64,000 bases of DNA from Beroe forskalii (Eukaryota > Ctenophora > Nuda > Beroida > Beroidae), in the NCBI GenBank assembly GCA_011033025.1, contig WFMF01000129.1, positions 186,001-250,000 on the forward strand. Direction: 5' to 3'. Positions 1-64,000 of this stretch are shown piece by piece; the stretch's first letter is position 1, and each line of letters opens with the position of its first letter. The notes below the pieces were generated by a model. It worked only from the letters and a program-made list of their open reading frames with translations. It did not search any database and was not told the DNA's origin. A program made the position numbers and the translations under genes.

Positions 1-3000
1 CAAATGGTAACTGGGCAGGAGGTACAACCTACCTCACTGTCGCATCAGCAAATGGTAACTGGGCAGGGAGGGGCTGCTTAACCTACCTCACTGTCGCATC
101 AGCAAATGGTAACTGGGCAGGGAGGGGCTGCTTAACCTACCTCACTGTCGCATCAGCAAATGGTAACTGTAACTGGGCAGGGAGGGGGCTGTTAACCTAC
201 CTCACTGTCGCATCAGCAAATGGTAACTGGGCAGGGAGGGGGCTGCTTAACCTACCTCACTGTCGCATCAGCAAATGGTAACTGGGCAGGGGGTGCTGCT
301 TAACCTACCTCACTGTCGCATCAGCAAATGGTAACTGGGCAGGGAGGGGACTGCTTAACCTACCTCACTGTCGCATCAGCAAATGTAGTAACTGGGCAGG
401 AGGGGCTGCTTAACCTACCTCACTGTCGCATCAGCAAATGGTAACTGGGCAGGAGGGGGCTGCTTAACCTACCTCACTGTCGCATCAGCAAATGGTAACT
501 GGGCAGGGAGGGGCTGTAACCTACCTCACTGTCGCATCAGCAAATGGTAACTGGGCGGGGAGGGGGCTGCTTAACCTACCTCACTGTCGCATCAGCAAAT
601 GGTAACTGGGCAGGGAGGGGGCTGCTTAACCTACCTCACTGTCGCATCAGCAAATGGTAACTGGGCAGGGAGGGGGGCTACTTAACCTACCTCACTGTCG
701 CATCAGCAAATGGTAACTGGGCAGGGAGGGGGCTGCTTAACCTACCTCACTGTCGCATCAGCAAATGGTAACTGGGCAGGAGGGGTACCTTAACCACCTC
801 ACTGTCGCATCAGCAAATGGTAACTGGGCAGGGAGGGGCTGTAAACTGGGCACTTAACCTACCTCACTGTCGCATCAGCAAATGGTAACTGGGCAGGGAG
901 GGGCTGCTTAACCTACCTCACTGTCGCATCAGCAAATGGTAACTGGGCAGGGGAGGGGCTGCTTAACTACCTCACTGTCCTCACTGTAACCTACCTCACT
1001 GTCATCAGCAAATGGTAACTGGGCAGGGAGGGGGCTGCTTAACCTACCTCACTGTCGCATCAGCAAATGGTAACTGGGCAGGGAGGAGGCTGCTTAACCT
1101 ACCTCACTGTCGCATCAGCAAATGGTAAATGGGCAGGGGGGCTGCTTAACCTAACTCACTGTTGCATCGGCAAATGGTAACTGGGCAGGGAGGCTGCTTA
1201 ACCTACCTCACTGTCGCATCAGCAAATGGTAACTGGGCAGGGAGGGGGCTGCTTAACACAAATGGTAACTGGGCAGGGAGGGCTGCTTAACCTACCTCAC
1301 TGTCGCATCAGCAAATGGTAACTCGCTTAACCTACCTCACTGTCGCATCAGCAAATGGTAACTGGGCAGGGAGGGGGCTGCTTAACCTACCTCACTGTCG
1401 CATCAGCAAATGGTAACTGGGCAGGGGGGCTGCTTAACCTACCTCACTGTCGCATCAGCAAATGGTAACTGGGCAGGGAGGGGGCTGCTTAACCTACCTC
1501 ACTGTCGCATCAGCAAATGGTAACTGGGCAGGGGAGGGGCTGCTTAACCCTCACTGTCGTCAGCAAATGGTAACTGGGCAGGGAGGGGCTGCTTAACCTA
1601 CCTCACTGTCGCATCAGCAAATGGTAACTGGGCAGGAGGGGCTGCTTAACCTACCTCACTGTCGCACATCAGCAAATGGTAACTCACTGGCAGCAAATGG
1701 TAACTGGGCAGGGGGGCTGCTTAACCTACCTCACTGTCGCATCAGCAAATGGTAACTGGGCAGGGAGGGGCTGCTTAACCTACCTCACTGTCGCATCAGC
1801 AAATGGTAACTGGGCAGGAGGGGGGACTTTCGGGCTGCTTAACCTACCTCACTGTCGCATCAGCAAATAATGGTAACTGTGGGCACTGGGGAGGGGGCGC
1901 TAACCTACCTCACTGTAACCTCAGCCTCAGGGGCTGTAACCTACCTCATCAGCAAATGGTAACTGGGCAGGGAGGGGCTGCTTAACCTACCTCACTGTCG
2001 CATCAGCAAATGGTAACTGGGCAGGGAGGGGCTGCTTAACCTACCACTGTCGCATCAGCAAATGTCGCATCAGCAAATGGTAACTACTGGGCAGGGAGGG
2101 GCTGCTTAACCTACCTCACTGTCGCATCAGCAAATGGTAACTGGGCAGGGGAGGCTGCTGCCCTCACTGTCGCATCAGCAAATGGTAACTGGGCAGGAGG
2201 CTGCTTAACCTACCTCACTGTCGCATCAGCAAATGGTAACTGGGCAGGGAGGGGCTGCTTAACCTACCTCACTGTCGCATCAGCAAATGGTAACTGGGCA
2301 GGGAGGGGGCTGCTTAACCTACCTCACTGTCGCATCAGCAAATGGTAACTGGGCAGGGAGGGGGCTGCTTAACCTACCTCACTGTCGCATCAGCAAATGG
2401 TAACTGGGCAGGGAGGGGGCTGCTTAACCTACCTCACTGTCGCATCAGCAAATGGTAACTGGGCAGGGAGGGGGCTGCTTAACCTACCTCACTGTCGCAT
2501 CAGCAAATGGTAACTGGGCAGGAAGGGGCTGCTTAACCTACCTCACTGTCGCATCAGCAAATGGTAACTGGGCAGGAGGGGGCTGCTTAACCTACCTCAC
2601 TGTCGCATCAGCAAATGGTAACTGGGCAGGAGGGGGCTGCTTAACCTACCTCACTGTCGCATCAGCAAATGGTAACTGGGCAGGGAGGGGGCTGCTTAAC
2701 CTACCTCACTGTCGCATCAGCAAATGGTAACTGGGCAGGGAGGGGCTGCTTAACCTACCTCACTGTCGCATCAGCAAATGGTAACTGGGCAGGGAGGGGG
2801 CTGCTTAACCTACCTCACTGTCGCATCAGCAAATGGTAACTGGGCAGGGAGGGGGCTGCTTAACCTACCTCACTGTCGCATCAGCAAATGGTAACTGGGC
2901 AGGGAGGGGGCTGCTTAACCTACCTCACTGTCGCATCAGCAAATGGTAACTGGGCAGGGAGGGGGCTGCTTAACCTACCTCACTGTCGCATCAGCAAATG

Positions 3001-3837
3001 GTAACTGGGCAGGGAGGCTGCTTAACCTACCTCACTGTCGCATCAGCAAATGGTAACTGGGCAGGGAGGGGCTGCTTAACCTACCTCACTGTCGCATCAG
3101 CAAATGGTAACTGGGCAGGGAGGGGGCTGCTTAACCTACCTCACTGTCGCATCAGCAAATGGTAACTGGGCAGGGAGGGGCTGCTTAACCTACCTCACTG
3201 TCGCATCAGCAAATGGGAACTGGGCAGGGAGGGGGCTGCTTAACCTACCTCACTGTCGCATCAGCAAATGGTAACTGGACAGGGAGGCTACTTAACCTAC
3301 CTCACTGTCGCATTAGCAAATGGTAACTGGACAGGGAGGCTACTTAACCTACCTCACTGTCGCATCAGCAAATGGTAAAGCTGGGCAAGGGGGGGGGCTG
3401 CTTAACCTACCTCACTGTCGCATCAGCAAATGGTAACTGGGCAGGGAGGGGGCTGCTTAACCTACCTCACTGTCGCATCAGCAAATGGTAACTGGGCAGG
3501 GAGAGGGCTGCTTAACCTACCTCACTGTCGCATCAGCAAATGGTAAGCTGGGCAGGGACACCTACCTCACTGTCACATCAGCAAATGGTAACTGGGCAGG
3601 GAGGGGGCTGCTAAACCTACCTCACTGTCGCATCAGCAAATGGAAACTGGGCAGGGGGTGCCAGCAAATAACCTTCCCTCACTGTCGCATCAGCAAATGG
3701 TAACTGGGCAGGGAGGGGGCTGCTTAACCTACCTCACTGTCGCATCAGCAAATGGTAACTGGGCAAGGGAGGGGGCTGCTAAACCTACCTCACTGTCGCA
3801 TCAGCAAATGGTAACTGGGCAGGGAGGGGGCTGCTTA
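1..3837. repeat. 55-bp minisatellite, about 70 copies
   Basis: A near-continuous tandem array runs from the window edge to about 3837 with a consensus unit of about 55 bp. Each unit contains a pyrimidine-rich tract ending in GCATCAG, then CAAATG, then GTAACTGGGCAGGG. Copies vary mainly in the length of the G run, and some are truncated or internally duplicated (for example around 960-1010 and 1870-1950). The CAAATG|GTAACT step resembles a splice donor. In the open frame of the unit this donor would be phase 1, the phase needed by the next recognised exon at 4098. The array probably lies in an intron of the VWD-type gene, or covers the end of its preceding exon. The short ORFs inside are repeat translations, not genes. 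Confidence 0.97.
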
Positions 3838-4097
3838 TATATACCCGGGCATTTCAGATGTCCATATATGCTCTCAAATGAGATTAGTCTGAGTTATTTG
3901 TTTAAAAATTTCAGGGGAATCCGAGAATCAGTAGATCCCAATTAGTAGATTAAAGTGTTACTTGTTCTAGAACAGTAATCGGTAAATAAGGGTTCTCTGA
4001 TTACCGTACTGAAGAATGAAGTTTCTAGTAAACCCCTAGAAGTACTGCTACTATTTCATCATTCCAAAGATGCCTTGATAACACTGACCATGTTCAG

Positions 4098-7000
4098 ATC
4101 TGTGTGAAGGTATCAGATGCAATCAGGCTGAAGTCTGTGAAGTCATAGAAGGGATACCCTCCTGTGTCTGTCCCTCCTGCACTCTAGAAGAACTCGAGGA
4201 GGACTCTTCTCTCTATTGCGGTATAATTCAACTTTCAAGTGACTTTATATCAACATGCAATCTTGCAAAGTTACCTATCTGTGACATAACGACCTGAAGA
4301 AATTACCACACCACTTCCCACTACCACAGGGTCTGATTGTGGAGTCTACATTTCTAAATGTTCCATCAGAGAAGCAAGCTGTCAGCAAGGAAAGAATATT
4401 GAGATTTTCAGAGAGTCATTCTGCCCGGAATTTTGTGAGTGGTGAATCTCAAAAATGCTTCCCATTAATAGCAATTCACAAATATAACGATTGGTTGTAA
4501 ATTGTCCATCAAAATATTTGAAGACCTTAACAATCTTGAAAAAGTCAATTATTGGATGACTAAAGTAAATATAATTTATGTTTTTCATTCCATGAAAAAC
4601 TACAAACACTACTATTATCAGCACTACCCCAATACGAGTACGAGAAGGCCGCCACAGAAGTGGTGGCATTCGGCAATGAGATACAACTCGTGTGTTACGG
4701 ACTACCTGACGGGGATACGCCCGGACCAACCCCAACAATCATGTTAGTGGGTGATGCGTGAGTTAGGTATGCGTGAGTGAGTGAGGATTAGTCAGTGGGG
4801 GATGCGTGAGTGGGGGATGTGTGAGTGAAGGATGAGTGAGTGAGGGATTAGTCAGTGGGGGATGCGTGAGTGGAGGATGCGTGATTTAGAGATGCATGAG
4901 TTAGGAATCCTCACCTCTCTCACTCATTTAACCATTTCCGGTTCCCCCTCAGGTGGTTTAACGAACTAGATGAGATGGTGGGTGAAGGTGAGGTCCTGAC
5001 CTACAGAGTGCTCAGTAACACTGAGTTACGGTGTGTTGGCGTTCATTGTCCTGCTTCTAACGCACAGAGACTGGACACTGTAATCAACACTTTCGATATA
5101 GCTGTAGAGGACTTTCTAACGGTGAGTGAATGACGAATTAGTTGTCAAAATGTTACTAGGCAGTGACATTCACTTCCTATTTGAATGACGCTGTAGTTGT
5201 CAGAATGTTTTCAAATGTTGCCAAACAGTTTTGTTATTAAGTCGGATTAAGGTAGGAAGTTTATGAAAGTAAAATCACCTCATTTCAAAAGTACAATATT
5301 ACAAGCAACGCCAATTTCTCTTATATTAGCTGGTAGAAAACTTTGATTTCGGAACAGAAACGAATATATCGAGACAGCATAAAATCTAAGTGAAAAATTT
5401 GGCCGAGGACAGGACCTATGATCTCTAACTCAATATCAAATCATCATCGAATAATCCTATTTATAGCATGTTATTATATATCAAGTTTCCATTAAACATG
5501 AAGTTTCATTTGAACGACTTCAACATCGCTAATTGCGGTTGTAGTATAACACTCACTCATATTTGATGCAACAACTGATAAATCCGAGGACGTAGTCCAA
5601 AGATAATCCTCGGATAAGCCCGAGGGTTAATACCTTGAGGCATAAGGGAAATTTTATGTGCTATTAGCACTGCAGGGCCAAGTTCAAAAGCTTTTTAATA
5701 AAATACATAGACACGCACCAATCTTGTCCATTTTGACATTTTGGATACTTAACGAGGAGGCATCCCGAGATATTTATAGGCCCCCCCCCCTATACGGTTT
5801 AGACAAAAGACCCACATCCCAGTGTGACGCAAATCTAATCTCTAAACCAATATGGACCCAATCAGGCCAGTGCCTATGTATTATAGGCACTGATGGAAAC
5901 GCCATGGGGTTATATAATGGCCCTATGGTTTTATAAAGCTTTGAAAGAACTGTGCATTATGGCCCGGGGTCCCCACAAAGAAGAATACAATGTGAAGCAC
6001 AACAAAGCCACTGGTGGACAGTAATTTCACATATTATCCGGGCAGCCTCGCCACTCCTGATTAATGCAGCCTTTGAGGTGGAAACACACTGCTTACATGA
6101 AAAAGAGCAGGGTGATTAATCAAAAACTACAGATCATATCGGATATAATCCATGGTTTATCACAAAGGAAAATATATGCCACGAAACCACAGAGGCTGGG
6201 CGGAATAATTTGATTATAGTGTGTGGTATGAAGTGGCGACAGCTTCAACCACGCAGGGCAGCTGGTTTTTGTAGATTAAATAACGCAACTACGTAAACAG
6301 TTAGGTAATCATGGACAGAGGAAACATCCTGGTATACGGTGGTATGCTCCCAGGCCTGAGGCCAACAAGGTAGAACAGACAAATTTATGCCACTATGCCA
6401 GCAATGCACAGCAAATAATACCAAGATGATGACAACACTCTTCATCGATTATCGGGTTAAAACTTTATTAAAAGATGTCCGATGAGAGACTTAACTAGGC
6501 CAAATCTAAACATAGATTGATAAAACTTCGTGAGAATTCGGAAGATTAAACATATTGTAAAGATTCATATAGTTTCATATAAGATTGCATGAAATTAGTA
6601 AGAAAGTTGGGGCAAACAATACCTTGCAATAACACAAGAAAAGTATTCTAGCAGTCTGACGTTCATAAGTCACATTGTTCAACTGAGAAGTTCAACACAA
6701 GAGAAGTTTATTAAAGTTAGAACTGATACAAGATGTGATTATCGTCACTCATGCATGCTTACTGTAAGCACTTAACCAGTAAAGCATATATTTTTATCTA
6801 CATACTACAGTACTGAGTTGCTGTAATTTGATCAACCATGTCCCAACAATTATTGGAGAGGTAGGTGAACAAGCTCATGCGTTACGTAGTACCATTACCA
6901 AGGATATAGTCTCCAAATCCATAACAAAAGGGTACCTTAGTGGTAGAAATTATGATGTGTACTTATTATGACGAATGAAATTATGATCGGTACTAATTAT

Positions 7001-10000
7001 GATAAAAAATTTGGGATAAAAACAAACCTTTGGGGCGAACAACCAGTGGAATAAAATTTCATTATTTTTGAACCATTTTTCTCGGCCCTTTGAACCAAAA
7101 TTGTCCAGAATCCTCCGAAATTTGGTCAAAAATCATGAAATAAGCCTTGATGCTGCCTATTTTCTGACCAAATCATCTCTTTTAGCATGATTTACATCCA
7201 TAATTGTGCTAACTTTCAACATCATGGTGATTGGGAAGTTAATGTTATGTGAATAACATGCCTGCACATTCCATATTGTTTTTCGACCGATGTTGTCTGT
7301 GTCTTCATTTTCGATCAAATGTAAATTTGGTCTTTGATAAGGTCTCGTAGAAAGGTAGCTTATTTGGAGGTTAGGACCTTTACTGTAGGTATCTGTTGAT
7401 CAACTTAGTTGATTGAAACTCCGTAATTTATGGCAACTCGATGATAGCACCGAAACCTTTGATTTTGTAAATTTGCTGATTGAAGTTCAAGTATAACAAA
7501 GATGTGAAAAGGGCCTTGGAGCCAACCATAATTTTTGGGCAACATGGTCATCCTGGTTGTTTCAACATGTTTTCTAAAAGTTTAAATAATGGTAGAATTT
7601 TGAGAAAGTACAAATTAAGATCTGTAGAAATTATGATGTGTAGAATTTATGATGCGTACTAATTATGATCATTTTGCGAAAATAATCATAATTAGTACGC
7701 ATCATAATTTCTACCACTATGAAAGTTAAATATAATATTTGGACGAGAGAGATACGGCTGTGATAGAGATGCAGTAGCTCAGATCTGGCAAGCAGGTGCT
7801 CTTTTTCATCCTAATTTTATGTTCGACACAGGCAGGTTAGAAATCAATAGCAATACAAAATCTAAAGTTGAGGATGTTGCGACCATGTCGGTTTAGAATG
7901 TGTATTGGGCAATGCCCAATACCCGTAGCTATCTCCTGAAACAGACAGGGAAACTGATCATCGATTAGTAGGATTTTACTCTCCGGGCTCCATCGCGCGC
8001 GCTTTTGAGGCGAGGACACGACCCTCCAATTTTATTATTATTACTATTTATTGTCATCATTATTATTAATTTATATTATTATTTTATCATTATTATCAAT
8101 ATTAATGCCGAATGTTGCGCGCTTGAGGGAGAAATCCATCTAATCATCGATCTACTGGCATAGTTATAGGAATATTACCATCTATTATACTGTGGGAAAT
8201 GGGAATCCTCCCTTTGGGGGGAAGAGGGACGGTGCTTTCGACGGAAAGGCATCGCCAGAGTGGAGCCCTTGGCTCTTGTGACTATAATAACATGATCTAA
8301 CAACAATAATCATGGAATTATTCAATAATAGAAGTCGACATCTGCTTTGCATATTATGATTAATATATTATCATTAAATTAGTATTACCCCTATTGTCAG
8401 GTATCCTCGAGTGAGTACACCTCCTCTGTCACCACGCCGACCCCCTCCACCTCCACTCCCTCCCTCCCCACCTCCAGTCCCACTCCCTCTCTCCCCACCT
8501 CGACCTCCAGCCCACCCCCCACACCCGCCCTCCCCAGGGAGAGTGTGGGCTCAGCCCTCTGCGAGGTGGTCGCCGGACCCTACGTCAGGACTTACGACGG
8601 ACTTTGGTGAGTTACGTGAAGTAAAAAGGAGCGTGATAGATAAATGTGTAACACGCGTTTTACTTTGCAAAGTTATTTTAAAAGAAAGAGAATGAACGGG
8701 AGGCTAGATCAATATTTTGGAAGGCATGAGATCGCAACAACCGAACATCTCTGACTCGGTATAATCTGCCCTAGACACAAGTGTTGTTTGATCTCCACAA
8801 GACTCTGGTTCGGAGTATTATATCTACAATATTAAAGTTTTTAACATCAAAGTCAGGCAGCAATGAAATGATGTAGATGGGTGGAAGTCTACAGCTTAAC
8901 CTAATAAGATGGTATTGGTAATGGTAGGTTTCTGTCGGTATTATTTGCCTTGACATCATAGGAGCATGGGGAATGACAAAAGTCAAAGCAATTTCACTTT
9001 GACTTGTAATGAAAATGTCAACCGCAAATCTCACGGCTTCAGGGCAGCCTTTCTATTGCAATCATAAAATACGGTATCTATAGTATGAGCTTAAAAGACA
9101 TGGTCACATCACTAGCGCCATCAATAGTTGTTTTATTTCAAAATGAGCATTATTAACCAAAAAATGACATTACCGAATACAAAAAACTGCATTATTACCC
9201 TTCTTATAACAGATAAAATGCCAAATCGAGAAAACTACATTATTCCGAAGTCACAGTAACAGCAATCACTATGACACCATCACTTTCAGTTCCATATTAT
9301 TGTCGTCATATCAGTATCACCGGTTCTAGGTGATATGACGACTCACGACAATAATATGGAACTGACAGTGATGGCGTCATATTGATTGCCGTTGCTGTGA
9401 CTTCGGAATAATGCAGCTGACATTATTTGGCATTGAACTGTTATAAGAACTAGCAGAACCCATGGCCTCCGGCCATCGTTCACAATTTTTTCGCTTCAGC
9501 AATTGGTACAGTATAATGCAGTACTGTAGTTCTTATCAGTGATGAGGTCATATTTTAATCGGGTGTGCCTACTCCTCTATGTGATGTCTATATGTCAGGT
9601 GGTGTCAAACGTCACTGGTACTCTGGTATGAACATTCCGATCATCGGCAATCGGCATGCTTGATTGGGTACTGAGTGGTGTCAGAAAAATCTGTGGCTAT
9701 ATATAAGCCACCGGACAGACAGAAATCATAAACCGGACAGACAGATATATATTTATTTATTTATTTATATATTCCCGCCCTGGCCAGGGCGGTAACCCCC
9801 CGCGGTATAGAAAAGACTGGCCAGGGGTATAAGTTAGAGATTTGAGTGTCACAGGGTGATATATATAATATATAATATATAATATCATGATAATTGGGAG
9901 CAAACTTGGAAAGCCGAGATGTCAAGAACGGGAAATGGTAGAGCCATGATCGAGGTCAGGTTTTGTTGATCTAAGATAGGAAAATGTTATAGGCTATAAG

Positions 10001-13000
10001 AGAAGTTCTGGTGACGTCATTATCACGTCACTATGACGTCATCAACTTAGCGAAATTTTATTGCTTTTTAGCGAAAATAGGCTAATTTCGAGCGCATTTT
10101 TCACCAAGAAGAAAAGGAGATAGCGGTCTGATTTTTTGGAACAATTTTAGCAAATTTAAAGAGCTTTCAGAAAATCATACGGATTGATATCTCGATTTTT
10201 CATCGAGATATACGCGATTTTCTAAGGTACGGTGAAAATCGATTTCCAAATTATAGGACAAAAGTTAAATGAGTGAGGTGTCAAGAACTGCAACTTATCT
10301 TGAGATGAGACCGGTCAAAGTATGTTGTACTAAGGTGGAATTGTCTTATAGGCTATATGGGAAGTTGGTTTGAGTCTATTTGGGTGCTGTGATGACGTCA
10401 TCAAAATCGCGTAAAACCACTAAAATAGCGTATTTTGCGATAGAACGCTATTTTGCGCTACTTTGGACATCTCTAACTCAAATAGTTTTCATCGGATTAT
10501 GTTTTACTTTGATATGCTGCTTTTAAGACCTTAAGATTTAGCTATAAAACGAGTTTCAGGGCGATCGGTCGAAGATTGTTGTCGTGGGAGGCTTCTAAAA
10601 TTGAACTGCAAATTGATTGAAATTACGTTTATGACGAAAAATTGTACTGTAATCCTATTCTGTGATACGATGGTCTACTGATAATGGTTTCTCCATGTCT
10701 TGCAGTGAATAGGGATGGGAAATATACGATGAACTAGTGGAGCACGTGAGTTGACGCGGACGTTTTGTAGAAATTAGGGGATTTAAAGAAATTGATATTT
10801 ACACGGGATTTTCGACTTGATTACGTTGAAATGAGTTTAAATACGACTAATGCACGTGAAATTAGATCTAGTTGCCATATTTCAGCACGTGAGTACACGG
10901 ACGTTTTGTAGAAATTAGGGGATTTGAAGAAATTTATGTTTACACGGGGATTTTCGACTTGATTATGTTGAAATGAGTTTAAATACGACTAACGGGGGGT
11001 TTGAATAACGGGGTCCGAAGGACGAGGGTCCGAATGACGGGGTCCGAATAACGGGGTCCGAATGACAGGGGTCCGCATAACGGGGGCCCGAATGACGGGA
11101 GTCCGAATAACGGGGGTCCGAATAACGGGATTCCGAATAACGGGGGTCCGAATAACGGGGATCCGAATAACGGGGGTCCGAAAAAGGGGGTCCGAATAAC
11201 GGGGGTCCAAATAACGGGGGTCCGAGTAACATGGGGTTTAAACTACATACATCTGCCAAGATATCACCACCAAAACCGTCGGGCGTTTGGACAAGTAACC
11301 CCCGCGGGGTTTGGATGTGACAACGGAACCTGAAAAGAGACAAAATGGGCTGATCACATCCAAACCAGCGGGGGGTTACTAGACCAACCGTCCGACGGTT
11401 TTGGTGGTTTATATATGAGGAAGAATTATAAGTAGTAAGATGCAGTTTGGTTCCAGGTCATTTGGTCAAACTGGACAATTGGCCTAACGGCCTAACGCTT
11501 AAAACTCACACAATTTTGAATTTATCTCTTTAATTACCGAATACCATAATCACCGCAGGTATGTTAACGAGGGCTCCTGTACCTACGTGATGAGCATGGA
11601 CTGCGTGGCGGGGGCGTGGTCAGTCTACGCTCGGTTCACACAGTGCGGTGCCATGGCAACCTGCCTCGAGAGTGCCACGCTCTACATGGGGTGAGCATAT
11701 CTTTATCATAATTTCGTAAGAGCACGTGAATAATGTTTGTTTGTGCTTCCGTACACAATTAAATTTGAGCTTGCCAAGAAAATATCAAGGGAAACGAACG
11801 CAAACGGGAGAAATGAGGTGCCGTTGCTATGGAAACCAATTTTAGTGCACGTGCAGATTATGATCAGTTCTATGCGAGTGCTTTCTGATACGTTGTTGAC
11901 TGCTGCATTGTTGCGTTTGAAAGAACGGCGTGTTTACTGTTTTTCATTTGAAATTCAAGATCTGAAGATAGATGACGGGTTTGGCTGGCATCGTATTTCC
12001 TATAGCATCTCTTCATAAATCTGTGGCAGACGTCGGTCGATTTGAATCAATGCTGAGTTGATGATAACGGAAAATGCGAATTTAGAGCAATTTAAGATTG
12101 ACCGAAAGGAAAATCAAATTGGATCGAATTTGGGCATAGCACATTGCGAATTTAGAAGACTGCTCTTTGGCGTGAATCAATGCTTAATTCAACGTTCAGT
12201 ATGAGTACGATACTCGGTTTCAATTTTAAGATTTAACTTCATCACACAACAACAAATTATAATAATCAAAACTTGCCCGGTTCAGCATTACTTAAAGTAA
12301 CCCACGAATAATGTTAAATTTTGCTCCTTCATAAACTTTCTCTGCGCTTATTATTTGGTTCTATATTACCTAGCAGGCCCAACGGGCTTTTCTAGTAATA
12401 AAGTAATAATGACTAGCAGGCCCGTTGGGCCTGCAAGTACACAGCTCACTCGGCGCTGCTACGCAGCACCTCGTTCGCAAAATTCGACCTTTGCAATTCA
12501 AATCAACTCAATACTTTTTACCGCATCAAAAAATTCCAATCAAGACAAAAGTTACAGAGTAACGTACTCATACCAGCTTTAAACAGAAATGAACGCGCGC
12601 GCAAATGCGCAATTAATCTGCACGTGCAATTTCCCCCATTGCGCGCGCGTTGCCATGGGGCGTGACGTAAAAAAAACAAAATCTGCGAAATTATAAGTAA
12701 GACTAGCAGGCCCGTTGGGCCAGCTAATACTCTAATGCACAGCTCACCCAGAGCTCACAAATTTCAACCAATGCGATTCAAATCAGCTGAATACTTTTTA
12801 CCGCATCAAAAAAACTCCGATCCGTTCAAAAGTTATTCTAGAGATCGCGCAACGTAATCAAAACACCATTAACAGAAATGAGCGCGCGCGCAATTCTCAG
12901 TGCACGTGTCACCATGGTTACCCGCACAAATCGTAATGCGCGCGCGTTCCGAAGATGTTTCCGCCGTTACGACAAACAAAAAAACAGAGAATGCGAAATT

Positions 13001-16000
13001 ATATTAGAGATACCTTGTGAGCGATTGTAGGCTGGATTTAGATACGAAGGAAACTATAATTGTCTGTCGTTGACAGTCACAGACCCTTGTGAGAAATGAG
13101 AATTGACATGCCGCGCGCGTCGATTCGCGGCTTGCGTCACCAGGTCAAACAACGTCTGACAAAAACTCTAATAAATATGATGTTGAATCATTTGAAATGT
13201 GAAATCCACTTATTTATCCAGGTACAAATCATTGAAGGTCATCTGCAGATGTAAGCAGCTTTTATCTTGTCGAATGTTGTCTGACCCTCTGACGCAAGCC
13301 ACGAAGCGGTTTGCGTCATGAATTCTCACGAGGGTCTGTCAACGGCCGACGATTTTTATCGACATGCGCGGCTTTGGAGCTGGGAGAGCATATAAACAAT
13401 CGCAACAGCGAGAATAGCGATCTAATTCTGAACGAAGTTCAGCTTCGTCGACATAAGATATTAAAATGGGAACATGGAACAGTGCAGAGCAATGACTTAT
13501 TATCATAAAATAGTAAATGTTAAATAGCCGCTGTGATATACCATAAAATGCCAGCGCAGTAATAAACATTACAGTTGTATGTAATATCGCTTACTACGAT
13601 GAGCACATTGCTTTGCAGTGTCGCATCAGATACTGTGAGATACTGTGGAGACAAAACTATCATCCATTAAACATCAGATGATAGAGAGCACAAAAATAGA
13701 AATAAGAATTACTCAATTATAGACGCTAAGGCACTTTGATTTTTAATGATACCTTAATAAATCATTACGGTTATCTCCTTATCTTATAGTACGTAATTGA
13801 ATTTGATTATCAACGCCAACGTACCGGTACAGAACAGGAAGTGGGACCTAAGGGCCAATTTACACAATTTTCGTGTGAGGTCAACCTAAGAGGCTCCAAG
13901 TTTAAGGAGGAGCTCTAAGGAGCACCTCCTATAGGTTCTCCTTTAACAAAATCGGTATTACACAATTCGTAAAGGTCACCCTAAACCGTAAAGGAGGAGG
14001 TCATCCTCTAACGCTAAGGAGCATCTTAGGAGCAGCTCCTCCTTTGACACTTTCTGCGATTACCCAGATTGTACGACGGAAGTTCGAACGACGGAAGTCA
14101 GAAACGACGGAAGTTCGAACAAAATGAGCAGTTCTGACTTCCGTCGTTAAACATGACAGAAGTTCGAACGACGGAAGTTCGAATCGTTCATTGCTCCTGA
14201 TTCTTTCAGGTTTCACTTATAGCTACTGCCTCAATAGGGAAAGCAGATCAGCTTTCACCTTTAGCTGACACTTTACAAGGGAAATCTCATCAGCATTGAA
14301 GCGGTGATCAGGGGGCTGGCAAGCCCCCCGCGGCGGTTTGCGAGCCCGAGGGCCCGAAGGGCCCGAGGGCGAGCATTGAACGACGGACCTAACAGTGCGA
14401 GGGCCGAAGGCCCGAGCGCGAGCCCGAGGACCCGAAGGGTCCGAGGGCGAGCATTGGACGGCGGACCTAACAGTGCGAGGGCCGAAGGCCCGAGCGCGAG
14501 CCCGAGGACCCGAAGGGTCCGAGGGCGAGCATTGGACGGCGGACCTTACAGTGCGAGGGCCGAAGGCCCGAGCGCGAGCCCGAGGACCCGAAGGGTCCGA
14601 GGGCGAGCATTGAACGGCAATCCTTACAGTACACGAGCTTCCGGACATCGGAAGTGAGTTATGTTAACTTTGCTTGCCAGCCCCCAACTATATGTTTTCA
14701 TGGATTGGCCATATTTCATGTTAAAATTTGAGTAAGTTCCCGTTGCCGAAATTGCACCAAAATTTGATCATCGAATGTTTAGAGGTCAAAGGTGCAAATC
14801 ATGATAATTGGGACCCATCTTAAAACGATGAGATCTCAAGAACGGGAAATGGTAGAGCCATGATCGAGGTCAAGTTTTGTTGATCTAAGATGGGAGTGTG
14901 GCTTAGGCTATGTGAGAAGTTCTGGTGACGTCATTTTCACGTCACTATGACGTCATCAACTTAGCGAAATTTTATTGCATTTTTAGCGAAAATAGGCCAT
15001 TTTCAAGTGCATTTTTCAGAAAGAAGGAAAGGAGATAGCTCTCTGATTTTTCAGAATGATTTTTAGCAAATTTAAAGAGCTTTCAGAAAATCATATGGAT
15101 TATTGGGCTATCTCGATTTTTCATCGAGATATACGCGATTTTCTAAGGTACGGTGAAAAATCGATTTCTAAATTATTGGACACAACTTAAACGAGTGAGA
15201 TGTCAAGAACTACGACTTATCTTGAGATGAGACCGGCCAAAGTATGTTCTGCTAAGGTGGAATTGTGGCTTAGGCTATATGGGAAGTTGGTTTGAGCCTA
15301 TTTTGGTGCTGTGATGACGTCATAAAAATCGCGTAAAACCACTAAAATAGCCTATTTTGCGATAGAATGCTATTTTGCGCTACTTTGGACATCTCCGAAT
15401 CAAAGATTTTTCATCGGATTATGTTTTACTTTGATATGATGCTTTAAGACCTTAAAATTTAGCTATAAAACGAGTTTCAGGGCGATTGGTCGAAGATTGT
15501 TGTCATGAGAGGCTTCTAAAAATTGAACTGCAAATTGATTGCAATTACGTTTATAACGAAAAATTGTACTGTAATCCTATTCTGTGATACGATGGTCTAC
15601 TGAAAATGGTTTTTCTATGTCTCACAGTGAATAGGGATGGGAAATATACGATGAACTAGTGGAGCACGTGAGTTCACGCGGACGTTTTGTAGAAATTAGG
15701 GGATTTAAAGAAATTGATATTTACACGGGATTTTCGACTTGATTACGTTGAAATGAGTTCAAATACGACTAATGCACATGAAATAAGATGCATGAGCTAT
15801 ACTTCAGCACGTGAGTTCACGCGGACGTTTTGTAGAAATTAGGGGATTTAAAGAAATTGATATTTACACGGGATTTTCGACTTGATTACGTTGAAATGAG
15901 TTCAAATACGACTAATGCACATGAAATAAGATGGATGTGCTATACTTCAGCACGTGAGTACACACGGACGTTTTGTAGAAATTAGGGGGTTTAAAGAAAT

Positions 16001-19000
16001 TGATGTTTACACTGGATTTTCTACTTGATTATGTTGGAATGAGTTTAAATACGACAAATGCACGTGAAATGAGATCTGGTTGCCATTTTTCAGCACGTGA
16101 GTACACACGGACGTTTCGTAGAAATTAGGGGATTTGAAGAAATTGATATTTACACGGGATTTTCGACTTGGTTACGTTGAAATAAGTTCAAATACGACTT
16201 ATGTACGTGAAATTAGATCTGGTTGCTATATTTGAGCACGTGAGTTCGCGTGGACGATTTGTAGAAATTAAGAAATATATCAATTCTAGTAATTCCAAGT
16301 TAGAATAACGTAGTTTTGGACTTTGTCAGGGTTAGTTACGTGGGTTCGGCTTGCGTGTGGGCTAGTTACGTGGGTTCAGACTACGTGAGGTATATACATA
16401 TAGAGAGATGACGCTTTAGTGCAAGATGTGTACCCTATTTAAACGGCGATATCTCGGGAACCATAAAAGATACAGAGCTCATCGACCTAGCGTTGGAAAG
16501 AAGAAAGATAGAACTTGCAGTTAGTGACCTTAAAAACTATTTTACGTCATGATAATGACGTCATAATGACGTCATAAAACTAAGAATTTCAAATGTCGAT
16601 TTTCCCAAAAATAGGCGTTTTTCAACGCAATTTTTCGGTATGAAGCTTTCGAGATAGGAAAAAATGCTCCTCCTAGCGTAAAAAGGAAATTTAATGTACT
16701 TTTCAAAAATGTGGTCGAAAAATTCTGGGCTCCCCGGCATCATTGAGATATATGCGATTGTTTGAAACACTTTGACACGAAAAAAATACCAAAAACTGGC
16801 AAAACTTGTGAAGCTAGTATAGAGAGAACGGGACCACCCCAGAACTCCATCTTTGGATATGTTGTCGGTCATAGTCCCAATTGTGTTAATGAATGGGTCT
16901 CAGATAGCTTATCTAATTTTATGACGTAATTGTGACGTCATCAGTAATGCTAGGTAATGCGAATTTTTACGCGTGATTTTACGCCAAATTTCAATATCTG
17001 GGCACAGAAAAAGGGTGATATTTTTTCCCAAAACCAAAAAGGATTTGGTTGTGATGGTCCGCGGCGGTTTTAAGGCGTTCTTTACTGTAAAACCCATGAT
17101 ATGAGAAAGAACGCGATGGTTAAAACTGCCGCAACGGCACTTTTTCGAAGCATTAAAGTTACGTGAATGCTGTACATTTTGAAGTGACGTTGCAGCAGTT
17201 TTAACCGTCGCGTTCTTTCTCATATCATGGGTTTTACAGTAAAGAACAACCAAATCCTTTTTGGTTTTGGGAAAAAATATATAGACAAGTAAATCATGAA
17301 TAAAGTATCCACTTCTCGATCCACTTCTTCCGGCGAGGTTCAGGGGACTCAGCAGTCAGCTGCTGCTTCACCATCTTCCACTCCGTGATGTCCTGTTCCA
17401 GCTTGAAACAGTCCAGGAAGTGCCAGATGGATGGGTTGAGGGTAGCCACCATACCAGGAGAGGGAACAAATGAGTTCTCCGACCAACTTCTTGGAGGGGT
17501 AGGGAGATGGTTGTGAGGGGAGCTGCCGGTGACGTTGGTTCCATGGGAGACGTTGAGCTTGCCTTTGCAGGACTTGTCCACACACCGCCAGTAGCACACG
17601 TCGCCTTTCTGCTTGTTGAGGGTGTAGCGGAAGGAGTGGTAGAGGAGGTTTTGGCGTCCACGAGTGCGCCCATCAACTAGCTTTGGAGGAGATGAAGTTG
17701 AACTGGAGGACATCTTGATGATGGTCCGATATTGACAAGGCTTATATACTAGTTTGTATGATCCCATCGCGTAATGACGATAGCTGATATCAATCAATGG
17801 TGCGATATGCGAGAAGTTCTTCCACGAGCAATGAAGTGAATCACAATATAATGTCCCTTTCAGCGCGATATGCGAGAAGACATTTCGCATGTTGTCATGT
17901 ACACACAGTCAGGACCACTTGCCATCGCCTGATCAGTACATTGATTGGAATCACAAGCTGCGATATACGAGAAGCTTCTTGCATGTTGTACTTGTAGTGT
18001 CCCACTTCTAGTGTCCCCATCACCTGATCTACCCGCGGATATCATAATATGTGAATCAATGGCTAACGCTAGCGCTTAAACAGAACCCTATAAGGCTGGT
18101 CCCCAAGTGTAAAGAGAGGAAAAGCAAGTCTATAGTTCGAACTTCCGTCGCCAAACATGACGGAAGTTCGAAACGACGGAAGTTCGAACTTCCGTCGTTT
18201 CGAACTTCCGTCGTTTCGAACTTCCGTCGTTCGAACTTCCGTCGGATTACCGATTACCCAAATTAAAAGGAGATGATCCTCCTCGAATGTTGAGGAGCAG
18301 GTCGTAAAAAAGGAACAGACTAGTTTAGAAAACTCGTAAAACCTTTGAAAACAAGTCGTGTGAAGGTCAATAATCCACCCCTCAGTCGGACAGCTCTGCA
18401 ACTGCAGCGGGGCTGGGTTATTAACAACAGCGGAGAGAAAGTCAAGGTGCGGGTTGGGGAGGTGGTTGAGTGGGGAGACACGATCACCTACACATTCGAC
18501 GGGGAACTCCTGATCTTCACCTTCGGAGAGGGCAACCAGATCCGGTGGAACGGATACAACGGTAGGTGGAGTGGGTACTAGGTCATTTGACCTGCCTGGA
18601 CATTTGGCCTGACGCCAAAACTCACAGTCACACAATTTTGAATCTATTTCTCACCCCTTACCCAAAGCAGGGTTGGGCCAAATGTCCAGTAAGGTCAAAT
18701 GAATAATGATCGAATGCCAGTGGAGTTAGGCACACGATGTTTGGAGAATACAATCAAGTACAGCACGATAAGATATTTGCCACAACACTGAAAAGAATTT
18801 ATACTATGGGATAAGTACGAAAAAGTTATCCCAAAATATGAAAGGATAGGTTTTTGATAGAAATAATCGTGAACATGACTTCGAAATGGCATGTGTTGAA
18901 GTTGTCTCGTCATCATGGCAACAGAATGATCTTAAAATACCAGTCACATGCATCGCTTGGTCGTTTACTTAAATCATTTGATAATAGGGTGTCATCAATC

Positions 19001-20558
19001 GGAAATTCGTAACACGCACAGCTATACTCAAAATCTCAAAAGTCGAAAGCATCCTTAAATCTGTTTCAACTCATTTGAGGCCATGCGAAAAGCTGTTCTG
19101 AAGTTTCAAATACCCAACAGTTATATCACGCCTCAAATAGGGACTGGGAGAGGATAGTGAATTAGTGAATCCGCATGACAGCATACGTTTAAAATACGCA
19201 ACTGAAGATTGAATACGCTATGGTGGCAACCAAAAATTAGAGTTAGATGATCTAACTCAACTTTTTGGTTGCCACCATAGGTGGTATCCCATCTTCAGTT
19301 GCGTAATTTTAAATGGATTATGTTACTTATGATCAACTGGCCTCAATCTGACCTCAAGTATTAATAGTTTGTAGTTACTTTAATACTTAACCATGAATCA
19401 AGCATGAATTTGCTGCTATCGCAGTGAAATTGTTGCTTTACAAGACTAGCAAAGTACTAACCGTCACTTAACAAGTTTTTTTGTACAGTTTCTTGACCAT
19501 GATAGCAAAGTGCTAACTGTTGCTTCATCAGGTTGCTAACTGTTGCTTTACAAGACTAGTAAAGTGCTAACTGTTGCTTTACCAGCTCTCCAGATCCTGA
19601 CAGAGCCGGGTAAGAGGAGGTGTGGGTTGTGTGGCAACAACAACGGTAACCCTGGAGACGACCTGCAGCCTAGGCGACGGAACCAAGTGGCGGCAACGCA
19701 CTACGAGTTCGTTAAGAGTTGGGGCTTCAACATGCAGCCGTAAGTACAAAACGTTCTGGAAGTAGAAATATAGGTGGTTCAGGGTCACTGATGAAACGGC
19801 AAAAAGCCGACACACTACAGTTCTATGGCTTGTGGAATGACGGTTGAATGGAGGATTAGGTGAAATGTTATTAAAAACGTTAACTTTGGCAACGTCTAAG
19901 CATCAATACTTAGATAACATTTGATCTCTTGATATATCGCTTTGTTATCACCAAGCAACTTCTCACTGCTCACTATTCACTAAGACCCATTGTCCAGGCA
20001 ATGCTACCAGCACCAGGTGCTCCTTTCGGAAACTGGGGAGGCGGAGGAGATTTGTAAGACTCTGTTCTACCACGAGGCAGTGTCCAAGTGCCATTACACG
20101 GTGAGAATGTTATTGTATGTGTTTACAATATGCCGTAGTGCTAGTTTTTAATGCATATGGTTTTTAGAGTCATTTATAAATCAACCTTAGGATGTATGCC
20201 TTGTACCTAGTATGGGAACGCATGCCCTGAACCTAGTATGCGTAGCCGTTATTAACCGCCCTGGCCAGCATTGGACGGCGATCCTAACAGTAGATGAGCC
20301 TCCAATAACCCCATTCATCCCCAGATTCCTGTGGGGGACTACATCAGGGCCTGTGTGCGGTTCCTCGTCTCAAACCCCCTCCCGGACACCGCCCTACGGC
20401 CCGAGTGCAACGTGTTGCAGAGCTACGTGGTGGCGTGTCAGACGCGCGGCGTGACGCACCTGCGGCGGTGGCGCCAGGAGACGGCGTGCACGGAGCTGGC
20501 GGCGCTGCAGCGACTGGTTATTTCGCAGGGGTGCCCTCAGGATAACCCACCTGTCTGA
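4098..20558 (+). CDS. secreted FOLN-Kazal-Ig-PTS-VWD-C8 multidomain protein, 3' part (10 exons)
   Basis: Proposed exons are 4098-4220, 4330-4434, 4622-4742, 4953-5121, 8401-8606, 11559-11690, 18386-18561, 19586-19739, 19998-20100 and 20325-20558 (TGA). All ten have AG acceptors, GT donors and mutually consistent phases, giving about 507 residues. In order: a FOLN EGF-like module (DLCEGIRC...SCVCPSC); a Kazal domain split by intron 1 (YCGSDCGVYISKC); an Ig-like domain split by an intron (QLVCYG...PTIMWFNE...LRCVGV); a Pro/Thr/Ser-rich mucin-like linker; a VWD domain (CEVVAGPYVRTYDGLWYV...CGLCGNNNG); and a C8 domain with paired cysteines ending shortly before the stop. Such modules act outside the cell in matrix, mucus or growth-factor binding. 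The 5' end lies outside the window or behind the minisatellite. No TIL or further VWD module follows. I know no standard gene with this exact order, so I give no symbol. Confidence 0.88.
4743..4915 (+). repeat. donor-adjacent intronic minisatellite
   Basis: The intron after the Ig half-exon begins at GTTAGT (4743) and immediately becomes a degenerate tandem repeat of a roughly 26-28 bp unit. Its core is GGATTAGTCAGTGGGGGATGCGTGAGTG, given here only as a consensus. Each unit carries one or more GTGAGT strings that look like donors. The first 25 bases of the intron resemble the unit, so the array appears to have grown from the donor side of the intron. The array stops about 40 bp before the acceptor at 4951-4952. 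Confidence 0.75.
5122..8400 (+). other. intron of the VWD-type gene
   Basis: This 3.3-kb intron separates the Ig exon from the mucin-linker/VWD exon. It is AT-rich, with an ATT-rich tract at about 8030-8105 and the Tc1/mariner-like element at 6940-7717. I found no convincing coding exon in it on either strand. The ORFs in 5658-6445 and 7837-8019 have no recognisable domain. Confidence 0.7.
6940..7717. mobile_element. Tc1/mariner-like non-autonomous element (778 bp)
   Basis: The left end reads GTGGTAGAAATTATGATG and the right end is its inverted complement, ending at 7717. The dinucleotide TA flanks both ends (6938-6939 and 7718-7719), as expected for a TA target-site duplication. Further subterminal repeats of the AATTATGATG type occur inside both ends, for example 6985-7005 and 7620-7690. 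No transposase-like ORF is present, so it would need an enzyme supplied in trans. It sits in an intron of the VWD-type gene. Confidence 0.75.
9200..9450. repeat. fold-back (long inverted repeat) element
   Basis: Sequence from about 9244 (ATTATTCCGAAGTCACAG) is repeated as the inverted complement ending near 9412 (CTGTGACTTCGGAATAAT). The imperfect arms are about 80 bp and meet near 9325. Weaker pairing extends outward to about 9200 and 9450. The shape is that of a palindromic MITE. No coding capacity is visible. Confidence 0.85.
9880..10985 (+). repeat. ~1-kb dispersed repeat, copy A
   Basis: This block is highly similar, in the same orientation, to 14795-15785. Shared landmarks include CAAGAACGGGAAATGGTAG, paired TGACGTCA strings, and a tail with CACGTGAGT followed by ACGTTTTGTAGAAATTAGGGG. 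The tail is a 130-145 bp unit, present here about twice and amplified after copy B. No protein-coding ORF is apparent. It is most likely a mobile-element-derived repeat inside an intron. Confidence 0.85.
10990..11230 (+). repeat. 15-bp minisatellite
   Basis: This tandem array has the unit GGGGGTCCGAATAAC, about 15 bp, with variants such as GATCCGAAT and CCGCATAAC. The period is a multiple of three, so long ORFs run through it on the minus strand. These consist only of repeating S-D-P-R-Y or related residues and are not genes. Confidence 0.9.
12405..13005 (+). repeat. two diverged ~300-bp direct repeats
   Basis: Two adjacent copies start at about 12405 and 12700, each with GACTAGCAGGCCCGTTGGGC. 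Both continue through ACTTTTTACCGCATCAAAAA, a CpG-rich GCGCGCGC stretch and a run ending in GCGAAATTATA. A partial third copy of the start (CTAGCAGGCCCAACGGGC) lies at about 12370. The opening contains a perfect GCCCGTTGGGC-type hairpin. No coding function is seen. Confidence 0.75.
13068..13343. repeat. fold-back MITE-like element
   Basis: The left end (GTTGACAGTCACAGACCCTT, from about 13069) and the right end (CTCACGAGGGTCTGTCAAC, to about 13342) are imperfect inverted repeats. A second inverted pair carries GCTTGCGTCA and its complement further in. No ORF is expected, and the candidate ORF at 13311-13508 crosses its boundary. Confidence 0.6.
14050..14190 (+). repeat. cluster of CGACGGAAGTTCGAA motifs
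   Basis: A 15-bp motif with core CGGAAGT plus TTCGAA is repeated about five times in both orientations. The block, including the neighbouring GATTACCCA and ACATGAC(A/G)GAAG strings, reappears inverted at 18124-18262. It is repetitive and has no sign of being coding. CGGAAGT resembles an ETS-family recognition core, but binding is only a possibility. Confidence 0.7.
14340..14615 (+). repeat. GC-rich 78-bp tandem repeat, about 3.5 copies
   Basis: The unit is about 78 bp and contains two perfect short hairpins, GGGCCGAAGGCCC and GGACCCGAAGGGTCC. It is far more GC-rich than its surroundings. Period 78 is divisible by three, so ORFs on both strands run through it and are repeat artefacts. The element start (AGCATTGGACGGCG) recurs singly in a later intron at about 20268-20293, so the unit is also dispersed. 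Confidence 0.85.
14795..16300 (+). repeat. ~1-kb dispersed repeat, copy B, with ~140-bp satellite tail
   Basis: 14795-15660 matches 9880-10740 closely. It is followed by tandem units of about 140-145 bp starting with GCACGTGAG at about 15664, 15808, 15948, 16088 and 16233. Each unit has CACGTG, ACGTTTTGTAGAAATTAGGG and TTTACACGGGATTTTCGACTT. A more diverged relative of the body, with TGACGTCA motifs, follows at about 16430-16960. Related sequence also occurs at 57770-58980. No ORF is supported. Confidence 0.85.
17018..17280. repeat. fold-back element
   Basis: ATATTTTTTCCCAAAACC at 17018 pairs with GGTTTTGGGAAAAAATAT ending at 17280. A second, longer arm (about 17076-17131 with 17190-17246) contains TTCTTTACTGTAAAACCCAT and its complement. 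A ~24-bp stretch in the left arm is unpaired. The element ends 14 bp from the FLYWCH stop codon and may form part of that gene's 3' UTR. Confidence 0.85.
17294..17713 (-). CDS. FLYWCH zinc-finger protein
   Basis: This ORF reads minus-strand from the preferred ATG at 17711-17713 (MSSSSTSSPPKL) to a stop at 17294, about 139 residues. Residues about 10-70 form a FLYWCH-type zinc finger: LVDGRTRGRQ, then LYHSFRYTLNKQ, WRCVDKSCKGKLNV, and the terminal HNHLP histidines. The C-terminal part (IWHFLDCFKLEQDITEWKM, then a basic tail) resembles the segment that often follows FLYWCH in MULE-related and domesticated proteins. FLYWCH fingers bind DNA or partner proteins in the nucleus. The frame stays open upstream to 17890, but that part is repetitive (GCGATATGCGAGAAG motifs) and unlikely to be coding. 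The gene is antisense inside an intron of the VWD-type gene and may have come from a transposon. Confidence 0.72.
   Translation of the reverse strand: MSSSSTSSPPKLVDGRTRGRQNLLYHSFRYTLNKQKGDVCYWRCVDKSCKGKLNVSHGTNVTGSSPHNHLPTPPRSWSENSFVPSPGMVATLNPSIWHFLDCFKLEQDITEWKMVKQQLTAESPEPRRKKWIEKWILYS
18124..18262 (-). repeat. inverted copy of the ACTTCCGTCG motif cluster
   Basis: At least six copies of TTCGAACTTCCGTCGT are packed here, mostly head to tail. The block is the inverted counterpart of 14050-14190, including the adjoining TACCCA border. It lies about 120 bp upstream of the VWD exon at 18386. Confidence 0.75.
19190..19312. repeat. fold-back element
   Basis: AAATACGCAACTGAAGAT and ATGGTGGCAACCAAAAA on the left are mirrored by TTTTTGGTTGCCACCAT and ATCTTCAGTTGCGTAATTT on the right. 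The arms are about 55 bp around a short loop near 19245. It lies in the intron before the CGLCGN exon. Confidence 0.85.
19430..19585 (+). repeat. tandemly duplicated 3' splice-site modules
   Basis: A roughly 20-bp module (GCTAACTGTTGCTTTACCAG) combines a CTAAC-type branch point, a pyrimidine stretch and AG. It ends at 19531, 19554 and 19585; only the last matches the phase of the CGLCGN exon. A partial copy and a diverged one (ACTAACCGTCACTTAACAAG) precede them at about 19430-19476. All copies look like usable acceptors. Confidence 0.8.
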
Positions 20559-20929
20559 AAAGGGCATGAAAACGGACTTGTTGCCTAGCAACAAGTAACA
20601 GCGTTACGTTGCCTAGCAACAAGCAGTACCGTTGCCTCGAAACAGTGCTACGTTGTCAAGTGCCATAGAATTAAATTTTCAATCCGTCAGCAATCGCCAT
20701 AATGGCATAATATGTCAAGATTATAAGATTATGCGGGTATTGAGAAAATGTACAGACGTTTCATGAATGAAAATGTTTATTCTTTGCTTAATGATACTAT
20801 GATAAGCTTATCATTAATACTTAACAATTAACATCCATGGGTTTTTATAAATATTAAATACCACCTGAAAATTGGGTATATATAATGTTTTTATAATATC
20901 TCAACTATATAGACATGATGCAAATAGTG

Positions 20930-21096
20930 GTAACGCGTATGTGTGCACATGGATCGATCGAAAGATCCATCGAAAGAACGCGCGAATTACAGTGCGCGCG
21001 CAAGATTTCAATTTGTGTCTAATTCAATTCTTGCTGAAATTTGCGCATTCTTTCGACGGGTCTTTCGATCGATCCATGTGCACACATACGCGTAAA
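20930..21096. repeat. fold-back element
   Basis: ACGCGTATGTGTGCACATGG on the left is exactly mirrored by CCATGTGCACACATACGCGT on the right. The pairing continues through ATCGATCGAAAGA and its complement, giving arms of about 50-60 bp with a spacer of about 50 bp. A related single end occurs near 24578 (GTAACGCATATGTGTGCA). Confidence 0.88.
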
Positions 21097-21715
21097 GCAG
21101 CAAATCAAACAAATCCAGATCTAAACCATCGTCTTATTTCTAGTGATGGAGTATTTACATTATAGGCATTGACCAATCAGCTCTCGAGCTGAACTGGAGC
21201 TAGCGCTTTGATTCCAGGCGATTAGGTCAATCTGCAAAAATTCAAATTTCTTAACACGACATAAGGATGATGTCTAAAATGCTGTTGGTAAGCTAACAGT
21301 TGCATGCTTGATTGAAAACGATAAAGCTTCAAAACTTAATATCATTCAATTTCTTTATTGGTAAAATATGCCTGAAATCCTCGTCGATCGAATAAAACTG
21401 AACAATTGGAAAACGCCAAAAAAACATTTTTCTGGAGGATAGAAAAGCAGCAGGCGCCAGGATGTACTTATCTCATTTGATCAGTTTGAAAACGCAGAAC
21501 GATGCAGGTGCTTTACAAATTTTAATATCATTCAATTTATTTATTTTAAAATATTAAAAAACAGTTTGCAGATCAAATGGACTTGATCAAATGAAAAACC
21601 TTCACAATACACTTTACGATGACGTCCGCGGCAAATCAGCGGGCCTGGTATCACCAGGCAATTGGCACTAAAAACAATAACCAGTGTAGTTCTGTGAAGG
21701 TGTCTATTCGTCATT

Positions 21716-21850
21716 AAAAGATGCTGTGACGAACAAGTGTCAGCTAGTCATGACAAAGTGCTGTAACGAACAGGTGTTAGTTCGACATGAAAAAGTGCTG
21801 TGACGAACAGGCGTCAGTTCGACATGAAAAAGTGCTGTGATGAACAGATG
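21716..21850 (+). repeat. ~37-bp tandem repeat, about 4 copies
   Basis: Imperfect copies share AAAGTGCTGTGACGAACAGG followed by a GTCAGTTCGACATG-like stretch. No coding evidence. Confidence 0.7.
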
Positions 21851-23131
21851 GCAGCGCAAAGCATGAGAGGATAATCTCATATTCAAACCGAGGACGAAGG
21901 CCGACGTTTAATTGGAAGGTTTGCAATTTTTGGCGAAGTTGCGAGTTAAAAAACCGAATTATGTAACGACAATACATGTTTATATTTCGGAATTTTGTAT
22001 GATTCAAAAATGAGCATGAGAATTATGTGGTGTATGGTTTTTTCTTGTATTTGAGTTGTTGCAATCTAGTGCATTAGGCCGCACACTAATTGCATCCATT
22101 ATCCAACAGAGTGGCCTCATTAGTCATCTCGGTGATTCGATGCGTTCAGTTGATGACGTAAACTGCCTATTTTATGTGCGTATTATAATGAGTCTCAGCC
22201 TCGGTACTCTGTTCATTGAAAAAAATAACTGTTTTAGCGTACATAGCCCCCCCCACCCTACGTTATTGGTATAACTAAGGAGCACTGCATAATCTCAGTT
22301 TTGAAACTTATAAAGGAGTACTTTTCTTCTAAGGTAGGGAGTAACACTTTATGAAAAGTACCACGAAAGTAAAAACGAAAGTACAAACATTACCTGCAAG
22401 TGCAGTGAAATGTCTGTGGCACACGTCAGTTTCCCCAGTAACCCGTGACTCCTTGAACATCTCCAAACAACCTTAGCAACGCCATACTCGACAATGAGGT
22501 TTTCTTTAGTTCCCATGAAGTCGGTCGGAACAGCTGCAGGCAATTCCATAAACCCTTGGAAAGGTCAATAGTTAACATCAAATTTTCACGTTAATTTGAA
22601 TACAGTTAACCTTCTGCAAGTTAACCTGTAAGCTCGCCAATGTTCCTTAAAGGGTTGTCCATCTCGAATGTCGAAACGACCAAGGGGCAATATCCATCCA
22701 TAAAGGACTACCGCAAAGACTCAAAGAGGGGAGCCTGGCCAAGGCCAATGCGGAGTTCCGCATTTATGAAAATTTTGGTCGATTTGACTGGTATTTCACT
22801 AAAAGACTGCAAATTTTGGGTCGAAAATAACGATCTGAAAGATTTTCTAGAAAAAAATGGCCGAAATATAGCGGACGTCCTTTCACCTTTGTGCATGGCT
22901 CCCGATCTTTTTGTATCTTAACCCTTACCCTAAACCTAACAAATCATGACCCTAATCCTTAAAGCGCTAGATGGGAAACGACATAGTCATAGATAATTGA
23001 TTATAGAGACTCTCTTTTATTTAGGGAGACTAGCCGAAATAGCACCACTGTAAAAAGGGCAAAGTGGGAAGAGAGGAGCAGGCACGAGTAACTACCTGCA
23101 AAGAAGTTCTCACTTGAGGACACTGGAGTGC

Positions 23132-23269
23132 ATGAGCCAGATTGGAGTGAATCGAATCGAATGTCCACACAATATGAACGTGCGTGTTGCGCGAAGAACC
23201 CTCAAAATAAAGGAAATTGGAAGACCGTTCAAGAAAATAAACAAGCCTCTGACAGTTACTGAAATTCCG
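23132..23269 (+). CDS. possible first exon, unknown product
   Basis: An open stretch starts at ATG 23132 (MSQIGVNRIECPHN) and runs 46 codons to a good GTGAG donor after ACTGAAATTCCG (phase 0). The encoded segment is basic (VRVARRTLKIKEIGRPFKK) and has no family I recognise. The frame is open upstream for about 25 more codons. I found no downstream exon that can be joined with confidence. It may be a real plus-strand gene start, a pseudogene piece, or chance. Confidence 0.25.
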
Positions 23270-24974
23270 GTGAGATTTAAATCACTATGATATCATCGTT
23301 AGCTACTAACAATTCAGTGTTTTAGCTTTTTACCTGATATCAATGGGAGAAGGAACCAATGGTTTTTCCCATAATCAGACGAAGAGAGGATGCTTAATAA
23401 GATAATATTTTTAACAGTCTAAAACTGTGAAAATTTTCCAATTTGAGGTTCAAGTTCAGAGCAAATATACCAGCCCAAACATTGGAACTTGCCACGATGG
23501 GCAACAAATTCTGATAGCCTACGAGGCTCAACTACCGTAACTTCTCTGAAGATGCAATGATTCAAAGAAATTAGAAATATCTGAATAAATAAATCCATTC
23601 AATGTACAATACAAATCAATTTTCACTCAATATTGCGACTCACTTTAGTATTAACCACTGAAAACTTAGCACGGATTTAATATTTATACAAATAAACGTT
23701 AGGTACAAATTAAAATTATCAATTTGTTATTACATCACTGGCCCTCAATAGCAACTCAGAAAATGACTATGTTTTTTTAGGCCAAATGATTTAGGCCAAA
23801 TTTCTATCATTTGGCTTGTACCGGGTGCACAAAAAAGTGGACAAAAGTTCAATTTAAACTTTATTCATAGAATCTAGCAAGGTGGATTATTATGATAAAG
23901 GATCGTTCACATATTACGTAATAATAATCACCTAGAGGGGTTCCAAATGCTTACGTTACATGTTATTGTACAAATACAACGACTGTAAATTTAACGACAA
24001 GGGGGAGGGGGTAGAAATCGGCCAAAAATTGATTACGCAATAATATGTGAACGATCCCCAACTCCTAAGTATAGGTTTTTAATCTTAGGTAGTTAAATAA
24101 TAGGAGTCGTCGGAGTCTCCTCACAGAAACCAGCGACCTTAGAACTTTAGAAGAAACTATTCAGTGAGTATAAATGAGTTTTGGAGATTACTGTACAGTG
24201 TCAGTATGAGTATAAAAACCTTTATCTGGTAACTGGTTGAAAATGTTTTTCCAAGAGGTCGCTTGAAATGGATTAAAAACGATAGCACCGGTTTAAACTT
24301 TAAAAAGGTCGGATGAATAAAGGCCAATAAGGTACGCGTTCCCGTATTTTTGTCAATATAAAAATTGTTCAAAATATTCCCAAAATTACAAACTTATTGA
24401 TCTGATATTAGTATAATTAAAAACATAGCAATTAAACGTTATTAATCTTACTCCCAATGCGATGAAGCTTGAATATTAAAATTCTAAAATAACTAATAAT
24501 TAAAAAAATTGACCGAATATCAAAATTCCCTCTTACAAAATAATTCTATCAACAGCTGTTAATACTATAAATGAAGTAACGCATATGTGTGCAGACCGCT
24601 CGATTACCGAATGGCTCGAAACAGACGCGCAAAATTGTGTACTTTTGGTGGATTCTATGCAGAAAGCTGACACGCGAACAGTAAATCCGCGCGTCATCTT
24701 CGAGCCCTCTTGTAAGATACGAAAATTCTCCATCAATAAAGCATTAGACCATTATGATTAAATCTTCGTGCACAACATTTTTAATTACCCTGAAATCAAT
24801 AATTACATTTATTATAATTTAGGGCACAGTTTAAATTATTGATGTTTCCTAAAGCCTTTTGATGAGAACGCCCATATTCCAATGAAAGGAATTGAATTGT
24901 TGACCTACGGAAAAATCATGAACAAAAAAGCAAAATGAAGTTTATCCAATCCCACTCATATTACAGTATGAGCT
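23270..24974. other. AT-rich intergenic region
   Basis: No gene is supported. It contains one copy of a ~160-bp MITE (23900-24057), a copy of the dispersed motif ATAAAGGCCAATAAGGTA near 24317, and a single end of the GTAACGC(A/G)TATGTGTGCA repeat near 24578. Confidence 0.6.
23900..24057 (+). mobile_element. ~160-bp MITE, copy 1
   Basis: The terminal inverted repeats read GGATCGTTCACATATTACGT on the left and, at the right, an ATAATATGTGAACGATCC end. Internally there is a G-rich stretch and GGCCAAAAATTGATTACG. An opposite-orientation copy lies at 26642-26803, which fixes the ends. There is no coding capacity. Confidence 0.85.
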
Positions 24975-26099
24975 CTAGTCTTTACCAAAGAACGCATCAA
25001 AAATCTGATTTTCATATTCTTCAAGAGCTTTTAGATTATTCACAGCGAAATCATACAGACACTGGGACGATGGCCTGTTCTCCGGATTTCTATCAACACA
25101 CTTGTTAACCAAATCAGTAAAATCGTGTGGCAGATCCGTGCATTTCATTGCTATTTCCCATTCAACAGGGGTGTTATCTGAGAACGGGTCAACCCCAGTG
25201 ACCCTCTGCCAAATAGAATTTGCTTGTAGGGCTGCTGCAGCACCAGAACGGGAAGTATCCCCGGATTCCGTCAACTCCACGCTCTCATCGTAAATTGGAT
25301 GAGTGCCAGAAAAGAAGTAGATAAAAGTGATCCCTAGTGACCAGGAGTCACACTTTCCGTCTTGTTTCCGGCTCCCGTCATCTAAGGAAAAACATTCCGG
25401 AGGTGAATATTTGTTGGTGCCTGGGGTCATGGAATCACTCAACATTTCGTCCCTACTGATGTCCTTGGTGGAGCCGAAGTCGATGATAGCTAGGCGTCGT
25501 TTGCGCCGGTCTATCATGATGTTGGTAGGTTTGATGTCCCGATGCATGTATTCCTTCTCCAGGGGATTTAGTCCGTGAACGTATCGTAACCCGTTAGCGA
25601 TATCCCGTAACATGAGGAAGCCGAGAGTTCCTAGAGCGGCATCAGGCAAGTTAGAGTAAAGCTCTAAGTTTATTGAGCCATCCTTGTAGAAGTCCTCAGC
25701 TTTCATAACCCTGGAGAGATCAACATCCATAAGCTCTAAGATGAGCAATGGGCTGCTTCCTGATTGGATGAAACCGAGGAATTTCACAATGTTGGGGCAA
25801 TTCCAATTAGAGGAGTCCCTGAGGAATTTCATTTCTCTTTTGAAAGCCTTGCCTGGTTTGCCACCAGGTCCCATATCAATTTTGTGGACCATTTTGATGG
25901 CTACATTAGTATCCGAATCTTTGTGTCTAGATTTATAGACTGATCCGAAGCCCCCACTTCCTATGCTGAATTCAGAACTGAAGGGATCAAAATCAGAGGG
26001 AATAACTTTTATCAGCGCGCCAGAAACAGGATTCAGGAACTCGCTCTTTACCGCATCCGCGTCATAAATAGCAGCGCTAAGTTTGCGATGCATCCTCAA
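24975..26099 (-). CDS. serine/threonine protein kinase, single exon
   Basis: This intact 374-residue ORF contains a full kinase domain, about residues 40-355. Visible motifs are the glycine loop IGSGGFGSVY (46-55), VAIK with Lys69, a probable alpha-C Glu89 (KREMKFL), the catalytic loop HRDIKPTN (186-193, Asp188), DFG (207-209), the activation-segment end PGTNKYSPPE (226-235), DSWSLG (251-256) and a terminal Arg342 (RNPENRP). All catalytic residues are present, so it is probably active. It would phosphorylate Ser/Thr on unknown targets, and I cannot place it in a kinase family. There is no signal peptide, membrane segment or extra domain. Being intronless among split genes, it could be a retrocopy or belong to an intronless lineage-specific family. 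Confidence 0.9.
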   Translation of the reverse strand: MRMHRKLSAAIYDADAVKSEFLNPVSGALIKVIPSDFDPFSSEFSIGSGGFGSVYKSRHKDSDTNVAIKMVHKIDMGPGGKPGKAFKREMKFLRDSSNWNCPNIVKFLGFIQSGSSPLLILELMDVDLSRVMKAEDFYKDGSINLELYSNLPDAALGTLGFLMLRDIANGLRYVHGLNPLEKEYMHRDIKPTNIMIDRRKRRLAIIDFGSTKDISRDEMLSDSMTPGTNKYSPPECFSLDDGSRKQDGKCDSWSLGITFIYFFSGTHPIYDESVELTESGDTSRSGAAAALQANSIWQRVTGVDPFSDNTPVEWEIAMKCTDLPHDFTDLVNKCVDRNPENRPSSQCLYDFAVNNLKALEEYENQIFDAFFGKD

Positions 26100-28038
26100 A
26101 AGAGAATGGTTGAAAACGATGACAATAACGTTGTTGATGGCAAAATTTTAGAGATGATTAGTTTTCAGATGAAATTAAATCAAATAAATGTTATTTTGCT
26201 GCTCTATTTGTCGTCAGAATCTAGATGCTTAGATAATAGATGTAGCCCGGAAATAAACGTGAAACACAGACTTCATTAAAAACTTCGTCTTCAAAACTCT
26301 TAAATTCTTAATATATTTTGTAAAGCTTCTTGATTCGCTTAGACTTTACATTAGTTTGGTGGTAAAGGAAAGGAGGAAATAGACTATGGCACTAGATATA
26401 ATGATCAAATAACAATATTGTCATATTCAATAATTAATAATCATACGATGCTGCACCATATTATAATCGAATGATATTTTTAAATCAAATTCATTCACAA
26501 CAATTTTTATGTATATTAACACTACAATTACAAAATAAAATAACTATCAATTCACATGGTTACATGTTACACTGTTGGTCCAGTTTTATAGTTAAATAAC
26601 TTTTCAAATTACACATCTACTATACATAATGCCTGCTATTAGGGATCGTTCACATATTACGTAATCAATTTTTGGCCGATTTTAACCCACTCCCCCTCGT
26701 TGTCAAGTTTACATAAGTTGTATATTTTGTTACAATAATAATATATAACGTAATTCGGAAACCCCCCTCCCCTTAGGTGATGAAGTAATATTTGAACGAT
26801 CCCATACAGTAATATATACTAAGTATATACTAAGTATGTTTAATAAATAATTTCACTGCCCTATTTCTGGCGAACTGTTTGAGATAGGAGAATATTTGAG
26901 TGCACTACGTGCATCTACGAAAAAAAGGTAGGCCTTATCAAATTACCAGTAAACGGCGTCACAGTTACTTGTTTTGATTCTAGAAAAGTTGGTAAATTAA
27001 TAATCAAGTCCGCCGCTGTTTGTCGTTTTTAAAGAGCTAAATGTGCACTGTGGGACTAACTGTGATCGAACTGAGTCCCGAGACCTGTTTTGAAATTGTG
27101 TGACAAGTTTCTGTTCACCAGACTTCAAGAAAATTGCTGAATCAGGCTGAATGCAAAAATTAAGGAATTGGAAACTGACGTACGGCGTTTTCTAAGGCAA
27201 CTTCAAAACTTTTCTTTTTACGGGAGTTCTAGAGAAGTTCAAAATCATAGCAGAATGGTTGTTCGACAGTCTTGTGTCTATATTACATCATATCTTGGTG
27301 TATTTCATTATATGTATTGAAGCTCATCTCTTGAATTCATTGAAGTGTGAAATTATTTATGAAACAGACCAAGTATATAATGAAAAATTTAATTAATCGT
27401 TCTGGATCTTAGTACTAATAGACAGTATTTGACTTCTTTCCGAAGAAGCAAGAAGCAAGTACTATTATCATATTTACATATTTATATTATCAATGTGGTG
27501 TTTCAGTTTTTAACAAAGCATCAAAATTATTTTTCATCGAGTTGCAAAAAATTTATAATAAATCAGAAAGATAGCGAGAAAAATTTTCAGCCACCCAGAG
27601 GGGCGTGGGAAGCCATGCCCTTTTGAAGTATTTAGCGCAAAAAATAAACTTTCGATTTTGTTGTCAAATTCCTTTGCTATCGAGTCGTTTATGATGAATG
27701 AAAATTCTGAGATTTTTTTCCGTAATATTGGTCACTTTTATGGGCAAAAATTTAAATCTGAAATGTTCTTTAAATCCCCATTCGCACAATCATCATTCAA
27801 AAGTGATTCTAACTGCTCACTCGCACGGTCAAAGCACGGTCATTGTCAAATGAACCTGCGGCTTAAGCTAATGCGCCTTCCATCATTTACCGTCCGTAGG
27901 ACGGGTATACACCTAATATTATATAAATACATTAATTTCACACAGAACATGCCAATATAGATAATACTTTCTATCCTGATTTATACACTAAAACTTATAG
28001 GCGTCCTCCAAAGTTTAACAAATAAAGAGCGGTCATGT
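26100..28038. other. AT-rich intergenic region
   Basis: Apart from the second MITE copy (26642-26803), I see no gene. ORFs at 27429-27626 and 27658-27960 are AT-rich and have no recognisable domains. The region lies between the kinase start and the 3' end of the TBCCD1-like gene. Confidence 0.6.
26642..26803 (-). mobile_element. ~160-bp MITE, copy 2
   Basis: This copy is inverted relative to 23900-24057. It starts GGGATCGTTCACATATTACG, has the GGCCGATTTTAACCC and CCCCTCCCC segments in complementary order, and ends in a TTGAACGATCCC terminus. The two copies differ by scattered substitutions, so neither is very recent. Confidence 0.83.
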
Positions 28039-31000
28039 CTAAAGTTTGTCTCTCAAACGAATAAGACCATCAAGCTCCTTCTGGTGCCCGGAAGTCTCCA
28101 ACCAGTCATGGAACCTGCCTTGGAGCGTGGCTGCTAGTTGGGAGGTCTGAGCCTCTGACAGGTCGCATTTCTGTACCTTGTCGTACCAGGCAGTCACCCG
28201 GTCCCGGGACTTGAGGGTCTGTTTCTCGTAGTCCGGGGGCAGCTGGCTCACCAGGCCCGTGGTGGTGCCCTCAGTGCTGAACGGGATGGAAAAGAGGTGG
28301 AACTGTTCTGGGGGCAGTCTCTGGTACACTTTACCCGTGTCACCTGAACAGGGTGAATGTAAAAGGGGGCAGTCTCTGGTACACTTTACCCGTGTCACCT
28401 GAACAGGGTGAATGTAAAAGGGGGCAGTCTCTGGTAGACTTTACCCGTGTCACCTGAACAGGGTGAATGTAAAAGGGGGCAGTCTCTGGTACACTTTACC
28501 CGTGTCACCTGAACAGGGTGAATGTAAAAGGGGGCAGTCTCTGGTACACTTTACCCGTGTCACCTGAACAGGGTGATGTAAAAGGGGGCAGTCTCTGGTA
28601 CACTTTACCCGTGTCACCTGAACAGGGTGAATGTAAAAGGGGGCAGTCTCTGGTACACTTTACCCGTGTCACCTGAAGGGGGTGAATGTGTGTAAAAGGG
28701 CAGTCTCTGGTACACTTTACCCGTGTCACCTGAACAGGGTGAATGTAAAAGGGGCAGTCTCTGGTACACTTTACCCGTGTCACCTGAACAGGGTGAATGT
28801 AAAAGGGGCAGTCTCTGGTACACTTTACCCGTGTCACCTGAACAGGGTGAATGTAAAGGGGCAGTCTCTGGTACACTTTACCCGTGTCACCTGAACAGGG
28901 TGAATGTAAAGGGGCAGTCTCTGGTACACTTTACCCGTGTCACCTGAACAGGGTGAATGTAAGTCTCGGGGGCAGTCTGAACAGGGTGAATGTGGCACAC
29001 TTTACCCGTGTCACCTGAACAGGGTGAATGTAAAAGGGGGCAGTCTCTGGTACACTTTACCCGTGTCACCTGAACAGGGTGAATGTAAAAGGGGGCAGTC
29101 TCTGGTACACTTTACCCGTGTCACCTGAACAGGGTGATGTAAAAGGGGGCAGTCTCTGGTACACTTTACCCGTGTCACCTGAACAGGGTGAATGTAAAAG
29201 GGGGCAGTCTCTGGTACACTTCACCCGTGTCACCTGAACAGGGTGAATGTAAAAGGGGGCAGTCTCTGGTACACTTTACCCGTGTCACCTGAACAGGGTG
29301 AATGTAAAAGGGGGCAGTCTCTGGTACACTTTACCCGTGTCACCTGAACAGGGTGATGTAAAAGGGGGCAGTCTCTGGTACACTTTACCCGTGTCACCTG
29401 AACAGGGTGAATGTAAAAGGGGGCAGTCTCTGGTACACTTCACCCGTGTCACCTGAACAGGGTGAATGTAAAAGGGGCAGTCTCTGGTACACTTTACCCG
29501 TGTCACCTGAACAGGGTGACTGTAAAGGGGCAGTCTCTGGTACACTTTACCCGTGTCACCTGAACAGGGTGAATGTAAAAGGGGCAGTCTCTGGTAGACT
29601 TTACCCGTGTCACCTGAACAGGTTGAATGTAAAAGGGGCAGTCTCTGGTACACTTTACCCGTGTCGCCTGAACAGGGTGAATGTAAAGGGGGCAGTCTCT
29701 GGTACACTTTACCCGTGTCACCTGAACAGGGTGAATGTAAAAGGGGCAGTCTCTGGTACACTTTACCCGTGTCACCTGAACAGGGTGACTGTAAAAGGGG
29801 CAGTCTCTGGTACACTTTACCCGTGTCACCTGAACAGGGTGAATGTAAAAGGGGGCAGTCTCTGGTACACTTCACCCGTGTCACCTGAACAGGGTGAATG
29901 TAAAAGGGGGCAGTCTCTGGTACACTTCACCCGTGTCACCTGAACAGGGTGAATGTAAAAGGGGCAGTCTCTGGTACACTTTACCCGTGTCACCTGAACA
30001 GGGTGAATGTAAAAGGGGCAGTCTCTGGTACACTTCACCCGTGTCACCTGAACAGGGTGAATGTAAAAGGGGCAGTCTCTGGTACACTTTACCCGTGTCA
30101 CCTGAACAGGGTGAATGTAAAGGGGCAGTCTCTGGTACACTTTACCCGTGTCACCTGAACAGGGTGACTGTAAAAGGGGGCAGTCTCTGGTACACTTTAC
30201 CCGTGTCACCTGAACAGGGTGAATGTAAAAGGGGGCAGTCTCTGGTAGACTTTACCCGTGTCACCTGAACAGGTTGAATGTAAAAGGGGGCAGTCTCTGG
30301 TACACTTTACCCGTGTCGCCTGAACAGGGTGAATGTAAAAGGGGGCAGTCTCTGGTAGACTTTATCCGTGTCACCTGAACAGGGTGAAGTAATGTTCCAT
30401 GTTCCCCGGCCTTTTTTTAATGTTTACTTTACCGTACCCCTCAACCCTCATGTAGTAATTTAGCCCTAGTCTTGCTTGCAAAGTTACAATGTAAAGTGTA
30501 TACTTTACTGTACCCCCACCCCTAACTCCCTAATTAGGCTTAACCTCTGGTCCTCTTCCCTGTTCCCCACCCCTACTTACCATCCAGACACATGGGCGAG
30601 GAAGGCTTATCCCAGAGGTTCTTAGCCACAGAGAAGTTGGAGTGTGAGAGATGGCCGGCTAGTCCGCGGTAGAAGGTGTTGTAGGGGGCGAGGGTAATAT
30701 CGTTACAACCCGCTAAAAGGAGGGGCTGCGTGGGGGTCACTAGGTACAGCTTGCAGCTGTGACAATTCCTGCGAATGAGTTAAATAAGCGAGTGTGACTG
30801 TACTAACAAGAAATAGTTGTTGCCGTAAATCCAAATCTTCACAAATCATGACTAGACACAGAGTAACTGTTGTCATAGCTACAACAAATGAATCATGGCT
30901 AGACACGGAGTAACTGTTGTCATAGCTACAACTAATGAATCATGACCCTCACTGGACTGACCTGAGGACGATCCTGCGCGCGATGGAGATGATCCTCATG

Positions 31001-31691
31001 TTAACGCATCCGGTGAGGTACAGCGTCCCTGCGATGGGTCCTGTCGCCACGGTGGAGCGCGCGCACTGCTTGACGGACGTGTCGCGCATGGAGGAGAGCA
31101 AGTAGATGGACGCGTCGTTGCAGTGGGTCACGTGCACACGGTGGTTGAGCAGGGTCTCCGAGCCCAGGACGGTTATCTGCCGGGAGACGTACTGCATCGC
31201 CACCAGGCGGTGCTCAGCCGGGGTCTCGTGGTCGTTGGTGGTGATGCGGCACCGGGTCATGGTGCTGGGGGAGCTGCCGCCGTTCCTGGGGAGGGATAAG
31301 CTGTAGATGTGTAGATAGATAGGTATATTATAGGGTATATTATATAGGGTATATTATAGGGTGGGGATATCATGATAACAGCTGTAGATAGAGCTCAGAA
31401 GTTCAAAAAACGATCACAATTCTCATTTTCCAATTTGATAAAAGCAGAAGTTAAGTAAAAGACCGTGGATCTTATAAGAGGTGAAGGAGGTGGAAATTTG
31501 ATAAACCACGATTTTGTTACAATTCACTGGACTAACTCTAAGCTGTGATCTGAAGGTCTTCTGTTTCTCCTGTTTGGTTTCTGGTACACCGTCTTACCAT
31601 GCATTAAACATCGCTTGCTAGTGAAAGGGTTAGCATGCATGTGGTCCAGCAACCAGGTCCGCACTTGCTGCGTGTTGAACGACTGTGTTAA
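28039..31691 (-). CDS. TBCC domain-containing protein 1 (TBCCD1)-like, 3' part (4 exons)
   Basis: Minus-strand exons are 31528-31691, 30962-31285, 30581-30768 and 28039-28343 (TAG). The last three junctions have matched phases (2, 2, 1) and GT-AG borders, giving about 326 residues. Exon 2 carries the cofactor-C-like beta-helix: RVHVTHCNDASIYLLSSMRD, then VKQCARSTVATGPIAGTLYL. Exon 3 continues with KLYLVTPTQPLLLAGCNDI and APYNTFYRGL. The last exon has DGDTGKVYQRLPPEQFHLFS and a helical C-terminus. This order fits TBCCD1, a relative of tubulin cofactor C needed in other eukaryotes for centrosome/Golgi or basal-body positioning. The N-terminal exons are not found here and probably lie further upstream. 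The 2.2-kb final intron is almost wholly a minisatellite derived from the exon-4 acceptor. Confidence 0.82.
28310..30390 (-). repeat. 54/55-bp minisatellite derived from a splice acceptor, about 38 copies
   Basis: On the minus strand each unit reads CACCCTGTTCAG|GTGACACGGGTAAAG, followed by a segment ending AGACTGCCCCC and a TTTTACATT linker. The copy nearest exon 4 contributes that exon's first 34 bases and its acceptor at 28344-28345, so the unit equals 34 bp of exon plus 21 bp of intron end. Units of 54 bp keep frame and give minus-strand ORFs up to 199 residues of an 18-residue repeat (GDTGKVYQRLP...). Units of 55 bp shift frame, and the ones next to the exon are mostly 55 bp. Confidence 0.95.
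30843..30937 (-). repeat. 47-bp tandem duplication in a TBCCD1-like intron
   Basis: Two copies of about 47 bp (each AATCATG(A/G)CTAGACAC through GCTACAAC(A/T)AATG) are followed by a 9-bp partial third copy. They fill much of the short intron between exons 30962-31285 and 30581-30768. No splice site is included in the full copies. Confidence 0.8.
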
Positions 31692-32229
31692 CTGAAATAA
31701 TAAATTCATAAATTCCCAATCGATCTGACATAAATGAAATGCCGATATACTGAGTTAAATTCTCATCAAACTGAGGCAGAAACCTTTCGTTTTACACATC
31801 ATCACTCATCAGTCAGTGCATATAATGAGAATAAGCTAGGTTAGGAAAACAGCAAAGCAAATGTGAACTGAAATGGTGTCAAATTGTAATCTTGTCTTTA
31901 CTATTCACTCCAATTTTCATTGATTGTCGTGCTAGGTCATTAGAATAGGAAGATTTGAAAAATAAACTGTTCTTTTTTAGTTCATCGTTGAACTGTCTTT
32001 TTTGCCCCCTATCGTTCTACTTGGAATTTTTGAACTGAAACCCTCATTCTCTCCTCTTTAACAAAAAATGTGCCCTTGTTTATCTCGGGAAAAACCCCAC
32101 AGTCATCTTTTATTTCCCCCTCTCCCCTCCCCAAAGGTAGTTTTTTCAAATAAAAAACTCTTTCGTTTTTTTCCCAAAATTCCCCGGGAATTTAATTCCT
32201 GTTTATTATTTTCTCAAAAATCGCATTCC

Positions 32230-32505
32230 GCAGCATCTACCTCGCCTACCAACGTGAACGTAGCGTTCTACCAGCCCCAGAAGATGTACCAAAGGAGCGC
32301 ACAGGTCGACACCTCGTCTTACAGTCCCCAGCCCCCTGCCCCTCCTCCTGTTGACGAGGGTCCGCTTTACGCCAGTATTCCCGCCCAGTACAACAACGGA
32401 CCGCCCCTCAGTCCGCCGCCTCGTAACTCTCCTCCTCCCCCGCCACTCCCCCGCAGACAAGCTCCGGATAGGATCCAGAACAGTCGCCACCACACTGTCG
32501 TGTAA
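32230..32505 (+). CDS. terminal exon of an unidentified proline-rich protein
   Basis: A pyrimidine-rich acceptor ending CATTCCGCAG precedes an exon that opens in frame (STSPTNVNVAFYQPQKMYQ) and ends at TAA 32505. It is rich in Pro, Ser and Tyr, with an LYASIP tyrosine motif, a PPPPPLPRR segment that resembles an SH3 ligand, and the C-terminus HHTVV, which fits a class I PDZ ligand (T-V-V). Such tails are typical of cytoplasmic ends of membrane proteins or adaptors. Upstream exons were not identified; the AT-rich frame back to 32068 looks like intron. The exon faces the minus-strand TBCCD1-like gene. Product unknown. Confidence 0.45.
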   Translation, partial: AASTSPTNVNVAFYQPQKMYQRSAQVDTSSYSPQPPAPPPVDEGPLYASIPAQYNNGPPLSPPPRNSPPPPPLPRRQAPDRIQNSRHHTVV

Positions 32506-32519
32506 CACTGACTCTGCAC

Positions 32520-32960
32520 GTTCTGTCACATGTGACATGGTGACACCATTTGACACCATGCTGTCACATGTGACACCATGTTGTCAAATGAGCCACCATG
32601 CTGTCACAGGTGACACCATGTTGTCAAATGAGACACCATGCTGTCACAGGTGACACCATGTTGTCAAATGAGACACCATGCTGTCACAGGTGACACCATG
32701 TTGTCAAATGAGCCACCATGCATGTTGTCAGTGACCATGAATCAAATGACACATGCTATATGACACCATGTTGTCAAATGAGACACCATGCTGTCACAAG
32801 TGACACCATGTTGTCACAATATGAATATGTGACACCATATTGTCACCGGGCACCATGTTGTCACAGGTGACACCATGTTGTCACAGGTGACAGCATGTTG
32901 TCACAGGTGACACCATGTTGTCATAGGTGACACCTTTGACTCAATTATATATGTTGTCAC
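32520..32960 (+). repeat. 20-bp minisatellite of TGACA/TGTCA motifs
   Basis: Immediately after the stop at 32505, a ~20-bp unit repeats about 20 times, often as a 40-bp dimer. Its core is GTGACACCATGTTGTCAC, which is itself nearly palindromic. If the upstream exon is transcribed, the array falls in its 3' UTR or just downstream. TGACA is the core of TALE homeodomain sites, but that is only a resemblance. Confidence 0.88.
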
Positions 32961-35035
32961 ATGTGTAAAGGCAAGACGTTGGAGCGAACTGCGCGCAAAG
33001 CTTACATTTAATACTTGTTATACGTATACGTTGCTCTTTATTTAAAGTCGTTTCTCAAGTCCATGTCATACCTACTTACCTACATCAAACCATGAATTCA
33101 ATGGATATTGGATGGAATGGAATTTCCATGTTACGATTTACTGGTTAGGTAAAAGCTTGTTCTTAACTTAACCTGTGATCAATAAGGATTGTATTTAATA
33201 ATATTGCATTCCATGAAATGCAAAGATCGATTGATCGTCAGCAGTCTGTACGTATAGCCTTTAATTCAATGGCTTCATATAAGGAGCAATAAATCAATTC
33301 CATTTAATGGTTTGCACATAAGCACCAATTGTAATTTATAATGACACTTTTATCAAAACTTTATGTTTAGGTTTTATTATCCACGTTTAGTCCATGGATT
33401 TTTTGTTCATGAATATTGGTACATTCAATTTCATTCTGTGGGCCATTTCCTTAAATCCCTCTTCCAACGGGGTCTTAGGAAACTAATACGGGGTCTTAGG
33501 AAATTGATAGTAAAACATATAACCGCACCAGGTGGCACACACTATTAATAGTGTATAACTATACTCGAGAAATTGTTTTTCTCAGCGTTTATTAATTTAA
33601 AGTAGCTATGGAATACCTTTCACTTTCGATAACCCATGCATCACTCGTACAATGTGTTTTAAGCTGCTGCCATTTAATGATATCATTCAAATATATTGAA
33701 TTGAATTACTTTATTATATATAGTTTTAGCTTTTTATGTTGAACAAATTTACCTCGTTTATCCCAAATGTTGTAAAAGCTTGTGATGTAATTATTAAACA
33801 AGATGCATGTTTTATCAGAACTTAATAAATTCGTACTGATTGCTGAGTTCCTTACATCATTCAGAAGGTTAGGGTAATGGTTGGGATTAGGTTTATTAGG
33901 GTTAGGATACAAAAAGATTAAGGTTTTGGTCTGTGAAGTGACTCCGCCAGAATTATATGTGACACCCAAAAATCGCTTTTGTCCTTATTAAGGCTAGGCT
34001 TTAAGGGCCGGTTTTAAATAAAGGCCAATAAGGTATGGTAAGTCAAACTACTGCATCAAGTTCAACATACTGTACGTATGCCATGAAGATATAATTACGG
34101 CAGCTGACTGTAATCTACAATTTCATCCCTAGGCTGCCCCCAAATAGTCGGCAATGTGAAGTGCAGCCACGATGAAGTTTCCAAATAGTCAATTATTGAA
34201 TTCAACCGCCTACTATTGCCTGCGAGCCCCTTAACTGCATACAGGTGTTGCGATTGCAGGGTACTGGTGGTCATTAGCAGGCCTTCATTGGAAAGGAACC
34301 CTGTATTGTTACTAAAACTATTACTATGTATTGAGTATTCCGTCCTGTGTTTAGTGTGTTTTTAGTAGTGTTACAAACGTTACCACATTACTGTTACTCA
34401 AACAATACGTATTGTACATTTTGTTGTTCGAACAATATATTGATCTTATGCTACACACAACGCTTGGTTTGAAATAGACAACAAAAGATCTACACTAGAT
34501 AACAAATAGCAATTGTCGTTTTAAACGACATGATATCAGTTGACACCTCACCCAGATGGTCAAATTTCCCTTGCACAGTCGAACTCTTGGCCTCGAAAAT
34601 TTTATTCAGCGACCTTTGTTTTGAGCCGATAATCCTAAAATTTAAATCCTTCTTTGATCTTTCAGTTTAAAACTGTATTAGGTTAACTATTTCATCATCA
34701 TGTGACTATAATTTTCAATTTTTCATTTTTTAATCCTTATTCCAACGAGTAAGATAGAGATTGATTGAAAACCCGCGGTGGGGTACCACTAAGGGCTTTG
34801 AAAATATATACATAAATCTGAAATCATTCTCCAAAAAGTAATATTTGAAAATCCTACTCAACGAAAACTAAATAGTATGAAAAAATATGCGAAAACATTC
34901 ATTAGTTTTGTGTGATATTTGTATCAAACTCATGTAACACTGTGCTGCAAAACCTAGAACAATAGAGGAACAATATATTAAATTCACACATCATGCATTC
35001 GCGATCGACCAATAATAGGCATCGTGTTGAAATGA
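32961..35035. other. AT-rich region with no recognised gene
   Basis: I see no convincing exon. A GGTTAGGG-like stretch occurs at about 33865-33910, and the dispersed motif ATAAAGGCCAATAAGGTA lies at about 34017. Downstream of the LINE ORF1 on its own strand I found no reverse-transcriptase or endonuclease ORF. Confidence 0.6.
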
Positions 35036-35914
35036 TCACGATCCGTTAGAGTTGACCACAGTCACTACAGAACCGAATTTGATGTAATGTTTTCTGCTAG
35101 GATCACCGTCACGTTTCTTCTTCAACTCCTCAATGAGGAGTTTGTGTGCCGAGCGTTCGTCCATAGTCCTATCCGGTCTAATAAAGACTGAACGGAACTT
35201 CTGTGAGTTCCGCAGCTTCTTGGCCTGCACTAAGATGTGTCTAGATGTGCTCGTGCACGACAACATAACCTTCACTGGTCTTGAGCGCTTCTGGTCCCCG
35301 GTCTTGCCCACACGACAAACCTCAGCAGCAGGTTTGATTCCCAGCTCTCCGAACACTTCCAGCACCTTACCAGACAAGTCCTCATCCTTTTCTTCAGGCA
35401 CACCGAACAACATCAGGTTCCTACTCCTATCTCCTTCCTGAACAACATCCTTCACTACACTTTTCAGCGTCTGCTGACTGATCTGAGATGATTCACCCGT
35501 GCTTTTTACAGCCTCGCTGTATGTCTTGATCTGCTCTTCAACAGTCTTCGTTACTGATTCCGTCACCGCACTCTGTACTGAGTTCAACATCTTGTCCTTG
35601 CAAATAATCATCTCATGCTGTTGAACAATAACAAGCTTCTGCGACTTCACGAGGTCTGATTTAGTAGTCTGAAGATCTGACCTGGCATGTCTGAGACTGT
35701 TGTTCTGAATTCGCACATACTGAAACGCTTCGCAACACATTGTGACAAGCTTTTCCTTCCTCAACTCTCGGCACTTTGACGGCGTAACATGGGTCGGATC
35801 GTCGCAGGTCAACTCCGCCATTGCCCTCCCGAGCCAAAGACTTGCCCTTCCCACCAAATCGTCAATTTCTCTGTCATTAGATTTAGAGGGCTTTGTAGAA
35901 GTATTTGCAGCCAT
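35036..35914 (-). CDS. LINE ORF1-like protein (retrotransposon remnant)
   Basis: The frame is open from 36001, but the ATG at 35912-35914 (MAANTSTKPSK) gives a more natural start and about 292 residues. Counting from the upstream start, residues about 95-190 are predicted helical coiled coil. Residues about 192-235 (RNLMLFGVPEEKDED, then FGELGIKPAAEVCRVG) and 242-280 (PVKVMLS...FIRPDRTMDER) match the RRM and C-terminal domain pattern of L1/CR1-type ORF1 proteins. Such proteins bind RNA and chaperone retrotransposition. No ORF2 follows, so the element is 5'-biased or broken, or the ORF stands alone. It lies upstream of, or within, the plus-strand gene at 36033-37286. Confidence 0.7.
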   Translation of the reverse strand: MAANTSTKPSKSNDREIDDLVGRASLWLGRAMAELTCDDPTHVTPSKCRELRKEKLVTMCCEAFQYVRIQNNSLRHARSDLQTTKSDLVKSQKLVIVQQHEMIICKDKMLNSVQSAVTESVTKTVEEQIKTYSEAVKSTGESSQISQQTLKSVVKDVVQEGDRSRNLMLFGVPEEKDEDLSGKVLEVFGELGIKPAAEVCRVGKTGDQKRSRPVKVMLSCTSTSRHILVQAKKLRNSQKFRSVFIRPDRTMDERSAHKLLIEELKKKRDGDPSRKHYIKFGSVVTVVNSNGS

Positions 35915-36032
35915 GGTATTCAGGAATACACACAGCCACAATAACGGTGTTGTGCGATTATCAAGCAACTGATAACAGAGAGATAAAATCAACACGCACA
36001 CAAATAATGGTATACTGCACTGATGAACTGAG

Positions 36033-37286
36033 AAGAAGGTGACTCGAGCAAAGCTGTCGAGTGAAGAGGATCAAGGGACTGGAGAGGAGAGGGTTCCCCA
36101 GCAGGACGCCTGGCAGGAGACTGGTGTGGGGGAGTCCTTTGGAGCCTGGCAGGAGACTGGTGTGGGCGAGTCCTCCGGAAATGAGATCGAGAGATTAAGT
36201 GATGATCCTACAGGGCTTGGTAAGTGCAGTGGACATGAGACATGCCATTGCCTGTCATTCGCAGTCACGACGAATCTCGTGCATGAAAATTCACATGACA
36301 AACAGATCCTTTCATTATTCGCTATTTTAAATGAAGTTGACCTTTTTCTTCTTTTCATTTACAGCGTATGATTCAAAAACATTTCACGATTTTAATTTCA
36401 CATACCCCGCAGATTTCCAGCAACAAATCGACAAGCCCGGTGCTCTTGCACCAGAGACGATTACAGGAGCTGCAAGTGCATCACAGATACCTGAATCACG
36501 TACAGTTGCAGTAGCAAAAGCACAAGAAGAAGAAGAAGAATTACAGGAGGAAGAATACGAGGATTCTCTCTGCGAATGCTTCCTGGTTGAAGTCTTCTGG
36601 TCGGTGTGGTTTGCGGAGTTCTGCGCGCGCACATTCGACATCCACCTGACGTGCGTCTCGAAGAAGGGCACCCCCGCACAGGGCAGGAAGAGGCCAGCCA
36701 GAGAGGGACACATCGTGAGGTGGCTGAGGAGGATGGGGGAACTTTCTCGCAAGAAGAGGAAGAAACTGGGGAAGGAGTGTAGAAGACTCAGTGTCTGGAC
36801 CTATCAGGTACCGAGAGGGTAGTCGTAGTGTTGGTCATGGTGTGGAAGTGAAACGGTAGTTGTGGTGGTGTGTAAAATGATGAAGAGTGGAAGTTGAGCA
36901 ATTCACCTGCCGCACTCCTTTGGGGGGGGGGAGAAGGATGAGTTTATGTAAATTGTAAATTAAAATTGAAGAATGAGGATAGAGGACACCAATAAAACAA
37001 ATACGATATGATATTCAAATACACCATCACATGTACTTTTCTATTCGCAACTACATGTATGCACTGCACTTTGAATATTGGGGTAGTCTACGTCCATCCA
37101 TTCCTCTAATCTAAGCCTCTGTAATTCGGCAGGATCCCCTAATCTAAGCCTCTAATTCGGCAGGATCCCCGTATCAAGGAGATGGAGATGGAGCTCGAGA
37201 GTCTCAGACAACAAGTAGCTCTACAGAGTGTCCCAAACACCAGTCAGAGGAGTGGAACACGTCCTTCTGACGAACTTCAGAGCTAA
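36033..37286 (+). CDS. unknown protein with acidic, basic and coiled-coil segments (3 exons seen)
   Basis: Exons are about 36033-36219, 36365-36807 and 37164-37286 (TAA), with phases 1 and 0 matching. The first carries a tandem duplication of AWQETGVGESFG. The second encodes FHDFNFTYPADFQQQ, a Glu-rich run (EEEEELQEEEYED), a Cys/Trp segment (CECFLVEVFWSVWF) and a Lys/Arg-rich stretch (RKKRKKLGKECRR). The last encodes a short helix (IKEMEMELESLRQQVA) and an STOP-proximal polar tail. I do not recognise the family. The start of exon 1 is uncertain (acceptors at 36032, 36035 or 36038) and earlier exons may exist. The acceptor of the last exon is tandemly duplicated. It is convergent with the minus-strand gene at 37807-39060. 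Confidence 0.6.
37106..37169 (+). repeat. 33-bp tandem duplication over a splice acceptor
   Basis: Two copies, 37106-37138 and 37139-37169, share CTAATCTAAGCCTCT, then AATTCGGCAGGATCCCC. The second provides the acceptor (CAG at 37161-37163) and first bases of the last exon of the 36033-37286 gene. The first copy contains the same acceptor plus the same exon start. A 2-bp indel (GT) separates them. Confidence 0.88.
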
Positions 37287-37339
37287 TGTAGCAAGGACTT
37301 CAGTGCTGTAAGTCTATTGTCTATATTGTACGACGTACG

Positions 37340-37513
37340 TTGATACTACAGACAGGAAGTGGTCGAATCAAGCCGAGACAAGCGGAAAAAAGCGAAACAG
37401 ACCGAAACTACCCCAACCCTAACCATTACCCGGGTTGATTCGCTTGTTTTGGGTTGATTCGCTTGTTCCGGGTTGTTTCGCTTGTATCGGCTAGTTCCTG
37501 CTTGTAGTATCGA
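37340..37513. repeat. small inverted-repeat element between convergent genes
   Basis: GATACTACAGACAGGAA on the left is mirrored by TTCCTGCTTGTAGTATC on the right. Inside, GGTTGATTCGCTTGTT-like units repeat three times, and their complement (AACAAGCGAA-type) is on the left. It lies just downstream of the 37286 stop and could be a MITE or contribute to transcript 3' ends. Confidence 0.6.
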
Positions 37514-37806
37514 CGCTATATTGTAATGAGTCTACTATAATAAAAGCTAATAATCCAATAGAAATAGTCTGCATAATTCTTATTGCTACCTAACTACTGA
37601 CTCAATTTAGTATTAGTTGACACAAATCATGCGAGTTTCTGAGTTTATCTGAGTATCTGAGAGCACGAGTAAATCTGACTTAGTACGTTGCACACTCCTC
37701 CGTTACACAATACACATATAATGCGCGGCCCTGCGTTGCCTTATCACGGCTTTCATTGGATAAGAGAAATCTCCCAATCAGAAGTCTCTCTGTCTTTAGA
37801 AGTCTC

Positions 37807-39060
37807 TCAATTCGGCGGGGTCACAACTCGTGTGGCAATGAAGCCGTTGTAGGACACTGGCATGCTTGCTGTGTGCTTCTTGAATGCTTTCTCCTGGAGG
37901 TTATTGTGTTCTGTTAACTTGAAAACATTTTGATACAGTAATAATCGAGGGTGAATAGTCATTGAATACTGAGTAATAAATTTGGAAGAAACGCGACTTG
38001 AGTTGCTTCCCTTCGAAATATATTCTGTTACATCAGATTGTGGGCACATTTGACATTTTCTTACCGGTTTACATATTGCAGGCTGCCTAGTGCCTCCAAT
38101 TTTGATACCTAAAACTCTAAAAGTACCACTTACTGAAGAGTTTTTCCTGACGGCAGTCAGTGATATCTGTCTCTCGGCTGACTTGAGTGCTGCCCGTGTT
38201 TCCCGGAGAGTTCGGGCCTCCATGGCCGCTAGTTCGGAGGGCGAGGGGAGGGGCGTCGTGGAGTCGTCGTCATTGGACGAGATCTCCGGGATGAACTTCT
38301 TCTTCTGAAACACTGGCAGTATAACGCTGTGCTATACGCTGTCAAAGTGTGAAATCAACCAAGTTTCAACGGTTAATGTCCCCCTCCCCCAATATTTTGG
38401 AAGTTTGGAGAAGATGAAAAGATGTGGCTCCACGATTTTGAAAATGCAAAGCATACATCAGCTCCTTTTTTCAAGTATTCATGCTCCATTTCCACGCATT
38501 TGAAGAGCATTGGAGCCATCATGGTGGCTCTCTGTCACCTGGGATTTGTCCTGGTAGAAAGGGTTGAGGGGTTTTAACCGCTCCTCCACCGACCAGTTGG
38601 GACCCGGGAGAGAGGAGACACTCGACTTGGATATCCTGGTGTCGCCGTCCAGTGAGTCTATGGCGAGATCAGCAGCACTCTGGAGATAGTAAGGGTTAGG
38701 AGACAGCTGCACTCTGAAGATTGTTAGGGTTAGGAGACAAGTGTCTGTAGAGCTTTGTACTGAGAACTGTGTCGTTATTCGTGTCAACAAAAGGTACGAA
38801 GTAGGTACAACAATCCTTATAGAGACCGGGTTGTATGAAAACAGTAAAGAGTATCGGATAACTTGATATTTTACTTCCGAAAAGGCCAGTGTATCTTTCT
38901 CATGGAGGGGTTGACCTATTATTTTGTTGACGTAAAGTTTTTTGAAGAAAAAAAAAACATTAAAAAAACAACAAAGAAACACCTGTATCTTCTCGTAGAC
39001 GACCTCTGGATCCCCAGCTTTGAACCTCTTGATGAGAGTATCCACATATGCACCCGACAT
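37807..39060 (-). CDS. small unknown protein, possibly complete (4 exons)
   Basis: Minus-strand exons are 38983-39060 (ATG at 39058-39060), 38539-38679, 38134-38304 and 37807-37893 (TGA). All four junctions are phase 0 with GT-AG borders, giving about 158 residues. It starts MSGAYVDTLIKRFKAGDPEV, continues with SAADLAIDSLDGDTRISK and a tryptophan motif (PGPNWSVEERLKPLNPFYQ), then KKKFIPEISSNDDD, an Ala/Arg-rich helix (LAAMEARTLRETRAALKSAE) and ends FIATRVVTPPN. There is no signal peptide or membrane segment, so it is likely cytoplasmic. I do not recognise it. Exon 2 can also read through to a stop at 38479, a possible shorter isoform. Its acceptor is tandemly duplicated. Confidence 0.65.
38675..38739 (-). 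repeat. 34-bp tandem duplication over a splice acceptor
   Basis: Two copies (38675-38705 and 38709-38739) share GCACTCTG(G/A)AGAT and GTTAGGAGACA. On the minus strand both read CTAACCCT..TCT(C/T)CAG|AGTGC, so each carries a pyrimidine tract, an AG and the first exon bases. The copy next to exon 2 is the one used in the model. Confidence 0.85.
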
Positions 39061-40660
39061 TGCTCAAGGAGAAAGTTCCTGATTTCAGAGGAAGTTCCTG
39101 ATTTAAACATCCCGCAATGGTATATTAGGATCAGCCAATGACAGCAATAAGAAGGGGCAATGCCTTTTGGTCTTATGTTGTGCTTTTTTGAAAATATCGT
39201 TCTGCAGTTCTCCCCAAGAATCTCAATTAATAATCTCTTGATTATATCAAGGCAGTGATGGACAACGATTGACCGAGGACTCGGTCTCGGCTTTTGCTTG
39301 GGACTCTGCCTTGGCCTCGGTAACAAAATCAATGGTGATGGAAGTGTAAGTTAGAGTTCAATTTAGAAATGAATGCCGATGCCCAAGTGATAAAAAAGCG
39401 TAAACTAAAAGTGAAACCATAAAGATGAAAATGAACGATTAAATAAGGAATGGGAAGCACACTGTGTAGGTAACGCACTCCATGAGTTTTGTGTGTATAC
39501 ACCCAGCACTACACAAAAGAGCTGAGGTTTCCATGTCAACCTTGCGTCATAATTCACATACAATAATTATAGCTTTTTGTCTTATGAAGACCCCTGTGGT
39601 TGATAAAACTTTGTGGATTCAGCGAGGTATAAGAGTGCTGGGTTGGTTTTGAACGCAGGATATCAGAGAATAAGCTCAACAAAAAACGCAGTACTTCGAT
39701 TATCCCATGAGTCGGGGATTTCGCGTACTTTGATCCTTGAACCGGAATAGGGATGATCATTTCCTACTTGATACACAGTGGAATAGTGGATCGCATCCGG
39801 TGAAGGACCAAGTAATGGATAAATGCTTGCATAAACCATCTAATGATGCTGAATGCCTGTCTTAGGAAAAAACGCTATTCTAGAACATTGTAGTAAGTAA
39901 GATCGATATGCTCAAAATTTACAATAACAAATCAACAATCGTCATTAAGTTGATAGTGACGAAACGGACGATCTTAAATGATTCGTTTCAAGTTTATTCC
40001 TTAATCCTGGAACACTGCAACGATTAATATTCACGATGTAGGAAAGGAAAACTGAGGGTTGCCAAAAGTCGAACGACTGACCATGCTATTGTAAACGAAC
40101 TATTTCGATGAACGTAAATAATGGATTCAAAAATATTGAATTTGTGGCAAGCAACAAACCAAAACAATGTGACTGTTTTAACACGACTCCTTCCTTGAAA
40201 TACTGGATAATCTGCATATGATTAATAAGCAGTGTTAACAGGTGCTTTTTAACACTATCATAAGACACTAGGCAGTTTATAAAAACCAAAATTTCGATTA
40301 CCATATATCAAGAAATAAGTACATATCTTTCTCATAACTTATCATGTATGAAAAATATCTACTCAGTACTCATTGTATTAAAATCATATATAATTCCTGC
40401 TTAACTTATTTGATGATAAACTGCCAGTTGCAGTAAGGAATTGCTTGCGATATTCCAATTGATGGTGCGTATAAAGCGATACAAAACGCATCTCATATTG
40501 CGACACAAAGTGCTATATCGAATGTTAAAATCTACTTGCTTCTCAGGCTCCAGAACGTACGCAGCGATATGTCTGAGAAAGAAGAGACGAAGTGAGATCA
40601 TCATTGTGGCTCATCGAACTTCATGGCTACCACGGCCCAGGCAGATAGCAGACGTGTCCC
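39061..40660. other. region with no recognised gene
   Basis: Apart from low-complexity CTCGG repeats near 39265-39320, I see nothing with coding or structural support. ORFs here are short, AT-rich and on both strands. Confidence 0.6.
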
Positions 40661-40662
40661 GA

Positions 40663-41085
40663 ACTAGTGTTACGCCGCGTAACATTTTCCGAACTAGTTT
40701 TACGCCGCGTTACATGTTCCGAACTAGTGTTACGCCGCGTTACATGTTCCGAACAAGTGTTACGCCGCGTAACATGTTCCAAACAAGTGTTACGCCGCGT
40801 AACATGTTCCGAACAAGTGTTACGCCGCGCAACATGTTCCGAACAAGTGTTAGGCCGCGTAACATGTTCCGAACTATTTTACGCCGCGTAACATGTTCCG
40901 AACTAATGTTACGCCACGTAACATGTTCCGAACTAGTGTTACGCCGCGTAACATGTTCCGAACTAGTGTTACGCTGCTTAACATGTTCCAAACTAGTGTT
41001 ACGCCGCGTAACATGTTCCAAACTAGTGTTACGCCGTGTAACATGTTCCGAACTAGTGTTACGAAGCGTAACATGTTCCGAACAC
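40663..41085 (+). repeat. 30-bp minisatellite, about 14 copies
   Basis: The unit is about 30 bp: GTTACGCCGCGTAACATGTT plus CCGAACTAGT. GTTACGC(C)GCGTAAC inside it is a near-perfect palindrome. The period is divisible by three, so ORFs of 78-255 codons run through on both strands (10-residue repeat TSVTPRNMFR). I regard these as by-products. Confidence 0.93.
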
Positions 41086-42880
41086 CTGCCCCTCCCTATT
41101 GGACAGAGAGATGCTCCCAACACTCATAGTAGTGGTACAGGAGCAGGGCAATGTATGGGCTCAACAAATGGCAGGAGTTCGCATTACCTGCCTAAACAAT
41201 GTGCCTGATAGGAGGCGCATTCTAAAGTACTATTGTGCTCACCGCTAACTCTCTTTTACATTCTATTCAATACGTAGTGCCAATTAATGAATAATGACAG
41301 CATGGATAGGATTCCCTGCTATTGCTCATGTTAATGCTAACATTTTTGGTAGACAAATTGTCGATATAGCTGCCACGCTCATTTAAACTTTTACTACTCG
41401 CATGAGTTAGATTTTCAAGACATCGATTTAGTGATTACAGTGATTTTAAGATGTCATTGGTTACAGCTGATTGATGCTTCATGATCGGCTTAATTAATCT
41501 TTATGGGCAGTTAAATCGATTGAATTAATCTGTTTGTATAGTTTCCTGCGACCCCTCGCCCAGAGCTTCAATAAAATCAACCATCTAAAAAATCAACTGA
41601 CCAAAGTATACGTTTTTCTGAATATTTCACGCAAGATGGAGTTACAAATAACAAATACAAATTAACTGCAGAATGAAAATGAGCTCTTCTCAAGTCCAAG
41701 CCGTGCTTCATTTTCATGCTTATACACGTGAACTTTTAACCTTGATTATCATTTCTTGTAAATGACGTAGGGATATCGTTAAATAATTTCTGATTTCTTA
41801 AATTTTCAGTCTTTTCTCAATTATATGCGTACACGTGTACTTACCAAGTGAGCACTACTCACAGCTTACTATGTGAACAGAGAAGAGTATTCTGATCCAT
41901 GGTCATCGTTTTACGTTGTGTAAAAGTGCATCACGTACATTCGTCACGTGGCATTTTAGTTTTACAATTTCATTTGAAATTGTTTTTAAAACGAAATTTG
42001 TAACTTTTAACAACTTATTTCACTTGAAGAATGGATATTTTTAATTGAAAATGCCGGGTTTTTTTTAAATTTTTCAGGCAAATATTTGGTGTAGTGTAGT
42101 GGAAACTTTACCAAGTACTATCATTAAATTTTTAGCAACTTAATGCTTTAAAATGTACATGATTTTTAAACTTATCAGTACCTTACGAGACATATTTAAA
42201 AGGTACGAAATTTGGGGATTTTACGAAAAAATCCCCATATTTTCGTTCCCCCAAAATTTCGATCCCCAAAATTATTTCCCCCAAATTAGTTAATTGCGGG
42301 TTTGTGATTTGACTAACAAGGCATAAAATATGGAATTCCCAGACAAATTTCAATAAGTATATCAGTGCAGAAGAGTTAAAAATATGTTAAATGCAGTAAT
42401 TCCTAATAAAATCTCCTACACTCGACTCGATAAAAGGGATCTTGTACTGGAAATTGTACTACTTCGATCACCTCAGTAATATTGGCCTTTCTGAAGTTCT
42501 GATTTATTCCCAAAAGTTACCTTATTTTTTCGAATTTGAAAAAAGGCGAAAATCACCTGATTTTATTTGGGGTACGAAATTTGGGGATTTTTGAAAAAAA
42601 TCCCCATATTTTCGAACCCCCAAATTTTCGATCCCCGGAATTATTGTCCCATGTTATTTTGTCTTGTAAGGTATTATTTATCACTATCAATATCAGGGAT
42701 TTTGTTCCTCTGCGAGAAATTTATGATAAGATATTATGGTACCTATTTGCTTCAATATTATGGTATTGAGTTCAAATGTTATTGATGTGATTGTTCGAGT
42801 TTTCAGCAATTTTTTCATCATTTTTTGTTAATATTAAAAATTGCGCGTGCTTTATTTGAAAGAGTGCACGTACTTTCCAG
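41086..42880. other. AT-rich region with two copies of an ~85-bp hairpin repeat
   Basis: At 42203-42290 and 42571-42655 a block starts GGTACGAAATTTGGGGATTT. It contains GGGGATTTT..AAAAATCCCC and further CCCC-type short inverted repeats, ending near CCCAAA. The two are direct repeats about 370 bp apart. No gene is supported. Confidence 0.6.
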
Positions 42881-45330
42881 CGTGGAAGTACGTGCGCTTT
42901 CTTGTGAGAAAGTACGTGTGATTTCTTGTGAGAAAGTACACGTGCTTTCTTGTGAGAAAGTACACGTGCTTTCTTGTGAGAAAGTACACGTGCTTTCTTG
43001 TGAGAAAGTACACGTGCTTTCTTGTCAGAAAGTACGCGTGCTTTCTTGTGAGAAAGTACGCGTGCTTTCTTGTGAGAAAGTACGCGTGCTTTCTTGTGAG
43101 AAAGTACGCGTGCTTTTTTGTGAGAAAGTACGCGTGATTCCTTGTGAGAAAGTACACGTGCTTTCTTGTCAGAAAGTACACGTGCTTTCTTGTCAGAAAG
43201 TACGCGTGCTTTCTTGAGAAAAATACGCGATGCTTTTTTGAGAAAGCCTTTCGCGTGCTTTTGTGAGAGTACGCGTACGTGCTTTCTTGTGAGAAAGTAC
43301 CGCGTGCTTTCTTTTGAGAAACGCGTGCTCTTGTGAGAAGTACGCGTGCTTTCTTGTGAAGGAACGCGTGCTTTCTTGTGAGAAACACGTGCTCTTGTCG
43401 CGTGCTTTCTTGTGAGAAAGCCGCGTGCTCTTGTGAAAATACCGCGTATCGTACGCGTGCTTTTTTGGCACACGTGATTCATGTGAAAAGTACGCGTGCT
43501 TTCTTGTCAGAAAGTACACGTCTTTCTTTCTACGCGTGCTCTTGTGAGAAAATACGCGAAAGTACGCGTGCTCCTTTCGTGCTTTCTGAAAATACGCGTA
43601 CTTTCTTGAGAAAGTACGCGTACTTTCTTGGGAAAGAACGCGTGCTTTCTTGTGAGAAAGTACGCGTGCATTCTTGTGAGAAAGTACGCGTGCATTCTTG
43701 TGAGAAAGTACTCGTGCTTTCTTGTGAGGAAGTACGCCTGCTTTCCCATGAGAAAGTACGCGTGCTTTCTTGAGAAAGTACGCGTGCTTTCTTGTGAGAA
43801 AGAACGCGTGCTTTCTTGTGAGAAAGTACGCGTGCTTTCTTGTGAGAAAGTACGCATGCTTTCTTGTGAGAAAGTACGCATGCTTTCTTGTGAGAAAGTA
43901 CGCGTGCTTTCTTGTGAGAAAGTACGCGTGCTTTCTTGTGAGAAAGTACGCGTGCTTTCTTGTGAGAAAGTACGCGTGCTTTCTTGCGAGAAATTACGCG
44001 TGTTTTCTTGTGCGAAAGTACGCGTGTTCTCTTGTGAGAAAGTACGCGTATTTTCTTGCGAGAAAGTACGCGTGATTCCTTGTGAGAAAGTACACGTGCT
44101 TTCTTGTCAGAAAGTACACGTGCTTTCTTGTCAGAAAGTACGCGTGCTTTCTTGTGAGAAAGTACGCGTGCTTTTTTGTGAGAAAGTACGCGTGCTTCCT
44201 TGTGAGAAAGTACGCGTGCTTTCTTTTGAGAAAGTACGCGTGCTTTCTTGTGAGAAAGTACGCGTGCTTTCTTGTGAGAAAGTACGCGTGCTTTCTTGTG
44301 AGAAAGTACGCGTGCTTTCTTGTGAGAAAGTACGCGTGCTTTCTTGTGAGAAAGTACGCGTGCTTTCTTGTGAGAAAGTACGCGTGCTTTCTTGTGAGAA
44401 AATACGCGTGCTTTCTTGTGAAAGTACGTGTGCTTTCTTGTGAGAAGAACGCGTGCTTTCTTGGCGAAAGTACGCGTGCTTTCTGTGAGCGCATGCTTTC
44501 TTGAAAGTACGCATACTTTCTTGTGAGAAAATACGCGTGCTTTCTTGTGAAATGCGCGTGCTTTCTTGTGAGAAAGTACGCGTGCTCTTGTGAAGAGAAA
44601 ATACGCATGCTCTTGTGAAAAGTACGCGTGCTCTTGTGAAAACCGCGTGCTTTCTTGAGAAGTACGCATGCTTTCTTGTGAGAAAAGTACGCGTGCTTTC
44701 TTGTGAAAATACGCGTGCTTTCTTGTGAGAAAGTACGCGTGCTTTCTTGTGAGAAAATACGCGTGCTTTCTTGTGAGAAATACACGTGCTTTCTTGTGAG
44801 AATACACGATGCTTTCTTGTCAGAAATGCGTGCTTTCTTGTGAGAAAGTACGCGTGCTTTCTTGTGAGAAAATACGCGTGCTTTCTTGTGAGAAAATGCG
44901 ATGCTTTCTTGTGAGAATACGTCTTGTGAAAAGAACGCGTGCTTTCTTGTGAGAAAGTACGTGTGCTGTCTTGTGAAAGTACGCGCTTGCTTTTTTGTTG
45001 GGAAGTACGCATGTTTTCTTGTAGACGTTAAAAAGTACGCGTGATTTCTTGATAAAAAATATGCGTACTTCCTTGTTAGAAAATACGCGTTCTTTCTTGT
45101 GAGAAAGTACGCGCGCTTTTTTGTGAAAAAGTACGCATGATTTCTTGTAAAAAAAAGTACGCGTACTTTCTTGTAAAAAATACGCGTACTTGTAAAAAGT
45201 ACGTGTGCTTTCTTGCGAGCAAGTACGTGTGCTTTCTTGTGAGAAACTACGCGTACTTTCTTGAGAAAGTACGCGTGCTTTCTTGTGAGAAGGTACGCGT
45301 GCTTTCTTGTGAGAAGGTACGTTCAGAGCA
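42880..45330 (+). repeat. 24-bp palindromic minisatellite, about 100 copies
   Basis: The unit is 24 bp: GTACGCGTGCTTTCTTGTGA plus GAAA. Across unit borders AGAAAGTACGCGTGCTTTCT forms a 20-bp palindrome with one mismatched pair, centred on ACGCGT; TTTCTTGTGAGAAA is a second hairpin. The central portion (about 43620-44420) is the most homogeneous, and the ends are more degenerate with deletions. The period is divisible by three, so ORFs up to 425 codons exist on the minus strand and 271 on the plus. These are repeat artefacts (VRVLSCEK and similar). Confidence 0.96.
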
Positions 45331-45870
45331 TTTTAGGGCATATGCTCATTAACAAGTCTAATATAAACATGGCCATTGCGATTCGCTTGAGCTCAAAAAC
45401 AAGCCTGTACGACCTTCCTGGCCCGAATAAGAATTTTTGGACACGCAGGTCAATTAAATGACACAAAGTGGGTGGTCAAGTGTTCGCTACTATTATTCGA
45501 AAATTTTATCCCGTCAAAGTTGATTGTTATCATTTGAACTGAAAAATCCGAAGAAACATTCTCTTGACCTCGAAAGGCCTACTTAACTTTGGCGAGCTTC
45601 TGGAGTGTTAATCAAGAGTGACTTTTAATTCAACTCTTTTTATAAAGTCTATAATCCCCCCAGGAAAAATTCGACGAAGGATTTTAGCTTTGGGAGTTTT
45701 GAGTCAATCTTTTCTGTTCTGCAGTGGAGTCGTTACTAGCATAACCACTATATTACTATGCAGTATATCATACCATGTGGTTTTGAGTAATTGAGAATTT
45801 CTGAGGAATAAAGTGCACTATCATATCCAGGTCGAACTACTAATATTATTAAAAAAAGCTCACATTTAAT

Positions 45871-45958
45871 ATGGGCATTTCTGGAAACACGTGGTTATTT
45901 TTGTTGTCTGGTGTCTTCTTCCTTGGTACCTGGGCATCAGTTAATTGGAGGAAGGAAG
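45871..45958 (+). CDS. possible signal-peptide exon of the LDLa receptor
   Basis: An ATG at 45871 opens MGISGNTWLFLLSGVFFLGT, a good signal-peptide candidate, 170 bp upstream of the LDLa-receptor frame. No donor with a phase matching the likely acceptor at about 46132 was found, so either a frameshift or a different structure is involved. The frame continues to a stop at 46090 without recognisable domains. Confidence 0.35.
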
Positions 45959-46132
45959 GAAATTGCCTCTTATATGCAACCAAGTTCTTTAACTCTGCTA
46001 AGCGTTTGAATAGTATCAAAGATAATATGATCATCAAAAGAAAACGGTTTTTCCATTTCAACCACCAACTCATCATCAAAGAATTCATGTGAATTCAACT
46101 TTGATTTTTTATACTTTTTAAGATCTTTGATC

Positions 46133-48251
46133 AGTCCCTCACTCTACCGTAAGTCCAGGGCTTCGTTAGATTTCAATTGGTACTGTCAACCTGTTTATAG
46201 TTCCACACCTAGTTATTCTCCATACTGTGATGATTATTCAGACTGTCTAACTGATGAATGTAACTGTCAATCCTCTGATAACAGCACAAATGTGAAAAAG
46301 TCTGTGTTTTTCTGTCCTGATCAATCTGGTTGCATCTCTTTCAAAAATGTCTGCGATGGCAAACATGATTGCAAAGATGGGTCTGATGAATGCATATGTG
46401 AGGGATATATAAAACTAAACTGCTCTGTATTAGCTTACAGACTTCATTGTGTGTCTGTTGAAAATTTTTGCTCAGAGATGCTTATCAAGTCATGGTTCCA
46501 AAAGCTGATGCTGAATTGTATTTCAGAAATGGGCATCTCAATTGAATGCAAAATTGTTGATAATTTGGTTCCAACCGTTTTTGAGCCCAACCCAGTATAT
46601 TCCTGTATGACAATAAATCTCATGTCCATTTGGGACGACTATAAAGCAGTTCCCTTCAATGAAACTAATGATATGATGGTTTCCTTCTGTCAAAATAATT
46701 GTTCAAGATATTTTGACGGTAAAAACTGGGAAGTTTTCTGTGATATGATTAAAGGTACCAGTCCAGATGGAAGGTTTGGGGTTTCAATATTTTGTGATGA
46801 GAAATTTCACTTTGTGTCCAAAATTTGTGATGGCAAAGTAGACTGCAAAAATGGAATCGATGAAATGAAATGCCCTGACCGTTTTTATTGTGCAGAAAAT
46901 AGCACTGAATGGGTTGATTTGAAAAAAGTTTGTAATAACATCAAGGATTGTTCAACTGGGTCAGATGAATGTGAAAATTGTGACATGGGGTATTTTTCAT
47001 CATCTAAGCTTTTGATAAGCTCAAAAGTTGTGTTGATTTTGACATCAATAATCTGTGTGGCAATAATTATACTGAATGCTATACAGGGATACACTTGCTT
47101 CATCACACCATCTTCAAATCAAATTGGCGAGATAAATAGAATTGTGACTTTGCAAGTGTACTTTTATGACATGGTTGGCGGGATTTTACCAATTTCTAGT
47201 TGTCATTGCCACTGCTACCATCAAGCTGAAAGGCAACTATTGTGAATTTGACCAGGATTGGAGAGCAAAGCACCTACTGCATTCTTTTAGGTATACTTTA
47301 TACCTTATCTTCTCATGGTTCTCTTTTTGTCTATTGTGCAACTAAGCGTTGTTCGGTGCTTATCTATTCTATCAAACAACACCATTCATATCAGAAGTTC
47401 TTACATTCTATACATATCTGGTATTCTAGCTGTTATCAATGTCTTAAACTCTATAATTCCTGTCATCCCTTTACCTTCTGTTCAAAATGTCTTCAGAACA
47501 GAAATGTTCTCTGACTTTCCCAAAGAGAAATCCATCCCTCAGTACTAATCCACTCAATTATACTGTTCTGAAGCAACACACGAAAAAAAGAGTCTTTGGC
47601 AAGAAAGAATCTGATATAAATAGAATACTTAGTGATTTCAGAGGCACAACATCCGATGATAAAATGTGGGAGACCATTGAGATAAGCTATTATGGAACAT
47701 CTGCTCTTTGCTTGCATAATGTGTTCAAATCTCAAAAGTCTTTCATTCCATACAAAATTACCTATCTTGTAGTAATTTTGCTGCTCCTATTCATCATGTC
47801 TGGTGCATATGTTGGAATAATTGCTAAGAATAAACGAATCAAAAAGAATTTTCGTGATATGGAGGGTAGAAAAAATATGCAAAGAAAGATTGATTCAGTA
47901 TCCTTGACACCAAAAGCAATGTGGATGATTGGCACTCAGTTGCTATGTTGGTTTCCCTTCATAGGAGCAGTGGTTTGGTACATGTGTAGAAGAGATGAAT
48001 CACCACCAAGTATTGTACTTGAAGTGATTTCCTTCCTGCTCATTCCTATCAATAGCCTTCTCAACCCACTGTATTACAGTAAGATGTATAAAGCCATAGT
48101 GAAAACCTTGAGAGTGATTTTTCAATGTGTCAAAATGAGTCCCAATGAAAATCGTGAAGAAATGGAATTGCAGCCAATAAACTGTTCTGTGCCTACACCT
48201 TCCATGAAAAAAACTCAAAATGCTTCAAACCCGGATAATCTACATGCATAA
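46133..48251 (+). pseudogene. LDLa-repeat rhodopsin-class GPCR, broken by frameshifts
   Basis: The first frame (to 47245) encodes LDL-receptor class A repeats at about 46309-46392 (FFCPDQSGCISFKNVCDGKH...DGSDEC), a weaker one at about 46786-46872, and a third at about 46885-46970. TM1 follows at about 47008-47090. Receptor sequence then continues in other frames: GFYQFLVVIATATIKLKG after about 47180, LGILYTLSSHGSLF after about 47287, LSIVQLSVVRCLSIL after about 47325, and the last frame from about 47530. That frame covers TM5-TM7 with FWFP-like CWFPF in TM6 and NPLYY in TM7, ending at 48251. At least four shifts, several in homopolymers, are needed. The family is membrane receptors resembling relaxin/LGR-type LDLa GPCRs without leucine-rich repeats. 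It is either a young pseudogene or an intact gene with assembly indels. Confidence 0.75.
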
Positions 48252-48717
48252 GTAGAAATCAGAGAAGTAGAACTTGATTTGCAACTCGTTATCACAGCAC
48301 TTGCTAAATTAGCCTCATAAACCGAACTGTGCTGTTTTTGATAACTATAAGCATATGGTTTTAGTAATCTCGCTTTTTCAATGATTGAACATTGAATTAT
48401 GAATACCCTGTGATCATGCTATTACACACTTTTTTTTCGAGCTAGTGGGGCCAAGGCCCCCCTATATTTTTTCTAGGGGGGCTTTTGAAAACTACGGGGG
48501 CCAAAATTTACATAGGCAAATTTTTCATTTCTCATAGCCATAATTTTTACTATTTTGCTTAAAAAATAGTACTAAAATAATGTTTTATTCATTGATTTGA
48601 CTCTGAAAAAGGGTGAATTTCAGGAAAATTTCTGTCTAATGAACTAGATTTTGACCTCCATTCTATGCTCAATTTTTTGAGAAAATCTTAGGTAGGGCCA
48701 AGCCCCCCCCCCCCTAA

Positions 48718-50332
48718 CAGGCATGGATCCAGCCCAGAATTTTTGGGGGCGCAGAATTTGAGCACGCTTTCGCGGCGCCTCATTCGCAGTAAGTGCGTTT
48801 TTCGAAAATAAACATAATTCAAGTATGTATTAGTAGCACTAGCAGGGGCCTGGGGGCGGCAGCCCCAGAAGCCAGAAGTCTGGAATGTAAAGAAATGTCA
48901 TCTCAATAGGGTTTTTGCATTGTTTTCATCTCAAGAGCTTCATCGTTGTAGTCGTACTCAATTTCACTAAATATATTCACAATCAAAAGAAAGAAAGAAC
49001 AGCAGGGGTTTGGGGGCGGCAGCCCCCAGAAGCCAGAGGTCTGGAATTTAAAGAAATGTCAAATCAATAAAGTTTTTGCATTGTTTCATCTCAACAGCTT
49101 CATCGTTGTAGTCGTACTCAATTTCATTAAATATATTCACAATCAAAAGAAAGAAAGAACAGCAGGGGTCTGGGGGGTGGCAGCCCCACAGAAGCCAGAG
49201 GTCTGGAATTTAAAGAAATGTCAAATCAATAAAGTTTTTGCATTGTTTTCATCTCAACAGCTTCATCGTTGTAGTCGTAAACAGTTTCTCTAAATAAATT
49301 CACAATCAAAAGAAAGAAAGAGCAGCAGGGGTCTGGGGGCGGCAGCCCCCAGAAGCCAGAGGTCTGTAATTTAAAGAAATGTCATATCGATAGTGTTTTT
49401 GCGTTGTTTTCATCTCAACAGCTTCATCGTTGTAGTCGTACTCAGTTTCTCTAAATGAATTCACAATCAAAAGAAAGAAAGAACAGCAGGGGTCTGGGGG
49501 CGGCAGCCCCCAGAAGCCAGAGGTCTGGAATATAAAGAAATGTCACCTCAATAGAGTTTTTGCATTGTTTTCATGTCAATTTTCAACAGCTCCGTCGTTT
49601 TTGTCGTACATTATTTCACTAAATATACCACCAATCACCAGGAATAAAGAACAGCAGGGGTCTGGGGTGCAGGCAGCCCCCAGGAGCCATATGTCTGGAG
49701 TAAGACATGTCTGTTGTCACCTCAATAGCTCAATAGGGTTTTGCATTGTTTTCATTTCAACAGCTCTATCGATTATGTCGTACTCAATTTCAATAAATTT
49801 AATATTGTAAATCAAATGAACAACAGGGGTCTGAGCCCTGAAGGCGGCAGCCCCAGAAAGCCAGAGTTTGGGAAGAAACAGTTTTGGAAGAAACAAGTGA
49901 AGAAGTGACAACAATAGCGTATTTCCATTCAATTGATACTTTTATGTTGTTTCCAAACCAATAATTCAGTTCATGTAAAGCTTGTCCTTGAAGACAATTA
50001 CTTCAGCATCTGATGTTCTCATTGGTATCCATCATTGAAGCATCCTTCAGGCCCACACAGCCACACTGAATGGAAGGCCATCGATTTCTGACGAATGCTA
50101 TTCTAGATACTTGACAGTTGACAAATAAGACTTTTCATGGATCGGAATTTATAACCTTATGTTTAAAAAGCTATTAATTTTCATAAATTCTTCAGTCCTT
50201 TTTCGGAATTCATTTTAAATTCTAATGATGCTTTAGTTTGAAATCTTTGAATTGCACGCCCAGAGCACGCCCCCAAATTTTCGTTTGGGGGCGTGCGCAC
50301 GCCCCCAGCACGCCCCCGTGGATCCATGCCTG
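48718..50332. mobile_element. hAT-like non-autonomous DNA transposon (1615 bp) with 8-bp TSD
   Basis: The element starts CAGGCATGGATCCA at 48718 and ends with the exact inverted complement TGGATCCATGCCTG at 50332. The 8-bp sequence CCCCCTAA flanks it on both sides (48710-48717 and 50333-50340). An 8-bp target duplication and CAGG-type ends fit the hAT superfamily. No transposase ORF is present. The inside is dominated by a ~161-bp tandem repeat (48843-49865), and GGGGGCGTGC-type hairpins lie next to the right end. Confidence 0.85.
48843..49865 (+). repeat. ~161-bp tandem repeat inside the hAT-like element, 6-7 copies
   Basis: Copies begin around AGCAGGGGTCTGGGGGCGGC and contain GAAGCCAGAGGTCTGGAAT, TTTTTGCATTGTTTTCATCT and CACAATCAAAAGAAAGAAAG. 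The GTCTGGAAT landmark recurs at about 48887, 49039, 49200, 49361, 49523 and 49689. Copies at the right are more diverged. No ORF is supported. Confidence 0.9.
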
Positions 50333-50410
50333 CCCCCTAAGATTTTTCTACAGGGGGCCTTTTGAAAACTAGGGGGGCCTGGCCCCCCTTAGGGGGGGGG
50401 CCGTGTAGTC

Positions 50411-51180
50411 CCATGCCTGTGATGTGCCATGAGGATAGATATTCCTCAATATTGGTTCCGGAAGTGATGGGGATTGGAGGTCCAATCGTTGTCAATCTTT
50501 GTTCAAACCAGAGGTCTCTTGTAAAGTCTTTTCTGCTGGGTTATATCATCCTAGAGCTTGTGAAAGAGGAGATGTCACGAAATTCATGACTTAGCCAGAA
50601 TTTTTCAGGAGTTTGAAACCCTTCTCATAAGATTACAAAACTTAATAACACCGAATGCAGGGACAATTCTATGAATTACCTTTGTAAAAAGCAACTGGCC
50701 ACTGGGTCTGACATTCTGTCTTGGGACTGATATCGCACAGTGCTGCAATATGAATAAACGGACTCCTTTTTTCAGAATTTTCTTCTGCTAGCAATAAAAC
50801 CAGTGAAAAAAGAGAGTGATTGAAGAGCTCAGAACGAGGTGATTTTGATAAGTGGCATACTCATTGCAAGACGAAGCTGAGTACTATTAGTGCAACAATG
50901 ATCAGCATCACTGCACGAAGTTGCATTAACTTTTCCTTTGAACTTCTTAAGCTGGGACCACATCTGCACAACTTCAATATGCAAGTCTCCCAATCCTTGT
51001 AAAACTTAGCTTCTGTAAAGAGTCCACTGAACAAGGCTATTAGTTTTGTTGTAAATTTTAGTCAGTATATCCACAACAAGGGGGGGTGCAGGGAACCCAG
51101 TGACAGAATACCTCTTGTGGGTCGTCGAGCGCAAATTTTCACTACTCAATTTGGTCGCCATCGTTTCAAGAATATTTTAT
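50411..51180. other. region with no recognised gene
   Basis: Nothing coding is supported. A TCGTCGAGCGC string at about 51120 recurs at about 52866 and 52935, a small dispersed motif. Confidence 0.55.
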
Positions 51181-52100
51181 CCGTCGAAAAATTTCATGGT
51201 ATTTTCATCTGAATCTGCCTCAAAGATCAATTTGGTAATGTATAATTTGATCACAACAGCCCGCCGCAGGCGAAAAATTTCATGGTTTTTCCCATCTGAA
51301 TCTGCCTCTAAGATCAATTTGGTTATGTATAATTTGATCACAACAGCCCGCCGCAGGCGAAAAATTTTATGGTATTTCGCATCCAAGCATCTGAATCTGC
51401 CTCTAAGATCAATTTGGTAATATATAATTTGATAAGAACCGCCCGCCACAGGCGAAAGATTTTATGGTATTTCTCATCTGAATCTGCCTCTAAGATCAAT
51501 TTGGTAATGTACAATTTGATCACAACAGCCCGCTGCAGGCGAAAAATTTCATGGTATTTCCCATCTGAATCTGCCTCAAAGATCAATTTGGTAATGTATA
51601 ACTTGATCAGAACCGCCCGCCACAGGCTAAAGATTTCATGGTATTTCCCATCTGAATCTGCCTCTTAGATCAATTTGGTTATGTATAATTTGATCATAAC
51701 AGCCCGCCGCAGGCGAAAAGTTTTATGGTATTTCGCATCCAAGCATCTGAATCTGCCTCTAAGATCAATTTGGTAATATATAATTTGATAAGAACCGCCC
51801 GCCACAGGCGAAAGATTTTATGGTATTTCCCATCTGAATGCCTCTAAGATCAATTTGGTAATGTACAATTTGATCACAACAGCCCGCTGCAGGCGACAAA
51901 TTTTATGGTATTTCCCATCTGAATCTGCCTCTGAGATCAATATGGTAATGTATAATTCGATTGACAACAGCTCGCCACAAGCGAAAGATTTCATGGTATT
52001 TCCCATCTGAATCTGCCTCCAAATCAATTCAGTAATCTGCCTCTAAATAAATTTAGAAACATTATTTGATCACAACAGCCCGCCACAGGCGAAAATTTTT
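51180..52100 (+). repeat. 88-bp tandem repeat with a 4-unit higher-order period, about 10 copies
   Basis: Monomers of 84-94 bp share CATCTGAATCTGCCTC, AAGATCAATTTGGTAATGTA and CAACAGCCCGCCGCAGGCGA. The landmark lies at about 51207, 51294, 51388, 51477, 51564, 51650, 51744, 51828, 51917 and 52005. The 94-bp variant containing GCATCCAAG occurs at 51388 and 51744, and its neighbours also match, giving a ~357-bp four-monomer period. ORFs on both strands are repeat artefacts. Confidence 0.9.
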
Positions 52101-52109
52101 TTGGAACAC

Positions 52110-52830
52110 ATCGAGGCATGTTTTTTAACGTTCATCTTCCAGAGGGAAAAAGAATTTGGAAGAAATATCGATCAGACGAGGTGTTAGAGCCAAAACTTAC
52201 GTTTTTTATAAACTTAATATTTCCTTGTGTTTCAACATTTAGTTGGCATTACTCAACTCCTTTAAGCATGTTTAGAACCTTCGAAAAACATTCATCTATC
52301 AAAGGGAAAAAATAATTTTGAAAAAATATCAATCAGACGCGATGTTTCAGCCAAAGTTAGCTTTTAGAAACTAAACATTTCCTTGTGTTTCAACCGCTTT
52401 TCATTGCTACTCAGCCTCTGAAGAATTATGAAAAATTTCATGTATTATTTATCAACTAATGAAAAAATAATTTAATAAATATATCGACCGGGCGCAATGT
52501 TATATTCAAAACTAGATTTTTTCATCAACTGAATATTTCCTTGTGTTTCAACAGCTTGTTATTAATAATCAGCACATTAGAGCATGTTTAGAAACTTTCC
52601 AACACAAACATCTACCAGAGGGAAAAAGAATTTTGAAAAAATATTGCTCAGATGCAATGTTATAGCTAAAACTTGGATTTTCGTAAACTAAATATTTCCT
52701 TGTGTTTCAACAGTTTGTTATTGATAATGAACATATTTAAGCATATTTAGAATCTTCGTAAATCATTCATCTACCAGAGGAAAAAAGAATTTTGAAAAAA
52801 TATCGATCCCTTTTCAAGTTATAGCCAAAA
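52110..52830 (+). repeat. degenerate ~158-bp tandem repeat, about 5 copies
   Basis: Copies share GGGAAAAAGAATTTTGAAAA followed by ATATCGATCAGACG-like sequence and AAATATTTCCTTGTGTTTCA, with landmarks at about 52157, 52317, 52470, 52630 and 52788. They are clearly older than the adjoining 88-bp array. Confidence 0.75.
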
Positions 52831-55800
52831 CAGTGTATACAGTGAATACTGTAAGTATTTATTTCGTTGGTCGTCGAGCGCAGCTGACGACCAGCGAGCG
52901 TAGGATGAGATTTTACCTGTAATTGTATTGTGGTCGTCGAGCGTGGCGACCACCAATATCGAGCGTAGCTTTTTCAGCTTTTTTCTGACGACCAGCACAT
53001 TTTAGAGCTGCGTATGCCTTTATCATTTGGACTTACATTTGAACGAGACTACTTTGAAGTTTCCCCACGTGGTCACATATTACAAATAATTAACGTATGG
53101 TCAATACAAGTCTATTTCAAACACAAGTAAATATCCCACGCATTTTTATACATATTTAGAGTACGTTATCATAAGCTTTGCGGTACAATACAGCTGCGAG
53201 GGCTTGAGGCAGTCATTGTAAAAGTACTAAAGACTTTTGTCAGGACGATTCTTACTCTCCACGACATAAATGAGCCTGTACACTTGTCAAACACAATGAA
53301 ATACTTAAAATGAGTCACGGTTATAATTTGGCGGCTTTTGTACAGTATCGTAAGTGATTGCCAATTTGGTTTCGTTTATGCTAATTTCATTGGGAATTTC
53401 AATGCTAATTTCAACAAAAATTCGGTCGTTTGGACGTTTGGGTCGCCACAAACGTGGCTGTTGGTTGTCGAGCGACGCTCGCTCGCTCGCTGGGGTTCTG
53501 TCACTGGGGCAGGGAAACTGCTAAGGAACTCTTGTATTGTACCGCAACCCTTCTTTCCAATCATAAGGGTTTTAATAACTATGGACACTGAACAGGGGTC
53601 AGTGAAACTGAACCCATGTCCAATACTCTCTCTTTCTCTATGTAGAGTATTTAGTTAGGAGTATCGGAGTACAGATTTAGAGAACTGAAGCTACTTATAC
53701 AGCTGCTTTACATAAATTCTGCGAATCATGGTTCCGTTTATTGTTGCATTAATTAGCTGCCGGAATAAACAATGCTCATAATATCATTGTGTTTATATTT
53801 TTTTGAATTATCAATTATTATGTTAACTAAACAGTTTATTTGGACCATTTGGATGATTTTCAATTCCTTGCTATTAGCATGTTAAGTGTTGAACCGTATC
53901 CTGAAAGAAACTGCCCGTTTATTTCTGTCAAAATTGCTTATTGGAGGTGAATACTAGTTTCAAACCAGAAGGCGTACAGCTTAACCGGTTGACATGAACA
54001 CAACACGTCAAAATGCCTCAAAAACAAGTGTTTAGAGAGGACAGGATAGCTTCTATCAGGAAGTCAGGGTACTTTATCTCTTAATGAAGCTGGTGTTCTG
54101 AAAAGTAAAATATATAAAATGTGTGTTGTATATGCAGCTTTTTGAATATTCTAATTGTTCAAGGAAAATAGATTTCTTTCCTTTTCACCTGCAAGCAAAG
54201 AAATAGCCCTCCTTACTTTGCTAAAACTATTGTAGAGCTTTTTTACCTTACAAACGTACAAAATTTGGTTGCAACAGTAGTGCTACCAAGGGAAAATTTT
54301 ACAAAACTGAGGGGATTTTGAAGTCAATGGAGCAATGGGCATGCACGCAACGGGTATCCGTGTGCTGCTCCGAAATCTTGAAGGTATCAAATTTGAAAAA
54401 AAATCATTTTCATTCTTCTATTCACAATAAATTTGTTCTAATAATAATCACTTAATCACAAGATGTACTTTATAAGATGATAGAATGCAAGTTGGGAGAT
54501 TGTGACCCAAAAAAACTTAGCCCTACCCTATTTTTCCGATTTTTAAGCTAGTTGTTTTGATTTCTTTCCGTTTTAAGGTTTTTGGGTTACCTTTCAGCAA
54601 TTCCAGGACAATTTCCAATGAGTTTTATGCCCATCAGAGCTAAAATCCCCGGGGATTTTGGCTCCGATGGACTTGATTTTTTAGAGGCCTAACTTAAAAT
54701 TCTGCTCTATAGCGTAATATAAGTGCGAAATGAAGTTTCAAGGCGATCCTGAAAATTTCATGGAAAAAGTTTTAAAGTAACATTTTCGTTCTTTTTGGGG
54801 CGTCAGATTCATGGAACCTGCGAACACGTTTGCTTTTAATATGATTACGACCCTTTTTACAAAATAAGCTGGATATGGATGATGCAGTGTCTACCGCCCT
54901 ACCGGTATCATATAAGTAGCTAGACTAGTAGGTATCAAGTTATATTATACGAGGTGCCCGGTGCCCCGAAGTGAGGAAGTGGGGCCGAGTGAGTTTTCAG
55001 AGATTTACACGCCCCAAAAATTGTGGGCTGGATTCATGCCTGGTTTCGATCTATTGCATAATTTATTCTCTCAACATACAAGCTATTTTACAGCATTCTC
55101 AATTTTCCCGGCAGCCAACTGCTCTCAATTTTCCCCGTTGTACATTGGACCACTTCCTTATAATCCCAGACTCTGGAGTTCCTTTTATTTCTAGCAGACC
55201 ATTCTTCAAAAGGTTATTTGTGTCCGCATCGCAGAGGTTGATTTCTCGACATGTCCTCATTTACTCTTGCTCTAAGCGTTTTAACAGCGTCGTTGTTATG
55301 CACAGGTAATACATTTTCTATTTATCAGGTCACTACCAATATTAGCATAGATATTTGCATTCGTTTCTCAGTCTCTTGATATTTTCTTGGCAAGCTCAAA
55401 TTTAATTCGGTGCGGAAGCACAAACATTATTCACGTGCTCTTATGAAATTATTATATCATAACATGAATTTATAAGTATGCCATCTGTCGGGTGTTTTGT
55501 AGGAAACGACTCAATGCAAAAGATTTTGATTTAGTAACACCAATAAGTTCGCCATGATATTAATTAGGGTTGGTGACACAGCCTCAACGAAACCTCACAT
55601 CACTAGATTAGAGTGAAATTCTGATGAATCTGAGCCTAGGTCCTTGGTAATCGTTTGCTGAAACCTGGTAAATGTGTAAATGTTGAGTCATGCTCGACCC
55701 ATTGGACTCTTAATTATGCTGACAAAATCAGCTTAATCTGTTTAGCTGAGTCGTCGAGCCGAATCTTGGAGTCGTGTCGAGCCAGAAAGTCGAATCCACT

Positions 55801-57028
55801 TAGCAGTAGCTGAATCCGCTTTGCCTACCAAAGTCTTAGCTAACCTCTGATAAGCTAGGCGTTTATGATAAAAGTTAACACAGTAGACGTAGACTTTACC
55901 ACTAACATAAGCAATGCCTGCATTTTTTCATTTAACTAGCCAAAATCTCGCCGGATACTCCCCTTTTTGGGGTGTTTGGGCAATGGGCTTGGTTATGGAA
56001 TACTCTCCCTCGTATTGTCAGACGTTGTCTGACCCCGCGAGGGGGTCAGACAACTTCGGACAATCTTTGTGCCCCCTTTTATTTCCCAATTTGTTTTCCC
56101 ATTCCCCCGTTGGTTCCCCCATATTGAAATATTTCATAATTTGGGTTTCTATTGAAGAGCATTTGCTGATCTAAGAGTGTGTTCTATAACGATTAACGAT
56201 ATACTAGCGTCTAATAGCGCCCATTACATCTATAGTTAGCGAAAATTCCACCCATTACATCGGTTCCCTTCCCTTTTCTTGCGTCTTGCACCCATAGTGT
56301 TGAATTTTAGGAGTGGCATCCAATGCGGAAAGGAGAACCACTGACCTGGAGAGTCGCCACACTCTCTAGAGTGGCAAACAGTCTCTGATTACGATGAAGC
56401 TGGAACAAGAGAAAGGATTCCTGGTTGAAGAGGACGCTGTTAACATACCAATACTAGAAAAAACAGTATAAAAGACATTTATTAAGTGATAGTGATGATC
56501 ATGTTGAGAGTAAGGAAGGCCACATTTAATAATGAGGAGGTTTATCACGACGGTGCACTAAATACAAAAGAATGCCATAAGTCCAAGACATAGTCTAAAT
56601 AAACATCCTTCAATCTTTTTCAAGGTATGCCATGAGCTTATGAGAAAACTAGATTATTGTGAGAATTCTAGAAGAAATAGGTACTTGACGCAAAATGCCT
56701 GCAATTATTCTGCCTCTAAACAACAGATTCACGTATGGGCACAGTAAAGCAATCGCGCACAAAGTACTAGCAGACGGGTCACGTGACATGACGGGTGAAA
56801 TGACGTCACAAAACATAAAAAGGCCCTACGGACAAGGAAGGCATTGTCCAATTTCCAAAAATTGATATATCGTGATCAGCTCATCAAGATCTAACAGAAA
56901 ACGATGATGCCCAAACTTTGAAAAAGGGCGGACCCTAATGGCTTTGGATTATCGATAACTATAATATTCTTCATTTTCATTGGTTCAATGTTTAGTATTT
57001 TTAATAAAAATCATAAATTATTCATCAG
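52831..57028. other. long AT-rich region with no recognised gene
   Basis: I found no exon with a recognisable domain or good splice context. ORFs at 54961-55309 and 55914-56174 have no family features. Small palindromes include GACCCCGCGAGGGGGTC-type sequence near 56035. Some of this may be the upstream intron of the lectin-like gene that starts at 57029. Confidence 0.5.
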
Positions 57029-60000
57029 AACAATAACCGCACCAAGTGATAGAATTGAACTCGACTGCTCTTCATCTGGGCAATATTTAAAATTAGTCAA
57101 TGATGCTGCGTCTTCTGATGGATACATTGCTGAAATCCAAGTTTTTGGGGAAGAAGCTTCTATCATAGGAGGTCAGCTGACATTCAAGTATTCACGCTTC
57201 CATAATCTTTTCAGTACATTTCTCACAATCATTAATTTCAGAAGGGATTATGAAAAATGCCCCAGACCTTCCAAAATTTCCCGCCCTGGCCAGGGCGGTA
57301 ACCCTCTCCATATCAGAAAAAGAAACATAAATAGTAAGTCGGGACCTATCTACCTAGCTATTCTGTGATATGATGGTGAACTAGTAATAAGCGCTAACAT
57401 GTCGAAGTGGTGACCGTATACCGCAACTTACATGGTCGAGACGACAGCCAAATTCATTATCAAAGGTATACGGTCACAGCTGAGATCATGGAACCGGATT
57501 AAACCCCGACCGGAAACAGCTGGGACCTTCTATTCTCTGACCAAACAACAGTATTTCTTCCCACTTGGGTCTGCATGACGACATTCGTCCGGATTCAATC
57601 CTTAAGTAGATTTTTGAGTGCTCCTTTATAAAATCAAATTGCATTTTAAGCTTTTTTGCACTGTAATTCAGTGGAGACCGTATAACCAACCTTACACGGT
57701 CGCTAAATCAAGCATGAGAGGGGTATAATGGTTTATTCATGCCTCATAGTGAATCAGTTAATCACGTGAGTTCCCGCGGACATTTTGTAGATATTAGGGC
57801 GTTTTTGGGCCTAAAGGTGGCCAGATTGGCCACATTTTTCAAGATATGAGGTTCCAACTTGTTTTTCCCATCATTGAGGTCAAAATTAAATGAATGATGG
57901 GCAAAGTGAATTGAACCCTATTTTGCTATTAAAGCCCATAAAACCTTCAAAAATCAACAAAAATTGCCATGTCTCTAACCGCAGTTTTTTACAGTGTTCT
58001 CCACTCAATGTCTAATAACTTCGGCCAGGATTAACATTTTTCCATAATTCTTTTGCAGGGGTTAGAAGGGTTAATTTTGCAGAAACCATAATCGAGCCAG
58101 ATTTTTGATTTAGGCCTCCAAAATTTTTTGAGCCCATTTGGGCCGAAAAATTGGCGAAAATTTGCGTCAAATGGGCTCAAAAAACTTTGTGAGGCCTGAA
58201 TCAAAAATTCCGCGGATATTATCCCTCCAACCCCATCAAAAGCAATTAGCAAAAATATTAATCCTTGCCGAAGTTATTTGACGTTGAGTGGAGGACTCTT
58301 TGAAAAAGTTGCGTTTTCAGATATGGTCATTTTTCTAGATTTTTGAAGGTTTTTACGGGCTAAAATGGCCAAATAAGGCCAATTCACTTATGATCTGTTT
58401 TGCTCATCAATTTTGACCTAAATAATGGGCAAAACAAGTTTGAAGCTCGTATCTTAAAATTGTGGCCAATCTGGCCACCTTAAGGCCCAAAATAGTCTAA
58501 CTGTCACTTTGACTGGCACGTTTTGCAAGACCATAACTTGGCCATTTTCATCCAATTTTGACAAACAAATACACTAAAATGATCAGGTCGTCGGGACGAG
58601 TCGAGAATGCAACCAAATGCTAATCTCTATCTCCTTCCGTTAAAATTTCGAATTTTGACCCCATTCAAATATGCAATGTTGAACCTATGGATTCGAGACC
58701 ACCGCCAAAATGTTGGTACATGTCCAGGCCATCCTGGCCAACTCCTATCCAAAAATCGTGTTTTTCAAAATATCAGGGGTGAACCCCTACTAAAGAAATT
58801 GATGATTACACACGATTTTCGACTTCATTACATTGAATCAAGTTCAAATACGACGAGTGTATGGAGCCAGTTTGTGTTTATCAGCACGTGAGTTGACGTC
58901 GATGATTTGTAGAAATAAAGAAATACGTCACTTTTGTTAATTCAAAGTGAGAATAACGTTGTTTCGGACTGTCTGAGGTTTAGTTACGTTGGCTCCAGCT
59001 GACAAAATGGACTGGCCACACCAAATCAGCAGGGGTTTACTAAGACAACCATCCAACGGTTTTGGAGAGTGCAAAACTTTAAACTGATAACATTCCATTT
59101 CAGAAACGAAATTTCTTGCTCCTGACAATGGATACCTCCGTGGTAATGTATTGGAATGCTTACCAGATGGTCTTGAGTTTCCTACCAGCACAAAAATTAT
59201 AGGTCCTGGAGGAGTTTCTGTTCTGGATGAAACATCAGATATAGGTAATAATGAAACAACGAAATATGTTTGGCTGTTTTATAATACTACCTGATGATTG
59301 AGCCGGCTTTATTTTTGACCGGCCCTTTTTTAAAAAGCCCTGTGGAAAAATTTTTTCAACCAGTTTCTAAACCAAGAAGTTTTGCTCGAAAATAGTCACA
59401 AAAACGAACTTATGCTAGTATCGAAATAGCATAAAAAACCAAATCCTTGTCTAATATATCATGATTTAGGTCACTATCTGTGTTATATTATCTGTGACAT
59501 TCAAATGAATTTGACAGTACATAAGCCTGAAGCCAAGTAACAAGAGATTCATCTTACCTAAAATAACTGTCAAAAGGCCTTTAATTTAATCAGCCCCCCT
59601 CCCATTTTAACTGTTCTTCTTTTACCTGTCCCTTTGGACAAAAATCTCAAAGTCAATAAGGCCAATAAGGTAGTTAATCAGTGATCACAATACAGGACAA
59701 TGAATGTTGAGTGGCAGACCGGCAGATTCAGCCCCTTTATGTTGCAAAAAGCCCGTAGGCCTAAACACACTTTCTTCATCACTACACAGACAACATAACT
59801 AGATGATAAAATGTATTGCTGCATATATCAACTTCTCAATAACAATTGCACGTCTAGGAGGAGATTGGCAAGCAGTGACAAAACAGACAGAAATAGCGCA
59901 TGATTTGGAGATAAGATCTTTCCAAGTAATGACTGACTCGACTCTTGGTAGTTATCATGAGACTATCATAGAATTTTACGATAAAGATAAATCTTCACAA

Positions 60001-62505
60001 GGAAATATTCTCATTTCCTTCGGAACCACTTTACAAGTTACCTTTTCTGGCTGTTATTCTTCCCCTCAATTGATAGATTTTGATTTCAACCCTCCTGCTG
60101 ATGAAAACAAAGTATGGACATTCCTCAAAGTTCCTTTAGATACTTTTCTCATCCGATGTAATGGCATAGAAGTTTTACAATATGTGTTTCCATCATTATG
60201 CCAAGCAAAATACAGAACACCAATTAAATACCTCAAGTTTGGAGAAGACGACACTGCATCTGATGCTTATCGGACAGTTCGTGGAGGTAGGCACCAATTA
60301 ATCTTATATGATGAATTTTTATTCAACTCTTTTGTTTCCTTTGCAATTTTTATATCTGAATCCGATAGAAAGGATCACTAATGACCAATGGGCATTGGAC
60401 AGTAGATCTGTTACAGTACTCCTATGATATCTAAATAGCTAAATCGACTGGATTTAATGTGGATCTGATAGAATATAGATCCATTGGACACAGATAATTA
60501 GATTAATTGAAGATAATTTCAATTTATTGTGTGAATTGGAAATCCCAAACAACACTTATATTATGGATAGCATAAACTTTGAGTTTTCATAGAAGATGGC
60601 TCTGTGTGAACTGCTTCAGCAATAAGCAGCTGATGAGAATTGAGAGATTGTACATTTCAGATGGCGGGATTTTGTGATAAAGCATTTGTATCTCTCAGTG
60701 TTAGAGTAGTTATTGGTCGTGTCACAGAGTGGAGTGCCGAAGGCACGACACGATGTTACATGACCAATAACGCTCTTATTTTTCGCTATGGAGATAAGAG
60801 GGATCGATTGCCGTCAAAAAAGTTGACCTAAATGCATGCATTCATGCATTTTCATTCACGTGACTTTGTGCACCAATAGCAGCCCGCTACGGGCCTCCCC
60901 TGACCCTGTCTCGTGGCATTTGGGCTTCTACTAGTGACTTCAATGCAGCTACATTACTGGCTGATATGTCTGCCACGTCAGTTCCGCGTGCTACGCATAA
61001 TTCGCTCTAGAACACGTGACCCGGTCAGGTTGAATGGAGGAGAAAATACGAGATTTATGGAACGGCAAGTTCAGGAGGATCAGCTGCGGTACTTGTAATT
61101 GATAGGAAGTAAATGCAGTCACTTCAGAAATTTTTACGGATTGTGCGCTTGCTCTTCGCATTTGCTGTCGACTACCAATGTTTTAATCATTTTCTGCTCC
61201 GGAGTTCACAGATAGTATCAATCATGTGCGCTCAAGTACATAAACCGTATGATGGAAAAAAACATGCTAATTACTAAAAAGTTAGTACCCGCGTCACGGC
61301 ACAATCCATTTGTCTAATGTTTATTGTAGCATTTCTGTAATCTACACCATTCGCAACGCCTATGATCGTATCCATGAATGAATGAAGTTCCAATTATTAC
61401 GGCATAGGATAAGGATTAAGGAATTGGATTCTTTTTAAAGCAACCATTACGTGATTATACTTATTCTTAATTTCAATACGTTTTTCATAACCTGCCGACG
61501 AAAAATTTTAACTACCTATGACGCAACATGCTCTTCCCCTCTCGTGTGACATCCAGAATATTCATATTGGCTAGTATCCAAGTTTTTTACTCCATAGGTA
61601 ATAGATACCATCATGTGTCACGTACATGGGTGCAGTAACTTTTTCCTTGATATGAGCTCATTATTAGGTATCAAAGTAGCAAGTCAATGACATACAACTG
61701 CCAATTTTTCGTGCGTGGATATTTGTAGATTTGCTATAGTAAGTTTGAAATCGGATCATTCTGATGGGGCAGGTCAAGTCAAAGTCACGTGACACGGTCA
61801 GGTGACCCAGTCACGTGGTAACTGCCTGCCACAAGGTCCCTCGCGTGGTCACCACGTGGCCGCTAGGTGGCTACCACGTGACAGGCACGGCCAACAGAGC
61901 GAAAAATAATGATATTTTTTGAGCAACAAAATTATTTCAGCCATGGTGCAGATCCAGTCATTTGATACAAGCACAGATTGCGTGAGTCTCCCATCAGATG
62001 TGGGTAGTGGTACCGAATTACTGCTTTCTTATGACTGTACGTATTCTGAGGACTCATATTTTTGGTATGAGCCTTCCCAAGGATTGCGACACTTTACTAC
62101 TGGTTACTGTGTTTCGGTTAGTAACTAGGCCTGCCAGAATCATTTTTTTGTAAGTTGAAAGGTTTCTTATCACTGCTTCTAAGACTTTTAATATCGATTG
62201 TATCGATCATATCGGTGCATTACGTTGCCTTTATTAAACAGAAAATTATAAAAATATCTAACTGTATGACGTATGTATTTTTCAGCATTATTCATCAAGT
62301 GGTGCAAATGCTGATTATGGATTAGCCCTCTCTAACAGCTGCCCAGTTTACACTGCTGACAACACTTTAGGAGGCATTCGAGATGACGCCAGTGGTAAAA
62401 TATGGTACTTTCAAAGCAATTACAACAGTATAAGACTTGTAGAGCAGTCTGAGATTCTAGCACAAGTCGCAAATAGTGCAAAATTCAGATTACAGCAAGT
62501 CCCAG
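57029..62505 (+). CDS. extracellular lectin-like modular protein, internal part (5 exons)
   Basis: Exons are 57029-57171, 59104-59244, 59858-60286, 61941-62116 and 62286-62505. All borders are GT-AG and the phases fit throughout (1, 1, 1, 0, 1), giving about 370 codons. Exon 1 (KLVNDAASSDGYIAEIQVFG) looks like the end of an F5/8-C or fucolectin-type galactose-binding domain. Exon 2 starts TKFLAPDNGYLRGNVLECLP. Exon 3 encodes one beta-rich domain (EIRSFQVMTDST, WTFLKVPLDTFLIRCNG, YLKFGEDDTASDAYR) that I could not assign; a distant FA-methyltransferase-type fold is possible. Exons 4-5 (STDCVSLPSDVG, GLRHFTTGYCVS, SGKIWYFQSNYNSIRLVE) resemble a ricin-B/beta-trefoil module. No membrane segment is visible. 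Both ends extend beyond the seen exons. The role is probably carbohydrate or surface binding. Confidence 0.72.
57172..59103 (+). other. intron carrying a decayed copy of the dispersed CACGTG repeat
   Basis: The intron holds CCCGCCCTGGCCAGGGCGGT (about 57281), which also occurs at 9775. It also holds CTATTCTGTGATATGATGG (about 57359), TCACGTGAGTTCCCGCGGAC (about 57763) and an end at 58862-58990 matching 16225-16380. In between, 57800-58500 contains a long imperfect inverted repeat (GGCCAGATTGGCCAC... mirrored near 58470). Confidence 0.65.
60287..61940 (+). other. intron of the lectin-like gene
   Basis: No exon is recognised. A hairpin lies at about 60708-60772 (AGTTATTGGTCGTGTCA mirrored by GACCAATAACGCT). 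A cluster of CACGTG and TCACGTGAC strings spans 61780-61885. Confidence 0.55.
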
Positions 62506-64000
62506 GTAATACAATCAATTAACTTCATTGTAAGATTGTGATACTTCCTGAGAGGTGATTTTGGGTTTTTTACCATTGTTCAATAATTGTTAAATGCCAA
62601 ATTATTGTGGGTTTGAATATCTTTTCTTTCACTGTACATACCACTGAGCATAACAACACATAATGAAAAAAAGCACCGGCTGCATATCGAAATGTAAATT
62701 ACTGGTAAATCACTATATTCGAAAGATCATGATATTGTCGTGATATGATCAATGTATACTAAAAATGAATAACATTTAGTCATAAAAGGTGAAGCCTACG
62801 GCTATTTTGTGTGAAGGAACGTAATCAGATTTAGTTATTAAAATCAGCTTCTTTCATTTTGTCGCAGAGACTATAATCATCATTAATCAGTATTAGAGTA
62901 TTAGTATGCGACTAATAAACAGTGATCCGATCATTCAGTTAAGAACGTAATACGAAACAATGAATTGATATTCTTGGAGGGAGAATCTTTGCACTTTTGC
63001 AATATCATAGTTCTCCCCTAATACATGTATAAAAGTGCGTACAATAGTGCATATTATAGGGTAGAGTGACCTATTTCCGGCCATTTTTGTACCAATTTTT
63101 TAAAAAATCGTGTTTCATCTATGTGGGAAGGTTTTTAACCTTGGAAATAGTTGAATATGGTAGGAAAATGATTGAAGTTATCAATTCTATCAAAAAAATT
63201 TGAAAATTATGGATTTTTGATACTTTTTTGGCCAATTTTCGGAAATGGCCGGAATTAGGGCCCTGGCCTAATTCCGGTCATTTGAGCCTAATTCCGGCCA
63301 CCCAAAATATTTCTTAAACTACTGATCTTAGAGCAAAGACTTTTGTTCTGCCTATAAATTTCACCTTTCTTCTACTCAAAATTGAAATTTTACTGCATAG
63401 CTCTATCGGGTACAGTGATTTTTTGGCCTCCAAAGATAGGTCACTTTCAACTAAGAATAATATGTCATAAATGAAGTTTGCATACCATATAGACGGATTC
63501 CCACAGTATTGAAAACCCTTTTCTTTTACCTCTTATAGGTAAAAGTAACGGTAATGACAAGGAAAGTGAGTTGAGGGCCGGTCGGAATTAGGTCCCCTTC
63601 TGGGTTATGGGTACCTTATTCCGGTCACTTGCAATAACACCCTTATTAACCACATAGGAGCAATATTAAGTATTCTCACATTAGATGTGATGTTATATTT
63701 AGATTGTGGTATGTCAGAGAATCGCCAAAACGATTTCAAGTTAAAATTCTTGCATATAAAATTTCTAACAAATTCAACATCCGAATTACACAGATGTAAC
63801 ACACATCTGCAGGCTTTTCTGATAATTTTTTGCCCCCAAAGAAATACAACGTCTATATATACTCGATTTTTCACCTAAAAGCATTCCCATGCCTTAATTT
63901 GCAACATAAACTTGCATTTTGGTGTGTATACCATCAAAAATATCAGAAATTTCGATTTTGTGCAACAATTTCTGACTGTTGATGAATCTTTTATTGGATT
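62506..64000. other. 3' end of window, presumably intron
   Basis: After the last recognised donor (62506) I see no further exon. A repeat with several (C/T)AATTCCGG(C/T)CA strings spans about 63063-63640, in both orientations (for example 63240-63305, 63575 and 63615). It is probably a mobile-element remnant. Confidence 0.55.

Follow-up and report, generated by a model that had tools for sequence, protein, structure and literature searches.

Minisatellite-like repeats lying across exon-intron borders have been described in amphioxus under the name of mirages, in Adh3 and the globin genes BflGb6 and BflGb9 (PMC3087553), to which TnC and PGBD5 were added by PMC3902484. In mirages, the repeat unit extends across the 5' or 3' exon-intron boundary, AG or GT is present in many copies, mRNA is regularly spliced despite the repeats, and their length is unstable between alleles or cells (PMC3087553, PMC3902484). 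The arrays of the ctenophore Beroe forskalii reported here resemble mirages in these sequence features, being minisatellite-like, with units across a boundary and AG or GT in many copies. They come from another phylum, and the two largest comprise 38 and ~90 copies, compared with the 6 and 3 given for BflGb6. RT-PCR evidence, as presented there, concerns the amphioxus mirages only, whereas the ctenophore arrays are known from DNA. Ordinary intronic minisatellites are similar in unit size and in their homogenised copies but, unlike them, the ctenophore units hold exon sequence together with a complete-looking splice site. The sequence-only reading knew of no described genome-wide case; to call the phenomenon undescribed would be too strong, as mirages are described from several amphioxus genes (PMC3087553, PMC3902484). 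The kind is already known from amphioxus; the phylum is new, and neither a ctenophore report of junction minisatellites nor a genome-wide count was found among the literature matches listed.

The stretch of 64,000 nucleotides presented here (C169:186001-250000; hereafter the window) belongs to an assembly of 216 Mb in 1134 contigs, of which 304 kb were analysed: C169:136001-300000, including the window, C1:100001-150000, C2:100001-150000 and C3:200001-240000. Tandem repeats made up 8-22% of the sampled stretches at a score of at least 50. Gene models were produced for the 304 kb by a self-trained two-strand gene-finding HMM without RNA, which yielded 37 genes and 125 introns. Confident introns numbered 103 in the strict setting (median 262 bp) and 146 in the looser one, exons situated mostly within tandem repeats having been removed before counting. 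The duplicated units were mostly 31-55 bp long.

In the window, the TBCCD1 gene (minus strand) carries a 38-copy array spanning an acceptor (28310-30392) in intron 28344-30580. The upstream exon (30581-30768) ends in the donor GTAAGT, and the first 34 nt of the downstream exon (28103-28343) are repeated within the intron. As read here, the 55-bp unit consists of these 34 nt of exon and 21 nt of intron end (branchpoint-polypyrimidine-AG); the copy count shifts slightly with the anchor, between 38 and 39. All 38 copies found in the intron keep the AG. Over 37 units, conservation was 0.969 in the intron part and 0.971 in the exon part, with AG in 37/37 and most positions 97-100% conserved. Both parts are thus equally conserved, the copies evolving as a single block. 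Among the best candidates scored, with very common words skipped, the 16 genome matches obtained with the unit all fell into its own array. The array claimed by the sequence-only reading thus exists, and the gene model agrees with ctenophore proteins: the TBCCD1 protein of the window is 80% identical to that of the lobate ctenophore Bolinopsis microptera. Across the junction it reads LDGDTGKVYQ, whereas the Bolinopsis protein reads LDGGSLLGDSGKVYQ, thus having five more residues there, an addition that P0002 lacks. The Bolinopsis sequence is termed isoform X1, and its extra residues fall exactly at 28343/28344, as if from an alternative acceptor 15 nt upstream. The gene is also divided between two contigs: 28045-31694 of the window matches residues 226-551 of the Bolinopsis protein and C215:302568-304398 matches residues 1-184, which reflects either an assembly break or a rearrangement.

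The largest array of the window was absent from the sequence-only reading. It occupies positions 1-3837 (plus strand) and represents the final part of an array of ~90 copies of a donor-spanning 55-bp unit (C169:184795-189837), within one 5.3-kb intron of an Ig-type gene. As read here, the unit comprises the final ~28 nt of an Ig-domain exon and the donor. The authentic donor, AAATG|GTAAGC, is situated at C169:184767, 1.2 kb upstream of the window start, and is followed by 86 AAATG|GTAACT sites across 5 kb; the GT is intact in 80/80 copies found in the intron. An ungapped detector missed this array because of a 1-nt indel, and a gapped detector finds it.

Two acceptors of the window are duplicated only once. 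On the plus strand, two copies (37102-37170) lie over acceptor 37163|37164 of intron 36808-37163, spaced by 31 nt, or 33 by gapped alignment. A tandem paralogue of this locus ~70 kb away (C169:152839) shows a clean gap of 33 columns, i.e. one copy, and the junction is conserved there. The same intron of the paralogue has a donor-side array of 438 bp with a period of 31, compared with few copies at the window locus. On the minus strand, two 34-bp copies (38665-38739) lie over acceptor 38680|38679 of intron 38680-38982, in gene 37810-39060, whose relatives were found in Bolinopsis (51%) and Mnemiopsis (52%). In three homologous proteins, of which two come from named ctenophores, KIQ is followed by S(A/S)A(D/E)LA, which corresponds to the exon-proximal copy. 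A protein from another source (P0008) contains an insertion at the 38679/38680 junction that resembles a read-through intron. Both duplications had been placed by the earlier reading at almost the same positions (37106-37169 and 38675-38739), and the junctions were borne out by the paralogue and the homologous proteins, respectively.

These comparisons bear on the possibility of errors in the gene models or the assembly, with repeats that merely appear to overlap splice sites. The models came from a small HMM, which fused TBCCD1 with an adjoining kinase and placed false exons inside arrays (these errors were removed by hand or by filter), and the spread of TBCCD1 over two contigs, together with a pair of segments on C1 described below, could point to misassembly. 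Against this, the TBCCD1 and 38680 junctions agree with ctenophore proteins, the 37163 junction is kept in its paralogue, and Pfam domains (I-set/Ig, VWD, TBCC and kinase) were detected in four of the six window proteins scanned, with none in the other two. We regard such an error as the least probable of the explanations considered, with hardly any weight. The 9-nt micro-exons with which a first version of the gene finder filled the TBCCD1 array were recognised as an artefact and led to a lower limit on exon length. A tblastn comparison of the window kinase with plasmids returned nothing useful.

Further junction arrays were detected outside the window. Intron 129990-130678 of a zinc-finger gene on C1 has its acceptor repeated in 48-bp units, with 13 copies by anchor, and the paralogous intron 132963-133181 in an adjoining segment has two copies. 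AG was lost in 2/13 copies of the larger array and is intact in 10 of the 12 counted within the intron. No ctenophore relative of this gene was found by protein search (one weak insect match among 7982 candidates scored), so its junction rests on coding continuity and the paralogue. The two longest flanking matches between C1:129343-130970 and C1:132108-133470 are 95-96% identical; this pair could be a tandem duplication or two haplotypes joined in the assembly. Exon-including tandem copies were also present at an acceptor at C2:131275-131549 and at donors at C169:168604-168869 and C2:132672-133043. A 24-bp unit repeated ~104 times at 42844-45321 of the window leaves several reading frames open on each strand, reaching 442 aa on the minus strand, and is probably noncoding. 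Arrays with periods of 159-163 bp, at 48841-49699 and 52127-52831 of the window and near 103775, 106402, 145848 and 148811 on C2, possibly form a single dispersed satellite family.

At two places proposed by the sequence-only reading, the repeats proved to be real but to consist of intron-side sequence only. In the Ig-type gene (plus strand), the minisatellite at 4746-4905, with a 15/60-bp unit rich in GTGAGT, adjoins the donor of intron 4743-4952 and starts 3 nt into the intron; a second gene-finder setting preferred the donor at 4758, 15 nt downstream of 4743. Similarly, the 3' end of intron 18562-19585 (plus strand), before a VWD-domain exon, contains five degenerate CTAAC-polypyrimidine-AG modules (19421-19585), three to five having been claimed at 19430-19585. 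Compared with the last one, these 24-nt modules match at 15, 18, 22, 20 and 24 of 24 bases. At least 17 matches occurred in 0.0005 of shuffles, and the 15-match module is therefore weak. Most of the five have a CTAAC-type branchpoint. No exon sequence is copied in these modules, which end at AG, and the junction itself is not duplicated.

All five places named by the earlier reading thus exist, in several unrelated genes, and their models are backed by homology, a paralogue or coding continuity. Its view of the copy numbers as stages of one process also fits the data. Junction copy numbers range from two to ~90, and paralogues differ in them (one versus two and two versus 13 at acceptors and, at a donor, few copies in one paralogue against 438 bp of array in the other), from which we conclude that the series is real. 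The claim that existing introns are lengthened could be examined at 37163 only, and there the single-copy paralogue has the same intron. In this respect the process is unlike the intron gain by tandem genomic duplication reported for the potato RdRp gene (PMC4974935), where a segment with splice signals is likewise duplicated.

As for the use of the copied sites, 49/49 upstream acceptors with an intact AG in four arrays (37, 1, 1 and 10 acceptors) run into an in-frame stop, either within the added segment or where it ends; C1:132963, C2:131275, 19585 and the donor arrays were left out of this test. Use of an upstream copy would therefore be costly, and the exon-proximal site is presumably the one picked by the spliceosome; the homologous proteins agree with this site at 38680 and in TBCCD1. 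Authentic sites scored above the mean of their copies in seven of nine arrays, equal in one and below in one, which we did not use as evidence because the gene finder tends to choose the best-scoring copy. Where an acceptor array includes exon sequence, ~20-29 nt of its unit are intronic, as read here, which would leave room for an AG with its polypyrimidine tract and branchpoint. In the sample, branchpoint-like motifs peak 15-25 nt before AG, and 37/103 introns have one between -35 and -10.

The stops could also mean that the redundant sites have been retained because they serve as decoy acceptors, which would tune expression by diverting transcripts into premature stops. The 49/49 result would suit such a role, as would the Bolinopsis isoform X1 with its extra residues exactly at the array junction. 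However, segments of 31-55 nt would be expected to run into stops by chance as well, and since the TBCCD1 copies are near-identical, really only four arrays were tested. Moreover, C1 copies have lost AG, splice signals are not clearly better conserved than the rest of the unit, and paralogues make do with one or two copies. A decoy function is thus very unlikely in our judgement.

We consider it probable that these arrays are passive minisatellites of the mirage type, which came to span junctions by chance and without targeting. Short tandem duplications, about 20-60 bp in unit length, would form at many sites in the noncoding part of the genome, the copies presumably arising by slippage or unequal exchange. 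Since introns are short relative to the units, junctions would often be struck by chance. If a duplicated segment crosses the exon-intron border, each copy would bring a complete splice site and from a few to ~34 nt of exon. Should the spliceosome then pick the exon-proximal site (the last acceptor or the first donor), the protein would stay intact, so that the duplication is tolerated and the array is free to grow into the intron, probably under near-neutrality. A duplication cutting the branchpoint-polypyrimidine-AG module, on the other hand, would be expected to disable the exon-proximal acceptor and to be lost.

Alternatively, tandem duplication might start preferentially at junctions because of some property of the acceptor or donor (sequence, R-loops or transcription-coupled breakage). 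We therefore compared junctions with intron interiors. The gapped detector in its strict setting found exon-including tandem copies at 6/103 acceptors and 3/103 donors, spread over three contigs; these acceptors include a pair from paralogous introns of one tandem gene segment. The copy-weighted interior predicted 4.5 each (P 0.29 and 0.83). Because the window had been selected for holding junction cases, only counts outside it are fair, and these were 3 and 2 of 84 versus 3.7 expected each (P 0.72 and 0.89). With the looser setting, 10 acceptors and 10 donors of 146 were found versus 7.2 expected each (P 0.18), and outside the window 8 and 8 of 124 versus 6.1 (P 0.27). Without copy weighting, 24.8 of 103 would be expected. 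In a variant on the strict set, with three thresholds and junction-array introns excluded from the interior rate, the expectation fell to 1.7-2.9 each of 103. Acceptors then gave P 0.008-0.069 and both together P 0.009-0.124 with the preselected window included, which speaks for targeting; outside it, the ranges were 0.17-0.42 and 0.16-0.50. In none of the five same-detector settings was an acceptor or donor excess outside the window significant.

Other detectors led to similar results. Copies of the junction core at most 150 nt away (score at least 28, strict) were found at 10/74 acceptors and 7/74 donors versus 11.0 expected from interiors, donors being low (P 0.016), and the looser set gave 12 acceptors and 7 donors of 92 versus 11.8; three other thresholds again gave no acceptor excess. 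Ungapped copies crossed the junction at 4 acceptors and 3 donors of 103 and, in introns longer than 120 bp (n=87), at 4 and 3 versus 9.0 expected. Over seven detector settings, 3-7 acceptors were observed versus 7.7-11.7 expected, and raw repeat coverage in interiors equalled or exceeded that at junctions, contrary to what targeting would predict. An interior-coverage result for 81 introns in the first 284 kb, with 10 acceptors versus 12.6 expected, was superseded by the 304-kb run. This simple null, which gave no enrichment and depleted donors, is inflated by long arrays, and copy-weighted nulls were therefore added. With the ungapped detector, 3/18 acceptors were positive in the window versus 1/85 outside (Fisher P 0.016).

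A founder null based on Tandem Repeats Finder did show an excess. In the strict set, 5 acceptors and 2 donors of 103 were found versus 0.3-0.5 (interiors) or 1.3 (all noncoding DNA), and outside the window 2 acceptors and 2 donors of 85 versus 0.26-0.41 (P 0.028-0.065). The looser set gave 6-7 acceptors and 3 donors of 146 versus 0.69-0.92 expected and, outside the window, 3-4 acceptors of 125 (P 0.005-0.022) and 2 donors (P 0.12-0.19). We trust this null less, because interior arrays are detected differently (the whole array in the intron, median unit ~20-22 bp) from junction arrays. Among arrays of at least 400 bp in confident introns, 3/5 span a junction versus 1.16 expected (P 0.066), which likewise would favour targeting. 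A gene-model-free comparison of the units of 101 arrays with random noncoding DNA revealed no overall excess of acceptor motifs, which argues against it; their mean percentile was 0.49 (KS P 0.40), and the top decile held 14.9% (P 0.078). For donor motifs the top decile held 16.8% (P 0.023). Outside the window (n=86) the top decile held 15.1% for acceptors (P 0.086) and 16.3% for donors (P 0.046), a slight excess of donor motifs that speaks against a purely passive origin, and for noncoding arrays only (n=79) 12.7% each (P 0.26).

The enrichment at splice sites anticipated by the sequence-only reading thus did not emerge as a clear excess over the 304 kb. Special targeting of splice sites is not supported by the same-detector tests, in which numbers are small; a modest preference, up to a few-fold, is possible. 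As an explanation of the arrays we find preferred targeting unlikely. Equally doubtful is, in our opinion, the broader proposition that ctenophore tandem duplication starts preferentially at junctions, above the noncoding background, with about 1/20 introns holding a junction-derived array and intron length growing partly by the copying of own splice sites.

These arrays, probably passive and placed by chance, carry the mirage type beyond amphioxus into a ctenophore, where the arrays reach a larger size and paralogue pairs include early as well as late states. Should such arrays be common, they would amount to a natural experiment on which of dozens of near-identical sites the spliceosome selects, and introns would have a concrete way to become longer without transposons.
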